The notes below the pieces were generated by a model. The model ran no database searches and was not told the origin of the DNA. It saw nothing but the letters and a program-made list of their open reading frames with translations. 64,000 nucleotides of DNA from Rhizodiscina lignyota. Its lineage: Eukaryota > Ascomycota > Dothideomycetes > Aulographales > Rhizodiscinaceae. Positions 1 to 64,000 of this stretch are shown here, in pieces. The first letter of the stretch is position 1; each line of letters starts with the position of its first letter. The stretch lies in NCBI GenBank assembly GCA_010015805.1, contig ML978122.1:496001-560000 (forward strand), given 5' to 3'. Position numbers and translations under genes: made by a program.

Positions 1-1199
1 TCGGACCAGATCGACACTGGGGCTTGTCGGAAGAGGCTGGTGAACTGTCAAAGTTCTTACAGTTGCTGTTAAGCTTTAGCCGCAAACAGCTCTTGCTGTA
101 TCGCGTAACTGGGTACTAAGATTACTGTACCCACCTACATCATTATCTTTAGGATGGCTTTTTTCGCTTCACAAAGTTCCTAATCGCCGTTAGAATCGTC
201 TTTGCCGAACCCTCCATTGATATCCCACTCCAAGAGCCTGGCAAATCCTGTCGCTTCAGCTGCAGCTGCGCCCCTGGACGATTTCTACATACCTATTTGT
301 GCCTAATGGGGGATTTTCCGCGAGATGGCGTAGATAAACCGAAAGTGCCGGATGCGAAGTACGGAGTAATAATTCAAACTCACTCCTTCGTGGGCCTTCA
401 GATGTTCGTCCTTGACATGCGACAAAATAACGAAAGAGGCTGGCTTATAGCGAGCAACAGTAGTACGGCCATAGACAAATGTTCTAACATCCGGCTGCCC
501 TTCCTTAACTGGGAATTGTTAGTTGCTGGATAGCGAAGTGCTTCGTCCGAGCCTACACATCCGAAGCCTCACGCCCTACGCATCCGATGTCTTTAACATA
601 TCCGAGTCTACTTACACATCGGTATGCTCACCGTGTCGGGCACTTACCACCATAACCGAACCTCCAAATCATCTGACCCTGACTAATAACAAGATTTCGG
701 CTTAAGAGGAGGCCGAGGAAAACGCGGCCCTCACCAGTTACAGCCTCGCATGTTGTGCCAGTGAGGGATAATGAACAACCATATTATTCACCACTTCATG
801 CTAACCAAGCACACCGCAGTCGGTGTTTGACTGTCATTGTTCAACTGTCGGCTCCCGGGACAGGAAATACTCGAATTCCGTCCCGTGGCGGGATAAAAAA
901 CTGCCCGAAAGAATCGCAGCCCTTTGGTTGGCTGTCGGAGATAGAGCTAATGGCCGATGCACTTATACGTAGTACGAAAGGCAGTTAGTCTAACATGCAG
1001 CGTCAAACGTCAACACTCTGTGCCTTGGGGCACCCAGTCCATTGACATGAGAAAGCTCATTGAGGCTTGTTTGAGATGGGTATAAAATGGACCGGCGCTT
1101 CTCGATTGAACCCTCTTCTTGCCATTCAACCTCGTAAGCTTTTTTTCTGGGCCCCTTCCTCTTTGACAATCAAGCCCGCGCTACCAGAAATCATTCAAT
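1..1199. other. Left-edge intergenic region
   Basis: No open frame here resembles a known protein and none shows paired splice sites. All frames are short and rich in stops. The right end serves as the promoter of the NmrA-like gene, with a TATA box near 1081. Confidence 0.6.
1081..1087 (+). promoter_or_regulatory. TATA box of the NmrA-like gene
   Basis: TATAAAA lies 119 bases upstream of the ATG at 1200, a usual distance in filamentous fungi, followed by a pyrimidine-rich stretch (1139-1165) where transcription often starts. Confidence 0.5.
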
Positions 1200-2228
1200 A
1201 TGGCCTCTCAGTACGCCAAAGACCAGCCGCAAGGCTACAACAACTACCTCAAGAACATCGCCATCATCGGCGGCACTGGACAGTCTGGAAAGTGGATGGT
1301 TGAGGCTCTCCTGAAGAATGGAAAGCACAACATCACCGCAGTTATCCGCGAAGGAAGCAGCACCGACGTACCCGCTGGCGTTACCGTGAAGACCGTTGAC
1401 TACGCCAAGCCCGACAGCATTGTCTCCGCCCTCCAAGGCCAAGACTGTCTCATCATCACCCTCGGAGTCTTCGCACCTCCTGACACACATTCCAAGCTCG
1501 TGAAGGCGGCTGCAGACGCCAAAGTTCCCTGGATTCTGCCGAACGACTGGGGCTATGCTTTGTCAGAGGACGTTGGAAAGGAGATCATGAATGGTCCTGT
1601 CAAAGTAAAGGAGCATAAGTATATCGAGGAGGTGGGCGCCAGCTGGCTCTCACTGGGCTGCGGATTTTGGTTCGAATTCAGTCTTGGGGGTGGCACTGAC
1701 CGATATGGTTTCGACATTCCGAAGCGCCAGGTGCTTTGGTTTGACGACGGCGAGCAGAGGATCAACTCGACTACGTTCCCACAGATCGGTCGAGCTGTTG
1801 CAAGTCTCCTGTCGTTGAAGATTCTGCCGGACAACGAGAACGACCAGAGTCCATCTCTGGACCAGTACCGCAACAACTACTTTAGGGTCTCAAGCTTCAC
1901 TGTCAACCAGAAGGAGATGTTTGAGGCTCTGAAGCGCGCCACGGGTACGAAAGACAGTGATTGGACGTTCAGCAGCAAGCCTGCAAAAGAAATCTATGCC
2001 GAGGGGTTGAAGAGGGTGCAAAGCGGCGACCGTGCCGGCTTTGGCCAACTTCTATACTCGAGGATGTTTTTCCCTGACCATCCGGGCTTGATGGAGGCGT
2101 CGTATAAATTAGACAATGATGTTCTCGGCTTACCGAAGGAAGATCTCGATGAGTTTGGAAAGAAGGCGGTCGAAATCGCTACGGGCGATTATTTCGAGAA
2201 GCAGTACGGACAGTTTATGAAGAAATAA
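1200..2228 (+). CDS. NmrA-like / isoflavone-reductase-like NAD(P)-binding protein
   Basis: This is a single-exon gene of 342 residues. Near residues 17-34 it has the Rossmann dinucleotide motif IIGGTGQSGKWMVEALL, followed by the basic VIRE segment usual for NADPH binding in atypical SDRs. The NmrA-like/isoflavone reductase family covers real oxidoreductases and redox-sensing regulators that lack catalysis. I see no clear catalytic Tyr-x3-Lys, which is normal for this group. Length fits the family (300-350). The ATG at 1200 sits in a TCAATATGG context with a TATA box upstream. The neighbour on the right is a convergent Zn2Cys6 regulator gene, so control by it is possible but not shown. The substrate is unknown. 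It could equally be a regulatory NmrA protein. Confidence 0.85.
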   Translation: MASQYAKDQPQGYNNYLKNIAIIGGTGQSGKWMVEALLKNGKHNITAVIREGSSTDVPAGVTVKTVDYAKPDSIVSALQGQDCLIITLGVFAPPDTHSKLVKAAADAKVPWILPNDWGYALSEDVGKEIMNGPVKVKEHKYIEEVGASWLSLGCGFWFEFSLGGGTDRYGFDIPKRQVLWFDDGEQRINSTTFPQIGRAVASLLSLKILPDNENDQSPSLDQYRNNYFRVSSFTVNQKEMFEALKRATGTKDSDWTFSSKPAKEIYAEGLKRVQSGDRAGFGQLLYSRMFFPDHPGLMEASYKLDNDVLGLPKEDLDEFGKKAVEIATGDYFEKQYGQFMKK

Positions 2229-2970
2229 GCTTACGAGGAAGCGTCAGATGCTCAACAGTTCTATGATCTGATGAAAGCCTTGCCTGTATACTAACTAGTC
2301 ATTGAGTCAGATAGAGCTTAATTATTGTTCGCTGTTTCCAGCAATCGTGTCGCGCTACGTCCGTAATGTGACGGAAAGGGGCTGCGACGGGAGAATCCAC
2401 GCCGCCGATTTCGTAATTCGCACAATATCTGTAAACGGAACAATATTAAAATAAAATTTAGGGGGCGAGTTCCCTACATTGCAATTATGAGAGCAATATT
2501 TCCAGGTTTTGAAATCGAACTTAACCTCGCGATGCGCGCGATCGACCAATTTGATGGTCCCAGGAGCCTTGAAACTGCGTTTGCGACTTGCGCCACATTG
2601 TCGATTCAGCGTCACTAGGAGTGAGTAAACGACTCTCGCTCTGTTTACAAATTACTTACTGTCATAGGGCATAGAGCGTCTTGAAATGATCATCCACATT
2701 CAACTAACATACACCTCTCCGGCAAAAGAAACTTCTGCGGTAGCTTCAGCAAGTTCGAGCAATTGCGAATTTCTCCAAGTCAAGCAACATCTATTATCGC
2801 TCGGGACCGTAAGCAATCATCAATGTCTCTGGCCAACAACGCTCTACAACGGTGTCTGTATTGTTAAACAATCGTTGACATCTCCGATATAAGGGGTCTC
2901 TGTGATACATCCGCACCGTTACACAGGAATTGGCCAGTACAACGCAAGAAGTACGTAAGATACATAATTC
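2229..2970. other. Intergenic, convergent genes
   Basis: This gap lies between the stops of two convergent genes. I see no coding signal or repeat. It should hold both 3' UTRs. Confidence 0.5.
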
Positions 2971-4809
2971 CTACTTCTCCCCTATCCGTAACCAGGTCCT
3001 GCATTTCCATCTGGCTCCATCATAACCTCCACTAGGCATCCGCTCTAGGTCGCTAGGAGGAAGAGCCTGATCCTCCATCTGCCGCAGGAACTGGAGAATC
3101 AAGGGTCCATATGGGCCGACCTTACTCGAATCAAGCATCATACTCCGTATGATTTTCCGCTCCTCCGGTTCCTCGCGACTGAAGGCCGCAAAGTATGCGA
3201 GGCAGACTCCGACTGGTAAAGCCACGTTCTGGAAGCCAATGAGGCCGGTGTCGGGCTGCAAAAAATAGGGAACGCACTCGATGATGCGCTGTGCATGATA
3301 ATACGGATCAAAAGCGTCGCCGGCGAAAGTATCGACTCGGAACTCTGCTGGTACGCGACCGGAAAGAGCCCTCATGCTCAAACCCATGGCTATGCCACAT
3401 GTCCAGTACAGCATGACCCAGCTGGCAATATCTACACCGTGTCTCATGTAAAACTCAGGATGTATTTCGGCCCAGTCCATCGCATTCGCCGCGTCGTCCT
3501 CAGCCCCGCTCCCCGCTTCTTCATTCCACAGCATTGTGGTGAAACTACTCTTCCAAGTCTCAAAAATACGGCGAATTCGAATCAATTTTGCCAAGGCATC
3601 GACACACATTCCGTCTGAGCCACCTGCCAGGGCAGTATCGCATACCTCAAGAGCGCCTGGGACAAGAATCAGAATATCGAATATTTGGTCTCTTCTTGAC
3701 TTCGGTCTCTCCATCCATGGAATAGAACGCCATTCGTCGCTTTGAAAGACGGTGCCTTTGCGTTTAGAGAAGCACGAGCAGAAAATCGAGACCCGGCACT
3801 GAGTAAATAATGCATGCGCATGGCCTGTTGTATGCCTTTTCGGTCCGCGAAGTTCAATAAGTCTAGCAAAGCCGGCGACGTGAGCTAGCCAGTTCCGACC
3901 AGGTTTAGACTCCAATGTGAGGTCAAATCCGTTGAATTGCTACATTGCAAAGTCAGCAAGAACTTAATTACAGACTCCGAAGCGGTGAGTGTTACCTCAT
4001 ATACTGCTAGAAGCATAGAAGTTGGGAGCACAGACTCGTCATTTGCCGCAGCCTGCGGATTCTGGAGAGTATAATTCAGTCGGGCGAGAGCAGCACCATA
4101 GTATTCAGCCCCTTGCCTGATCAATTTCTTATCTCCAGTCTGACTCGCGGTACTGGCCAGGCCCAGTGCACAAAGCGCCTGTCGTAGCGCAAGACTGTTG
4201 GGACTCAAGTTCAGGCTCGCATTCATCCAAGAATACGAGCCTAGGTTTGACACCCCAGCGCGAGGCAGGAAGTCGTCTCTCGGGAAGAAATAGTTGAAGA
4301 ACTCGCTGATCGCTGCTTCCTGGAGCGCTCCCCTAGCGAGGCCTTGCTGCTTTGCAGGAGAGGGGGTGCGAGTGTCTTGTGGTGCAAGTCTCCACTCTCC
4401 GGCTCTTGGCCGAACCGTGACGAGACGTGTCGAATTTGTGTCTGGTTGGTGACTAACGAAGATTGTAGGTCTGTCATATCCTTCACATTGGAAGCCGTCG
4501 CGAACGCATCTGGCACATGATGGCCTGCGGAGGTCACACTACAGTATCCATCGTTAGCATATGAGGCTTAGAAGCTCCAACGTCACCCAATAGTGGAGTA
4601 CGGCCGCAACAGAGATAAGACGTTTGATCGCAGCCCGTTCAACATCGAATGGAATCTCCACGACCCAGCCACCCAGATAAGTAAGCACAACAAGCTCTGC
4701 AGCTAAGCTTTCTTATATGGAGGTAGTTACGAGAATGGTAATCACGTACTCCTTTCTTCCGCCTCCGGCACGTATTGCAGCCCTTCGAGCGTCCAGGGAC
4801 GTTCACCAT
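2971..4809 (-). CDS. Zn2Cys6 fungal transcription factor (Fungal_trans_2 type)
   Basis: The model is complement(2971..3939, 3996..4538, 4750..4809), 523 residues. Exon 1 ends inside the zinc cluster; joined to exon 2 it gives a perfect C-x2-C-x6-C-x6-C-x2-C-x6-C array (CNTCRRRKKGC, then C..C and a last C before EGY) at residues 11-38. A long middle region follows (ISEFFNYFFPRDDFLP, then the ALCALGLAS helix). The C-terminal half resembles the fungal-specific regulatory domain, with the GPKRHTTGHAH stretch and a PGALE segment. The intron that splits the zinc cluster is about 211 bases, long for this genome, while the second is 56. The product should act in the nucleus on CGG-type sites. Its target genes are unknown; the NmrA-like gene is convergent and the DUF2306 relic lies on the far side. 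Confidence 0.85.
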
Positions 4810-5920
4810 CCTGTTTATACGATGCCCTAGACGCCTCCAATCAACGTGAACGAGGAACACCGGGATCCTCGAGAGTGCATCAAAGAAAAATGGTTCCTTT
4901 AGCGCGGTATGTTCCCTTTTTATGTATTTCACTCAACCCCTTATACAGATGCACCTCGGGCCAGAGACAAAACCGAAGGTCCAAATATGAATTGCAGTTG
5001 ACGACCGTCCGGCGCACACTTTGCCCTTTTGCCCAAGTCGTCCGCTCATTCTTGAAGCTCAGATGAGGTGATCCTCTACAAGCGAGAGAAAATCTACATT
5101 TCGTGTGTGCAGAAATGGGGCTGCATGGCTAGCCCAGCGGCCGCTTGGAGTGACAATTGGTGACGACGCTGCGAAAGGGGAACTTGAGGTCGTTCAGCTC
5201 TGTTAAAAACGGCGACTACGCTAAACGCAAAACGTTGGCATTGAGCGCCGCCAATCAAAACCCCTGATTTTGTGGCCGGAGTTTCGGGCTTTGTCAGCAG
5301 TCCAACTTGGCCAAAAACACGAGACCTCGAAACGCACACGAATCCGTCGTCGTGTGATATCCAGGATGCTCTCATTATTGCTAATTGGAGCTGGGAGACG
5401 ATGAATACTCAATCGTCTCTGATCCTCATTACAACAGCCGTTTTATCCTCAGGATTGCATCTTCGATACGGACGAAATTGCGTGTGCAATCGAGCGCGAC
5501 TGGAAAGCTACACGATGCAATTGCATAGCAGGATTTCGCCAAGACGTGCACCATTGCACCACTTGTTAGTCTTCGCCTGCGCTATACGTGCTACACGAAG
5601 CGATCTAGCCTAAAGATCAAGCCTTTATTGTGCATCTGAGCCACGCCTGGGACAGCAGTGCGAGTGGCGGACCTCCACACGTTGTTCTGGGCAAGCACAT
5701 CGCCTCTATGCTGGCGGGATCTAGGAACCGTCCAGGGGCTGTTGCTGTATAAATCATATGTTAATCATGCACGGAGTCCACAATCAATTGCATGGTGATG
5801 GGTTCATAAGGGCATTCAAAGGACTCCCGGGAAGCACAAAGTTTAAGTCACTAATATATATTTTTTCTGTGAATTTCCAATTCGTCTGAACTGTATCCAT
5901 TCTCACTTCGGCATTTCGAT
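4810..5920. other. Intergenic, shared upstream region
   Basis: This 1.1 kb lies between the start of the Zn2Cys6 gene (leftward) and that of the DUF2306 gene (rightward). Only short, stop-limited frames are present. It should hold both promoters; no motif stands out. Confidence 0.5.
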
Positions 5921-7162
5921 ATGGTAACCTCTGGCCATCCGCCGGCAAACGGCTTCGTCGCTGCAGCCCGCAGGGTCTACAACCCTTTGGGATTTGCTAA
6001 AGGCTATAATTTTATTCTGTGTGAGTCAGACAGCGACTAGAATTATCGTCTATCAGCTAATGACATATCGCAGGGTTCATTTTTGACCTTGCTTTCGTGG
6101 GCTTTGTCCTCGCTCGTCTCATGTACTATAGTACAACAACATCTTCTGCAAAGAGAGCAATGGTGGAAATTCTGCAGCCCCAGGAGAGTGCTATTATTAC
6201 GAGGAGGGCCACTACAAGATTGGCATGATGCTCCACCTTTCACAATACTTCCCGCAGGCTTTCTTGCCTTCTTTCAGTTCGTGCCCCGCCATCCGGCATA
6301 ACTGCATCTTGGTCCATCGCATCTGCGGTTATTTGGCGATCATCCTCGTACTCATTGGAATTGCCGGTGCGTTCGGATACGCTTATTGACGATCTAGCGA
6401 AATGTTGACAGTCGAATAGGAGCTTTGATGGTTGCGCGCATAGCGTTCGGTGGCGGCCTCGCTATCCAAACATTTGTTGGCTTCCTCGTGATTGTGGCCA
6501 TCTTGTCACTTGCTATAGCTAACTACAACATCAAATGCCTTCAAATCGATCAGCACCGGGCTTGAATGCTAAGGGCCTGGTTCTACGTACGCCCTACTTC
6601 AGTCATTCTTTGTCGCGGTAGAGATACTAATGATCATCAGATGGCATCAATCATTACTACTCGAATCATCATGATCATTGCTGCGTTGGTCATCAGCTCG
6701 GTCGGCGACTACTACACTGCGCGTGCATGCGCACAAATAACATACATTTACCATGGCAACCAAGAGAAGGTCACCCGACTATATCCAGATTGCGCCGCAT
6801 TCTTCAACGGATCAAGCCTGAGCCAGAACGTAGTAGTCAACGAAAACATGAACTGCCAAAGGGAGCAGGTCGGTGCGGCTCTAGGAGAGGGATTTGGTGC
6901 GGCAGTCTGGCTTGCATTTGCACTACACGCGATCGGTGTAGAGATCTACGTATGTCAGTCAATGAATTTCAAAACCAAGGCACAGCTGACGTCCAAGTAG
7001 TTGCAAATGACGCCGGCTGAGTCCCAGCGCTTACGGAAAGTCTCCTACCAGCGACAACTCGAAGCAGGTTTCCTTCACCCAGGCAGTGCTGGTTTAACGT
7101 CTGACCGCTGGGGCGATGCTCCGCCGTACGAACCCGATGCTACCGATCGTGAGGCGCCGTGA
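5921..7162 (+). pseudogene. Broken DUF2306 membrane-protein gene
   Basis: Five exon-like blocks with good GT-AG borders are visible (5921-6020, 6074-6366, 6420-6586, 6641-6949, 7001-7162). They encode a multi-pass membrane protein of the fungal DUF2306 family: YNPLGFAKGYNFIL, then GECYYYEEGHYKIGMMLHL, ILPAGFLAFFQFVPR, GALMVARIAFGGGL, and the tail TPAESQRLRKVSYQRQLEAGF. The blocks are not in one frame. Block 2 starts in frame 1, moves to frame 3 before GECYYY, shifts to frame 2 for ILPAGFLAFFQFVPR and returns to frame 3 for IRHNCILVHR. In block 3 the family Trp in the QIDQHRAW-MLRAWF region is TGA (6563-6565). Splice sites are intact, so the decay looks recent. Sequencing error is unlikely for so many lesions. 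Function of the family is unknown. Confidence 0.75.
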
Positions 7163-8012
7163 ACATACTACAGTGGCGGCAGATAATGTTAAAAGCGATA
7201 ATCCGAGAACTACGGAAAGCGATTAAAGCCATCTTGAGATGTCGTATGGACAGAACAAACGCCAGCGAAGATGTCATAGCGATGGGCGCGATACGAAAGT
7301 TTCAGTCGTTAATGTTGAGGTATTAAGCATACCTCGGGGTCGAGTTGTATTGAGCCGGATGCGGCTTGAGGGGTATCGGTCAAGACAGAATGGGCAATTT
7401 CCTCCAGTGGCCAATCCCATTCTCCTTTGCAAGATACCATATCAATAAACATTAATGTTAACCTGTGTCGCGGCATTAGCGTTCGTCGCCTGTACCTGCC
7501 TGATCCAGTCCTGTCTCTCCTCTCGGGTAGAAACTGTGCGGCATCTTGCTTCCGGAACAGCATGCATCCTCACATACACTCCGCAGGCGCTATTATATAG
7601 AACCGTCCTTATTTTACCATACTGGAAAATGGCGTGGTTGCTAGCAGCCCTAGCCAGGGAGGTTTCGCAAATACCACGCTTTGTAGACGTCCTGTGGATA
7701 GTTAGGTCTCCGTACCGGAGCTGTTTAACATCCAAATTGGTTCACAAAAATTGAAAATATAAAGGAAAGCCGAAGCTTCACTTGGTCAAAGGTCGAATAT
7801 CAGAGCGCATAAAACAGATGAGCACCCGCATACGTTGACACATTTCTTCACATGTCAGTGTGGAGATTGCAGCAGAAAAGCTATCCGCGTTGAAAATACA
7901 TATAGGAGGATAGTCGGTGTCAGATTATAATAGCAGATAGGTTTTGGCGACGGTTACGATACAGACATTCAACCGACTCCGAGGCGCCTCAGATATCTCT
8001 ATATCTTGCACG
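7163..8012. other. Intergenic
   Basis: No recognisable coding sequence. Open frames on both strands (7442-7754) are short, mutually antisense and resemble nothing I know. The right part is the promoter of the FAD oxidoreductase gene. Confidence 0.5.
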
Positions 8013-9648
8013 ATGACCATTAACAGTCCGGAAGGCAATCAAGCCCTTCAAGCAATTCTGGCGGATCCCGGACTTCCCTGCTCATCGCCAACGAAGGCAT
8101 TCTGGCAAGAGCCACCATTTCCATTTCCGGAGCCCAACGAATCGACACAGCTCCCGCAGCAGTGTGATGTCGTGATCATCGGGTCTGGCATCGCGGGAGC
8201 GAGTGTAGCATATCATCTCCTGCAGTTGAACCCTGGCCTTTCCATCACCATCTTGGAGGCACGAACGGCAACATCAGGAGCGACTGGTAGAAATGGAGGT
8301 CACATAAAGGACGTACCGTGGAACGACTACGATGAGTTTGTGGAGGCGTACGGTAGGGAAGCTGCGAAGAGATTCGTCAGGTTCAAGCTCGCGCATTTGG
8401 ACGCAGTCACGGAGGCAGCGAAGAGCATGGGAATTGCAGAGCAGTGTCTAGTCCGTCGAGTGGATTCTGCTACGGTCAATTTCAGCGCTGAGAGATGGCC
8501 GAAAGTCAAGGAGGCCAGAGAGCGATGGCTGGCGGACTTCCCGGAGCTACGAAGTACGTGGACCATGTACGAAGGCGAAGAGGAGATCCTGCGACGGTTT
8601 GGCATTCGAGGTGCCGTAGGCTGCTCAATTGTACCCGCTGGCGCGATATGGCCATATCGTTTCGTGACAGGAACGATGAATGTGCTGAGCAAGAAGCATC
8701 CAGATTTCAAGCTTTTCACTCTCACTCCCGTCACGTCCATTGCGTCCTCGGGCAATTCGGAACAGCCTTACATAGTGAAAACTGCCCGTGGGTCTATTAG
8801 CGCTTCTCATGTTGTGCATTGCACGAACGGTCATGCAGCGCATCTCTTGCCGATTCTTCGAGGCAAGCTCTTCCCATTTCGCGGACAGATGACGGCACAA
8901 GCGCCTCCGCCTACCTTCCCGAGAGTCGGTCATGAGCGATCATGGTCACTCAGAGATAAGAAAAGGTTCGACTATATGACTCAATCGCCTTTGAGTTCTG
9001 GTGAGATCTTCATCGGAGGAGCAGAAGACGGTAAGTTACCCTACTATTAAAGCGTTTGTCGATATATGGACCTTGAAGACATGGCTTTGTTGTGCAGCAG
9101 CTGTATTTCTAGACAGTTGTCTCATTAGTCTCGCTCAGTCCAACGAGTGGCGATGTTTATTCGAATTGGCTTCGAAATATGCATTCACGAGGGCAAGGAG
9201 CTAGGTCAATGAGCCGCAGCTAATATCTACAACACCAGGTCGTCTGAAAGAGTTCGGCTGCACGCGCGACGACGAGCTGAACCCAATTGCGTTGGACCAT
9301 CTCAGCAAAGTCATTGCGAAAGACTTCGAAGGCGGCGAAGGCACTCGTGTCGTTGAAAAATGGACAGGTATTATGGGTATGAGTCTCGATGACTTGCCGT
9401 GGGTTGGAAGGATTCCGGAGGAGGTGAGCGGGAGAAGACGCGAAGGAGAGGCTTCCGAGTGGATTGCAGCTGGGTTTTGCGGCAATGGAATGGTCTCTGC
9501 GTGGTTGTCTGGGAAGGCTATCGCGGAGATGATTGTGGGAGGTGAAGATGCTGTTGGCGAGTGGTTTCCGAAGCAGATGTTGGCGTGTACAATGGAGAGA
9601 TTGAACAAGATGGATCCTGAAGCATACACCAAGGCTAGGCTGATGTAG
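8013..9648 (+). CDS. FAD-dependent oxidoreductase (DAO family)
   Basis: The model is join(8013..9030, 9239..9648), 475 residues. The FAD-binding motif VVIIGSGIAGASVAYHLL lies near residues 52-69 and ends its beta-alpha-beta fold with ILEAR. SGATGRNGGH follows, typical of fungal DAO-family proteins. The C-terminal exon gives WTGIMGMSLDDLPWVGRIPEE and AAGFCGNGMVSAWLSG, the usual end of the FAD domain. Family members oxidise amino acids or other amines (D-amino acid, sarcosine and related oxidases); the substrate here cannot be read. The intron of 208 bases is long but its borders (GTAAGT, CACCAG) restore frame exactly. An in-frame non-ATG extension upstream to 7944 is not used; the first in-frame ATG is at 8013. 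The product is probably cytosolic or peroxisomal; no signal peptide is seen. Confidence 0.85.
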
Positions 9649-10390
9649 AGATTCGAATAAGACGATTTTGTTCGCAATTCAAAACCATAAAGGCTCCAAT
9701 TCTTGCATCTACAAAGCTAAGTTCAGGGACATTTGAAGTCTCAACATTGACCGTTGATATCGCACTAGTCTGAAACGGAAAAGCGCCGTTTTTCTCGGCC
9801 AATGGCGCTCCTTGCTTGCTCGTGCTTTCTTTGCACTGCAATTTTAGCACCGTCAAAGGCGTTCCTCGAACTCGAGACCTTGGTCAATATCTTCACAATT
9901 ATACCTCCATAGCCTTCCCCGAGACTTCAACTCTTCGGCGCCCTACAGCTGTACTGTAACCGAGAAGGATTGTCGGCATAAGGCGTCCTTGCTGTTTTCC
10001 CCGGCCTCGTTGTTCGGAACCCAGCAGCCGTCATCCAACCAGGCCAGACAAGCGACTTGATAATGCACCGCACATTTACCCGAGAGGTCTCCCCTTTATC
10101 ACCAATTGCTAAGAAGAATTCAAAGCACAAAGCTTGACAGTCTCACAATGCTTTACCCCAGTTCATGCAGCAATTTGATATCTGCCGTCGACTTTAATAG
10201 GAAAGTCCACACGGGTTATCTCGTGCGGAGATAGGCATGTCCTTTCCTATCGTGAAATGCAGATTCAATTCCAGATCCACTCGTCGTATATAGCGACGGT
10301 GGCTTGTATGCTTGTATCAGGATGTGCCTTTTCGTCTCTGATCGATTGGCGTCGTGCTTTCATTTCAAGTGATACCGCGTTTCGTTCAAC
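9649..10390. other. Intergenic, promoter of MFS gene
   Basis: No coding signal on either strand. The right part should be the promoter of the MFS transporter gene. Confidence 0.5.
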
Positions 10391-12411
10391 ATGGCGAAAA
10401 CTCAAGAAATCACCTCAATCCAACCGGTTGACACGATCGTACAAGAGAAGAACATCGCCTCGGGAGATGTTGACGAGGCGCTCAAGTTCCTGCGAGATGG
10501 CGGTATCTCGTCGAATGTGGAGATTAACGAGAAGGCGCTTCTCCGTAAAATTGACTGGATGATGATGCCGCTGATGTTCTCTGTTTATTTTCTGCAATAC
10601 ATGGACAAGACGCTGAGTAAGGGAGATTGTTTCTTGACTTTGAACGGAAGACGATAAACGCTAATACGGGATCTAGTCAGTTACGCCTCCATCATGGGCT
10701 TGATCGAGGACACCGGCATGGTGGGCAATGACTTCTCGTACCTGGCAACGGCTTTCTATGTCTCATTCTTCTTTTGCGAGCTTCCACACGCGTATATGAT
10801 CCAGAGGTTTCCAACAGCGAAATATTTGGGAATAATGGGTATGTATTTCGTGCATCTGAAGCAGAGTGCCGTGCTTACGGGTGAAAAGTGATTTGCTGGG
10901 GCATTTGTGTCACGATGAACAGTGTGTGCAAGAATTACGCTTCAGTCGTCGCGCTCAGAGTCCTGCTCGGCATCTTCGAATCCGCATCTGCACCAAGGTA
11001 TGGGATGAACTTCCCTGCACTCGGAGACGAAGCGTACACTCACATTCTTAAAGTTTGATTCTGCTCACTGGTATGTGGTACAAGCGCAGCGAGCAGCCTG
11101 GTCGGCTGGGTGTGTGGTACCAAGGCACGTCAATCGCGCCTGCTATTGCATCGCTTGTAGCATACGGTCTTTTGCACTACAACAATGACCGCAGCTTCAA
11201 GTCTTGGCAGGTCAGTATAGAGGCATATCCGAAGGAAATCTGCTTACCTTCTTTAGCTTCTTTTCCTCATCTTTGGCCTCATCACGATTGTCGCTGGTAT
11301 ACTTGTGTTCTTCTTCATTCCGGACACCCCGATGAAATCTCGCCTCACCCACGACGAAAAACTCTATGCCATTGAGCGAATTCGAGAGAACCAGACCGGT
11401 ATCGAGAACAAGCATCTGAAGCCGAAACAGGTCAGCTCCTAGCAGACAATCTCTACTTGCTTCTCATATTCGAACCCACTGCTGATAGAACCGAAACAGA
11501 TTTGGGAAATACTTTGTGACAGTCATACGTGGATGATCTCGCTGATCATTATCACCTCCAACATCCCAAATGGAGCTGTGAGCAGCTTCTCATCGATTAT
11601 CATTGAGAAGTAAGGGCCGCGCGCCAAGATGCAAATTGATTCAGAGGATTAACTGATTCCGCAGTTTCGGCTACACCAACGCGCAAACACTGCTGTTGAA
11701 CCTCCCAGGCTGTGCAATTGCATTTGTCTCTGTGTATTTCGGCTGCTGGTGGGGAGGTCGATATAACAGCCGTGGTCCTGCCATCATCGCTCTCGTTATT
11801 CCGACACTTCTAGGCGGCGCATTGATGGCGTGGCTTCCCGCAGGTGATAAGGCTGGACTGCTCGCTGGCAGCTTTCTCATCAATACCGTCGGCGCGAGCT
11901 TGCCCTTGCTGTATTCGTGGTCTTCCGGAAATTGTAACGACCTCTCCGAAACCTAAAATGGGCGGGACTAACAATTGTGGTAGACGCCGGTCATACTAAG
12001 AAAGTGACGATGAACGCGATCACGCTCATGTCTTTCTGCGTCGGCAACATCATTGGTAGGTTTTTGGCCTTGTTATTCGAGCCTAATATGCGGCCGGCCG
12101 AAAGCTGACTCTTCCAGGCCCCTTGACATTCCGCGACAGTGATGCACCTCAGTATATTCCCGCTAAAATCACGATTGTCGCGATTCTTGCGGTCTGTATG
12201 GTTGCAACGGGCCTGCTGGACCTCATGTACATGTTGGAGAATAAGCGCAGAGACCAGCGCGCACAGAATTTGAGGCCGGAGGACGAGATCAGGGATATCG
12301 AGTTCATGGACTTGACAGACAAGGAGAATCCACATTTCAGGGTAAGCTCAACACTGCAATCCCCAAGCGCGATATCGATTGATGCTGATCACTGGATAGT
12401 ACTGTCTGTAG
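10391..12411 (+). CDS. MFS transporter, allantoate permease / anion:cation symporter (ACS) family
   Basis: The model has ten exons: join(10391..10616, 10677..10838, 10889..10997, 11054..11210, 11257..11430, 11500..11609, 11665..11933, 11984..12055, 12118..12341, 12400..12411), 504 residues. All joins keep frame. Family marks are the cytosolic N-terminus, LLRKIDWMMMPLMFSVYFLQ with YMDKTL (helix 1), LPHAYMIQRFPTAKYLG (helix 2-3), ASVVALRVLLGIFES, the WYKRSEQPGRLGVWY loop, and the C-terminus LTDKENPHFRYCL, typical of TNA1/DAL5-like carriers. The last exon has only 12 bases. Proteins of this group carry organic anions, vitamins, allantoate or ureides at the plasma membrane. The gene stands apart from the catabolic block to the right, so a shared role is not shown. 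Intron 5 begins just after CCGAAACAG and ends with a copy of that sequence. Confidence 0.88.
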
Positions 12412-13726
12412 AAAAGTTTATATCTGGATCGGGGGAGCAGATGACAGGGAGAGCGGAAGCTTAGGGCAGCTGATGCCGAGGAGGCTCATGTGTTTCGAAC
12501 TTTCAATATTTCTGATACAGTCGCGAGCACTCCAAATGAGGACAGGTCGCGGCTCTCCAAACATCAATGCGTGCTGACCCAATATGCGCCGCCTCCAAGA
12601 AGAGAAAAATGGTGCGATGCGGGTTTTCCGACATGGAGAAAGCCGTGTACACCGGTGTCAGCCCTACAGAGACATGCTCAGCTCAACCGCGTGTGCCCTG
12701 ATGCCCAGAGGGCTGCTGCTGTGCGGCCGACGGTCCTTGGCAGGGGTTATGCCTTCAACATATGTACATTTGACGCACATGAAAGGAAGCATGACAATTG
12801 CTCCTGCGGTGTTCAGATGCCAAGTCGTGCGATTTCTTGAAGATATCGTGTAGAGAACGTGCCGGCAGCCGACAAGCGTTCCTGAGGCTGTCTGGCTGCC
12901 GTACCGCCTCAACGGCTGTGGCGGAGAGGCGCTCTGGGCGCGGGACACGTTCATGCTGGCGAACCTTCATCCAACGCCAATCTCGCCAATCTGAGCAATG
13001 CAACGGCAGATGTGGCAGGTCCAACAGCCAGTGGCATTGCCCAAGTGCCATCCTGCTGTCTGTGGAATTGTAGGATCGCGGGCGAGCCCCCTTTCGATGG
13101 CTGCTCCGGCGACCAGTGCGCATTAAATCCTGACACGGCGATTTAGGCGAGCGCAGGCCTTGCTTTCCGCTGTCAATTGCCGGGGTGCAACAAGGCTTTC
13201 CCCAGCCGCGCTTCCGCATTCCGCCACAAAGCGCAGAGCTCGGCGGCGGCTCGCTCGTATTCGCCGCCTCTCTGGAGAAATACGAATTTCATGGTGGACG
13301 AGTGCGAACGTAAAATGGACTTCATCGCAACGCAGCAGCGTGGGCAAGAGGAGTCGAGGCACGCCAATGGGGCCTGTGGGAAGAGTGTTGTGCGGTGAAA
13401 CTGCCCCAGCCCCGCCCCCAAGCACACATGAGCCTGATTCGCGGCGACATGGACGATCCCTAACGCGCGTCCCCACAGTTTGGCTGAGTTGGAGGCCTGC
13501 GAGAATCACTGCATCCCACTTGGGCGACAGCCAATATACATGACTGCGCAAATCTCCATCTCCTGCCCATCCATCTCATTGCCTCCACTCGCTGCTGTGT
13601 CACACGGGGACGTCGAGCTCAAGGCCTGAAACGCTCGCTGTCTGCCTCTACGACATGTAAAGGCGCCCAGACGTCCATCTTCACTTCCTGCTCGATGTCC
13701 GTGTCCTTCGTTTGTCCACGGCCGTC
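12412..13726. other. Intergenic, GC-rich, with zinc-finger-like frame
   Basis: Many antisense-overlapping frames occur because the DNA is GC-rich. One of them (12884-13398, plus strand) reads like a worn C2H2 zinc-finger exon and is listed separately. The rest is probably the long promoter of the cell-wall protein gene. Confidence 0.5.
12884..13398 (+). pseudogene. Possible C2H2 zinc-finger relic
   Basis: In one frame a stretch rich in Asn, Ala and Ser (NANLANLSNATADVAG) is followed by GCSGDQCALNPDTAI, a TAG stop at 13144-13146, and then FRCQLPGCNKAFPSRASAFRHK. The latter has the C-x4-C-x12-H spacing of a C2H2 finger (Cys codons 13171 and 13186, His codon 13225), but no second His at the right distance. 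No ATG opens this frame, and a stop precedes 12884. TTTAG at 13142-13146 could instead be an intron 3' end, with CTGAC a little upstream. It is either a decayed gene or an exon of an unrecognised one. Confidence 0.3.
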
Positions 13727-16700
13727 ATGCTGCGTCGTTTGCTAGTTTCCTTGCTCTGTCACTCGCTTCTTGTCGCTGCCTTTCCCCAAATCACACGTGA
13801 GTATATGGTGGGCTTATTGGCGCTGAATGCCTTCTAACCGTCGTTTGCACAGCATATCGTAATTCCACAGTCGCTCCGGGGAAGCCGGGATCGCCCTCGA
13901 AATCGAGTTCTTCCGAGTTCACGACAAGTTCTTTAAGATTAACAACAAGTGCCTCGGGGACCGGTCCGGCTGCATCATGCCCTTCATCATGTTCGTTCGA
14001 TGGACCCTTGATCACCGGTTACCACTGGATTCCAGTCGTTGCTAACCAGACTATCACGGCAACCGTCATCTTGTTGGTCGCTCCTATCACTGCTAACGTT
14101 TCTGGTCCATATGGCAACTTCAATCGGAGCGGATTCACTATCGTGGACACGCAGACGGAGTACAACAACCTGCCGCCCGAAGTTACCATCCCTTTCGTTG
14201 GTGAGAATGGATCTGCCTTAGGTCAAGCAACAACTACCGGGACGGATGGAGTGCCTACGGCAGCTTTTATCACATATCCCACAAACGTCCTAGACTACCA
14301 ATCAAGCTTTCACTGGACTGGTGCACTCCCAGCGCCGACCGGCGGGAGCTCAGCATGCGCTTCCACTCGAAGAATTCATATAGAGACTCTGCCATCTCAC
14401 CCAGCATACACTGCATCGAGTGCGCTCCCAACCAATGTCGATGGCACGAATTTCGAAATGGTACCAGCTCAGTTCGTCGACGCCGCATTTCTACGATCAG
14501 CATTCCCAGAGGAAGAAGCATTTAGGCTGTGCACAGCTCCAATTGCACTTGCCAACCAGACGACCGCAGTGACACGTCCTGTGTGGGTAACTGTGACGAC
14601 GTATGCAAATGCCACCCTCAGGCCCTTCCAGTCCAATGCGCCTATGATTGAGCATACGGTGCCCTCGGACTCTGATGATTCAGGCCTTGGTAACTTCACG
14701 CCGTTCATTGCGCATACCGAGGTCTCGGTCCCAATTACTGGTGAGCTCGCTTCCTTCGTACACTCCTTGCAACTTATTAACGAATACCTAGAACCAGGTG
14801 ATGGGAATAGTGCATCTGCTTTCCCTAAAGCGCATACTGAGCAAAGTGTAGGAGGCCCGTCCTCCACACCCAGTGCCGCGCCAGATCACTCCGGAGGCCA
14901 CAGCGGTGGCGCCCAAGCCGTGGACACTGACGGAAACGGCAACTCTGGTAGCTCCGGCGGCGGTCTCGCCGGTGTTATCGCGTCGATTGTTGACCACAAT
15001 CCTCATCCGTCTCCAGGCGGAGGTGCTGGTGCCAGTGGCCCTCAAGCAACTTCCGGACCGGGCTCTTCGTCGAGTGGCTCTGAAGGTCAGAGCGGCAGTC
15101 ATTCATCTGGACAGTCATCTAATGGACAAAGTGGATCGTCTGGTGGGTCCGGACAAAGCAGTTCGAATGGGGCTGGGTCTTCGGGCAGCTCATCGGGCAG
15201 CTCATCGGGCGGATCGCATTCAGGTGGAAGTTCATCAGAATCGGGCTCTTCAGGAAGTGGATCGTCTGGTAGCAGCTCTTCGGGTAGCGGATCTGCTCAA
15301 GGCGGTTCGTCTGGAGGACAGTCTGGCGGAAATTCTGGTTCCGGCAGTGGCAGTTCTTCCGGTGGACAATCTGGCGCAAGTGGCTCCTCAAAGAACGGCG
15401 CGCACCCAGGCAGTGGCCCCGCTCCCGCGCAATCCATCGCTGTGGGCTCGACCACTCTATCAGTTATTCACACAACCGTTATGGTCACTTCACACGTTGG
15501 AGGAGCGACTGTCACGACGAACGTCCCTGTGGTCGTTATTGGGGGCTCGACAGCAACTCTTGGTCAGACGCTGACCTTTGACAACACACCTGTTGCATTT
15601 GCTGCCGCGCCGACATCGGGTCCTTCATCCTCGAACTCTGGATCTGGATCAGGCAGTGGATTTGGATCAGGGGTTTCTGGCTCTGGCTCTTCTGGATCAG
15701 AGTCTGGAGCTTCTTCAAATTCAGGTTCGAATTCGGAATCAAACTCAGGTTCAGGGGCATCTGGGTCTGGGTCTGGGTCATCGGGATCCAGTAGCTCGAG
15801 CAATAGCAACAGCCTCGGTTCCGGAGATCAATTAATCATCGACGGCACCAGCACGGTACCACTTCTTCCAATTGCAACTGGATCTTCTTCAGGCTCCCAT
15901 TTGCCTGCACCGGTCACAATAGGAAGCCAGATTGTCGCTCCAACAGCATTACCAAGCGGAAATGGAATTGGTTTCATCATATCTGGTCAAACACTCGCTC
16001 CAACTCGTCCAATTACTTTAGGTACTGGATCGCACACAACTGTCGTCAGCCTCACGACCAATAGTCAGGGCCAAACACTTCTAGTCCAAGGCTCTGGTTC
16101 AGAAGCTTCGACTCAAACACTCGGATCAGGTCTCCCTCCTATAACAGTAGGCTCGCAACTTGTCGAGCCCACCGCTTTGCCGAATGGAGGCGAGGGCTTC
16201 ATCATCTCCGGGCAAACGCTAGCACCTGGCCATCCCATCACACTTGGCACAGGGTCTCACACTACTGTTGTTAGCTTAACAACAAATAATCAAGGCGAAA
16301 CGCTTCTGGTCCAGGGCACATCGACCCAGACGCTAGGAGGACTACCGCCTCTCACACTCGGCTCACAAGTCGTCGAGCCAACAGATATTCCCGGCGAAGG
16401 CGAAGGTTTCGTCATCAGCGGACAGACACTTGCCCTTGGACATCCAGTCACCTTGGGCACGGGATCTCACACAACGGTACTGAGCCTCACAACTGATTCT
16501 GCGGGAGACACATTACTCGTCGAAGGCACGAGCACCAGAACGCTTGCCGGGCCGCACAGCACAGGCTCGATCGGCGGCTTCATCACTACTGGCATAAGCG
16601 GCCCCAGTGGTGGGAGCAACAATAGCGGCAGCACCACTGTCGAACAAAGTAACGGCTCTGGGTCATTAATACATGGGAACGGAAAGGCATTTTTGGATTT

Positions 16701-16755
16701 GGACATCTGCATGGCTATGGTAATGGGAATGGCGGCTACGATTTTCATACTGTGA
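13727..16755 (+). CDS. Secreted Ser/Gly-rich, probably GPI-anchored cell-wall protein with tandem repeats
   Basis: The model is join(13727..13796, 13853..16755), 990 residues. Exon 1 is a signal peptide (MLRRLLVSLLCHSLLVAAFP). The N-terminal 340 residues are non-repetitive with several N-glycosylation sites and Cys residues. Residues about 359-546 and 609-683 are almost pure Ser/Gly with some Gln and Asn, a flexible O-glycosylated stalk. Residues about 705-925 are three tandem units of ~73 residues, each carrying VGSQ.V.PTALP, FIISGQTLAP and LGTGSHTTVVSLTT. The C-terminus is a short hydrophobic tail (MAMVMGMAATIFIL) after a Gly/Asn-rich segment, as expected for GPI attachment. It probably sits in the wall or plasma membrane and could serve adhesion or surface coating. 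No enzyme domain is recognised. The start is decided by the signal peptide and the good intron borders. Confidence 0.8.
15898..16556 (+). repeat. Three coding tandem repeats (~70-77 codons each)
   Basis: Units lie near 15898-16128, 16129-16341 and 16342-16556. Each encodes a GSQ.V.PT segment, GF(I/V)ISGQTLA, the LGTGSHTTV core, and a TLLV(Q/E)G end. Unit 2 is closest to both others, and unit 1 carries a short insertion (GSGSEAS), consistent with duplication inside the gene. Confidence 0.85.
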
Positions 16756-17176
16756 TATCCAATCGCTCTTGTAATAAACGGATATTCTAGTGCTGCGGCT
16801 CTGCCGACAAAAATTGGGGCACGCCATATAGGGAAAAAAGTTTTGACTGAAAGCTTGACAAATGTCAAGCCAGGCCAGGGTTATGAGGCCCGGGCTGCCG
16901 ATCCTTGGGATTACGTAGGGACGAAAATGGAATGCAAAAAAGCACAAACTGATGACAATGCCTTCTCAACGTTACACTCGCGCAATTTGTTAACATTTCT
17001 GATGATTGAACGATCAGATCGATGGGAGTCCTGAATAGTCTCTTTTAAGCACGCCAATGATCTCCTCCCAGATATTATCATTGAACCTCTTTGCAGCATC
17101 GCCCGACAGAGGGCCCAAACTGGACTTAGTCAGATATGATTAAGGCCTATTTATGGACTGATGATTTTCAAGAGAC
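16756..17176. other. Intergenic, convergent genes
   Basis: Lies between the stop of the wall-protein gene and the stop of the SDR gene. Positions 17015-17124 (minus) hold a coding-like frame that resembles the missing tail of the SDR. Confidence 0.5.
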
Positions 17177-18136
17177 TTACTCTCCAGCCTGATCATCATA
17201 CCAAAGCTTTCCATGCGCCGCTTCGCCGATTGTGGTCCCGCTCACAAGAGACCTTGCTCCTTCCTCCGTCGTGCGCAGTATCAGCGCATTCAGGATTGCT
17301 CTGAGAATATCGGCGAGGATGCCCTTGTGTCCTCTGCTCAGATCAGACTGACAGAACCCCGGACAGACGGCTGTGACAGTGACGTCTTTCGACGCCTCAG
17401 TAAGAGCGGCGAGCCTCTGCATAACGCTGGTGATGAAAAGCTTTGATAGCTGATACTGCTGGCTGGATTTGAAGGCATCAGGTCCGTTGAACGATTTGAG
17501 GATCTCGGGCGAGTTCTTCTGCTCGTCGGACAATTGGACCTTTTGGTATCGCCTCGAAGAGACGAACTCAAGAACCGGGCACCACTCATCTGTCTTCGAG
17601 GCCCTCAACTTCGGGAGAAGCAGAAGAGCCAAGAGCGCCGTGGAGAGGACGTTCACTTGGAACGTCTGCTCCCAGCCGTAGCGCGACCGTTGGTACTCAA
17701 CCATGAACACTCCGGCGTTCAACACCGCAATGTCGAGGTGATCGAGGCTGGATGCCTTGTCGGCGAATTCGCGAATACTGTCGTAGGAGTTCATGTCGAG
17801 CGGCCATACCTGGATCCTGTCTTTACTGCCCGTGCTCTGCTCAATCAGCAGCTTCGCACGCTCGCCTTTGTCGAGGCTCCGCACGCCAAGAACAACCAGA
17901 GATGCATCTAGGGCGACGAACTTGCGTGCTGCTTCGAAGCCCAGGCCGGTGTTGGCTCCAGTGACGATGACGTTCTTGCCGGCGAAGGAGACGTTCGGAT
18001 CACGCAGCGGTTTCTGCAACATGCTCATCGCTCGACGCAGTGGAAGCTCATATATGCGGGCTTTTGTGGGAATACTCTGATGGAAGAGACTAAGTCCTAC
18101 TAGGAAATTGGTTCTGGGAGGCAGAATGCGTAGCAT
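17177..18136 (-). CDS. Short-chain dehydrogenase/reductase (retinol-dehydrogenase-like)
   Basis: The open frame gives 319 residues. The cofactor motif VTGANTGLGFEAARKF, the NAGV motif and the active-site YQLSK (Tyr-x3-Lys) are all present, followed by AVCPGF. The family (WW-oxidoreductase/RDH-like SDRs of fungi) uses NADP(H) on alcohols or ketones. The ATG at 18136 gives a Leu/Arg-rich leader that could target mitochondria; ATGs at 18028 (MSMLQKP) and 18022 would give the more usual length. The frame ends at a TAA that overlaps a strong GTAAGT donor just after WYDDQAGE. A family-like tail (GPLSGDAAKRFNDNIWEEI) lies downstream at 17015-17124, but I cannot join it in phase with a canonical acceptor. 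The gene may be slightly damaged or spliced in an unusual way. Confidence 0.8.
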   Translation of the reverse strand: MLRILPPRTNFLVGLSLFHQSIPTKARIYELPLRRAMSMLQKPLRDPNVSFAGKNVIVTGANTGLGFEAARKFVALDASLVVLGVRSLDKGERAKLLIEQSTGSKDRIQVWPLDMNSYDSIREFADKASSLDHLDIAVLNAGVFMVEYQRSRYGWEQTFQVNVLSTALLALLLLPKLRASKTDEWCPVLEFVSSRRYQKVQLSDEQKNSPEILKSFNGPDAFKSSQQYQLSKLFITSVMQRLAALTEASKDVTVTAVCPGFCQSDLSRGHKGILADILRAILNALILRTTEEGARSLVSGTTIGEAAHGKLWYDDQAGE

Positions 18137-18849
18137 TGGACATGCGGAAGATTAGGCGTAGAAACGACATGCGTGGAATGGCAGATCGACACAGGAGGAA
18201 TGAGATGAGTTCTGTAGAGAGCAAAGTACGCTGGAGACTTATCGCTAAATACGGCGGGGAATAGCTCAGCATTTGGGCCATTTATACTCGACATTAGGTA
18301 GCCGGAATGGTACATAGTTCAATGGCATGATGAAGTCGGAGAGGCGAAATCGTCCCGAGATCGGCTGAGCACTCCTTACACTAGAGTAACTGTGGCTGGG
18401 AGATCCCGACATTTACCCGATATTAATATAAAGGAGACTCCTGCTTTGAAATATATCACGCTCAGTAACAAACTAGAGACTGAAAATTCTCACCGCATAT
18501 GAATTTCTCATTAGTGCGCACCGAGTCTATCGAAATAAACACTGTAGATGTAATTGACGGCATTCTATCGTAGAAAACTTCCTTTTTATCGCTTCCCTTA
18601 CACTTGCAGACATTTCATGTGGTATATCAGGGTCACAATGACCTCCCATATAATGAATGGACCGAGGATCGCCGGGATACCACAATAGATGAGAGCTGGG
18701 AGTCTCATTCCAGGCTCACAAATGCTGCTCCTGCAGTCGGAGAGGGGGCCACCAGGGCCTCGACCAACCATACTGCCGACAAATAAGGCGAATTTGGCGT
18801 AGCGCAATGTAGTTCCATTTCTTACGGGCTCGTAAGCGCTGCAGGTATT
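18137..18849. other. Intergenic with MFS relic
   Basis: AT-richer spacer. The only coding-like piece is the MFS fragment at 18598-18807, minus strand. Confidence 0.5.
18598..18807 (-). pseudogene. Fragment of an MFS transporter (C-terminal part)
   Basis: The minus-strand frame holds GGPLSD followed by EPGMRLPALIYCGIPAILG and a hydrophobic tail. It resembles the loop and helix of DHA-type MFS carriers, which usually read GGPLSD..., then RNGG..EPEMRLP. The rest of the transporter is absent; the single-pass membrane-protein gene starts less than 100 bases away. I read it as a remnant, about 70 codons long. Evidence is by eye only. Confidence 0.4.
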
Positions 18850-19419
18850 TTAAATCCCTACATCACTTCCGGGAAGCTCCACAGGTGATGTTGGCCATCC
18901 ACGTTTATTTGGAAGCTCAGCAGCGTATTCTGGTCCGGCAAGCTCTGCCATGCGAGGGGACTTGTCGTTCTGCTCATGCTTCTCCCATGGATCTAGACTG
19001 TCCGAGGCATGTCTATGCCGCCGGTCTTCCTTCTCCCACGGTTCCAGGCGAGGCGAGGCTTTTCGACGCCCCTTGGGTATCTTCCGCTTCCACAGCAAGA
19101 ATATCACCGAGGTGCATATCCAGACAAACGCAATGACTCCCACAACGATCCCGGCGAGTGTGGCCTCGTTTATCTTCGCCGTTGGCGCGGCGGCTGTGTT
19201 GCTAATGGTTGGTAGAGCGCTCTCCGAGGAGGTGTGAGTGACAGCAACCGTTTCTGATGGTGTTGGCACTTCTGAGGAGGGCGAGGCGGTCACCAGTGAC
19301 TTTAGTGATACGGTCGAAGGATGGAAAACTGGTGTTGAAGAAGAAAGATCTGCTGTTGAAGGAGTGGTATCTAATACGGTTGAAGGAGAGAGAGTTGAAT
19401 TTGCAAACCGGAACGCCAT
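18850..19419 (-). CDS. Small single-pass membrane protein, Ser/Thr-rich ectodomain
   Basis: The single-exon frame gives 189 residues. The first ~85 are rich in Ser, Thr and Pro, then comes one hydrophobic helix (LAGIVVGVIAFVWICTSVIF, residues about 89-110), a Lys/Arg stop-transfer run (KRKIPKGRRK) and a charged cytosolic tail. The tail repeats the phrase LEPWEKE / LDPWEKH and ends with AELAGPEYAAELP and PVELPG. Tails with such EL-x-G/ELP motifs are common in fungal single-TM proteins of unknown role, some resembling Mid2/Wsc-type wall sensors. There is no Cys-rich WSC domain. It could be a surface sensor or just a hypothetical protein. There is no clear signal peptide; the N-terminus MAFRFANSTLSPS is short, so an upstream exon is possible. 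Confidence 0.6.
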   Translation of the reverse strand: MAFRFANSTLSPSTVLDTTPSTADLSSSTPVFHPSTVSLKSLVTASPSSEVPTPSETVAVTHTSSESALPTISNTAAAPTAKINEATLAGIVVGVIAFVWICTSVIFLLWKRKIPKGRRKASPRLEPWEKEDRRHRHASDSLDPWEKHEQNDKSPRMAELAGPEYAAELPNKRGWPTSPVELPGSDVGI

Positions 19420-20115
19420 GGTTAGATCAGATTATGTAGATTGCAAAGATGTTATATAAAAAATTGAAAATGAAATTGTACATAGCCGAGTGAGCAGAGT
19501 GCGACCGAGACCTTTCTACCTTTATTTTGATAGCCTTCCGCATTTTGCTTAATCTTCAGCAACAAGGCTGAAACTATCAGCATACGAGGTGGGCGCGAAG
19601 CCGTGCAGCTCAGCCAGCAACCTGGGCGACCGATTGGCAAAACGTCCAAGCCATATTCTGCACGCTTGTGAACTTGCGTTCAAAAGATCCCCTAACACTA
19701 TTTTAAGCAGAATATTCGTTTAACGGATTCTTAGTAACAGTTTCTGTTTTGCCCTGGAGTTGGTGGCTAATATTTAGAAAGGCGGCAATGAATGCTTGAA
19801 GCGCTGAAGTTAGTCTTTAATAAACAAATAAAGAAACTGACCGACTCCGACTTGCCTACCCGAAGTTTACTCTATTTGGCATAGCCGCATAGCCGTTTCA
19901 ACTTCCAGCTTTCAGGTTCAAAGCGTCAACATTTTGTATCAGCGTCAAACATCGACGATCTATCCAAAATCTTAGAGTGCACGGGTGCGAACTCGTCGTC
20001 CAGTTTGCCACGCTCGGCACAGGCAATGAATCCCAAACTTGCTTAGTGAAACATGTGTATATTGCTCAGCCTGGTAAGATAAAGGCTGTCTACGGAGTAT
20101 GCGATGAACTGCTCT
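19420..20115. other. Intergenic
   Basis: No coding frame is recognised. It lies between the start of the membrane-protein gene and the end of the amidase gene, both on the minus strand. Confidence 0.5.
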
Positions 20116-21910
20116 CTACTTCCTTCCCATCGCCTTTTCAATTACCTCTAGCGCGGCCATCACTTTCTCATCCATTCCTCTTCGGCCAATCACGGTCAGG
20201 TTCACTGGCGCGCCCACAAACTTCTCCGGTGCATAAATGTCGTAATTGTACTTGTCCTGGTCGTTCATTGGCTTGTATCCGGGTTCGTATACGTCCTTTT
20301 CAGTGTCCACAAACGTAACGGGGAAAACGGCTCCGGGGTAGTCCAACAAGTTCCAGTGACTCGTATACGGCCAGTATCTCGCAGTTTCATGAAGTGGCGC
20401 ACAACCAGGCGTTGTCGGACAAATAATTACATCGACTTCGCCCTCGCCCGTCTTCGGATCTGTGGCAGTTTTGCTCCACTGCGCAGCATACGCTTCTCGG
20501 TAAGCGTCACGTTCAGAGCATAGCTTCCAGAGCTCATGCATGTCGCGCTTTTTGACGTGCGGCTGCTCGTCTATGATAAACTTCGTCAACGGCAGGACCG
20601 GTTCGCCAGAAGCGTTCAGTGGCTCATAAGCGGCCTCGCCGCCATCTGGGAAGTACAGCGCAGAAACGAGATCCCAGCCTTTGGCGTGGTCGTACGGCAC
20701 CCAGTCGACAACTTCATGGCCTGCAGCTTTGCACGCATCAGCGACGATCTGCATCGCCCTGGTAGCAGGCGGATGCGGTCGGACTACTCCGTCGTCCCAC
20801 TCGATGGCAATTTTGAGCTTTTTGTTGACGGTTTCGGTGTCTGGGGTCCAGGGCTTAACAGTTAATGAGGGATCGGTCCGCCAGGGCTTGGTATCCAGGA
20901 TAGTCTTCATGAAAAGGTTCAACGTCTCGCGACTCTGTGTGAGGGGACCAAACGTCGCAAGAATGCTCTCCTTGCCATCCATAACATGCTTCATTCCCTT
21001 GAGAGGAATCCGCTTTGTTGTCGGCTTGAAGCCGTAAATCCCGCAATTGCTTGCTGGAGCTCTATTTAAGTCATGTTAGCCCCTCTCTTCTGTCAAATTT
21101 AACGGAGAATTCATTAGCTCACCTCACACTTCCTCCAATGTCACCACCAAGGCCCCAAACACTACCTCGGAATCCAACTAATGCTCCCTCGCCGCCGCTG
21201 CTGCCTCCGGACGTGAGGTCACGATTCCAAGGGTTGACGGTTCGTCCATAGACGTTGTTGTTACATTCCAGATGCATCAGAGTCTGCGGACCCGTGGTAC
21301 GGACATAGTAAACACAGCCAGCATCGTACAGAATGTCGTTGATTGGGTTTGGGTCTGACCCTTGGCCAATCCAAGCAACGTAACTGGCATGGTTCGTCTT
21401 TCCATTCATTCCATGGTGCTCTTTAACCTGTGACTGGTCAGATTCAATCGGAATCACTGAAAATTGCATGCTGCTCTTACAGATATCGGTAGTCCGTGCA
21501 ATGGTCCTATTGGCTCTGCGAGGGAATCCAAATATTTTGCTCGCTCAATTGCCTCATCCCACATCAACTCAGTCACACAATTAACCTGCGTATGATAATT
21601 CAGCAAATGATACAGTGCGGATATTGGAACAAGGGCAACGGACAGCATATTGGGCCAAGGCAGCTCTCCGGAGGAAAGCTCTTGTAAGCTCTTCTGATGT
21701 GAGTTTCTTCGTCCGAAGAAGCTCCAGTAGTTCAATAGCATCGTAGTTCTGGGTGAGCTCATACTCCCGCTCAGTGAGATACTCCTTCGCCAGGCCTTGA
21801 GAGCTCAATGGCAGAGGGTCTGGTAGGGGCTTCAGGGGCGGATCGACTTTGGAAAGGGTCTGGTCACGATAATCTCGTGCAGTCTTTGCCTTCTCTTCCC
21901 ATGGAGCCAT
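20116..21910 (-). CDS. Amidase, acetamidase type (amidase signature family)
   Basis: The model is complement(20116..21061, 21123..21427, 21481..21585, 21644..21910), 540 residues. The Ser-cisSer-Lys triad can be followed: catalytic Lys in GLPISVKEHHGMNGKTNH (formed only after splicing the 53-base intron), cis-Ser in TSGGSSGGEGAL, and nucleophile Ser in GGDIGGSVRAPASNCGIYG. The N-terminus (YELTQNYDAIELLELL) and the late PGAVFPV segment match fungal AmdS-like enzymes, which hydrolyse acetamide or larger amides to acid and ammonia. The first in-frame ATG is at 21910. The donor of intron 1 is a weak GTCCGT. The gene is divergent from an UNC93-like transporter, and the 761-base gap holds two GATA sites, as expected for nitrogen control. 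The protein is probably cytosolic. The substrate is not known. Confidence 0.88.
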
Positions 21911-22671
21911 GTCGTCTTGTATTCCTAAGTATATCTCGGTGGATGTCTGCAACCTGTGACCAAGGAGTCCTCTCCGGCATCAGTGAGGGGTCCTAGAATC
22001 CTCATATTCGATCCCTTTATCCTCGGATGAGTTGCCGCGTCAAATCTGTTCGCACCACTCGCGAGCGAGACATCGTGTCCAGCCTCATCGTGCCTCTCTC
22101 TTGCTCCTTTTGGGTAGCAGTTACGGCTCCGCTGCTGCAACGCAACTTTGCTGCGTCGCTACGGTCCCAGCCTCCTTATCTGCTTGGCCCAGGGCAATTC
22201 AGCGCGCTCCTCCGCCCGCTTGCTGTTATCTTATGGAAATGTCGAAACGACAAGGCCCGTCCCGGATTATTCCCGCCAGATAACGGACCCTCAAGGGCCT
22301 TGGTTTCTCGGCCAGCGGAAATGTCGCTGCGGGGATGCCGATCGTGTTGATCGCATGCGGGCTGACGCGCGCGCTCCTGCGTTGCACACAAGACAACCTC
22401 TTCCCCAGTCCAAGTCCCCGTCGACAGCAGCAATCCTGCCTCTCTAGGAAAGAGAGCTGACATCTCCACCTTGAGATAGAGAACAATGTCTAGCTCAAGA
22501 ACGCGATGGCGCGAAACAGCGATGCTGGGAAGCTGCGTCTCTCTGCGAACACCGTGATACCAGGACAGGGGGAGGATCCTCACCGATAGGCATTCGTGAG
22601 CATACATAATGCCCAATGATGCTGCAAAGTTTAGTAAGTTCGTCTTCAAGAATTCCAGCCTTTCTGCAGTC
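21911..22671. other. Shared promoter of amidase and UNC93-like genes
   Basis: A divergent intergenic region. Two GATA motifs face each other at 22226-22231 and 22278-22283. Frames on the minus strand (22176-22673) resemble nothing known and overlap this regulatory stretch. Confidence 0.5.
22226..22283. promoter_or_regulatory. Paired GATA sites (AreA/NIT2-type)
   Basis: TTATCT at 22226-22231 and AGATAA at 22278-22283 are HGATAR motifs in opposite orientation about 50 bases apart, between an amidase gene and a transporter gene. GATA factors AreA/NIT2 bind such sites in nitrogen-repressed fungal genes. Single GATA motifs occur often by chance. Confidence 0.4.
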
Positions 22672-24630
22672 ATGGCGAAGTTTCAGTTTCCAGTCACATT
22701 GGGCCTCAAGGGCAGGTTGCGATTGAACAGGTACGCGTCTCTCTCATCTGCCACTATCCTTGTATTCGTTGTCGGCGCGATCGTTATTGTCGAGCGGAGG
22801 AATGAAAGCACTCAGCTGTTCTGTGGTCGCACTTCGTCTAGATGCGCTCATGCACACATTTGCGATTTACGTTGTTTTTGTTCGTGGAGTTTAAGGAGTA
22901 CTCTACCTTCTTGTGCTTGAACTGTTCCCCAGCCACACGTTTAAAGTCAGAGGGAGCCTCTTCAGTTTTGCCACACATCGAACAACATTGGTGCCGTGCA
23001 TAATTTCGCTTACTTACATTCAACTCGACATTGCAAAAGTCGCATGCTGTCAGAGAATATGTCAGAGGCTAACAGAAGCAAACAGACCGTGGAACCAAAA
23101 CTTCGTCGTTGGCGCCATTCTCTTCTGTCTGCCTGGTATCTACCTCGCTCTCACAGGTCTTGGAGCTGGTGGTGGACGTCCTTCAAGTCAGCAAGTGGCC
23201 TCGACCACAAACGCGATTCTCTATGGGTTGTTCACGCTCTTTGGCTGGATCGGCGGATCCATCCTCAATCTGCTCAAGCCGAAGGTTACCATGATGATCG
23301 GGGCTCTCGGATACCCGCTTTACGTGGGAGGCCTGTGGTACTTTGATCGCCACGGCCACGACTGGTTCCCGTATCTCGCAGGCGCTCTCCTGGGTTGTAC
23401 TGCTGGCTGTCTCTGGACCGCAGCTGGATTCATCCAGTTTGCATACGCGAATGAGGACGAGAAAGGACGCTTTATCACGTGGCAATGGGTCCTCACCTCA
23501 TTCGGTGGCACCATCGGTTCTCTCATTGCATTCGGAGTGAACTTTCATTCCACTGGCTCCGTCGGTGTTTCCGACGCCGTGTATACAGTGTTCATCGTTA
23601 TCATGTGCATGGCGATTGTGATCGCCTTCTTCTTTATCGTGGACCCGAAGAAAGTGGTGCGCGACGACGGAACACATCTTGCACTTTTCAAACAAGCCAC
23701 GGTTATGACGGAGCTCAAAGGCCTCGCGGTTCTATTCACAGACTGGAAGATCTGGTGCTTAGTTCCTGGAGTACGTATTACCGAGACACTGTTCGCAGTG
23801 CCAAGGCTAATTTGTCTAGATTTTCGTGGCAGAGATGAATCTGGCGCTCATGTCCAGTATCAACGCTTATTACTTCAACCTCCGCACTCGCTCGCTCAAC
23901 AATGTCCTCTTCCAATTCATCATGATACCATGCCCTTTAGTTTTAGCCTCCATCTTGGACACCAGCCGAATCAAGTCAAGGCGAATGCGTGGGATGGTCG
24001 GAACGGCTTGCATGGGTACGCTTACCCTAGCAGTCTGTGCTGGCCTCGCTGGCTGGATTGCAAAGAACGACGTCAATCGCCAGAAAAACACACCTCCCGG
24101 GGTGGACTGGTCGGATAGTGCTTTCGGCGCTGGCTTTATCCTGTATCTCCTGGAAGGTATTGTCTATGCCTGCTACCAGATCTGTGTCCAGTGGACGCTG
24201 GGAGCGCTCTCAAACGATCCTATACAATGTGCGCGTTATGCCGGACTTTTCAAGGTACACTGTTCCCAAATCTCAAACGAAGCCAGACCACTGACGGAAT
24301 TAATAGGGCACAACATCTCTTGGAATGTGTGTCTCTTTCATCCTCGACTCGCAGAACGTTTCGTACATGGACCAGCTGATCGTGCAATTTGTGTTGTATG
24401 GCGTCGGCCTCGTCTTCCTCTTCGGCATTCTCTGGTTCCAGGTGAAAGAAACTAATTACTTCCTCGAAGAGGATGTCATTGTGCCGCACAAATTTGAGGA
24501 GAAGCTCACAATCGAGGGTAAAATCAACGAACAGCAACTAGAACACGAGCGGGAGAAGGAATTGCTTGCAGAGCAGGAAAGGGCATTCAGAAGGGATGAG
24601 AAAAACCCTACCGTGACTTCAGTTGCGTGA
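22672..24630 (+). CDS. UNC93-like MFS membrane protein
   Basis: The model is join(22672..22730, 23086..23770, 23820..24254, 24307..24630), 500 residues. Exon 1 (MAKFQFPVTLGLKGRLRLNR) joins in phase to PWNQNFVVGAILFCLPGIY. The later helices TLFGWIGGSILNLL, TMMIGALGYPLYVGGLWYF and AGCLWTAAGFIQFAYA are typical of the fungal DUF895/UNC93-like family, which has 10-12 membrane segments. The C-terminus is a charged coil (EEKLTIEGKINEQQLEHERE). Intron 1 would be 355 bases, unusually long here, but has a GTACGC donor, a GCTAAC branch site and a CAG acceptor, and no in-frame ATG exists closer. The substrate is unknown; family members have been linked to ion or metabolite transport. Its divergent partner is an amidase, so uptake or export linked to amide use is possible. 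Confidence 0.8.
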
Positions 24631-25841
24631 AGGAAAGTCACTGGCAAGCCAGATCTCATTGCTCTTTGAAGACATGCACTGGGGTGAACAAGCGCACATA
24701 GTCTATTCTGCAATTTGCATTCGAGAATGTAGACTAGAAACAAGAAATTAAGTCCACAGAATATGACTGCCCTGCAAATCCTAAGTCTGCACTTCGTAGA
24801 GAGTGTGTTGAAATCGGTTGGAGCTATGGTGTTGTAACATCTACCGCAAATTGCCTATTTGGGCGATGGGCACGTGCGCTGAACCACCATCACTTTTGAT
24901 ATACCAGTAACCAGTGCACCTCGGATGATGACAGTTTCTAAGACCTATACTACACTTTGTGCGAAGCCGGGTGACAAATCTGGACACTGCTTCCGTAAAT
25001 TTGCTTAATTTCTACGTGTTGTGGACTTGCCGGAGGAAAGGAGTCTGCAGAGGGCGCTGCGCGAAATTCCAAGTCACTCACACGACAGCGAACGAGCATC
25101 CACCGGTGTTCGGACACGATGCTCGAAAGCAGTTCAACTTCTACAATCCGCTTCACACTATTTTAGCACGCATGTGGGAATCCCACTTGAGTCAGCCATA
25201 CTCTCCATCTACATGCGGCACATAAAAGCTCTCCTTCCCTTAACATACTTCCTCTCCTCTAGCCCAACATTTGGCTTCGACGCCGTCCGAGGTTCATATC
25301 ACACGAGTCAAGTATCTAATCTTCGCTTAGCACCTCAGGGTTCTCCACAATGATAGACGCCAAAAGGTCCCGCATGCAGATTAACAATTACCTAACCTTC
25401 GCAGCTTCGGTTGAGCCGCCAAGCAGGGATTCTCTCTTTCCTATTCCGGTCTTGCAAAGCTCCCCGGATACACAGTTCCAAAGGCGCGGAGAAAACCAAG
25501 CACCGCGGCGTTCTGGACCCCACGATAAGGGCGCCAACAAGATAGTCGGATCGAGCACTGCAAGTTACACGTGGTGGTCTCATGACGTACATAAACGGTG
25601 CCCTACCCTGACTCTCTCTGCTGAGCTGTTTGCACTGTCCCAGAAGGGAAGCGGAGGACGGGACGGCGGCAGGCGCGTGTTACAGTATGCGAGCAGTTGA
25701 GTAATGCTCTTAGGTATATGTAGATATATCTCCGAGACTTATTATCTCTGGAAGTATCTAGTACAACAAATTCTAGCAAAAGACCTTTGATAACGCTTGT
25801 GAACTGCAATTTCGCTCGTTGCTCGGAGTTCATTCATCACC
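24631..25841. other. Intergenic
   Basis: A 1.2 kb spacer between the UNC93-like gene and the dioxygenase gene, both rightward. No frame is recognised. Confidence 0.5.
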
Positions 25842-26976
25842 ATGGCGCCAGGTGCGGTAGAAGTTCAGCCCATCACACCGATTGCGGTGAAGAAAGAGCT
25901 CAAGAGCTCCAAATCGCCTCTTCCGGAAGTCAAGGAGTTCGATGCGGCGACGTGTACCGTCGACGAGCTCGTCGATGCCCTGCGAGTGGCTGGAGGCGTG
26001 GTAGTAAGGAACATGCTCACCAAGGAGGAGGTAGAGCAAATCGAGGGAGATGTGCGGCCATGGCTAGAGAAGGATGTGCCGTGGGAGAACGGTATCTTTC
26101 GCAACTATGCAAGTACTGGATATCAATCTGATGTGAAGCACAGGCGATTTCTTTCCCCCGGAAACTCGTCGAGCCTGCGGTATGATCACCAAGAGCCGAA
26201 CATTCGCCCTTCGCATCGTTGGACATCCATTATGGCTTGGTGTCACGGATGCGCTCCTCACAAGCACCCAAAAGAACAACTGGGTAAGTCTTGCGGACTG
26301 AGGACTTTGTTCAATAGCTGAATGAAATGCTCCTCCAGGTTGGTGATAAGAACGAGCCCTCAGTGTCTGGGCCTCAGCTTAACAACACTATTGTGTTTTC
26401 AATCGGGCCCGGCGCACGCGATCAGGCACTCCACCGGGACGACCCTATCCACCACCGCGACTGGCCTGCTGTTGCAGAACACGAGCTCGGTCGTGACGGC
26501 GGCATCGGCTTCTTCATTGGGGGCAAGCGAACCACAAGAGAGAATGGCGCCACAAGGTTCATTCCAGGTAGCCATCTGTGGGATTACGCCGAAGGTCCAC
26601 CACGTGAAGACCAAGCATTTTACGCTGAGCTCCAACCCGGTGATGGATTCATGGTCATGAGTGGATGCTTCCACGGCGGAAGCGCGAACAAGACAAAGGA
26701 TGAGGAGAGGTTGGTCTTCTCGACGTTCAGCACGCGTGGATGGATGAGACAGGAGGAGAACCAGTATCTAGCCAACGATATTGAGAAGATCAAGGAGTTG
26801 CCAGAGTGGTTCCAAGAGAGAGTTGGATATGGGCTTAGTCGACCTTTCCTGGGGTGGGTCGATCTGAAGAACCCAATGTTGGTGTTGCATCCGGTGCGTT
26901 GATCCAGCCTGTTCTTGGTATATGTTCTTTCGCTAATCTCCAGCAGGATAAAGCAAAGTACGGCGACTTGTGGTAA
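25842..26976 (+). CDS. Phytanoyl-CoA dioxygenase (PhyH) family Fe(II)/2-oxoglutarate oxygenase
   Basis: The model is join(25842..26091, 26144..26283, 26339..26893, 26947..26976), 324 residues. The Fe(II) ligands are visible as H-x-D in QALHRDDPIHHRDWPA and the distal His in MSGCFHGGSANKT; FIPGSHLW is the usual family segment. The last exon is nine codons plus stop (DKAKYGDLW). PhyH-type enzymes hydroxylate acyl-CoAs, amino acids or secondary metabolites, using 2-oxoglutarate and oxygen. Fungal members of this type (fumitremorgin B endoperoxidase-like) often sit in metabolic clusters. Here it opens the catabolic block, convergent with a Zn2Cys6 regulator gene. The start ATG (context TCACCATGG) is well placed. 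Substrate unknown. Confidence 0.88.
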
Positions 26977-27380
26977 GGGAAGAATCCGCAGCTAGACTTG
27001 GACTATGTCTTTCGGAGTATCGTGGAATACGGTTCAAATGATTTGACTTCTGAAGCATTTGTCGACTCCGCTCAAGATCATGAAAATTTCGAAAATTTTG
27101 CTGGTGACGAGGTCGGCTATTTCGAGGATCTGTCAATTGCGCTGTAGAGTGTTGACCTCTTTCGCTTCGACTGCGCATGTGCAACTCTCACACTACTTCC
27201 CCCATGTCTCTTTACGTCTCATTGCCATATCCTAGAATCAGAAGCTGGGCGTCAACTGGAATTTTGAGATGCTCGTTTCGTTCTCTCGGACATGTAGACA
27301 TATATTCATGAGACTCAACTGTAGTGGTTTTGGTCTGGTGTCGCAAAATAATCGAGTGTCTGCTTGGTAACCGTGAAGTC
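26977..27380. other. Intergenic, convergent genes
   Basis: Lies between the ends of the PhyH gene and the regulator gene. No feature is seen. Confidence 0.5.
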
Positions 27381-29123
27381 TCATCCAAGTAGATATGCCT
27401 TCCCAGATGAAGGTTTGATGATATCACCCCACCATACATCCTTAACTGGATTTTCATCCATAGAAGCCCAGACGAGTTGCATCAAATCCAGAGCGGATTG
27501 GAAGAGCCAGAGTCCAGTCTTATCTTTCCATCGCTTGCAAAAGTCTATCGCGATGCTTCGGAATCGGAACGAGTCCATCTCACAACCTGCAAGGAAGAGC
27601 GGCAATAGGCACTGCTTCTGCGTTGCTGAATTGGCAGGTAGATCATGTATGAGCCACATAATCTCTTCGGCTAGCATGCGGGCTTTCGTTTGCGATGCTT
27701 CACTCTGGTGAAACACACGAGTACAGTAAAGGAGCATCCCAAGCCTCCAACAGTCCGTGAGAGCAGTAATGTTTTTGTCTTGATTCTGGTGGACAGAATC
27801 AAAGCGTGCAAGCCAGAGGCCCATCTCCAAGCGCGTCACATGTCCATCTGGCAATGGCGAAGTGCATGACGCAGCCACGGCAATGTCGTACATGTCCAGA
27901 AATGCTATGTCGGGATACCCGTTGAGGGAGAGAAGGCTCCATTCGGTGTCGACTTGCCATGACATGAGTGCTTCGGAGTATGTTCGTGGAAAAACAGGCC
28001 CTTTGCGAGACAGTAATGCAGCAGTCGTATCGTACCATATCAATTGAGCGATTTGACTCCTGAGCTGCGTGTTGTACTCTGCAAGCTTAATGCCTCCAGA
28101 TGACTCCAGGATCCTGTACGCGCCCCGGAGGTGTATGCTCCAGTCAGATAGCGCAGTTTCTGCGTAATCTAGACCAATAAGAAGCAGTGAGATGGTGATA
28201 CCCATCTCACATGGTATACCATTCACCTTTAAATGAGACGCAAAGCTACACAATGCTCTATCCTTAAGCTCCAGGACTTGAAGACTTTCCGGTTCACCCT
28301 GGAGATGCGCCCGATGCCGCTTTGCCAGAGCAACCACAGCGTCTAATACGAACGGTGCTTCGTGGATCTGAGTGAGACACTGTTGCCAAGGATTGATGCG
28401 GACATCGTAAGTCAAAGTGATTGGGCTGAATTGCCATTTGAAGAAGGATAACTGTTCGCGTATCGCCCGCGGTAACTGAAAAACGGTCGGGTCGAAGTGG
28501 TATATGACCGACTTTATATGTGCATCTCCGTCTGAATGGCGTCGTTCAGACCCCAATGGCAATCTTGCCACGGTAGAAACGGGCTCGCCTACTTCTTCAA
28601 CGTCATCGTCTTCTTCCGGCTCAGGCGGAGACGCAGTCTCTTGGGTTGATGTCGAGATTGCAGGGGTCGACACCGGAGACATTATTTTGTCCTTTGCTTC
28701 ATCGACGTCATCGGCTTGCTGCGATGTTGTGTCCTCTCTCCGCCTGCGCTCAGCAACTTTCCGTGTCCTCCTCCCCTTCTTGGCTCCATTCCTCTGGTCT
28801 TGAACAAATGTAAAGGTTGACGGTTTCGGCAGCTCTTTTGAAGTCTTACTGAGAGACTCGGGGAGAACGGTATTTTGTCTGAAGTTGCGCTGAAATGCAT
28901 GTGGATCCCACTTCAAGACCTGAGTGTATCCGCCACAGGTCATCCCAGCCGTCGTGCATGCGTCGCATCGAGGGCGTCTTCGGTCGCAAGGGCGAGAGTT
29001 CGAGGCACAAGTGTGACAATCAGACTTTGCCCAACCGAGAGAGTTCGTTCGCTTGGTGGTGGGAGGTATGAACTGGCTCCGTGCGGGTGACGCAGCAGAA
29101 GCGGGCGACTGGACGGAAGCCAT
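27381..29123 (-). CDS. Zn2Cys6 transcription factor, likely cluster regulator
   Basis: The single-exon frame from the ATG at 29123 gives 580 residues; the longer in-frame extension lacks an ATG. The zinc cluster at residues about 36-63 is complete: CHTCASNSRPC then C-x6-C, CDAC and C-x6-C, spacing 2-6-6-2-6. A linker follows (KWDPHAFQRNFR), then a Lys/Arg-rich nuclear-localisation-like run (KKGRRTRKVAERRRRE) and acidic stretches. The C-terminal ~350 residues resemble Fungal_trans_2, with YHFDPTVFQLPRAIREQL. The gene lies inside the run of catabolic genes and its upstream region carries several GATA motifs, so nitrogen control of a pathway-specific activator is a reasonable guess. It may recognise the CCG-N8-CGG elements found in two promoters of the block; that is inference. 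Confidence 0.85.
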   Translation of the reverse strand: MASVQSPASAASPARSQFIPPTTKRTNSLGWAKSDCHTCASNSRPCDRRRPRCDACTTAGMTCGGYTQVLKWDPHAFQRNFRQNTVLPESLSKTSKELPKPSTFTFVQDQRNGAKKGRRTRKVAERRRREDTTSQQADDVDEAKDKIMSPVSTPAISTSTQETASPPEPEEDDDVEEVGEPVSTVARLPLGSERRHSDGDAHIKSVIYHFDPTVFQLPRAIREQLSFFKWQFSPITLTYDVRINPWQQCLTQIHEAPFVLDAVVALAKRHRAHLQGEPESLQVLELKDRALCSFASHLKVNGIPCEMGITISLLLIGLDYAETALSDWSIHLRGAYRILESSGGIKLAEYNTQLRSQIAQLIWYDTTAALLSRKGPVFPRTYSEALMSWQVDTEWSLLSLNGYPDIAFLDMYDIAVAASCTSPLPDGHVTRLEMGLWLARFDSVHQNQDKNITALTDCWRLGMLLYCTRVFHQSEASQTKARMLAEEIMWLIHDLPANSATQKQCLLPLFLAGCEMDSFRFRSIAIDFCKRWKDKTGLWLFQSALDLMQLVWASMDENPVKDVWWGDIIKPSSGKAYLLG

Positions 29124-30058
29124 GTGAAATGCTTGAGAGAAGAAGGATTCTGTCGATTTTGAGAAGCATAGCAGAAATGAAACGATCAAAACTGGGAAGA
29201 TAATGAAATGCTACACCACCCAACGCTCAACGCTGCCATCACAAGAGAGATGGCTTATCTGGACCGGCAAACGACCAGCATCGTCGTTCGAAGACGCGGA
29301 GTGCATCATTCCATTTCGAGGCAAGTCCCCGTGGCAGGCCCAGGGGAACGATAACCGCGCTTGGGGAGCGCGGGCTCAGGCGTGATAAGCGAGATAAGCG
29401 CCAGCTCATTGCCCCGAGTCAGCATTATAAGAAGACGCTTCACTTCTCTGCGTAAAGTCTCTCACAGCACATCTTGAACATCGTGAACCATCTCGCGCTA
29501 AAAGGCTTGCAGGGAGCATCAATCGGGCCCGACTTCTGAATCTGCAAATCGATCGTAACGCTCGGTTACTGAACGGGAACTATTTTTTGAGCCGCTCTGC
29601 TTCAGGCGGCCAGGTTCCCAGTTCTTGCTTCGAATACTCAGTCTCCGGAGGTAAGGACTGCTACGGCCGAATTGTAGTTACACCATATTGTGGACACCTT
29701 CATCTTTCATTGGTTGAAAGGTTCCGAGATCCACGGCAGCGTATTGCGTCTCTGGGGCCAACACCGGACCCAAAGACAAAGCCTATATCCGCCCCTCTTT
29801 TTTACTCCAAAACGCGCCTGCTTTAGCGGATTTTGGCGGTTTATAGTAGCTTATACGGAGTTAGGGTGGCGTTAAGTGAGGAATAGCAATTTACTAGCCT
29901 TGAGAGCCAGTAGATAGTTAAAGTATATGGGCTCGTGCCCCAATTTTTCACTAACCTTCATATCAACATCGGCATTTTATGTCCCTTCAGTTCATTCCAC
30001 ACAGAAGACACTCCTCACATCCACAAAACTCACAAACCAGAAACCCTTCAGCGATAAA
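29124..30058. other. Shared promoter of regulator and SDR genes
   Basis: A divergent intergenic region of 935 bases. It holds GATA motifs at 29255, 29349, 29383 and 29392 near the regulator. No coding frame is recognised. Confidence 0.5.
29255..29397. promoter_or_regulatory. Cluster of GATA motifs upstream of the regulator gene
   Basis: TTATCT (29255-29260), CGATAA (29349-29354), TGATAA (29383-29388) and AGATAA (29392-29397) all fit HGATAR. The last two are in tandem, nine bases apart. They lie 130-275 bases upstream of the regulator's ATG on the minus strand, a fitting place for AreA/NIT2 control. Binding is not shown by sequence alone. Confidence 0.45.
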
Positions 30059-30847
30059 ATGTCGACAATCATCCTTATTACTGGTAAGAATAGTCTTGTG
30101 GTTGCATCATCGAACCAACGCTGAATTCCACCAGGAGCCAACTCTGGAGTTGGCTTTTCCTCCACGAAAGTCATCGCCTCCGCTTCATCTGAGTACCACA
30201 TTATTATGGCAGGACGCTCGCTCGAGAAGGTAGAAGCCGCGAAGGCTGAGATCGAGAAGACGGGCATTAAAGGATCTATCAGCACCATACAGTTCGACGT
30301 CACGGACAAGTCATCTATTGATGCCGCTGTGAAGCAAGTCGAATCTGAATTCGGACACATCGATGTGCTCATCAACAACGCTGGCGTTACTTCGCGGAAT
30401 CCGGATCTGAAGGCACAGATTGAGGAGACCATGGCCGCAAATGTCGTTGGTCCTGCATTGGTCTCCCAGGGTTTCCAACCGTTGCTATTCAAATCAAACA
30501 GACCGTACTCTATCTACGTGAGCAGCGGGCTCGGCTCGCTGGAAAGGGCCATAGAGCATCCGATTCCCAACGATCAGTGGACCGTATACAGGATGAGCAA
30601 AGCCGCCCTGGATATGCTCATGGTTCAAGAATACACGGCGCTGAGAGGAAAGGGTGTGAAGGTGTTCGCAATGTGTCCGGGTCTAGTGAGATCAAACTTG
30701 AGAGGCAAGTCGGCAACGGAAGTTAGCGCTGGCGGTGCTGCTGGAGACCCAGACATCTCAGGACACACAATGTTGACCATCGTCCAGGGTGAGAGGGATG
30801 CAGATGCAGGACGTATTGTGCACAAGGATGGCACTTACAACTGGTGA
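30059..30847 (+). CDS. Short-chain dehydrogenase/reductase (classical SDR)
   Basis: The model is join(30059..30083, 30135..30847), 245 residues. The eight-codon first exon MSTIILIT is needed to complete the cofactor motif ITGANSGVGFSSTKVIA. Other marks are MAGRS, FDVTD, NNAGV, the Ser in YVSSGLG, the active-site YRMSK (Tyr-x3-Lys) and MCPGLVRSNL. The length suits classical NAD(P)H-dependent SDRs. It is the first of two SDRs in the catabolic block and is divergent from the regulator gene. Substrate unknown; it may oxidise or reduce a hydroxyl or keto group made by one of the dioxygenases. Confidence 0.87.
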
Positions 30848-31489
30848 GGGAGAACCGATCGTCATTTCGGCGGCGTCGCCGCGAAAGTAACTATGCGAGC
30901 CTCATTAGCGGGCATGGATTGCTAACAATATCCGTGACACGACGACTTTATATGGAATAGTATTCTAATGGTTAAACTCCACTCTGCCAACCGCAACGTT
31001 GATTCTGAGGAGATGAAGTTTATAATTGCACCGAATAGGCAATGCAGCTAATTGCGGCTCGCTATGATTATCCTGTTTTAGGCGCTTACAATGATTTTTA
31101 ACGCTGTGCGTTTTAGCGTAAATATGTATGGATTTCTGCGACCAGGACCGGTCCATCGGGCATAATACGAAGAAATGCTGATCAGAATGGGGCCACTCAA
31201 CTGCCGAACGGTCCACCATCTTCTCCTATGAGGGTTAGCGTATTTCCTTAAATGGATAGGCGCAGTACGGAGTATGAGGTCCAGCTATCCTTCCGCCAAG
31301 TCGTCATCATGGAGAGCTTATTTGGAGAGCTTATTTGAACAGCTACCTACAAAACATTTGGATCCAATCGTGCCATTTCCTATTATCCGTTGTCGCTAGA
31401 GCGTTGTGATCTTTCCTTCCCCGTCCCATTTTCCGTCCTCTCATCCAAATAGTTCTCATATCAACGGCCTTGTTTCCATATCCTCAAAC
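30848..31489. other. Intergenic, promoter of MetE-like gene
   Basis: No coding frame is recognised. A 13-base direct repeat (GGAGAGCTTATTT) occurs twice in tandem near 31313-31338. Confidence 0.5.
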
Positions 31490-32683
31490 ATGCCTCCTCC
31501 ATTCCGAGCCGAGCATATTGGCTCTCTCATTAGACCCCAAATGCTGCTGGATGCTCGTAAAGCCGCACACATAGACCAAAACTTCCAAGGCGTGTCACCG
31601 GAGATCAAGCAAGCTACCGAATCCGCCATCTCCGAAGTCGTGAAGCAGCAACTATCCCGCGATGTCCGCCCCCTCACTACTGGGGAGTTTGAACGTCATA
31701 TCTTCTATGGTGGCTTCTTCGAGAACATTGAGGGTTTTGAGATTCGCGACCTTCCCATTCCGGAGGCATTCCGCACCAACTTTGCACCTACAGCACTCGC
31801 CAAGAAAATGGGTCACGACACTCGCGAGAGCCCAATTGCAACAGGAAAGATGAAGCGGCCTAAGAGTACGTATATGGACGACTGGATGCACTTGAGGAAT
31901 CTGTTACCGGAAGAGCAGTGGAAGGAGTGCAAGTTTACGATGCCACCTCCAACACAATCGCATATTGCTGTCAAACCTGGAATGATTTTCACTCCCGAGT
32001 CTGGATACACGTCTGAGAAGGAGTATTTCTCCGATTTGGCAGAAATATATCGCGAGGAAATGGCAGATCTGTACGATGCCGGCCTCAGGGATATCCAGGT
32101 TGACGATCCGTATATGACATTTCTCCTGGCGGACTGGTACCTCGAAGGTTTACGTTTAGACGGCGAAGATCCGGATGATATCCTGGACATGTATATCTGG
32201 GCGCATAATGAGTGTCTGAAGAGACGTCCCGCAGACTTACATGTTGGCATCCATCTCTGCAGAGGTAACTTCGCTGGACACCACTTCGCAAGCGGATCCT
32301 ATGACAGAATTGCAAAGAAAATGTTCAGTTACCTAGATTACGACACTTATTATCTGGAATACGATACGGAGCGCGCTGGCGGCTTTGAACCTTTGAAGGA
32401 TTTGCCTGTCGGGAAGAACGTGGTTCTCGGTGTGGTCTCTACCAAGACTCCGGAGCTGGAGGATGTCGACGAGTGCGTGGCGAGAATCCATGAGGCAGCT
32501 GATGTGATTGCGAACGGCCAAGGCAGGACCAGGGATGAAGTCTTGAGAGATATGGGCGTGAGCCCTCAATGTGGATTCGGCAGCTTCAGTCTGGCACAAC
32601 CGATGACTGATGATCAACAGTGGGCAAAGTTAGCCCTCGTTCGGCAGATAGCGCAAAAGATATGGGGCAATGAGGCCAAATGA
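31490..32683 (+). CDS. MetE-like protein (cobalamin-independent methionine synthase C-terminal domain family)
   Basis: A single exon of 397 residues from ATG 31490. It has FRAEHIGSLIRP at the start, LTTGEFERHIFYGGFFE, the QVDDP segment, and the Zn-site pieces GIHLCRGN (His and Cys) and SPQCGFGS (second Cys). This is the UROD/MetE-like TIM barrel of the YxjG/YxjH kind, much shorter than true methionine synthase (~760 residues), lacking the N-terminal half. Family members move methyl or related groups to a thiol on zinc; epoxyalkane:coenzyme M transferase belongs to the same fold. In this setting it may act on a methylated or thiol-containing intermediate, but that is a guess. It is convergent with the hydantoinase/oxoprolinase gene, whose stop is only 70 bases away. 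Confidence 0.85.
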   Translation: MPPPFRAEHIGSLIRPQMLLDARKAAHIDQNFQGVSPEIKQATESAISEVVKQQLSRDVRPLTTGEFERHIFYGGFFENIEGFEIRDLPIPEAFRTNFAPTALAKKMGHDTRESPIATGKMKRPKSTYMDDWMHLRNLLPEEQWKECKFTMPPPTQSHIAVKPGMIFTPESGYTSEKEYFSDLAEIYREEMADLYDAGLRDIQVDDPYMTFLLADWYLEGLRLDGEDPDDILDMYIWAHNECLKRRPADLHVGIHLCRGNFAGHHFASGSYDRIAKKMFSYLDYDTYYLEYDTERAGGFEPLKDLPVGKNVVLGVVSTKTPELEDVDECVARIHEAADVIANGQGRTRDEVLRDMGVSPQCGFGSFSLAQPMTDDQQWAKLALVRQIAQKIWGNEAK

Positions 32684-32752
32684 GATATGGAGAGTCGTAT
32701 GATCCCGGTAATGAAGTGTGATGGATTAGTGCAATCCTTGCAATATGTCTAT

Positions 32753-35700
32753 TTACAGCTTAACGTAATCATTCAGCTGCCAGCCGTTGGTTTCTCTCAT
32801 CTTCTTGTACCAGTTCTGCACATATGGGAGCGCAACATGTGGGCCGTATGGATCCTTCACCCATGGTGCTGTTGGTGGATCCAATGAAGTCTCTTCCTTG
32901 CAGGACTTGACCAACTCTTCAAGTGTGCCGCCACGGTTGTAAGTCAATTCGGCCCAGGCCTTCGGTCTCTGACTTCTAATTTGATTCCTCAGCTCCTCCG
33001 TTGCCCTTTCGTCAACGCTCCAGTCGCCGGGATTCACAATTACTCCGTAGTTCTTCTTAGCGCCTTCAAGAGTGACCAGGCGCCTGTGCACCTCCTTTGC
33101 GACCTTTTCAGCTGGACGAGTGAGCGGATCACCGAGCCCACCACCACCCCACGTGACCCATTCGAGGACGTCTCCTGGCTTGACGTGGACATAGTCGCAT
33201 TTAGAGGCAATAACCTCTCGATCGGGAGTTGGAGTGCCATAAGTGTTGTTTCGGAAGATCGATTTCACTGAGCGAGAGCCAGGCTCGCCACCATTTACGC
33301 CCCACTGAGACGATGTCAGCATTCAGAACAAGAGACAGAAATCATGCAGGAAGACTTACCGGTTTTGTAAACCATCTATCATCATGAATGCTGACGTCTC
33401 CTTCAGACAGGAAGCGGTACATCGTCCTCTGCGCGTTACCTCCGCGGTAGAAGCCTGGTCCGCCAGAATCTGCTACTGACTCGTTTACCTCAATAATGAG
33501 AGGGAAGTACAGTTCAATATTCTCAGTGGGGACGGATTTGATAGCTGGGAACAAACAGTGGCAGTCCGGGCCATCACCAAGAGGTCTTGCCGGAACGCCT
33601 CCAAAGCCAATCTGGTACAGTAGGAACCACTCGCCATCGGGCTTGAAACCAGAGTAAAACAGATGAGGGCTGTCGGAAAAGCCAGCGGCGCTTCGGAAAG
33701 CCGGATTACGCTGGCCCATCAGGGCTTGAATGACGTCCATGGTACGTCCGAGCAGATGTGTTCGACAACTGATGGCTGCTGGACGAATCGGTCGCAGAAT
33801 GGTACCCTCTGGTATTCTGACGTCAATGAGCTCATGGAAACCATCGTTGACAACTGCGTGTGGGTCATAAACGGCTAGCAGGAAGTAGCCGATGAACATG
33901 CGGAACATCGTCGTGGACAGGTAGTAGTTGACAGATGAGTTCGCCTGCGGAGTCGTACCGTCCCAATCGAAAACCAGCTTGTGGCCCTCTTTGTACATGG
34001 CACATTGAATAGCCAGAGGGCCATTGCCGTGGCCATCATCGTCGATGAAATCAGTGAACTCGCTGCGCTCCGTACCAATCTTTGTGTCGATTAGGTGAGC
34101 GATGGCGGACTTGTTGCGCTCAAGAAGGTCCTCAGTAGCAGCTTGGTAAACTTCGTAGCCATATCTGTCGCAGAGTTCGCACACTCTGACTGCGGCAGTC
34201 TTGCATGCGGCCACGAGAGCAGTGAGATCGCTATCGAACCACTCCGGAATACGGCTGTTGCGGCGGAAGATCTCGACCATAGCTGAGTTGTATTTGCCCC
34301 GCTCATACAGCTTGACACATGGAATCTGAAGGCCGTCTTCGAAAATGGTCGTAGCGTTGACGCTCATTGATCCCGGGACCTTGCCTTGGACGTCTGTTTG
34401 AAGTGACAGTTAGCAGGAGGTTAGAAAGCAAAATCATGACATGAGTGTATGACTTTACCTGTCAAATGCCCGAAATTTGCCGCCCACCCGATAATGTTCC
34501 CCTTCCACCATATGGGAAGCAGGACAATAACATCGTTCAGATGAGAAACGGCGCCTTGGATCGCATAGGTGTCGTTCGTGACAAAAATGTCTCCCTCTTC
34601 GATGGTCCCTTTCCACATTGCCAAGAACTGAGTGATGAAACTGCCAAACTGCCCAACGAGCATTTGCCCTTTCGTATTAGTAATGACGTTGAATTCGTCT
34701 TGTTGATCTCTGATTGCAGGAGACATGGCGCAACGGAGCATGAGGGTATCCATCTCTCTGCGAATCGAGCCAAGAGCGGATGCGACAAGAGTAGAGATGA
34801 GCGGCGAGTCCTTGACAAGCTTTATAGCAGATTCCGAAGTGTGGATGACCTCTTCTTGAAACTGTTGGTGTTCTGAATCTGCAGGCCAGATGAGTATGTT
34901 GCCCACGTTGTCAACTTCGCCCACATAGCCAGGCAGGATCAAGGTGTTCGAGTCCATCTCAGTTACGATGCAAGGTCCCTTGAGCTTGATCCCTTGCTTC
35001 GTGACCTTTGGCCTGTCCCAAATTGTGGCTTCGACACTCTCTCCGTTGTAGTAGATCGTTTGCTTGCTGACGATGGCGTCGCTTGGTGGTTCTGAGCTGG
35101 AACCATGCTCGATCGTCTGAATTTGGACTTCGCTTGAATCATCCACGACCTTAACACGGAGGCGCATCATCTCGATCTCGGCAGTCTCGAGTGAGAAGTT
35201 GAACTGCTGCTCATGCACTACTCCGAAGTATCCGCGTAAAGCCTTCAGCATCTCAGGAGTGTCAAGCTCCAAATCAGAGTGTGAAAAGTCTACAGTGAGT
35301 GATGTTGCTTGTCCTTTGTACCGCATGTCTGCCTGATAGAAGACTTTAAGCGGGGCAGTGTCGTTTGCTAGAGCTCGCTTCATGATATCGATGCAGCTCC
35401 TCCGTAGGTCACCCAGAGTACTGCCCAGGTCTTTGTTGGTTACTTGGGAGAATGTCTTGATATAAGTGCATGATTGCTCGTGAGACATCTTCGTCGTTGC
35501 ATCTCCTTGTGCGCAAAGAACTCCAGGAGAAGGGGGTACGATGACAGGGAATGAGCCCAAGAGCTTGCCAACAGCGTTGGCATGGACGGGTCCGGCACCA
35601 CCGAAGGCAACGAGTGCGAATTTGCGAGGGTCATAGCCCTGCTCGACGGAGACGAGACGCAGTGCGCCATGCATGGACTCATTGACCAAGTCAATAATAC

Positions 35701-37081
35701 CCTCAGCTGCAGCATATTTCGACATGTTCATTCTCTTCGCAACAGCCTCAACAGCGACAGTCGCGGCCTCAACGTCGAGCTTCATTTTGCCTCCAAGTAA
35801 TGTTGATGGGAGATATCCCAAGACCAGATTAGCATCCGTCACAGTTGCCTGAACTCCGCCCTTGCCATAGGCAGCGGGACCCGGATTCGCACCCGCACTT
35901 TCGGGACCAACACGGAGTGTGTTGGTTAGTTCGTTGTAGACTGCGATAGATCCTCCGCCTGCTCCAACCGTGCGCACATCGACGCAAGGAGCTCTGACTG
36001 TCAGACCTCCAACAATAGTCTCGCGGCGGACAACGGGATTAGAGCCAGGAATCAGAGCACAGTCTGTAGAAGTTCCACCCATGTCCAAGGTAATGAGGTT
36101 CTTATATGGGGTATTCTGCGATAAAACATGGGTAACTCCTTTGACGCCTCCAGCGGGGCCACTCATCAGCATGTTAACAGGCAGTTCTCCTGCCAAATGT
36201 GTCGAGGTCAAGTCGCCATCAGACTTCAGGATGCGAATAGTGTCCGTATCGTCCGCAAGCATCTTTGACAAATTGCTTACATACTTCTTCACGATTGGCT
36301 TGACGATGGCGTTGGCAGCGGTGGTAACTGTTCGCTCGTACTCCTGGATCTCTGGAAGCACATCGGTGGAGGTAACAACTTCCACCGAAGGTCCAAACTC
36401 TTCATGGAGTATCTCGCGGATCGCGTCCTCATTGGTCTTATTACTGAACGAATTGAGCAAGCTCACAGCGATTGCCTCTGGCTCCTGGCGCTTCAAGTCC
36501 GCCAAGCTTGCCCTGAATTTCTCCTTGTCTATCGGCCTGATCACCTCTCCATGGATCGAGGTCCGTTCCGGAGCATCGACTGTACGCTCCAATGGGACTA
36601 TTGGATCCGGCTGCTGCCAGTTGATCCAGCCTCCAAGGCCTCCGGGAATCTGTGAGCGACGGAAATTCAAGATATCTTTGTGACCAGATGTAACGACAAG
36701 CCCAGCTTTGGCACCCTTGCCTTCGAGAATGGCGTTCGTTCCAACTGTTGTTCCGTGATGGATATACCTAATCGGCCCTTTAATGATACATTCAGATCAT
36801 GAGCGCTGGAATAGCCGCGGCATACTCAAATTTCCCATCCCAGCCCTCTAGCTCTTTCAATTGCGCTTTGACCTGGTCGACACCATTCTTCACGCCAATA
36901 CTTTGATCTTTCGTGTCTGTGAGGGTTTTTGCTCGCACTGTGCGTCCTTCGGGGGTGATCACACAAACATCTATAAAAGGCGGATTTAGCTCAATTCTGG
37001 CTGGTGAAGTGTCTGTATGAACAAACCTGTGAAGGTGCCCCCAACATCCACGCCCAATCGATACCCTTTTGGAGCCGCCAT
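32753..37081 (-). CDS. Hydantoinase/5-oxoprolinase family protein, HyuA-HyuB fusion
   Basis: The model is complement(32753..33304, 33360..34393, 34459..36767, 36826..36970, 37027..37081), 1,364 residues. The N-terminus has the ASKHA phosphate motif YRLGVDVGGTFTD, then YIHHGTTVGTNAILEGKGAK, SGPAGGVKGVTHV, LDMGGTSTD and GAGGGSI of HyuA. About residue 770 it passes into HyuB (SAIRDQQDEFNVITN, FVTNDTYAIQGAVSHLND, GHGNGPLAI), ending with WGGGGLGDPL. This is the layout of eukaryotic 5-oxoprolinase (OPLAH/Oxp1), ~1,280 residues. Such enzymes use ATP to open a cyclic amide: 5-oxoproline, N-methylhydantoin and others. Exon 2 splices to an acceptor (GATTAG) that yields GKFEYIHHG. It is divergent from an amidase gene. 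True 5-oxoprolinase or a hydantoinase with another substrate cannot be told apart here; the setting suggests the latter. Confidence 0.9.
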
Positions 37082-37883
37082 ATTCGCAACAATCAGAGAA
37101 GCACAAGGAGACTTCAGACGGGGTCGAACAGACACTCAGGCATGACGCGACTTTTGAGAAGACGCGAATATTCTAGATCCCACGCCATCTTCGTGACGGT
37201 TTCGCGTCCGCAGCATCCGCTTCTGCGGTTCTGGGTAACGCAATCCGAATCAAGAGTCAAGACCCTCAAGCATCTCCGCATTTCCAAAGTTACGGTAATA
37301 GCGTTCATTTCGTGGAGTGGAGATTTACTCGATCGGGAATTTGCCGACAGAGGCACAGAACGACGCTGACCATATGGGCTGGATTTGTCCTGATACTCGG
37401 TCTGTGCCCCGATAAGAGAGTCTTGGACCCTCAAGAAATGTACGCAGACGAACCGATTCGACAAGGAAGAGGGACTTAGTTCCGTCTTGGAGAGATCGGT
37501 GGGTTGTTGTAGTAGTAGCTTGCGGACGAGGGAGTACGTAAGTTGAATGTCGTGCTAGCCCCAAAATGACTCGCTATGCGGATAGTGGAGCCGATAAGGA
37601 TCGGCTACTTGTGCCGCTATGAGCCCCCTTAAAGCTGCTAACACTCCACATCCTCACGTGTTGTCCACCATATCGCTGCGAAAAGTCGGCGGACTTCGGG
37701 ATAACAGTTGAGAGCATGCCATTGGATGCCGTAATGGCCAGTCAAACACGCTGTGTACCCATGAAGATATCCGACTTCGGCAAGATTGAGCTATCATGGC
37801 TCCACAAAGAGTTGATGAACTGAGCCTCCACCTCCGATAATCTGGATCGTATGCACAAAGTGTTTGACAATTGAATCGCTAAC
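37082..37883. other. Shared promoter of hydantoinase and amidase genes
   Basis: A divergent region of 802 bases without a gene. It contains the CCG-N8-CGG palindrome at 37589-37606. Antisense frames at 37114-37464 resemble nothing known. Confidence 0.5.
37589..37609. promoter_or_regulatory. Candidate Zn2Cys6 operator, CCG-N8-CGGCTACT
   Basis: A perfect inverted repeat AGCCGAT-4-ATCGGCT (37589-37606) embeds CCG-N8-CGG, the everted-triplet layout bound by some Zn2Cys6 dimers, and a CGATAA GATA motif. The ten bases ATCGGCTACT (37600-37609) recur in the same arrangement at 46682-46691. Confidence 0.5.
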
Positions 37884-40081
37884 ATGTCTGTCGTGTTCCT
37901 CAATAAGGGTCCTCCCACAGGTGAGCAGTTCACTTGGACGTAATCTCAATGGATTGCTGACATGAGCAGTTGATGCTGAGACTTTGAAGGGAGTCGCCGC
38001 GCATAGCAACATTACACTTCGTCCTCAAGATGAAGAGCACTACCGCTATTTGCTAGACTCTTTTGATGCCACAGCTCAGCAAGTTGCTGATTTGCCCGCA
38101 TGGACAAACCCAGAGTTGCTTCCTGAGGCTGGAACACTTCCCAGGAAGTACTGGAAAGAATCTAAAAATCCGCTGAATGCGTGGAGTCACAGAACTGAGA
38201 TCAAATCATCGTCGCCAGAGAACAACAAGCTCGCTGGCAAAACATTCGCGGTCAAAGACAATGTCTCAATTGGCGGCCTTCCAATCACTGGCGGGACGTT
38301 TCCGGAGTAAGTCCTGTTATGATCTTTAATCATATCTACAAGAACGTCCTAATGCTATCTACTCGTTAGTTGTTTCAGTTTGTTGAATTGCAAAGTGTTC
38401 AGTAGCAAGGTTCAAGAGCTATGGGTCAGACTGGGGTCTTTATCTATGAGCTGTACAACATGTTTGAGGAGAACGAAGATGGTTCCAGTGCTAATGTAAT
38501 TCACGTGATCAAGGTTGCTCGTGGGAAAATCAGAGTACCCAATCTCGGAGATTGATGCTGTAGTCGTGTCCCGGATTCTCCAGGCCGGAGGGATCATAGC
38601 AGGCTCGGCAACATGTGAACATTTCTCCATGTCTCCGCTATCATGGACGAGCGCCAATGGCCCTGTCCACAATCCGTGGAGAAAAGGATATACAGCCGGC
38701 GGCAGTAGCAGCGGTCCAGGAGCTTTGGTAGGTGCCGGTGTGATTAAGGCATGGAGAAAGCGTCATGGGCTGCCGCCCATTGATGATGAACTTGGGCCCC
38801 ATGTGGACATGGCAATCGGAGGTGATCAGGGCGGCAGCATCAGAATTCCGGGAGCGTACAACGGAATATACGGACTCAAACCGACGCACGGTTTGGTGCC
38901 ATATACCGGAATTCTTTCCCTGAATCCCATGATCGACCACACGGGCCCAATGTGTGGCACCTTGGAAGACACAGCAGCTATGCTTGGTGTCATGGCAGGC
39001 TACGACGGTATTGATCCGAGAATGACGCCCGAATCGCCGAAGATGGATGAAGTCAAGGATTATTCCGCCATCCTGGCAAACTTTATATCCGAGAAGAAAG
39101 AGAAAGGGGAGTGGACGCCGGAGAAGTCTGGCGTCGGACTGCGTGTTGGAGTCATCAAAGAAGCATTCGAGGTCTTGGGCCTGACAGATGAAGTGAAGGC
39201 GATTGTGAAAGAAGCAGTCGAACGGTTCAAGTCAATCGGAGCTACGGTTGAGGAGGTTTCTATTCCTATGCACACAATTGGTCCCTCTATTTGGTATGTC
39301 CAGCTTGTTCATGCCCAAAGTGATCAGTTCCTTACCTGTGATCAGGACGATTGCAACGCGGATCGGTATTGCGACCCACGGCTTCCAGAACCATCCGCTT
39401 CTCCTTCTCAACCATCCCCTCCCTGGGATCAGGTAAGGCTATGTCTAAATCATACTACAAGAAATGTTCATGCTGACTTTGTAGTCCTCCACCACTTGAC
39501 CAGAAGTCGTACGAGATTCTCACCAAGCACAATCCGGCTGCTGTCAATGTGATATTCAATGCGGACTTCCTGCTCCACAACCGGGAGCCGAATCTACAAG
39601 CAAAGGCCATGATGCGTACGTAATCCCGTCCTTATACGTCTGGGTGACATACTCATGTCTGCGAATTAGATGCTATCCAGCTGCGAAAAGCATACGACGA
39701 CGTGCTAGCTAATTACGACGTCCTCGTGACTCCAATGAATCCGACTACGGGCTCAATGCACCCACAGTACGATCAGACTGTTGGAGAGAAAATGGCACCA
39801 TCAATCGGAGGTACTTTGAACTCATGCCAGTTCAATATCACCGGACGTACGTTCCCTCTCTACATTCAGTTTTGATGATTATGAAAATCCCACGAGACTA
39901 ATAATTCATAGATCCTGGGCTTGCATTCCCAGTAGGGTGGGGAAATGTCGAGAATGGCAAAGGCAAGATGCCCATCGCTATGCAGATCGTTGGCAAACGG
40001 TTCGAGGACGACACTGTGCTCAAAGCCGCCGCAGCGTGGGAGGTTCCAGGCCTGGGTCTCGATTCTTGGGATGGCAAATAA
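37884..40081 (+). CDS. Amidase (amidase signature family), cluster copy 1
   Basis: The model is join(37884..37920, 37970..38306, 38514..39293, 39346..39432, 39485..39615, 39670..39846, 39912..40081), 572 residues. The triad is intact: Lys in KTFAVKDNVSIGG, cis-Ser in TAGGSSSGPGAL, nucleophile Ser in GGDQGGSIRIPGAYNG. GIYGLKPTHGLVPYTG and the C-terminal HPGLAFPVGW complete the family pattern. The N-terminal ~100 residues (LRPQDEEHYRYLLDSFDATAQQV) are shared in kind with the second amidase at 46975, so the two look like paralogues. Intron 2 is 207 bases, the others near 50. Such enzymes cleave a linear amide to acid plus amine or ammonia; here the substrate may be the ring-opened product of its divergent neighbour. 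Cytosolic; no targeting signal is seen. Confidence 0.88.
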
Positions 40082-40620
40082 GCGAGTCTCTTGAATTGTT
40101 GAGAGTCTCGGCAGCGATACGTGTCTTGGACCCATAGAGAGAGCTACTCTGAGCATTGCGGGATAGACCGCACGCGTTGCGCTTATATCCGTAGATTGAA
40201 AGATATACTTAGATTTCTGTGAATAAACGGGCGCAATTCACGTGAGAATGATTTGTCGGGGCGGCAGCCGGCAGCCATCCCACTTAAGTGCATCGGCACT
40301 ATCGTCCCGGGGGGCTGGCCGACTTACCCGCAATATTCCTCGCTCTCTTACCTTTTGCAGTGGGCTGTACCACTTGAAAAGCTCATCCAGACCTCTAGTA
40401 TATTTCTCTTATCTTACTCCTTACACAATTTGTGGCGCTGATTTCGCAATTGTACCAAAGCAGAAGCCATGGAAAACAACTGCCCAAAGGTGAAAATCCC
40501 CTGGCTGTCCGTCTGCGGAAATGCTTTGTTCTGATTGGCCAATTGCTAATCCCTGAGATGTAGGAGTACGTTCACTGTATGTTTCAAAAGATATTGTTGC
40601 AATTGAATGTCCATTTACTC
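40082..40620. other. Intergenic
   Basis: Spacer between two rightward genes. No recognisable frame. It should hold the promoter of the dioxygenase gene. Confidence 0.45.
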
Positions 40621-41864
40621 ATGAGTTCAAGACCATGCTGGCGGCAGGCCAGGCTCTCGTCCAATCCTCACTGGGTACGCTACACAAATTCTTCTGAAAG
40701 GAGTGCATTTACTGATCCTCTGCAGAAAGGATGCCAAGCCAACGTTCGAGGAGATCCCAAAGATTGATATGAGCCCGATCTTCTCGGAATCACTAGAAGA
40801 GCGAAAGAAAGTAGCAGCTCAGGTTGGAAAGGCCTGCAAAGAAGTCGGCTTCTTCTATGCTGTAAACCACGGCGTCTCGGAAGAAACCATCCAAGGAGCA
40901 TTCCGTGCAGTTGAGAATTGGTTCTCTCAGCCGGAGGAAGTCAAATTGGAGACGAATATCAATCAAAATAAGCACTTCAGGGGCTATGAGCCGCTTCTCT
41001 CGACGCAGCTTGACCCCAATACTAGAGGAGGTACGCTTGAAGAAAACCAATTTCTGAATTCAAACACTCACGACTCTCGCAGATCTCAAGGAAGCATATA
41101 TGATCGGCGAGGATCCGTATGATCCAGAATCTAGATGTCCAGATGATGTTAAGGAGAAGATTATGAAGAAGCATCCCGATCTGATTCCGCGAAATCAGTG
41201 GCCAAAGATCCCGACTCCTGCAAATCAAGCTCTTCGCCCGGCAGTGTACGGCTATTACAAGGAAATGGTCGACTTCGCGAGGGCCCTGTTGCGAACCTTT
41301 GCCTTGGCCCTCGACATGCCAGAGAATCACTTCGACTCAATTGCGACGTTCCCGAAGTGCAATATGCGGAGTCTGCACTACCCATCGCAAGAGTTCGCAA
41401 CGGACGTTGGAATCGGCGCACACACCGACTACTCTTGCTTCACTTTGGTATGCCAGTCAACCTCATGTCCCTCCGGCCTGCAGGTCCTCAATGCAAACGG
41501 CATCTGGGTGAACGCGCCTCCAGTCGAGAGAACTTTTGTCTGCAATGTTGGCGACTTCTTCCAGGAAGCTACAGCAGGCAGGTTCCTCAGTACTGTGCAC
41601 AGGGTAGTAAACAAGACTGGCTCGGAGAGGTACAGCATTCCATTCTTCTTTGCGCCCAATATGGATGCGGAGATGGCAGTTGTAGAGAGCTGCAGGGAGC
41701 CTGGTAAAGAATACCAGCCTCTCCAGGTGGGGGCATACTTTAAGAAGAGGATTGCGGCTGCGCGGTCGAAGCATCCGGATGGAACCACGCCAGAAAAGAC
41801 ACGAGCGGAGGATGACGGAAAGTTGATTCTGGAGACAGTGAAGCAGGTCGCTGCTGTAGCATAA
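40621..41864 (+). CDS. 2-oxoglutarate/Fe(II) dioxygenase, isopenicillin-N-synthase-like
   Basis: Secure exons are 40730..41030 and 41083..41864. A first exon at 40621..40674 keeps frame (378 residues in all), but its acceptor (GCAGAAAG) is not the usual choice, so the true 5' end is unsure. The DIOX_N domain reads EIPKIDMSPIFSES and VGFFYAVNHGVSEETI. The catalytic core has H-x-D in GAHTDYSCFTL, the distal His in STVHRVVNK and the 2-oxoglutarate Arg-x-Ser in RYSIPFFFAP. Enzymes of this kind hydroxylate, desaturate or cyclise small molecules, often amino-acid derived. It lies between the first cluster amidase and the amino-acid permease. Another Fe(II) oxygenase, of PhyH type, is in the same block. 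Confidence 0.85.
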
Positions 41865-42137
41865 TCGTCTGTACACAATGTTATCATTTCAAACATATGC
41901 GACGCCTTTGACGGCCTCTCTCGATACTGAGGCAGTAATATCAAAGTGCCCGAAGAGGAGCTAAATCGCCCATGCCGTTAATTCAAAGAGCTCAAAAAGC
42001 GTCATGTTCAAAACAAGAAGAATTGAAGAAGCTTCCATTGCGTATAATAGTCTATCAAGCCTCCCCGCCCTCTACTATTATCGTACCAGTCTACCGTATC
42101 ATTCCGTACTAGACATGCTGATCCGGTTATCCCTTGC

Positions 42138-43763
42138 TTATGTTCCGACCGAGCCGGAGTTGTCCGCACAGTCGAAGGCACCTCCAATCAGACCAGAAGC
42201 GTACGCATCAATGATCTGCTGAACCACGCCGTAAGTACCACCACCGAGGATGAACAGACCAAGGGCGATCATGCCCCAGTGCATCAGCCAATAGGCCTTG
42301 AACAAAACGTTGCCCTTCCAGTAATCCCAGTGGTCATAAAGCCACAGCCAAGCTGGCAAGCAAATGGCCATCGGAGCGAAGCAGACGCTGCCAGTGAGGG
42401 CAATGAGGAAACTGAAGATTGGTACGGCCTCGCAGATGATAAATGCAACCGCTGCAAGTCCGATGACGGTACCAAGCCAGGTGGCCCAGTGAATGACGGT
42501 GTTATGTTGGAGATGGCGCGAGTCTCTCAGAATACGAACGAAGACGTATTTGGAAGCGACATGGAGATACAGGCACGCGGACACTATGAGACCAACAAGA
42601 CCGATGGCGTAGGAGACGATCTTGACGGTGTGTCCAGCGCTACCGATAGACGGGTTGGCAACATACTGGCCGCACCTTCTGAGTGTTAGCACAAATCTGA
42701 GGTGCTTCTCGTTTTTGGAGAACTTACCATCTATACACAACCAGGGCAAAAGTCAAGTAGGATGCTTGCACAAGAGCCATGCACCAGTAGACGGCCTTGT
42801 TGTACTCCTTGGGATTGCGCATCTCCGAAATCACAGGGAGGAAAGCAGAAGTTCCAGCTGATGAGACGAAGATTGTGGCGGTGGCCGTCATACCGTCGAC
42901 GAAAGTCGTGCTAGGGGGTACCGCAAACCAACCAAGGTCATAATCACCTGTTGGGGGTGCTGTCGCTGGTCGGGTCCTCGTTGTCACAGCGATGCTACTC
43001 ATCGTCAGCAATGGAAGCACTATTATTGTAAACACCAGTTTGACTTACACAACAATGAAGACTGCCGCGTAAATGGAAAAGAATCCAGCATAAGTAAGCC
43101 ATCCGATTTGGTGGAACTTTCGGACGCTAGCAGCAAGGACGACAATGACCGTAGCGACAAATGTGAACCAGACCGTGCAAGCTTTTGAGATATTAGCTTT
43201 AGCCACTGTTGAATGTGTCTCGATGAACTCACCTCCGTGCGTGGAGAAAACATTCAGTGCGATGGAGACACCCAAAATGCCAGAGCCAGTGCAGAGGACA
43301 TATGCGACGATGAAAAGCAAGCCAACGACTTCCCTGAGTACCTTTCCGCCAAGAACGTTCGCCATGTCGGCGATACTATGGCAGCCAGCATGACGATTTC
43401 TGAAATTTCCTTGAACGATTGCAGTGTAGGTGTTCAAGAGACCCCAACCAATCACGGAGAAGCCACCACCAACTGCTCCAAGAGAGAACATCGCCGTCGG
43501 GATACTAAGCACACCAGTCGCGAAGATGACTGCAAACTGGTTAGCAATAATTGCGATTCATAGTCAAGACAGTTCTCACCCTTCAAGAAGATAATGGACG
43601 CCTTTTGCCATGATACAGTACGGAAGTCAACAACATCTTCACCCTTCTTGAAGACTTCGAATTCGTTCTCGATCTCTTTGTCGTAGATGATATCCTCCGC
43701 GTCACCCATGCTGATGCTCCGTCTGTGGATGCTCCCAATGCTTCCATCTTTTTCGCCCGTCAT
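42138..43763 (-). CDS. Amino-acid permease, AAAP family, Mtr-like
   Basis: The model is complement(42138..42675, 42728..42994, 43049..43181, 43233..43529, 43580..43763), 472 residues. A hydrophilic N-terminus (about 55 residues) leads into VIFATGVLSIPTAMFSLG, followed by about ten further helices, including GLLFIVAYVLCTGSGILG and the late GTYGVVQQIIDAYASG end. It resembles Neurospora Mtr, the neutral/aromatic amino-acid permease of the plasma membrane. The intron at 43182-43232 is 51 bases with no in-frame stop, so it can be missed; removing it gives NVFSTHGACTVWF as in relatives. It is the only transporter inside the catabolic block and probably imports its substrate. It is convergent with the dioxygenase gene (273 bases apart). 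Confidence 0.87.
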
Positions 43764-45463
43764 CTTGTCGACGTTGTATTAGAGTACAATGTAAAAGTTG
43801 AACAAGGGCGAAGCCAAAGAAAATAGTGTCGTGAGGTTCGAACCGTTCGCGCGGGTCAGGCCAAACCTTCAAACGGATACCTCGAACTATGTACTAAACG
43901 GCGCGTCTCCCAACAGAGGGGTTCGTATCTAGGCCCTTGATAGCGAGGTGCGGCAGCCCATGCGCCTTATGCTTGTGTGCCTGCTTGGACAAGCCATGGC
44001 GGACAAGCATATCTACAGTGCTGACCGGGTTCATTCAACCTGGGGGAGGGATTAGCCACTTTGCACGTGGAGATGAGCGATTATGGGAAGGAATGCCCTT
44101 ATCGGTGGCATTAGTCTCAAACCGCAATTGAGCGCTGTCGTGAAAATGACAAGGGTAGATATCGCCGAGAACTCGTTGATGTACAGGACTTCGGCAGTCT
44201 TCCGAAAAGGGAACGAGATATATTGTTGATAAGAACGGTGTTCCAAAACGACTGCATGCTCCCGCAGGATTCCGCAGGCTATTTTCCAAATGTATTAGGA
44301 GACGACAGGCGAACAGGAAGTCCGACGGAGATGGGAATCATGGATGATAAGAAGGGAGGTCTAACCTCTTCAGCGTAAGACTCCTCTTAGTGGGGACTGC
44401 CTAGGCCTGATACAGTAAAGCGCAAGAGGACCAAAACGTAGTTAGAGTTGAACAAAACATTATCAAAGATTTGAAACGGTGTCTCTGGAGGATGGTTAGC
44501 AGGGGCTGAGATCCAGGAAACAAGCAAGCGAACGTCGATCATTCAGGCATGTTGCCTAAAGTCTCCTACTAAATTAAGATTTATTTCTAAACTCGACAGA
44601 AGTCCACGCGAGAACTCAATCTCTCCCAAAGTTCCAGCCTCAAAGATATTGGAATTATTCCAGCTGCTATCTCTGTGGGTCTCGAAAATGCTGAGACTCG
44701 GCCAGTCGTGGACCGGGAAATTCTAGACTCATCGCACGACATGCGAATATTGGCCGGGAGGTGGCTAGCCATGATGCCACGAGTCCGCACTGCGCATGCA
44801 TTCCTGCAGGTCCTGTGGCTGGTTGGAAGCGTTATCTGAACGTTCCCAGGCGCCACTCTCTCGGTTAATGTCGTATCTTTATCTGGAGTTCCAAATGGTG
44901 AAGAAGTTCCAAAATCATACGTCCAGAACTGATAGTCCAAAAGAGGTAATTCCGATGAATTCGCCGAGGACTTGAGTCGTTCACTCGCTCGCATAAACGT
45001 AAGTCGAGACAAAGATGGGCGGGGAAGCTTAACTCTCCCGCCGCAGGTTCCCCGCACAATGTGAATGCGCTTATTAATGGTTTGCTATCAGGGTGTGGGC
45101 CGGAAGCACTGGGGAGCGCGGAAGGCGCTTGTTCGCGTCAATATCAGAACAACCTGTCAGACTAAGCCCTAGCGAGCATCGCCTGTCAACATCCTATCAT
45201 ACGACCAGTCACACGGCGTGAGTGTCTCAACATATGAGGGACTATTCGAGTTGTTCTAGACTCCGCTCCAAGGGTGAACGAAGTGGCTGGGCCCAAAGAT
45301 AGTAGCTGGGCATCAACATCAACATCAACACCATCGCCTAGGAACAATAGCGCGCTTTTAGTACGTTCTTAATGAATAATGCTCTCTCAAAGTATCTCGC
45401 AGTGCTTTGAAACTGATATCCATATCCCCACTGGCCATTTGATACCTTTTTTTGTTCCGTTGA
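43764..45463. other. Intergenic, 1.7 kb
   Basis: Upstream of the permease and downstream of the PuuE-like gene. A 156-codon frame at 44587-45057 (minus) opens without ATG and resembles nothing known. A short (CATCAA) microsatellite lies near 45310-45335. Confidence 0.5.
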
Positions 45464-46588
45464 TCAAGCGCCACCCGTTCTGCTACCCGGCTTGTACGGG
45501 AACTTCTCCTTGTAGTGTTTCGCGATATTTCGTCTCGTAGTCACCCAGACATCGGGTTTGTCGTTGACGTACTTCATGAAATTTCGTAGCGCCTCTGCTC
45601 TTCCAGCTTTGCCTGATATCCTCGAGTGTAGGGGAATGTTCATCAGTTTTCCTCCTTCTCGGTACAGCATGTCAAACGTGCTCTTCAGGTACTGCTCGTA
45701 CAACTGGCCGGCGCTGGTGACGAAGCCCGGAGACATGTGGAATTTGCCGTCATTGCAATCATAGTTGTAGGGGACTACGAGCATGCCTTTTCGCTCATTC
45801 TCTGGCAGGGAAGCCTCCCAAGGGAGATCTACCCAATACGGCACATCGTCGTTGTACGCTTCGGAGCTGTAGAGCAATTCTGAACCGCACTCTTTCCACA
45901 CGATGGGGCAGAGCGCGTGTGTATTTGGAGTGCCACGGCCGAAGTAGAAGCCTACTGGCATCTCTCCGGTCGCCTGCTTCAGCGTCATGATGGTGTCCTT
46001 GATGTATTTCTTGTCTGCCTCGAGGTCATAGTCCCAGAATTCGAGCCACCGGTAACCTGCAGATCATACAGTCAGTCCTGTCATATTGTGATTATGCCCG
46101 AGAATTGGTCTGGTATAGAGAATGTGGACAATCTTACCATGCGCGCCAATTTCGTGACCTTCCCGAATACATGCTTTTGAGAAGGGCTCATTCCGCTCCA
46201 TAGCTTTGGCAATAGCCCAAATTGTCATTTGCCATCCAAACTCCTTCATCAGCCGCATTATACGCCACACTCCGGATCGACTACCGTATTCAAAGTCATG
46301 CTCGGTATTTAGGTGCCTGCCTCCCGTCTTGACACCTCCAGCGGATCCCTTCTCCCACAAGTAGGGCTCCATAACATCATCTCCATCCGCAACGTTGCGC
46401 TCACCACCCTCTTCGTAGTTCAGGATGAACGAAACCGCTATGCGAGCGCCGTTCGGCCATTGGGGATCGTGTGACTCTTCTCCGAATCCTATGCGTCTTT
46501 TAGTTACAACTCCTCTGCCAGCTGGATGATAGATCGGCTCACCTATGAAGTCCCGCGGAATTTGACAGTTCTCTTCAACATGGACCAT
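45464..46588 (-). CDS. PuuE-like polysaccharide deacetylase / allantoinase family hydrolase
   Basis: The model is complement(45464..46056, 46138..46588), 347 residues, start at ATG 46588. The NodB-homology fold reads WPNGARIAVSFILNYEEGGE, YGSRSGVWRIMRLMKEFG, REGHEIGAHGYRWLEFWDYD, then GFYFGRGTPNTHAL and DDVPYWVD. This is the PuuE branch, known in bacteria as a cofactor-free allantoinase, that is, a hydrolase of a cyclic ureide; other members are deacetylases. The Asp-His-His metal triad of chitin deacetylases is not clearly complete, in line with PuuE. No signal peptide is seen, so it acts in the cell. It shares a short divergent promoter (386 bases) with the second cluster amidase. Allantoinase activity in this fungus is inference. 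Confidence 0.85.
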
Positions 46589-46974
46589 GATGGGCAACAA
46601 ATTACATGAACTGAATGAAATTCAATCTACTTACCAGTATGAAAATCTCAAGGTAAATCTACTTTCATTGCTCCGGTGGTTATCGGCTACTACTGGATCG
46701 AGGAATGAGCGAAGACGGAGCTACCCTGGTTCTCGAAGGAGCTATGACACAACAAAATCCAACGACGTACATCTCTTTCCCTTATCGCGGACGTCAGGCT
46801 TCGCCTGGGATACACACGTCAACATACTCTTCCGCAATAACCGAAGTCACGATGCGAATTCGGCGGTACACCAGCAGTGGGACGACTTAGCCTGGAACGC
46901 GATGATCCGAAGATGCCGAGAAATGCCCAAGTATCGCGGCGCGTCATGGTGTTCGAGGACAGACGCGTCGTACA
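46589..46974. other. Shared promoter of PuuE-like and amidase genes
   Basis: A divergent promoter of 386 bases, which contains a CCG-N8-CGGCTACT element at 46673-46691. No gene is seen. Confidence 0.55.
46673..46691. promoter_or_regulatory. Candidate Zn2Cys6 operator, second copy
   Basis: CCG (46673-46675), eight bases, CGG (46684-46686), then CTACT. Spacing and the 3' flank equal those of the element at 37589-37609; ten bases (ATCGGCTACT) are identical and continuous. Here the outer palindrome is not perfect. Confidence 0.5.
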
Positions 46975-48753
46975 ATGTCTGTCTTTTCAGTGACACCTAA
47001 GGATGGTAATCCTGTCTCTGCGGCAGTCCTCGATGACTGCTGCAAGACGTTGGGGGTCACTGTCAAAGAAGATGAGCACGAGGACTACCGGAAGCTGCTC
47101 GCAGTCTTCCACGAATCGGCTGAAGAGCTGATGGCCCTGCCAGGTAATGATCGAAAGTCCAATTGTAGAATAATTTAATACTGACGATGTAGATTATGAA
47201 CCTCCTGTGGACCTCGAGAGATTCCCTCGCAGAAACCTTCATTTCCCCGACAAGAAGGATAACGAATATGGTGCCTGGGCATGGAAGTTCGACCTCAAAG
47301 ACATTAGGCCTTCGATGACCAAGGGGCTATTAGCCGGGAAGAGACTTGCTTTAAAGGACAACATAGCTGTCAAAGATGTCCCAATGCTTGTTGGTACAGA
47401 TTTCTTCAAGGGTTTTGTGCCGGTGAGATGCAATGATTATACTTGATATCCCCCGAATCCAAGACTAATAGGTATGAATTCAGACCACCGATGCTACTGT
47501 TGTCACGCGCATTCTCGAGGCCGGGGGTCACATCTTGGGCAAGGCCGTATGCGAGAACATGTGTCACAGCGGGACATCACACTCGGCGGCCACTGGTGTG
47601 GTCGAGAATCCACATGTGAAAGGTTACAGCTCAGGAGGCAGTTCAAGTGGCAGCGGTGTGCTTGTTTCGTTGGGCGAAGTGGACATGGCAATCGGTGCAG
47701 ACCAAGGCGGCTCTGTCCGAATACCCAGCTGCAATTGTGGCATTGTTGGACTCAAGCCGACATTCGGGCTCATTCCCTACACAGCTTGCGGCTCGAATGA
47801 GCCAACCAACGACCATCTGGGCCCAATGACGAAATCCGTGCTCGATAATGCGTATCTTCTTCAGGCAATTGCAGGCAATGACAACATCGATGATCGAAGT
47901 TTCGCTGCTCCGCATCCTCAGAATATACCCAGATACGGTGATAATCTGGCGAGACGCCCCAATCCCACGAATCTGAAGGGCATGCGGTTTGGCATCATCT
48001 CTGAGTCTCTTACAAGTGCAGTCGTAGATCCTCGCGTAAAGGCCACCATCCTCGCAGCTGCGGAGACATTCAAGAAGCTCGGTGCAGAAGTCATCGAGGT
48101 CAGCATCCCAATCCACAAGAAAGGGACTGCGATCTGGACGTAAGACCATAAATTTACTCCGATCATATGGCCACACACGCTGACATGATATGAACAGTGG
48201 CGTCAGCAAAGTGGGCGGCTACCTTGCCAAGTCATCTGGCCCGTTCGGACGCCGTGGCTACCAAATGATCGATCTGCAACAGCGCATGTGGCCATTGAGG
48301 CAGGAAGGCTGGGACAATGCATACGTCTCGACGAAGAACATATACTTGAACGGAGTCTATGCTCTGACTGCATTCCCCGAATTATTATCGAAGGCAACGA
48401 ATCTTTCCAGGCAACTCAGAGACTCGTATGACGCCGTTCTCAGCGACGTCGACCTCTTGCTCACTCCAACACTACCTTATGTCGCGACCAGCCACAGCGC
48501 TCCCGATGCCACTCCACTGGACCAGATTGCGAAGCAAGTCGGGCTCACCAGCTCGACCGCTCAATTCAATCAGACTGGGCACCCTGCACTTACGCTGCCA
48601 TGCGGCATGCTGGAGGTCCTAGAAGGACCCGAGAAGGGTTCTGGGAAGAAACTTCCGGTGGGCTTGCAGATCATCGGAAAATGGTGGGATGAAGAGACTG
48701 TGTACAAAGCAGCATATGCATGGGAGCTGTCCAGCGATTGGAAGAATTTGTAA
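46975..48753 (+). CDS. Amidase (amidase signature family), cluster copy 2
   Basis: The model is join(46975..47143, 47193..47422, 47484..48139, 48198..48753), 536 residues. The triad is complete: Lys in KRLALKDNIAVKDVP, cis-Ser in SSGGSSSGSGVLV, nucleophile Ser in GADQGGSVRIPSCNCG. The segments ATVVTRILEAGGHILGKAVCE and the C-terminal TGHPALTLPCG and PVGLQIIGKWWDE are standard. The order of motifs and the N-terminal domain (EDEHEDYRKLLAVFHES) match the amidase at 37884, so one likely arose from the other long ago; introns are at different places. It may act after the PuuE-like hydrolase on a linear amide or ureide. Cytosolic. Confidence 0.88.
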
Positions 48754-49207
48754 TGAGATTAGACCTAGTGAGCCTCTGTTCACAGTTTTCTCACGCGAAT
48801 ACTGTAGTTTGGCTCTTAGATGATAAATGAGAACTTTATGCGTCATGGACTCATGCATCAAGGGACCTCTTTGCCCTTTCGCTTATTCAGTGTCAACCGT
48901 GAGATTCTCCTGCGTACTTTCCTCGAAATTGAAGCCACGCCGCAAGTGTCTGTTTGACGGTTGCAGAAGAATTGCATCGCAGCGAAGAGTAGCTGTTCTA
49001 GCTTCTAGCTCAGCCAAATGGAATTTTTTAGTCATATCTTAGTCACGCAGTGTTCGCCCTCAATATGAAATTCCGGGCGACTGCAATTTGCACTTTCTTT
49101 CATTCTCCGATTAAAAATGGGATATCCGTGATTTCCCTACTACCAAGACGATCTTTCTGTGTCACGCCAATACTTTCCTTTCCAATGAAATCGCGTGCCG
49201 TATTACA
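48754..49207. other. Intergenic, promoter of SDR gene
   Basis: Spacer between two rightward genes. No recognisable frame or motif. Confidence 0.5.
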
Positions 49208-49996
49208 ATGACAGAAAGCAAGACAAATATCTTGATCACTGGGGCCGCATCCGGGATTGGATTATGCTTCCTTGAACATTTCCGAAGACAAGCGAATACA
49301 TGGACTATCGCCGTTGATAGAATGGAGATCCCAATCAGCAGGACTTTAGATGACTCTTGGATGAGCGTTCACGCAGATCTTACAGACGAGATTTCGCTCC
49401 GGAACGTAATGCGAGAAATTGGCGATATCCCAATTCATCTCGTGATACATAGCGCTGGCATTAGAGGCCTCATGCCGCCAGTCTCCGAAGTAAACGATGT
49501 GCCGAGCAGAGAGACATGGCAAGCGATAACCACCTCGAAATTGGTGGAGACCTTCAATATCAACACGGCCGCAACCTTCTCGTTGCTGAAGATGCTAATG
49601 GGCCGCCTCATTTGGGCTGGCACGAATGATGTTTGGATGGCCGATGAGAATGGACATCCAACGGCTCGCTGTCCTTGGGTTTTCGCTCCGAAAGTTGTCA
49701 TCATGACATCTCGAATGGGATCAGTCTCTTACAACTCGGTTGGTGGAGCATATGCGTATCGCGCTAGCAAAGCTGCACTTAATGCAATCGTTAAGAGCTT
49801 CAGCATAGACATGCCGGAAATACTGTTTGCCTTAGTACATCCGGGCAGAGTAGAGACTGGCCTTGTCGAATTCAAAGAGGAGAGGGCAATGGGAGCTGAG
49901 GAGAGCGTTGGAGACATGCTGAAGCTTATTGAGCGCCTTGAGCTTAAAGACAGCGGAAGATTCATGGACAGATTTGGAGAAGATATTGGGTGGTGA
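49208..49996 (+). CDS. Short-chain dehydrogenase/reductase (C-factor-like SDR)
   Basis: A single exon of 262 residues. The motifs are ILITGAASGIGLCFLEHF (cofactor), HADLTD, HSAGIRGL, VIMTSRMGS (Ser) and the active-site YRASK (Tyr-x3-Lys), then LVHPGRVETGL. It fits the small C-signal-factor/sniffer-like group of classical SDRs. The gene closes the dense part of the catabolic block, 454 bases after the second amidase on the same strand. A 55-base minisatellite starts about 20 bases past its stop. Substrate unknown. Confidence 0.86.
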   Translation: MTESKTNILITGAASGIGLCFLEHFRRQANTWTIAVDRMEIPISRTLDDSWMSVHADLTDEISLRNVMREIGDIPIHLVIHSAGIRGLMPPVSEVNDVPSRETWQAITTSKLVETFNINTAATFSLLKMLMGRLIWAGTNDVWMADENGHPTARCPWVFAPKVVIMTSRMGSVSYNSVGGAYAYRASKAALNAIVKSFSIDMPEILFALVHPGRVETGLVEFKEERAMGAEESVGDMLKLIERLELKDSGRFMDRFGEDIGW

Positions 49997-50884
49997 AACG
50001 GCAGGCGTTCCATCTACGTTCACCTTCTTCCGCAGGGCTCGCACTGTGCGCGAAATTCGACCTATATTCGAATTTCACCTTCTTCTACGGAGCTTGCGCT
50101 ATGTACGCAAGTTGGCCTGTATTCAAAGTTTACCTTCTTCGAAGAAGTTCGCAATATGCGCACACATTACACGATGTACCGACTCACCTCGCGCGAACTA
50201 TCTCGCACTACGCATGGATGTTAGACTATTTGCGGAGTTCATCTTCTTCGAGGGAGCTCACACTGCTACTATATGGATCCAGCTCACTGTTCACATACCC
50301 CAGCCAATCTACATAGACGACCAGGTTTCTTTGTACATAAACGTCCACGGGCGCCAAGAATTTGGCACCTGCTGCTGCAAGCAATTGTTCCTTTGTCTTT
50401 GGCTTATCACCCCGAGAACTGTTTAATTATATATAGATACATAGAACAAGCTTTACCTTAAATAAACCACTTAGCGGTATCGTATATCTGAAAGTGAGCG
50501 ATGTTATTATTACCTACATTCACTTCAACTACGCGTCGATTGATTCGTGTTCCAGTAGATAATTTGTGGTATCTATTCCCTATGATTTGTACTTTAAGGA
50601 GTAGCAACTACTAAAGGTGGCAAAGTAGTTATATATCTCACTTCGCATGGAGAGCTAATCCCTGACAGAACGGGAGATCGACACAGGGTGCTGGAGCTTT
50701 GACATTGGCCCCACGATCATCGGGAGTCGGCATCGGCGCACGGTTGCGAAATACCACCGTCTGCCGTGCTTGCTTTCTAACTTCGCGACCTGGCCGCCTG
50801 GAATTCCAGAGACGGTGTCAGCTATAAGAAGATGAAATTATTCTCTGCTACGTGAAAGCTCACCCTCAATTTTCTCCAGCGACA
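49997..50884. other. Intergenic with minisatellite
   Basis: The left third is a degenerate 55-base tandem repeat (listed separately). The rest is AT-rich, without a gene, and holds the promoter of the flavin-reductase-like gene. Confidence 0.55.
50019..50290. repeat. Degenerate 55-bp tandem repeat, about five copies
   Basis: The phrase TTCACCTTCTTC starts at 50019 and 50074, as TTTACCTTCTTC at 50129, in worn form near 50183, and as TTCATCTTCTTC at 50238, a steady step of 54-55 bases. Each copy continues with a GAGCTCGC/GAGCTTGCG-like part and a TGTGCGCGAA/ATGTACGCAA-like part. This is a minisatellite in the 3' flank of the SDR gene. Confidence 0.75.
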
Positions 50885-51736
50885 ATGTTTTACGAACCGG
50901 GAAAGACGGAGCATGGCCTCCCCTATGATCCATTCAAAGTAAGCTCAACAGTAATGTTCTTACGTCTTATTACTCCAATTTATATTGCATCATGATTGTT
51001 TACGCTGGCTGGCTAGGCATGCGTCGTCCCACGGCCCATTGGCTGGATCTCCACAGTTTCCTCCTCCGGCATATACAACCTAGCGCCGTTCTCCCAGTTC
51101 AATAATCTCACCTTCGACCCTCCATATGTCATGTTCTCCGCAAACCAAACTACCACAAGTATGCGGAAAGACTCCGTCGTCAATGCTGAATCCACGGGAA
51201 AGTTCTGCTGGAGCTTGGCGACCTGGGATCTGCGAGAGCAGGTCAACATTTCCAGCGAAGAAGTGCCCCCAGACGTCGACGAATTTGAGCGCGCAGAGCT
51301 TGAGAAAGAGTGGAGCGCGGTGTTGCCCGAAGGCAAAGAGGGCAAGGTGCCAATGGTCAAGGCCAGCCCGGTGAAATTTGAGTGCTTGTATCATTCCACA
51401 GTGCGGTTACCTGGTAACCCACCTATGGGAACTGTAGATGTCATAATTGGCCGTGTGGTGGGGATACATGTGTCAGACGACGTGATAACAGATGGGAAAG
51501 TGGATATCACCAAGACACAACCGATTGCCAGATGTGGATATTATCAGTATGCGGTAGTGAGGGAGACGTTCGACATGATCATACCGGGCATGAATGAGTT
51601 GATTAGGAGTGGAATGGAGGGTAGTGCGAAGAAGAACAAGGCAGCAGCAGAAGGATCTCAGATTGCTGAAGTCGGCATCAATACTGCGACGAATGGCCAA
51701 TCGAAACAGCGCACTCTAGGCGCTCCAAAGGTATGA
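50885..51736 (+). CDS. Flavin-reductase-like FMN-binding split-barrel protein
   Basis: The model is join(50885..50938, 51017..51736), 257 residues. Exon 1 (MFYEPGKTEHGLPYDPFK) joins to ACVVPRPIGWISTV, the usual FMN-site opening of the Flavin_Reduct family, followed by LAPFSQFNNLTFDPPYVMFSAN. The part LEKEWSAVLPEGKEGKVPMVKASPVKFECLYH is the middle of the domain; GRVVGIHV lines the dimer face. Family members are FMN reductases or oxygenase partners; many fungal ones are of unknown role. The C-terminal 40 residues (Gly/Gln/Ser-rich) are outside the domain. It sits at the right end of the catabolic block but may not belong to it. Confidence 0.83.
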
Positions 51737-51914
51737 ACGTAGCTGGGTGAAGAGTAGATTTCTGAGCCAGAAGGCTCGCCAGGACGATACCCAGTCTTGC
51801 GTTGAACCAATCTATACATGAGCGCCATTGTACTCCACGCTACAGGTCCTATCCAAAGCCGGGTGATTTGCACTCATTTATCGTGTCAGTATCGTGAAAC
51901 GTGATTCTCATCCA

Positions 51915-52769
51915 TTAAGGCCCCTCTTGACTCTTCGACACCTCGTCGCCAGCATCCACCACGACCCTCCCCAGTGTATCCATCCCCCTCCTCAAGCCCT
52001 CCACAAGTTGTCCCATGGCAGCTACATTATCACCTCCAAGAGCCTTCCTCTTCATCTCATACATCTGCTCCGCCCTGATCTCATGCTCTCTCCTTCCATG
52101 CGACGCACTCTCTGCAGCATCCATGCCCTCAACCTTGAGCATCAGTCCCGGAGCCACTCCGTCGTCAGCGGCCTGACTGGCATCGAACGTAGGGGCATTC
52201 CGTAGGTTTGTGCCGGTAACAGCCCAATCGGCACTCAAACTCTTCGCACTCACCACGCTCTGCCCGTCCGCTGCCATGTCCATCAGCACGTATTGCTCCA
52301 CAACTCCCGGTCGTCGCGGAGGCAGCGCCGCATCTCTTGGCAGCTCATCACCAGCTCTGGTGACGAGCCCTTGGCCTTCTGAATCTATTCGTCGTAATGT
52401 CGCCGTAGCCACTTCGTCTGCGCCCAGACTCCTCAGACTCGCTGCGGTGATGACCTCTGGATCGTCGTCGCTGAAAACATAATGCACGGACGGGTGCGTT
52501 ACCTCCCGTGTGCCGGCATCTTCGACAATCGCGAAAAAAGGCTGGAAACTTCGCGGAGGACGGAGTTGGTCGTCGGTGACAGAGATGTAGGGGGCTGCAG
52601 ATGCGCCGCCGGAGTCGAGACCCGGCGGGAGCGGGAGGTCGTCTTTTAGCGCGGGAGATGCGCGAGCGGAAGAGGTTCGGGAGGTTGTTCGGGGGTTGTC
52701 TTCGTTTGGGAAGACGGATGGGAGGAGAGGTGAGGATGTGGAGTGGCGGTGAGGTTGGTGAGAAGTCAT
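51915..52769 (-). CDS. SMP (seed-maturation-protein) domain protein
   Basis: A single exon; the first ATG, at 52769, gives 284 residues. The N-terminal ~70 residues are low complexity (HRHSTSSPLLPS, TTSRTSSARASPA). After a conserved stretch (RSFQPFFAIVEDAGTREVTHPSVHYVFSDDD) there is a helical part of SMP/LEA type: ITAASLRSLGADEVA and ASQAADDGVAPGLMLKVEGMDAAESA. SMP domains occur in plant late-embryogenesis proteins and in many ascomycete proteins of unknown function. Stress protection is possible but not shown. It is convergent with the flavin-reductase-like gene (178 bases apart). Confidence 0.7.
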   Translation of the reverse strand: MTSHQPHRHSTSSPLLPSVFPNEDNPRTTSRTSSARASPALKDDLPLPPGLDSGGASAAPYISVTDDQLRPPRSFQPFFAIVEDAGTREVTHPSVHYVFSDDDPEVITAASLRSLGADEVATATLRRIDSEGQGLVTRAGDELPRDAALPPRRPGVVEQYVLMDMAADGQSVVSAKSLSADWAVTGTNLRNAPTFDASQAADDGVAPGLMLKVEGMDAAESASHGRREHEIRAEQMYEMKRKALGGDNVAAMGQLVEGLRRGMDTLGRVVVDAGDEVSKSQEGP

Positions 52770-53141
52770 TAGATGGAGGTGGGTGGAGAGTGAGGTGGAG
52801 CTGAAGCGATAGTTAATATACAGGTCACGAGACAATCTTGGGACCGTTATCAAGCGGTTTGCTTCTAGCAAAGGGGCTCGAAATGTGCACAGCGCATTAT
52901 TTGTAGCCCTTCTAACTTCTTTCTCTGGTCAACGTCTTTCGCTCATTGCCTTGTGCCTAATGCTTCGATATCAAACAAGTTCCCAAAGCCAAACACTTGA
53001 AAACCACAACCGATTCTATCTGAACTCCACAAAATGCTTGGGTATCATTGTCGTCCCATTAACTCCCAGTTCATGCCATGCGAAAAGCACCCGTATGTCC
53101 ATAGTGGGCCTATTATGCAGTTTCTGAGCTCGAAGGCGAGA
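52770..53141. other. Intergenic
   Basis: Between the start of the SMP-domain gene and the end of APC11, both on the minus strand. No gene is seen. Confidence 0.5.
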
Positions 53142-53605
53142 CTAACTTTCAGCGTCCCTGGCGTCCGATCCCTTCGCTTTCCACACTGCAGCATTTCAGC
53201 ATCCCTTCACACTCGCGGGCAAAAGTGACTCAGCATACCTTGTCTGCACATCGGACATCTCTCCTGCGATGCCTCTTGCTTGATCCAGTGGAAGATGCAA
53301 TGCTGCAGCAGTACATCGTCAGCACAGTGCTGAAAGTCGCCCCATACGAGACCACCGTTGAAGAGGACCTACCATATGGAAAGAATGGTTGCAATCACCC
53401 ATCACTAGCGAATACCCATCAGCACGCTACTCTCTATCACTCGCGGCTTACACCGAGACTCACATAAAGGACACTCGTCCCCTGGGAACTTGCACTTCGA
53501 GCACGTGCTATCGTACGGATTCCGACATATACCGCAGACGTCATCTTCGGGCATGTCCCAGCGCCATGCGGCGACAGCGCGCCAGTGCTTGATTGTGACT
53601 TTCAT
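53142..53605 (-). CDS. APC11: Anaphase-promoting complex subunit 11 (RING-H2)
   Basis: The model is complement(53142..53185, 53239..53302, 53373..53404, 53464..53605), 93 residues. Exon 1 gives MKVTIKHWRAVAAWRWDMPE then DDVCGICRNPYDSTC and KFPGDECPL, nearly the APC11 consensus. The small exons 2 and 3 add DCNHSFHMHCIFHWI and ERCPMCRQ, so the RING-H2 zinc ligands (CGIC, CSKC, CNHSFHMHC, CPMC) are all there. The last exon (VWKAKGSDARDAES) is variable in the family and less sure. APC11 is the catalytic RING subunit of the APC/C ubiquitin ligase, working with Apc2 in the nucleus to drive mitotic exit. Exons of 32 and 64 bases make this gene easy to miss. Confidence 0.88.
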
Positions 53606-56216
53606 AATGGCCGATTTTAATGGCGTTATGAAGATAGAACGACGCGTCGAACGCGTCGTGGCGATCTTCAACATTGCCGCGGTCTTGGCACGAGCAGTTG
53701 ATACACAAAATCAACTTCATCTCCAGTCATTTTCCATTTTGTCCAGTTTCTTATTATATTTCAAAGCTATTCAGTTTCACTACCATATCATGTCAAATGC
53801 TTCTATATTTCACCGGCGTCTCACGTGTTTACTCCGGTCCTTGAAAGAAATATAACTAACGAACTGTTATCACCCCAACCCATATTCCAGTCTCGTACGA
53901 AATGACAAATGTCTGCGGCTGAAAGGTTTGATCCAATATGTTAATGATTCATCTTATTTCGGTCAATAGTGCCCTTGTATTTGACATGATTGTTACAGGG
54001 AAAGATTGCGGCCGCCTGCAGGGAACTGCCTTCATGGATGTCGAAGAAGCCCGAAATACATCTAACCACGACTGACTACTTATCAGATGAGGAGTATCTA
54101 AAGGTAGAAACCAAAGACATCGCACTCTTGTGATGGAACGTGGACAACAAGTCCAAGTCGATCTTCAGGGGACGCAGTTTTGGAGTACCGCGAGAACGCC
54201 AGTAGTATTTTCTCGGCACCTTATGTTGTCAGTAACACTGACGAGCGACTTTCGGACAGCCTAACCTCCTCTTAAAGATGCGGTAAGGGCCGTAATACGA
54301 GACTCGGTCGTGAGGATCGTTTGCCGGACCTCTCAACTGGCCAATGAAATCAGTCAAATCAGTTGCAATATTCCCCGGACCTCAGTTGAGAGACATGGGT
54401 GTCGTTCGCCGGAGTGTCTAGCGTTATCAGATATTGTTTACAACTTGGACTGTATAAAGAGCTCGGAGACTCGAGAGGTGAGGTGCCAGTAGCCGTCTTC
54501 GAGACCACCAACAAGCTAGCGAAATCTCCAACAATTCTTCTGTTGTGCCCTCTTCAAAGCATACGGTATGAACTCCTCATTAGACAGAGCGACTAGCTCT
54601 ACAAGCGATCAGGGATCTTATACGAGTCTTATATCGTGCAATGGTACAAAACCCACCACATATGATGGTTACCGTTAATAACTATTGCATAGGAGACTTT
54701 GGCGATCTATTTTGGCCTTCAGAGAAGGAAGCTGGTAGTGACGGGTCCAGGTGGTCTGAAGAAGAGGGCAGTGAGACTGGCTGGTCGATGACAAACAATG
54801 CTAGGAGCTCGACAGGGGAAACCCCTTCAGCAACGCCACTCAATACAATTGAAAGGTCGAGGACGTGTGTTCAGAGCAGGTCGTCCCAAAAGCAATGCAA
54901 GCTGGAGAAAAACGGCAATCTCGATGTTGGGTTGGAACATTCATGGTCTGACGACGTTTGCCATGAATCGCGGCTGTGGCCGATCAGCTAGACCAAATTT
55001 AGATGGGCATTCAGGGAATAAACGCCACAATTTCCCCCAGGCCTCAGCGATTAGAAGCCAGAGAACATGGATATTTGCCGGACCCATAAAAATACTCGGT
55101 GAGCGGAAAGCAGCAGCGAGCAGGCTGCTATAAAGTGCATGCTTGCCTTTGCCGGACCTCTTTTGTCTCAAGCTCTGTTCTTCGCTGGTCGCTTGATCAG
55201 ACTCTTGGCCGAACTCTCTTTGCCTGTCATGAAAGTATTGAACTGGTTACTTTGGGTCTCATCCCATCTTTACCTTAGGGAGAGGAACGCTCTGTCATTG
55301 AGCTACATGCGCTGAAATATGTCTGTACAGAATGTTGAATTTCTTATAAATTTCCACGTTCAACAAGTCCTAATACCAATCATTCTCCTGCAACGTGGTG
55401 GCTGTGGAGCCGTTCAAATTTCTCGAGCTATAGTCATCGTTCCTTCTGCGACGTACTCCAACTAAGATTGTCCACTCTGACGCGAAATCTTTTCGCGGAA
55501 GAAATCAATGTTGTGACTTGTGGTGCAACAGACGGATGGAATGTATATAGAAAGGCCGCAGGCGTCCCGTTACGATCTTGATGATGAAGGTCAAAGCCAT
55601 TTGCTGCGGAATCGACAGCTAGCAAACACATGTATACAATCGATTGAGAGCTTAATGCTCTTCGATGTTCTAAAGATAGAAATATGAAACGATCATTGCT
55701 CCCGGAGTAGGATATCCATGGTCGCGAATTCTCCATATTCAATAACCAATCTGCATGTCGGAAAAGAGTTGATGATTCAGCAAACTGCAGCGCAATCAAT
55801 CCGGGGTATAGCTGTTCATGAGAACTATCCAATAGTTTGCGCTTCGGTCCGTCGGATTTGCGACAACTTCCCCGCGATCTCTTGTGGTAGCGTAACGGCA
55901 TGCATGTTCGGAAACCTCTAGCCTCACTCCCAAGACTTCACCCCGCAAGTACATCTTCACCGTACTGCGCGTTGAGTGGTTATCTAACGTTGTCCGCGGA
56001 TCTAACTAACTCCGACGCATTGGCAATTTGCTCGTCCCAAGGTCATGGAGACTCTGGGCAGGAGCCGCTCGGCCGTCTGCGGCAATCTTGGGTCGTTTAA
56101 GAGCTTGGGAGAGCGAAGGGAAGCAAATGGCTTGGAAATGCTTGTTGGAGCCTCTGCCTTTACGTACAGCACGAGTCGTGCGAAGCCACTGAAAGTAGAA
56201 TAAAGCCGCCGCGACA
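53606..56216. other. Intergenic, 2.6 kb, no gene recognised
   Basis: The longest gene-free stretch here. Frames of 116 codons (54641-54991, plus) and 155 codons (55434-55901, minus) resemble nothing known and lack splice partners. The phrase TTTGCCGGACC occurs at 54320, 55074 and 55148. It may be worn repeat DNA, but no element can be named. Confidence 0.5.
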
Positions 56217-57873
56217 ATGGCCGATATTGAAAAGCCACACACCGAGCACGGTGAAGACGTCCTGGCCAATTCTCCTGGGGCAGACAAAGAGCAGATTGAT
56301 GAGCTCAAACATTCGATCACGGTCGACACGCTGCATAATGACGAGGCAGTGAAGGTGTTGGCCAATTATACAGGCGAGCAAACATGGACGCCAGAAGAAG
56401 AGAAGAAGCTCGTCCGCAAAATCGATTGGAGACTCCTGACGATCCTCTGCTGTACATATGGCTTGCAATACTATGACAAGGCAATGCTTTCACAGGCTGT
56501 AAGTTCACCCCCCAGAAATGTGTTAACTGTTAGTCCCTTACTCTATTATCAGGCTCTCTTCGGTCTGCGGACTGACCTCGGGCTGACGGTCGGGAACCGC
56601 TACTCCATGTCTGCCGCCATTTTCTATCTTGGTTTCATCTGCGGAGCGTATCCAGCGATCGTCTTGGCCCAACGTTACCCCATTGAGCGAGTCATCTTCG
56701 GCATCGTCTTTCTCTGGGGTGGCTGCTTAATGTGTACAGCGGGTGTCTCTAGCTACAAGACCCTCTATGTCCAGCGCTTCTTCTTAGGGATGCTCGAATC
56801 CGGAGTATCGCCAGCATGGATGTTGGTAGTCGGCGGTTGGTACAAGAAGCAAGAGCAGGCTCTGCGTATGGGCGCTTGGTACTCATCCACCGGCTATGTG
56901 TCGATGGTGTCGCCACTTATCAACTATGGACTGGGACACATCAAGGGATCACTGAGTCCATGGAGATATATGTACCTTGTCGCTGGGGCGATTACAATAC
57001 TGTGGTCGTTTCTGATCCTCTTCATTATGCCTCCGGACCCAATTCGAGCAAAGGGCTTCTCAGATCGAGAGCGCTATATCGCCGTAGCCCGTATGCGAAT
57101 CAACAACTCCGGTGTCAGGAACACGCATTTCAAGCGAGAACAATTATGGGAATTGCTCCTAGATGTCAAGTTCTGGATGGTGTTTGCTATGGCATTCCTG
57201 ATACTGGTCGCCAATGGCCCGGTTTCGACGTTCACACCGATTATTATTAACGATCTCGGATTTAGCGGCCTGAATTCACTGCTGCTTATTATGCCGGCCG
57301 GCTTCATCATTGGAACCAACGAGTGGACCATTCCGTGGCTTGCGATGAAGTTCAAGGGAATGCGAGCATATCTTGTCGCCTTTGCAGTGTGCGGCACAAT
57401 ACTATCCAGCTGCCTCCTGTGGCAGTTGCCGCAGAGTGCCACGGGTGCCAAGCTGTTTGCCGTATACATTCTTGCGTTTTACGGTGGAGGCTATGCTGTC
57501 CTGATGAGTATGCAAATTGCGAATACAGCAGGCTACACGAAGCGGTCTTGTGGCTCCAGTGGCATGTTTGTTGGTTACTGTCTCGGTAGAGGCCCTTGTG
57601 TTAATAGTCCATAATGGTTTGAGCTGACCATATGATGCAGGCAACTTCCTCGGTCCTCTGGTCTTTAAGGAATCCGAAGCGCCGCTCTATCCCACAGGCT
57701 GGATAACCACAGTTGTGACTTCGGCTGCAGCAGTGGTTCTCGTCATCGCCTATCGCTTTGTTTGTTACTTTGATAATAAGAAGAGGGATCAAAGTGGGGA
57801 AGAAGCGTTCGAGCACGCGTATGAGGATGACCTGACTGATAAGAAGAATCCGCAGTTCAGATACACTCTATAA
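56217..57873 (+). CDS. MFS transporter, allantoate permease / ACS family
   Basis: The model is join(56217..56498, 56553..57585, 57641..57873), 515 residues. After a 70-residue cytosolic tail comes VRKIDWRLLTILCCTYGLQY with YDKAML, then ALFGLRTDLGL, FLWGGCLMCTAGVSSYKTLY, RFFLGMLESGVSPAWML, the WYKKQEQALRMGAWYSS loop, and the C-terminus DLTDKKNPQFRYTL. This is the TNA1/DAL5-like group; substrates are organic anions such as nicotinate, allantoate or ureidosuccinate. Intron 1 (54 bases) has no in-frame stop and is a multiple of three, so retention would add VSSPPRNVLTVSPLLYYQ after the first helix; relatives have YDKAMLSQAALFG, favouring removal. It is a relative of the carrier at 10391, with different intron positions. 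Confidence 0.88.
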
Positions 57874-58385
57874 TTAAGTAGATTGATCGGTTGGCTGAGA
57901 TAAGTTGAGGAGCGTAGATATCAATTCGAGGCGGCAGATGGGACTGCAAATCAGCGCCGGATGAAGATGTGGGTCGTTTCATTAGATTGAAATATGTATA
58001 AATAAAATGAAACGATCCAACAAGAATACTCCAACCAGACCCTTTTTTGAAGGCTTTTGTGGCCTCGTATTTGATCGACAGCTCCTCTATGTCCCTTTCT
58101 CAACCCCAGTGATTGCTCTGTTGGAAGAGAGTTCATCTTCGCCATTTCGTATCGCTACTATTTCATCCCCTCTGTGACTACTCTTGTCTGTCAGTTCATG
58201 GATCCCTGAAGTGCTGAACGCCTGGTGGTCGACCCTGGCTCACAGCGCCTCTCGATGCGCTGTCGACACCCCAGCTGTCACCTCTAATGAAGAGAATACG
58301 ATCAGCATTTTCCTCCATTGTCTCGTTGGTTCTCTGTTGGAGACCAGACAGATGCTGGCCAAGCGTAAAGGCCTTCTCGTCCTGT
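57874..58385. other. Intergenic, convergent genes
   Basis: Between the ends of the MFS gene and PCC1. The open minus-strand frame at 58196-58498 overlaps the 3' part of PCC1 in another frame and is not supported. Confidence 0.5.
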
Positions 58386-58851
58386 TCAAACCTCGCCATC
58401 CAACGCCTCGAGACCTTGAGCCCCTGCAACGCTCTCCTTCCCAGGCAGAGCCAGCACATCTGTATCCAGCTCTTCCATAGCACCAAGGACGACTCCAAGG
58501 CTCTCGAAGAACCCGTTCGTAGCTACACGCAGCATTCGAGGTGTGGTGGCCGAGTAGAGAACTCGCAGAACAGAATTTTCACTGGCCTCGTCGACTCGGG
58601 CGCCATTCTCTCTGCTTGCACCGTTGCCGTTCGTATCAAAAGAGGATGAACGTGCAGGCACTTTCACGGAAAAGGATCTCCGTACAAATTGAGAGAGTTC
58701 TGGGTCGACTGAGAGCGCTCGAAGTGCGATTGCTGCATGGCGGCCTGAAGGGAAGGGTATGTGGATGTCTCTGCTACGTGGTCAGTCGCTGTTTGGCTCT
58801 ACGTGCAACTTGAACGTACAGCACACACGGAAATTCGGTATTTGAAGCCAT
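58386..58851 (-). CDS. PCC1: EKC/KEOPS complex subunit Pcc1
   Basis: The model is complement(58386..58770, 58820..58851), 138 residues. Exon 1 (MASNTEFPCV) joins in phase through a 49-base intron to LDIHIPFPSGRHAAIALRAL, giving the Pcc1 opening strand; then SVDPELSQFVRRSFSV, VLRVLYSATTPRMLRVATNG and FFESLGVVLGAMEELDTDVL, all family hallmarks. A low-complexity insert (SSFDTNGNGASRENGARVD) and a C-terminal Gly/Ala tail make it longer than the yeast protein (88 residues), as is common in filamentous fungi. Pcc1 is the small dimerisation subunit of KEOPS, which makes t6A on tRNAs and supports telomere upkeep and transcription. Confidence 0.85.
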
Positions 58852-59281
58852 TTAGGCTACAAGCAGACCTCTTCCACACGGTGGGGTTGCTACTCCAACT
58901 CCAATGCGCGCATCAGGGGCATGCGAATTGGGAGCGCGAAGCGCGGCGCGGAGCAGTCCCGCGGTCGACATTGGAAGGGTCAACCCCGCAGTGCAAGGAT
59001 TCGCGCGGGATGACGTTGGGGAATGGTAAAAGAGGGGTTCTGCATGCCGATCCATATTGCCAGATGACACGGTGACGGCATGATACATTCACTCTTCGCA
59101 CATCACATGTATGTAATGCATTCAAATAGAGCCTCCTCGCTCCGGGTAGCAGTTTAGCATTTAATAGACCGCGAAGCAAAGCGAACATAGACATTGGAGC
59201 ATAATTCACTTCCTCTTTCTCCTTTCCTCAGTCAAGCTGTGGTCTCTTTCGCATAGAGCAATTCGACATACCGTAATCACA
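58852..59281. other. Shared promoter of PCC1 and the small mitochondrial-type protein gene
   Basis: A divergent intergenic region of 430 bases. No gene or clear motif is seen. Confidence 0.5.
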
Positions 59282-59764
59282 ATGACGACTCCATCGCCCT
59301 CAGAATTCCTCACCTTTATGCGCACCGTTTCTCGTCCTGCATCGAGCTGTCTGAGGCAAAGTCTTTCAGCTCGTCCTCAAATACACCAATCAATCGCATC
59401 TCGCTCCTTCGCCTCAGCTTCAGTTCGACAAGCTACCAGCGATCCAAAGCAAAAAGAGCATGTCACCACCAAGAACGAAAGGCTCGATGTCCAGAGCGAC
59501 TCCTCAGCGGAAGCGAAGGCGTATGTCACACTATAGCACATAGTACCACCCCTGTTTTCTTGTGATTCCTCTCTTTGTGTACCAATCACACCTTTGGATG
59601 GGCACTAACGAGCGGCTCACAGGTCGAGAACACGCGGTGAAGGTGGTTCTGCGACAACGCAGTCTGACGAGAGGAATAGTACTGCGAAAGCGAAGAAAGA
59701 CCATCCAGAGGCGCCAGACGTCGTGATCGGGATGCAAGATGAGCGAGGACGGAAGGGTCACTGA
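59282..59764 (+). CDS. Small conserved fungal protein, probable mitochondrial import signal
   Basis: The model is join(59282..59520, 59623..59764), 126 residues. The N-terminal 50 residues are rich in Arg, Ser and Ala with few acidic residues (SRPASSCLRQSLSARPQIHQ, RSFASASVRQA), a typical matrix-targeting leader with a likely cleavage near RSFAS. The second exon gives TRGEGGSATTQSDERNSTAK and PEAPDVVIGMQDERGRKGH, which looks like a conserved ascomycete tail of unknown function. The intron is 102 bases. I cannot assign a role. Its 3' flank contains a long inverted repeat (59994-60125). Confidence 0.7.
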
Positions 59765-60282
59765 AACTAAGTGATGGTAGACTTTCTTTTCAAAGATTTC
59801 ATTTTTAGTATTCCCAATTCCTCCTCAGAAGCACCAGCCGCTTGGTGCTTGTTTCGAGGAGTGAGGCCGATTCCTGAGCGTTCAAGCAAAAACATTGTAC
59901 TTTTAGAGAAGAAGTGGACGGGTCCTTGTACGACAAGGACCCAAAAGGACAAACAAAACACCCGATGTGAAAAGCAATTGCCGACCAACCCTCATCAAAT
60001 GGTTTTCAATGACATGACATGTGTCGAACTGAAGTGATTCAAAATCCCAGACCTCGTCAACATTCAGGAACATTTCTTTATCACTTCAGTTCCACACATT
60101 GCCATGCCATTGAAAACCATTTGATGGAACAAGAAACAAAAGAAAAAAGCAACCACCGACACTCTCCACCCACATCCGCCCCAAACTCATGTGGCTCGTC
60201 GGCCCTTCATCTTCTTCCAGAAGCCCTCCTTTGATCCGGATTGGCCGGATCGAGACGACTGTAATGTAGTAAGCAGTAACTG
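59765..60282. other. Intergenic, convergent genes, with inverted repeat
   Basis: Lies between two convergent stops. It contains the imperfect inverted repeat at 59994-60125; the rest shows no feature. Confidence 0.6.
59994..60125. repeat. Imperfect inverted repeat, arms ~45 bp
   Basis: Arm 1 (59994-60038) begins ATCAAATGGTTTTCAATG and ends CGAACTGAAGTGAT. Arm 2 (60080-60125) is its reverse complement with about four substitutions and one extra base. The loop is about 41 bases. An RNA of either strand would fold into a long hairpin. No coding capacity. It could be a very small non-autonomous element or a 3'-UTR structure. Confidence 0.75.
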
Positions 60283-62632
60283 TTACTCTTTACGAGGATG
60301 GGTAGCTGCCTTCGAGCCCTCTCCTTCGCCCTTGGACGAAAACTGCACGATCGACAACGCCTTTGCCTCTGCCATCATGGCCTCAAATTCTTCGTCGCGT
60401 TCCAGCGACTGGTCATCTGTCTGCACCGGCAGACTCGCATACGCCTCGGCCTTCGACATATGCTTGGCCTTCTTCTTTCCCGCCTGCGCAGGCTTCACGT
60501 CTTCTCTGCCTTCGGATGGGATGGGCAGGATGGGCACTGCTCTGGCCTTGCCTTTACCCTTGTACGGGCGATTGTCCTCCATAGCCTCCGGCTGAGCCTT
60601 CTCCGTAGCTTCTTGGTCTGTGGACACATTTAATAGATCGGGTGGAATGAGCAATCCTTGATCCTTCCATTTACCTTTGGACAGTGGGTACAACTCGTGC
60701 TTGCCGGTGCCGGACAGAGCCTTTGCCTTTGACTCTTCGTTGCCTTGGGATTGGAGGCCCATTTCAGCCGCAGCTTTGGCCTTCTGTTTAGCCTTGTACG
60801 TCTCCATGAAGCGTTTCATGTCTTCATCGCTTGAGGATTCGTTGTCGTCAGGGTCGTCGAAGCCTGTGAACTTGCTCTCCTTCACCATGTTGAAGAGGCC
60901 CTTCAGCTTCGCTTCTTCACTCTCCGATTCGTCGTCGTTAGTCTCGACCAGCTCCGGCGTCGCTTTTGCTTTGCCTTTGCCCTTGTACGATTGCTTGCCC
61001 ATCATCGTGTCGAACAGAGTCTTCGGCTTTGCTTCTTTGCTTTTGGATTGATCCTTGTCAGGCATGGCCAACTCCGGCACCTCTTTTGCTTTGCCTTTGC
61101 CCTTGTACCAGCGCTTGTGAATCGGAGTCTCCCGGAGAATCCTCTCGTCTTCTTCGGTTGGGGGTCGCGGGGTGAAGCCCAGGAATCCGGACACCAGCGC
61201 CTTCTCCAAAGCGTTCGGATCCTCGCCCTCTTCAGCCTTCTCCCAAACTGCTTTGACAGTCTCCTTCTTGTCCTTCTCGTAGACATACTTGCTGTCGTAA
61301 AGATCCACATTTGCCTTCATCGCTGCCAGCTCGCGGTCGAACCTCTCCTCGCTTGTGGCTTCGTACTCGCGCAGGTCTAAGGCCAGCTCGTCGAGCACGG
61401 CCTTCATTTCCATAGCTTTTGGCGAGTCGGCTCCGAGAATCTTCACGAGATAAATGTATCCCTTTCTTGCGCTGTTGTAGGCATACGTCACATGTCCCAA
61501 CTCCTGAAAGACTCCCGCTAGGCCCATGTGTCTATCGAGTGTCAGTGATGTCAAGTGTTTAGCATTGGGAAAAAGGGCCACTCACATTTCACCCAGTTGA
61601 GGAGTCACGAGACCCTCGTCAATCATCAAACCTGCGGCTTGCATCAACAGGAAGCTCTGGCCGTTGAGTTCAGATCGACGATCCCTATATGGCTTCTTGT
61701 GTCCCGGAGGTCCATGCTTTCCCTCTTCCAGCGAGTCGTTGATCTCTCGCAGGCGGTATCTCCGCATCATACTACGCGCAGCGAAGCAGTTCGGGTCCAG
61801 CACACCGTTCGATCCTGGGCCGACACACGCCGGGCAGGCGCAGCGGAAGCCGTAGTGCTGCAGCTCCCACTTTCGCATTGCAGGATCATAGAAGATGTCA
61901 CAGTATGTCACCTCGATTTCTTCGCCCTTCTCAATATCGTAAATCGCATGCACGGTCTCCATGCCCTTGCCGTTGTCGAGATTCTGATTCCAAGCGAAGT
62001 GGGCGTTCGGGACGCACGAGTGATTGATCCTACTCGCAGTTGGGAAGACTGCCGCTCCCTGACCGTTGTCACCCCACGTCATTGCGTTGGTCATGAAGAC
62101 GCTCATAGCAGTCTTCTCTGGCCCGGTGCGTGCATCATGCAGTTCCTGAATACGCTGCTTCTCGCGTTCAGGGATATTCGGGAAGATCTTGGACGGCCAG
62201 AGTTCAGTTGGCTGGCCATGGGCAGAAGCGAGTGAAAAGAAGATCTCATGCTCGGCTGCCGTCTTGTCACAAAGAGCTTCCTCGATATCCTTCTTCAAGT
62301 AGTGACCGAACGGAATGACGACCAGCGGGGACTCGGCAAGAATGCGCGTTCCGTAGGGGATATACTCTGTTGCGAACATACCGAGTCCGTGGTTTTCGGT
62401 TTGGCGGATCTCGAAGACGGTGTTCGCGATCTTCATAGTTTCGAATTTTCTGCAAAGGTTAACTGAAGGCTCTATCATTGCGTTGGGCGCATATTCACTC
62501 AGCATACTCTTTCTGCCACTCCGTAGGAGTGTCTCTGATGCGGAGTCTGTCCATTGTGGGACCAGCTTCACGCGCTACCTGCGCCAGGTACTCCATAGAT
62601 TGAAGGTATTCATCGAGAGTAGGATCCATCAT
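60283..62632 (-). CDS. SET-domain protein with charged repetitive C-terminal extension
   Basis: The model is complement(60283..61531, 61586..62449, 62508..62632), 745 residues. The SET domain (residues about 45-270) starts FEIRQTENHGLGMFATEYIP, has the core RINHSCVPNAHFAWN, then EIEVTYCD and a post-SET Cys cluster (CACPAC). There is no MYND finger, so it is SmyD-like only in its SET part. A helical segment follows (HVTYAYNSARKGYIYLVKIL). The last ~330 residues are Lys/Glu/Ala-rich with three copies of YKGKGKA(K/R) followed by (V/T)P and acidic linkers. Members of this fungal group are presumed protein-lysine methyltransferases; the target is unknown. The charged tail could bind nucleic acid or chromatin. 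Start is the first of two adjacent ATGs (MMDPTLDEYLQ). Confidence 0.83.
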
Positions 62633-63003
62633 GAAAGGTAAATCGAGAGAGAGAGAAGCAGTGTCTTCCTCGGAAAGGAGAGTTGAAGGTGTGTGCTTGG
62701 GAAGAGGTGGAAAGAGAATTTGAAGGTGAGGTGTTGAAAGTTTTTGCAGCCTGCAATTTACCTTGAGCAAAATTGCATCACATCCAAAAACGGAAAGCAC
62801 GCGAGGAGCGGGACGCGAGATTGGCCACCATCATCACAACAACGGCCTACCACAAGAAAGTTACGCCAATTTCGAGCCATGCGCTTGACGGCCTACACAC
62901 TGCTCTTTGATTTTACCCCGCTGTCTTGCCTGTGGAATCTATCCAGCCGTCTATTTGCCTACGCGTATTTGTGCCACTGCAGCTTCGGCCGGTCCGTGGG
63001 CCA
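62633..63003. other. Intergenic
   Basis: Between the start of the SET gene and the end of the TRP gene, both on the minus strand. No feature is seen. Confidence 0.5.
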
Positions 63004-64000
63004 TCAACCACCTGAGATAACCAGTTTCGCAGCCCTGATGAACGCCTGAATCTTTTCGATACTTTGCTGTCCATCCTCTTCAACACCACTGCTCACGTCC
63101 ACACCGGCTATCCTCGGCTCAAGGTCCCCAAGCTGTGCTAACACATCTCTTACATTACCTGGATTCAGGCCGCCAGCAAGCAGCACATTAACACCTTCAT
63201 CTTTCTTCAGCGCCTCTTTAACCATAGTAAGATTGAGAGATGTTCCCGTGCCGCCAATACCTGAGTCAAAGAGCGCAAGTGAATGATATCCTCTCAAGCC
63301 CATACCAGGTTCTCCTGGAGCGAACCTTCGGATGACCGGTACCGGAATAAGATTTGCCCATTCCACAGGTTCAGAGCCGTGCAGTTGGACGACATCGAGG
63401 TTCAGTAGTTTCTGCTGCTCCAGAATATACTCCAGCGGCTGATCCAGAAATACGCCGACCAGGACTGCCCGGTCTGGATGATGGAAGAAGTTACTGGCAG
63501 TATACACGTTCCAGTTCGACGCCACGCCTCGGGGATTACTCAAAGGTTTCAATTTGTTTGTGCGATGCGGTTTGGGAGTAGAGTGTACTGTCTCAGAGAT
63601 GGCAATGGCGACTTCTCTTGAGACGCAGCGCTTCCGTCCAGTGACAAGGATCATACCAATGGCATCTGCGCCAGCCTCTATAGCAGCTTTTGCTGCCGCT
63701 GGTGAACGAGTGCCACAAATCTTGACAAGCAGTTCCTGTCGTTGCTTTGTATCAGGTTTGGAGTCCCCACCAAGAAGCTCGTAGATGAATTGGGTCGTGT
63801 CTGCAGCCCGCATTAGAGCCTCTCCCACAAGCACAGCACCGACACCATTCTTCTGATAAGGTTCGACATCTTTCGGGCCGGAAATTCCACTCAAGGCGCA
63901 CACGACAGTGTCCTCCGGTACCAAGCTCATGAGGCGGCTGGTGGTATCAAGGTCTACCTCGAAGTTGGTCAAATTTCGATTGTTGACGCCGATGACTTTT
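63004..64000 (-). CDS. Multifunctional tryptophan biosynthesis protein (partial: end of IGPS plus PRAI domain)
   Basis: The frame is open to the window edge, so the 5' part is missing. The edge codons read [20 protein letters not shown], the end of the indole-3-glycerol phosphate synthase barrel, followed by [13 protein letters not shown] and [12 protein letters not shown]. Then comes phosphoribosylanthranilate isomerase: [20 protein letters not shown] (catalytic Cys), [31 protein letters not shown] and [10 protein letters not shown] (catalytic Asp). In ascomycetes this is the last third of the trifunctional GATase-IGPS-PRAI protein (trpC / TRP-1). It catalyses several steps from chorismate to indole-glycerol phosphate. 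About 332 codons are in the window, against ~750 for the whole protein. Confidence 0.93.

Follow-up and report, generated by a model that had tools for sequence, protein, structure and literature searches.

A candidate fungal gene cluster for the catabolism of a cyclic nitrogen compound in Rhizodiscina lignyota

Twelve fungal genes at 25.8-51.7 kb of a 64,000-nucleotide window (the whole stretch of DNA that was analysed, contig ML978122.1, positions 496,001 to 560,000) probably form, judging from their predicted products, a co-regulated catabolic cluster (rough probability 0.6), with a nitrogen-containing ring compound of the lactam, imide, ureide or hydantoin-like kind as candidate nitrogen source. 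The non-random character of this group of N-C bond hydrolases, oxidoreductases, permease and regulator is supported. An earlier note on this DNA had proposed a catabolic cluster, and that interpretation holds as regards the non-random gene set, pairings that recur in the genome and a moderate enrichment of GATA sites, the proposed substrate class being a candidate one.

In the proposed pathway, the compound would be imported by the Aa_trans permease (g13), oxidized to a lactam or imide by both Fe(II)/2OG oxygenases and the short-chain dehydrogenases (SDRs), and opened by a fused, ATP-driven HyuAB and/or by a PuuE-like hydrolase, after which the amidases would split ammonia off the linear amide so formed. 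The Zn2Cys6 protein (g8) would activate the genes under general GATA-factor nitrogen control. As guesses, the MetE-like protein (g10) might transfer a methyl or alkyl group to a thiol and g16b might reduce FMN. Among the points against the catabolic reading are these: two ring openers are redundant unless the substrate is two-ringed or the enzymes are sequential, and the dioxygenase g7 is, by sequence, nearest to enzymes of secondary metabolism. Few fungal pathways for N-heterocycles are known in detail beyond those for purines and nicotinate; a cluster in which an ATP-dependent lactamase is combined with amidases, oxygenases and a hydrolase of PuuE type would offer a route for such compounds that can be tested, and possibly new lactam or imide hydrolases.

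Gene content and non-random association

Gene models were obtained from the DNA alone with an exon-chain predictor, and families were assigned via Pfam, as follows.

20116..21469, reverse: g5, amidase, possible cluster extension (PF01425, 245.2 bits; model probably without its N-terminus)
22609..24630, forward: g6, UNC-93-type MFS transporter, possible extension (PF05978, 53 bits)
25842..26976, forward: g7, PhyH-type Fe(II)/2OG dioxygenase, 4 exons (PF05721, 68 bits)
27381..29123, reverse: g8, Zn2Cys6 regulator, 580 aa, single exon (CX2CX6CX6CX2CX6C at residue 36; PF11951 Fungal_trans_2, 94 bits)
30059..30847, forward: g9, SDR, 2 exons (PF00106, 117.3 bits; TGANSGVG, YRMSK)
31490..32683, forward: g10, MetE-like protein of YxjG type, 397 aa, single exon (PF01717, 52.9 bits; HLC, LEYD, PQCG)
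32753..37081, reverse: g11, fused HyuA-HyuB, ATP-dependent lactam/hydantoin-hydrolase-like, 1,364 aa, 5 exons (PF05378, PF01968, PF19278, PF02538)
37884..40081, forward: g12, amidase-signature amidase (PF01425, 194.5 bits; KDN, GSSSG, GGDQGGSI; two short stretches of the model uncertain)
40769..41864, forward: g12b, DIOX_N/2OG-Fe(II) oxygenase, 2 exons (PF14226, PF03171; HTD, HRVVNKTGSERYS)
42138..43709, reverse: g13, amino-acid permease (Aa_trans), 4 exons (PF01490, 87.9 bits)
45464..46588, reverse: g14, PuuE-like cyclic-amide hydrolase, 329 aa, 3 exons (46543-46588, 46138-46488, 45464-46056; PF01522, 48.3 bits)
46975..48753, forward: g15, amidase, 536 aa, 4 exons, divergent from g14 (PF01425, 268.6 bits; 3a1k, 300.5 bits; KDN, GSSSG)
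49208..49996, forward: g16, SDR, single exon (PF00106, 51.4 bits; TGAASGIG, YRASK)
50885..51736, forward: g16b, flavin-reductase-like FMN protein, 2 exons (50885-50938, 51017-51736; PF01613, 57.5 bits)

Every family that the earlier note had named was found where it had placed it; its HyuA and HyuB are both present, but as parts of one fused five-exon gene rather than as two. The 26 kb contain a single regulator gene and, by Pfam, none of the 12 genes is housekeeping. The cluster may extend upstream to g5 and g6, which, in comparisons with selected stretches of the same genome, share 65% identity with the amidase of a mini-cluster at C2:2.54 Mb and 35% with the transporter of another at C12, respectively. 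Accessory genes (DAO, MFS, SDR) also lie in the flanks of the window.

When seven cluster families were searched genome-wide, they co-occurred within 26 kb at this locus only, and 20,000 random placements brought together at most four of the seven in 26 kb, against seven observed, a null that is post hoc because the families were picked for their presence in the window. Less circular is the pairing of ring opener and partner elsewhere: beyond the window there are 11 loci with a PF01522 (PuuE/HxnM-fold) gene, and 4 of them have an amidase or 2OG oxygenase no more than 10 kb away, where the null gives 0.38 on average (P 5e-4). Two or three of the families also form mini-clusters by themselves at C26, C5, C12, C23 and C2:2.54 Mb, and such recurrence of modules in one genome suggests how clusters of this type assemble.

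The putative ring openers

g11 is a HyuAB/CapAB-like putative ATP-dependent lactam/hydantoin hydrolase. It matches the N-methylhydantoinase 7hk5 with 507.8 bits, and its HyuB part is 45-49% identical to four bacterial relatives. Domain order, ATP motifs (the DVGGTFTD, DMGGT and GANPGP of caprolactamase) and the Asp-His-Asp-His metal tetrad (D47, H99, D102 and H124 of the HyuB part, by alignment to CapB) are as in CapAB and the ATP-dependent N-methylhydantoinase; unlike CapAB, however, g11 is one fused chain, scores below the cut-offs of 1000 of the caprolactamase equivalog models (448.7 and 193.5 bits) and groups with a bacterial clade. It shares the fused HyuA-HyuB layout with 5-oxoprolinase OXP1, but is only 25-26% identical to two proteins of the same genome that we take to be OXP1-like. 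In a quick HyuB tree of 90 rows, g11 groups with this bacterial clade, apart from 5-oxoprolinase/OXP1, but its branch is long and was flagged by the program as possibly misplaced. As the tree had no fungal sequences for comparison, no claim of horizontal transfer is made.

Bacterial HyuAB neighbourhoods were sampled as the best 80 of 526 confirmed loci, 45 with full and 35 with incomplete flanks. Amidohydrolase, CoA transferase and lyase genes are frequent neighbours in this sample, and 32 of the 45 full-flank loci of the bacterial clade have an amidohydrolase of isochorismatase type at most 10 kb from HyuAB, which by analogy may reflect the same logic of ring opening followed by deamidation. 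Homologues of g5, g7, g10, g12b and g16b occur at none of the 80 loci (tblastn, E 1e-8), nor in the full-flank subset, and those of g12, g14 and g15 are rare (2, 4 and 3 of 45). On this sample a bacterial counterpart of the whole cluster is rejected, and bacteria lend no support to the full gene set.

g14 resembles the PuuE allantoinase over its full length and carries, by alignment, the metal motif NYEEG and HGYRW as PuuE does; allantoinase-typical substitutions at this motif are named in passages of PMC10269774. It scores 242.3 bits against the PuuE structure 3cl6 (with an earlier gene model), and 238-244 bits against PuuE-type chains as opposed to 25 bits against HpPgdA 3qbu. Its first intron, of 54 bp, is invisible in the raw frame. 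The name allantoinase is unwarranted: g14 reaches 291 bits against TIGR03212, under the cut-off of 424.6 that a bacterial control, the PuuE of Methylobacterium, passes with 502.3, and the four other PuuE-like proteins identified in the genome all score higher (6 of 12 PF01522 loci read). Allantoin is therefore an unlikely substrate; in addition, a gene resembling classical allantoinase is present in the genome at C3:3176804-3178367, and its three exon matches (182, 207 and 23 bits) are each singly below the cut-off of 357.85.

Accompanying enzymes and known pathways

In g7 an HxD is followed later by His-Arg (H162, D164, H242), and the nearest solved structures are NvfE (208.8 bits) and SwnH1 (132.8 bits), with SwnH2 likewise among the closest matches. 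g12b has HTD and HR...RxS and is 37% identical to the oxygenase adjoining the PuuE-like gene at C26; its PDB matches include TraH, TropC and SpoC, which are outscored by an ethylene-forming-enzyme relative and an iron/ascorbate oxidoreductase. Both SDRs have TGxxxGxG and YxxxK, and both amidases, g12 and g15, have the Lys and Ser-Ser stretches. That g12 is a pseudogene was rejected, as plausible introns join its frames and no break was shown. g16b matches component B of nitrilotriacetate monooxygenase (3bpk) with 88.8 bits.

g10 scores 235.6 bits against PRK06520, under its cut-off of 313, and its sole PDB match is 1ypx (184.9 bits). The zinc ligands His, Cys, Glu and Cys are present (HLC 255, LEYD 289, PQCG 359; placed by motif, not structure), the ligand set of MetE being taken from a section of PMC7005905. 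Similar core-MetE homologues of aerobic marine bacteria may not serve as methionine synthase, according to parts of PMC12478193. The MetE-like protein is the one gene that points to a substrate that is perhaps methylated. A bolder and rather improbable version would have a methylated cyclic amide oxidized, its methyl group passed to a thiol by the MetE-like zinc protein, its ring opened in two steps by a bacterial-type ATP-dependent lactamase and a neofunctionalised PuuE, and the product deamidated, in a fungal pathway hitherto undescribed whose enzyme set was built of recurring modules of ring opener with amidase or oxygenase.

On the best reading, the cluster is akin to the hxn nicotinate system without being a member of it. 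The hxn regulon of Aspergillus nidulans, as set out in portions of PMC8478523 and PMC9304392, has the cyclic imidase HxnM, which opens the imide, the amidase HxnN, which deamidates (both steps from PMC9304392), the SDR HxnW and the 2OG dioxygenase HxnY. A CE4/PF01522-type ring opener, an amidase-signature amidase, an SDR, a 2OG oxygenase, a transporter and a regulator are, on that account, common to both, and an amidase adjoining the ring opener, a trait looked for in an hxn member, is present here in the divergent pair g14/g15. In contrast, the present cluster adds HyuAB, PhyH, MetE-like and flavin reductase genes, its ring opener is of PuuE type and not, as in hxn, of HpPgdA type (judged by comparison of g14 with HpPgdA 3qbu), and the Mo-hydroxylase HxnS, the flavin monooxygenases HxnX/HxnV and the OYE HxnT have no equivalents among the Pfam matches of the 12 genes. 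Riboflavin/lumichrome catabolism, in the excerpts of its description that were available, uses a different enzyme set and was set aside. Searches among open-licence papers brought up no fungal cluster with this gene set; in the relevant passages of PMC6346535, PMC12735256, PMC5737690 and PMC5999205, fungal hydantoinase/oxoprolinase genes appear as single induced, up-regulated or multi-copy genes and not in such a cluster.

Regulatory sites and alternative readings

GATA sites are mildly to moderately enriched in the intergenic DNA of the cluster: 39 HGATAR sites fall in its 8.4 kb, against 54 in the 21.8 kb examined in the rest of the window (P 0.003). Of the intergenic regions counted in the cluster, three central ones contain CGGN8CCG, a motif picked among 42 combinations of spacing and orientation without correction, and the other eight do not; the remaining non-coding DNA of the window has two sites.

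This confinement to the centre, together with the mini-clusters that stand alone elsewhere, would fit two or three smaller catabolic units lying side by side and serving different compounds (for example g14, g15 and g12b; g10 and g11; the upstream amidase and UNC-93 transporter), an arrangement that we consider unlikely in view of the single regulator gene and the lack of housekeeping genes among the 12. Somewhat less likely still is a cryptic secondary-metabolite cluster, in which the PhyH and 2OG oxygenases, SDRs and amidases would modify a small molecule coming from elsewhere or from a non-canonical core. Clusters of this sort commonly include a Zn2Cys6 regulator, and the proximity of g7 to NvfE and SwnH1/SwnH2 and the presence of TraH, TropC and SpoC, though not at the top, among the matches of g12b point the same way; however, HyuAB, the PuuE-like protein and the two amidases belong to degradative hydrolase families, and no PKS or NRPS was found among the predicted genes and Pfam matches of the window, where the longest closed stop-to-stop frame (984 aa) belongs to a Ser-rich protein. 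Gene prediction over the adjoining 20 kb on the upstream side and 10 kb on the downstream side gave, at the threshold used, three genes, none of them a PKS or NRPS. That unrelated accessory genes of a variable region lie together by chance or in loose adjacency, as the content of the window flanks might suggest, is very improbable given the placement simulation and the pairings that recur elsewhere in the genome.

Gene content of the cluster

Twelve predicted genes occupy positions 25,842-51,736 of the window, which corresponds to C2:496001-560000 in a genome of 33.4 Mb and 29 contigs (C followed by a number, with contig positions after the colon). Gene models were obtained with our own exon-chain predictor, trained on the long frames of the window, and checked against Pfam; the short introns and the Zn2Cys6/Fungal_trans_2 regulator indicate a fungal origin. 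The earlier note had read these families directly from the sequence, and its observation of the genes is correct.

Predicted genes of the cluster, in order
g7, PhyH
g8, Zn2Cys6 regulator
g9, SDR
g10, MetE-like
g11, fused HyuA-HyuB
g12, amidase
g12b, 2OG-Fe(II) oxygenase
g13, amino-acid permease
g14, PuuE-like hydrolase
g15, amidase
g16, SDR
g16b, flavin-reductase-like

Three pairs are divergent (g8/g9, g11/g12 and g14/g15), g14 contains a 54-bp in-frame intron, and the expected motifs are present in g7, g9, g10, g12, g12b, g14, g15 and g16. In g10, HxC, Glu and Cys follow the pattern of the MetE zinc ligands (ligand set from PMC7005905), and the protein matches 1ypx along its full length. The closest solved structure to g15 is the amidase 3a1k, and its closest paralogue in the genome lies at C3:1.057 Mb (47 and 41% identity in two pieces), where none of the predicted genes in the surrounding 8 kb belongs to a family of the cluster.

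Clustering against chance

Family loci were counted by searching the genome itself and merging exon matches by hand, so that the counts are lower bounds: at least 3 loci for HydB (8 matches), 30 for amidase (42), 12 for PF01522 (13), 5 for Meth_synt_2 (5), 31 for 2OG-FeII (32), 5 for flavin reductase (5) and 17 for PhyH (17). All seven families co-occur within 26 kb at the cluster, the runner-up being C12 with three, and 20,000 random placements reached a maximum of four, a simulation that describes rather than tests, since the families were picked for being in the cluster. A less circular check is how often a PF01522 locus outside the window has one of two partners, an amidase or a 2OG oxygenase, no more than 10 kb away: 4/11 do (C5, C12, C23 and C26) and 7/11 do not (null mean 0.38, P = 5e-4, with 59 neighbours in the null vs 57 real); at 6 kb, a limit chosen post hoc, the null mean is 0.23 and P = 4e-5. 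The clustering of the 12 genes is real.

Smaller groups of related genes occur elsewhere. In C26 (88000-97999), a PuuE-like gene (44% identical to g14) is divergent from a 2OG-Fe(II) oxygenase (37% to g12b), at C26:91977-93097 and 93756-95023. C5:1346689-1351802 carries a row of cytosine/purine-type permease (PF02133), PuuE-like gene and amidase, and in C23 about 4 kb and another gene separate a PuuE-like gene from an amidase. Five genes at C12:317000-326999 encode a flavin-reductase-like protein, an AAT (PF03417), a PF01522 protein the size of HxnM (the cyclic imidase of the Aspergillus nidulans nicotinate regulon, hxn), a 2OG-Fe(II) oxygenase and an UNC-93-type transporter. A further group at C2:2541465-2548851 comprises an SDR-like gene, a 2OG-Fe(II) oxygenase, an MFS-like gene and an amidase that shares 65% identity with g5, an amidase gene of the window; the SDR and MFS labels were assigned by eye. 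For a further PuuE-like gene, at C1:3755877, neither an amidase nor a 2OG oxygenase lies within 10 kb.

The putative ring-opening enzymes

In alignments, g11 retains the ATP motifs and, against CapB, the metal tetrad Asp41-His99-Asp102-His124, mutants of which are inactive in caprolactamase (PMC8453981). It is only 25-26% identical to two OXP1-like (5-oxoprolinase-like) proteins of the same genome, and the HyuB tree places it apart from that pair with support 100, albeit with a long-branch warning; judged from sequence, g11 is not 5-oxoprolinase-like. In C6:1259289-1270421, an OXP1-like gene lies downstream of an Asp/Glu-racemase-like and a flavin-monooxygenase-like gene, with names given by eye.

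The HyuB part of g11 is 48-54% identical to the best 80 of 526 confirmed loci from bacterial genomes and, among plasmid-borne bacterial relatives, 45-49% identical to four and 39% to two others. Among the 45 of these best 80 loci with full flanks, an isochorismatase-type amidohydrolase (32/45), a CoA transferase (39/45) and an HMG-CoA-lyase-like gene (33/45) lie within 10 kb of HyuAB, all three together in 27/45. Across eight annotated plasmid regions (a ninth has no annotation), an isochorismatase-family or N-carbamoylsarcosine-amidohydrolase gene lies at most two genes from HyuAB in six, with a CoA transferase in four and an HMG-CoA lyase in three; on two sphingomonad plasmids all three are missing. 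This neighbourhood, in some loci together with LeuCD or an ICL-type lyase, resembles an imide-to-dicarboxylate route; no publication on the combination turned up in a literature search. The common bacterial context would be ring opening followed by amide hydrolysis, and the fungal cluster would do the same with HyuAB and its amidases.

The other candidate hydrolase, g14, is PuuE-like yet scores 291 bits, under the family cut-off of 424.6, as do four paralogues in the genome (331-356 bits); the positive control, PuuE of a Methylobacterium urate operon, reached 502.3.

Possible function, regulation and flanking genes

The closest described system is hxn, in which an imide ring is opened by HxnM and nitrogen released by the amidase HxnN (PMC8478523 and PMC9304392), and by analogy the cluster could follow a similar logic. 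However, the HxnS, HxnX, HxnV and HxnT families are absent among its genes and its ring opener differs in type, which places it outside the hxn system. Searches of the open-licence literature for a fungal cluster with this gene set brought up no description of one. The earlier note's proposal that these genes together take apart a cyclic amide, imide or ureide, perhaps methylated, is reasonable. The clustering is non-random and a catabolic role is likely (probability about 0.6); the substrate class is what we infer from the families, and methylation is a guess. A biosynthetic, secondary-metabolite cluster would be improbable: its main argument is that g7 is closest to the NvfE and SwnH dioxygenases, but neither a PKS nor an NRPS appeared among the frames and predicted genes of the window or the genes predicted in 20 kb upstream and 10 kb downstream, and the window is preceded, about 6 kb upstream, by an SPT5 gene.

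Cluster intergenic DNA contains 39 HGATAR sites in 8,436 bp against a first-order Markov expectation of 25.9 ± 5.0 (39 was reached in 2/300 simulations), and the other non-coding DNA of the window holds 54 in 21,770 bp (expectation 57). Sites are absent from 2 of 11 cluster intergenic regions, one of them the region preceding g10, and the excess fits, weakly, nitrogen control by an AreA-type factor. The motif CGGN8CCG, picked out of 42 spacing/orientation combinations examined, has five sites, in three cluster intergenic regions, and two in other non-coding DNA of the window.

A DAO-type FAD-dependent oxidase and two MFS genes flank the cluster (window 8013-9648, 10391-12411 and 56217-57873), possibly belonging to a wider nitrogen-use region; the first MFS gene matched weakly (19 bits), and the two MFS genes end in FRYCL and FRYTL. 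At 13727-16755, a protein of 990 aa, rich in Ser and Gly and hydrophobic at its N-terminus (by eye), is perhaps a cell-surface protein. At 60283-62629 lies a 744-aa protein whose last exon gave no Pfam match and whose first part we take to be SET-domain-like from its motif RINHSCVPN.
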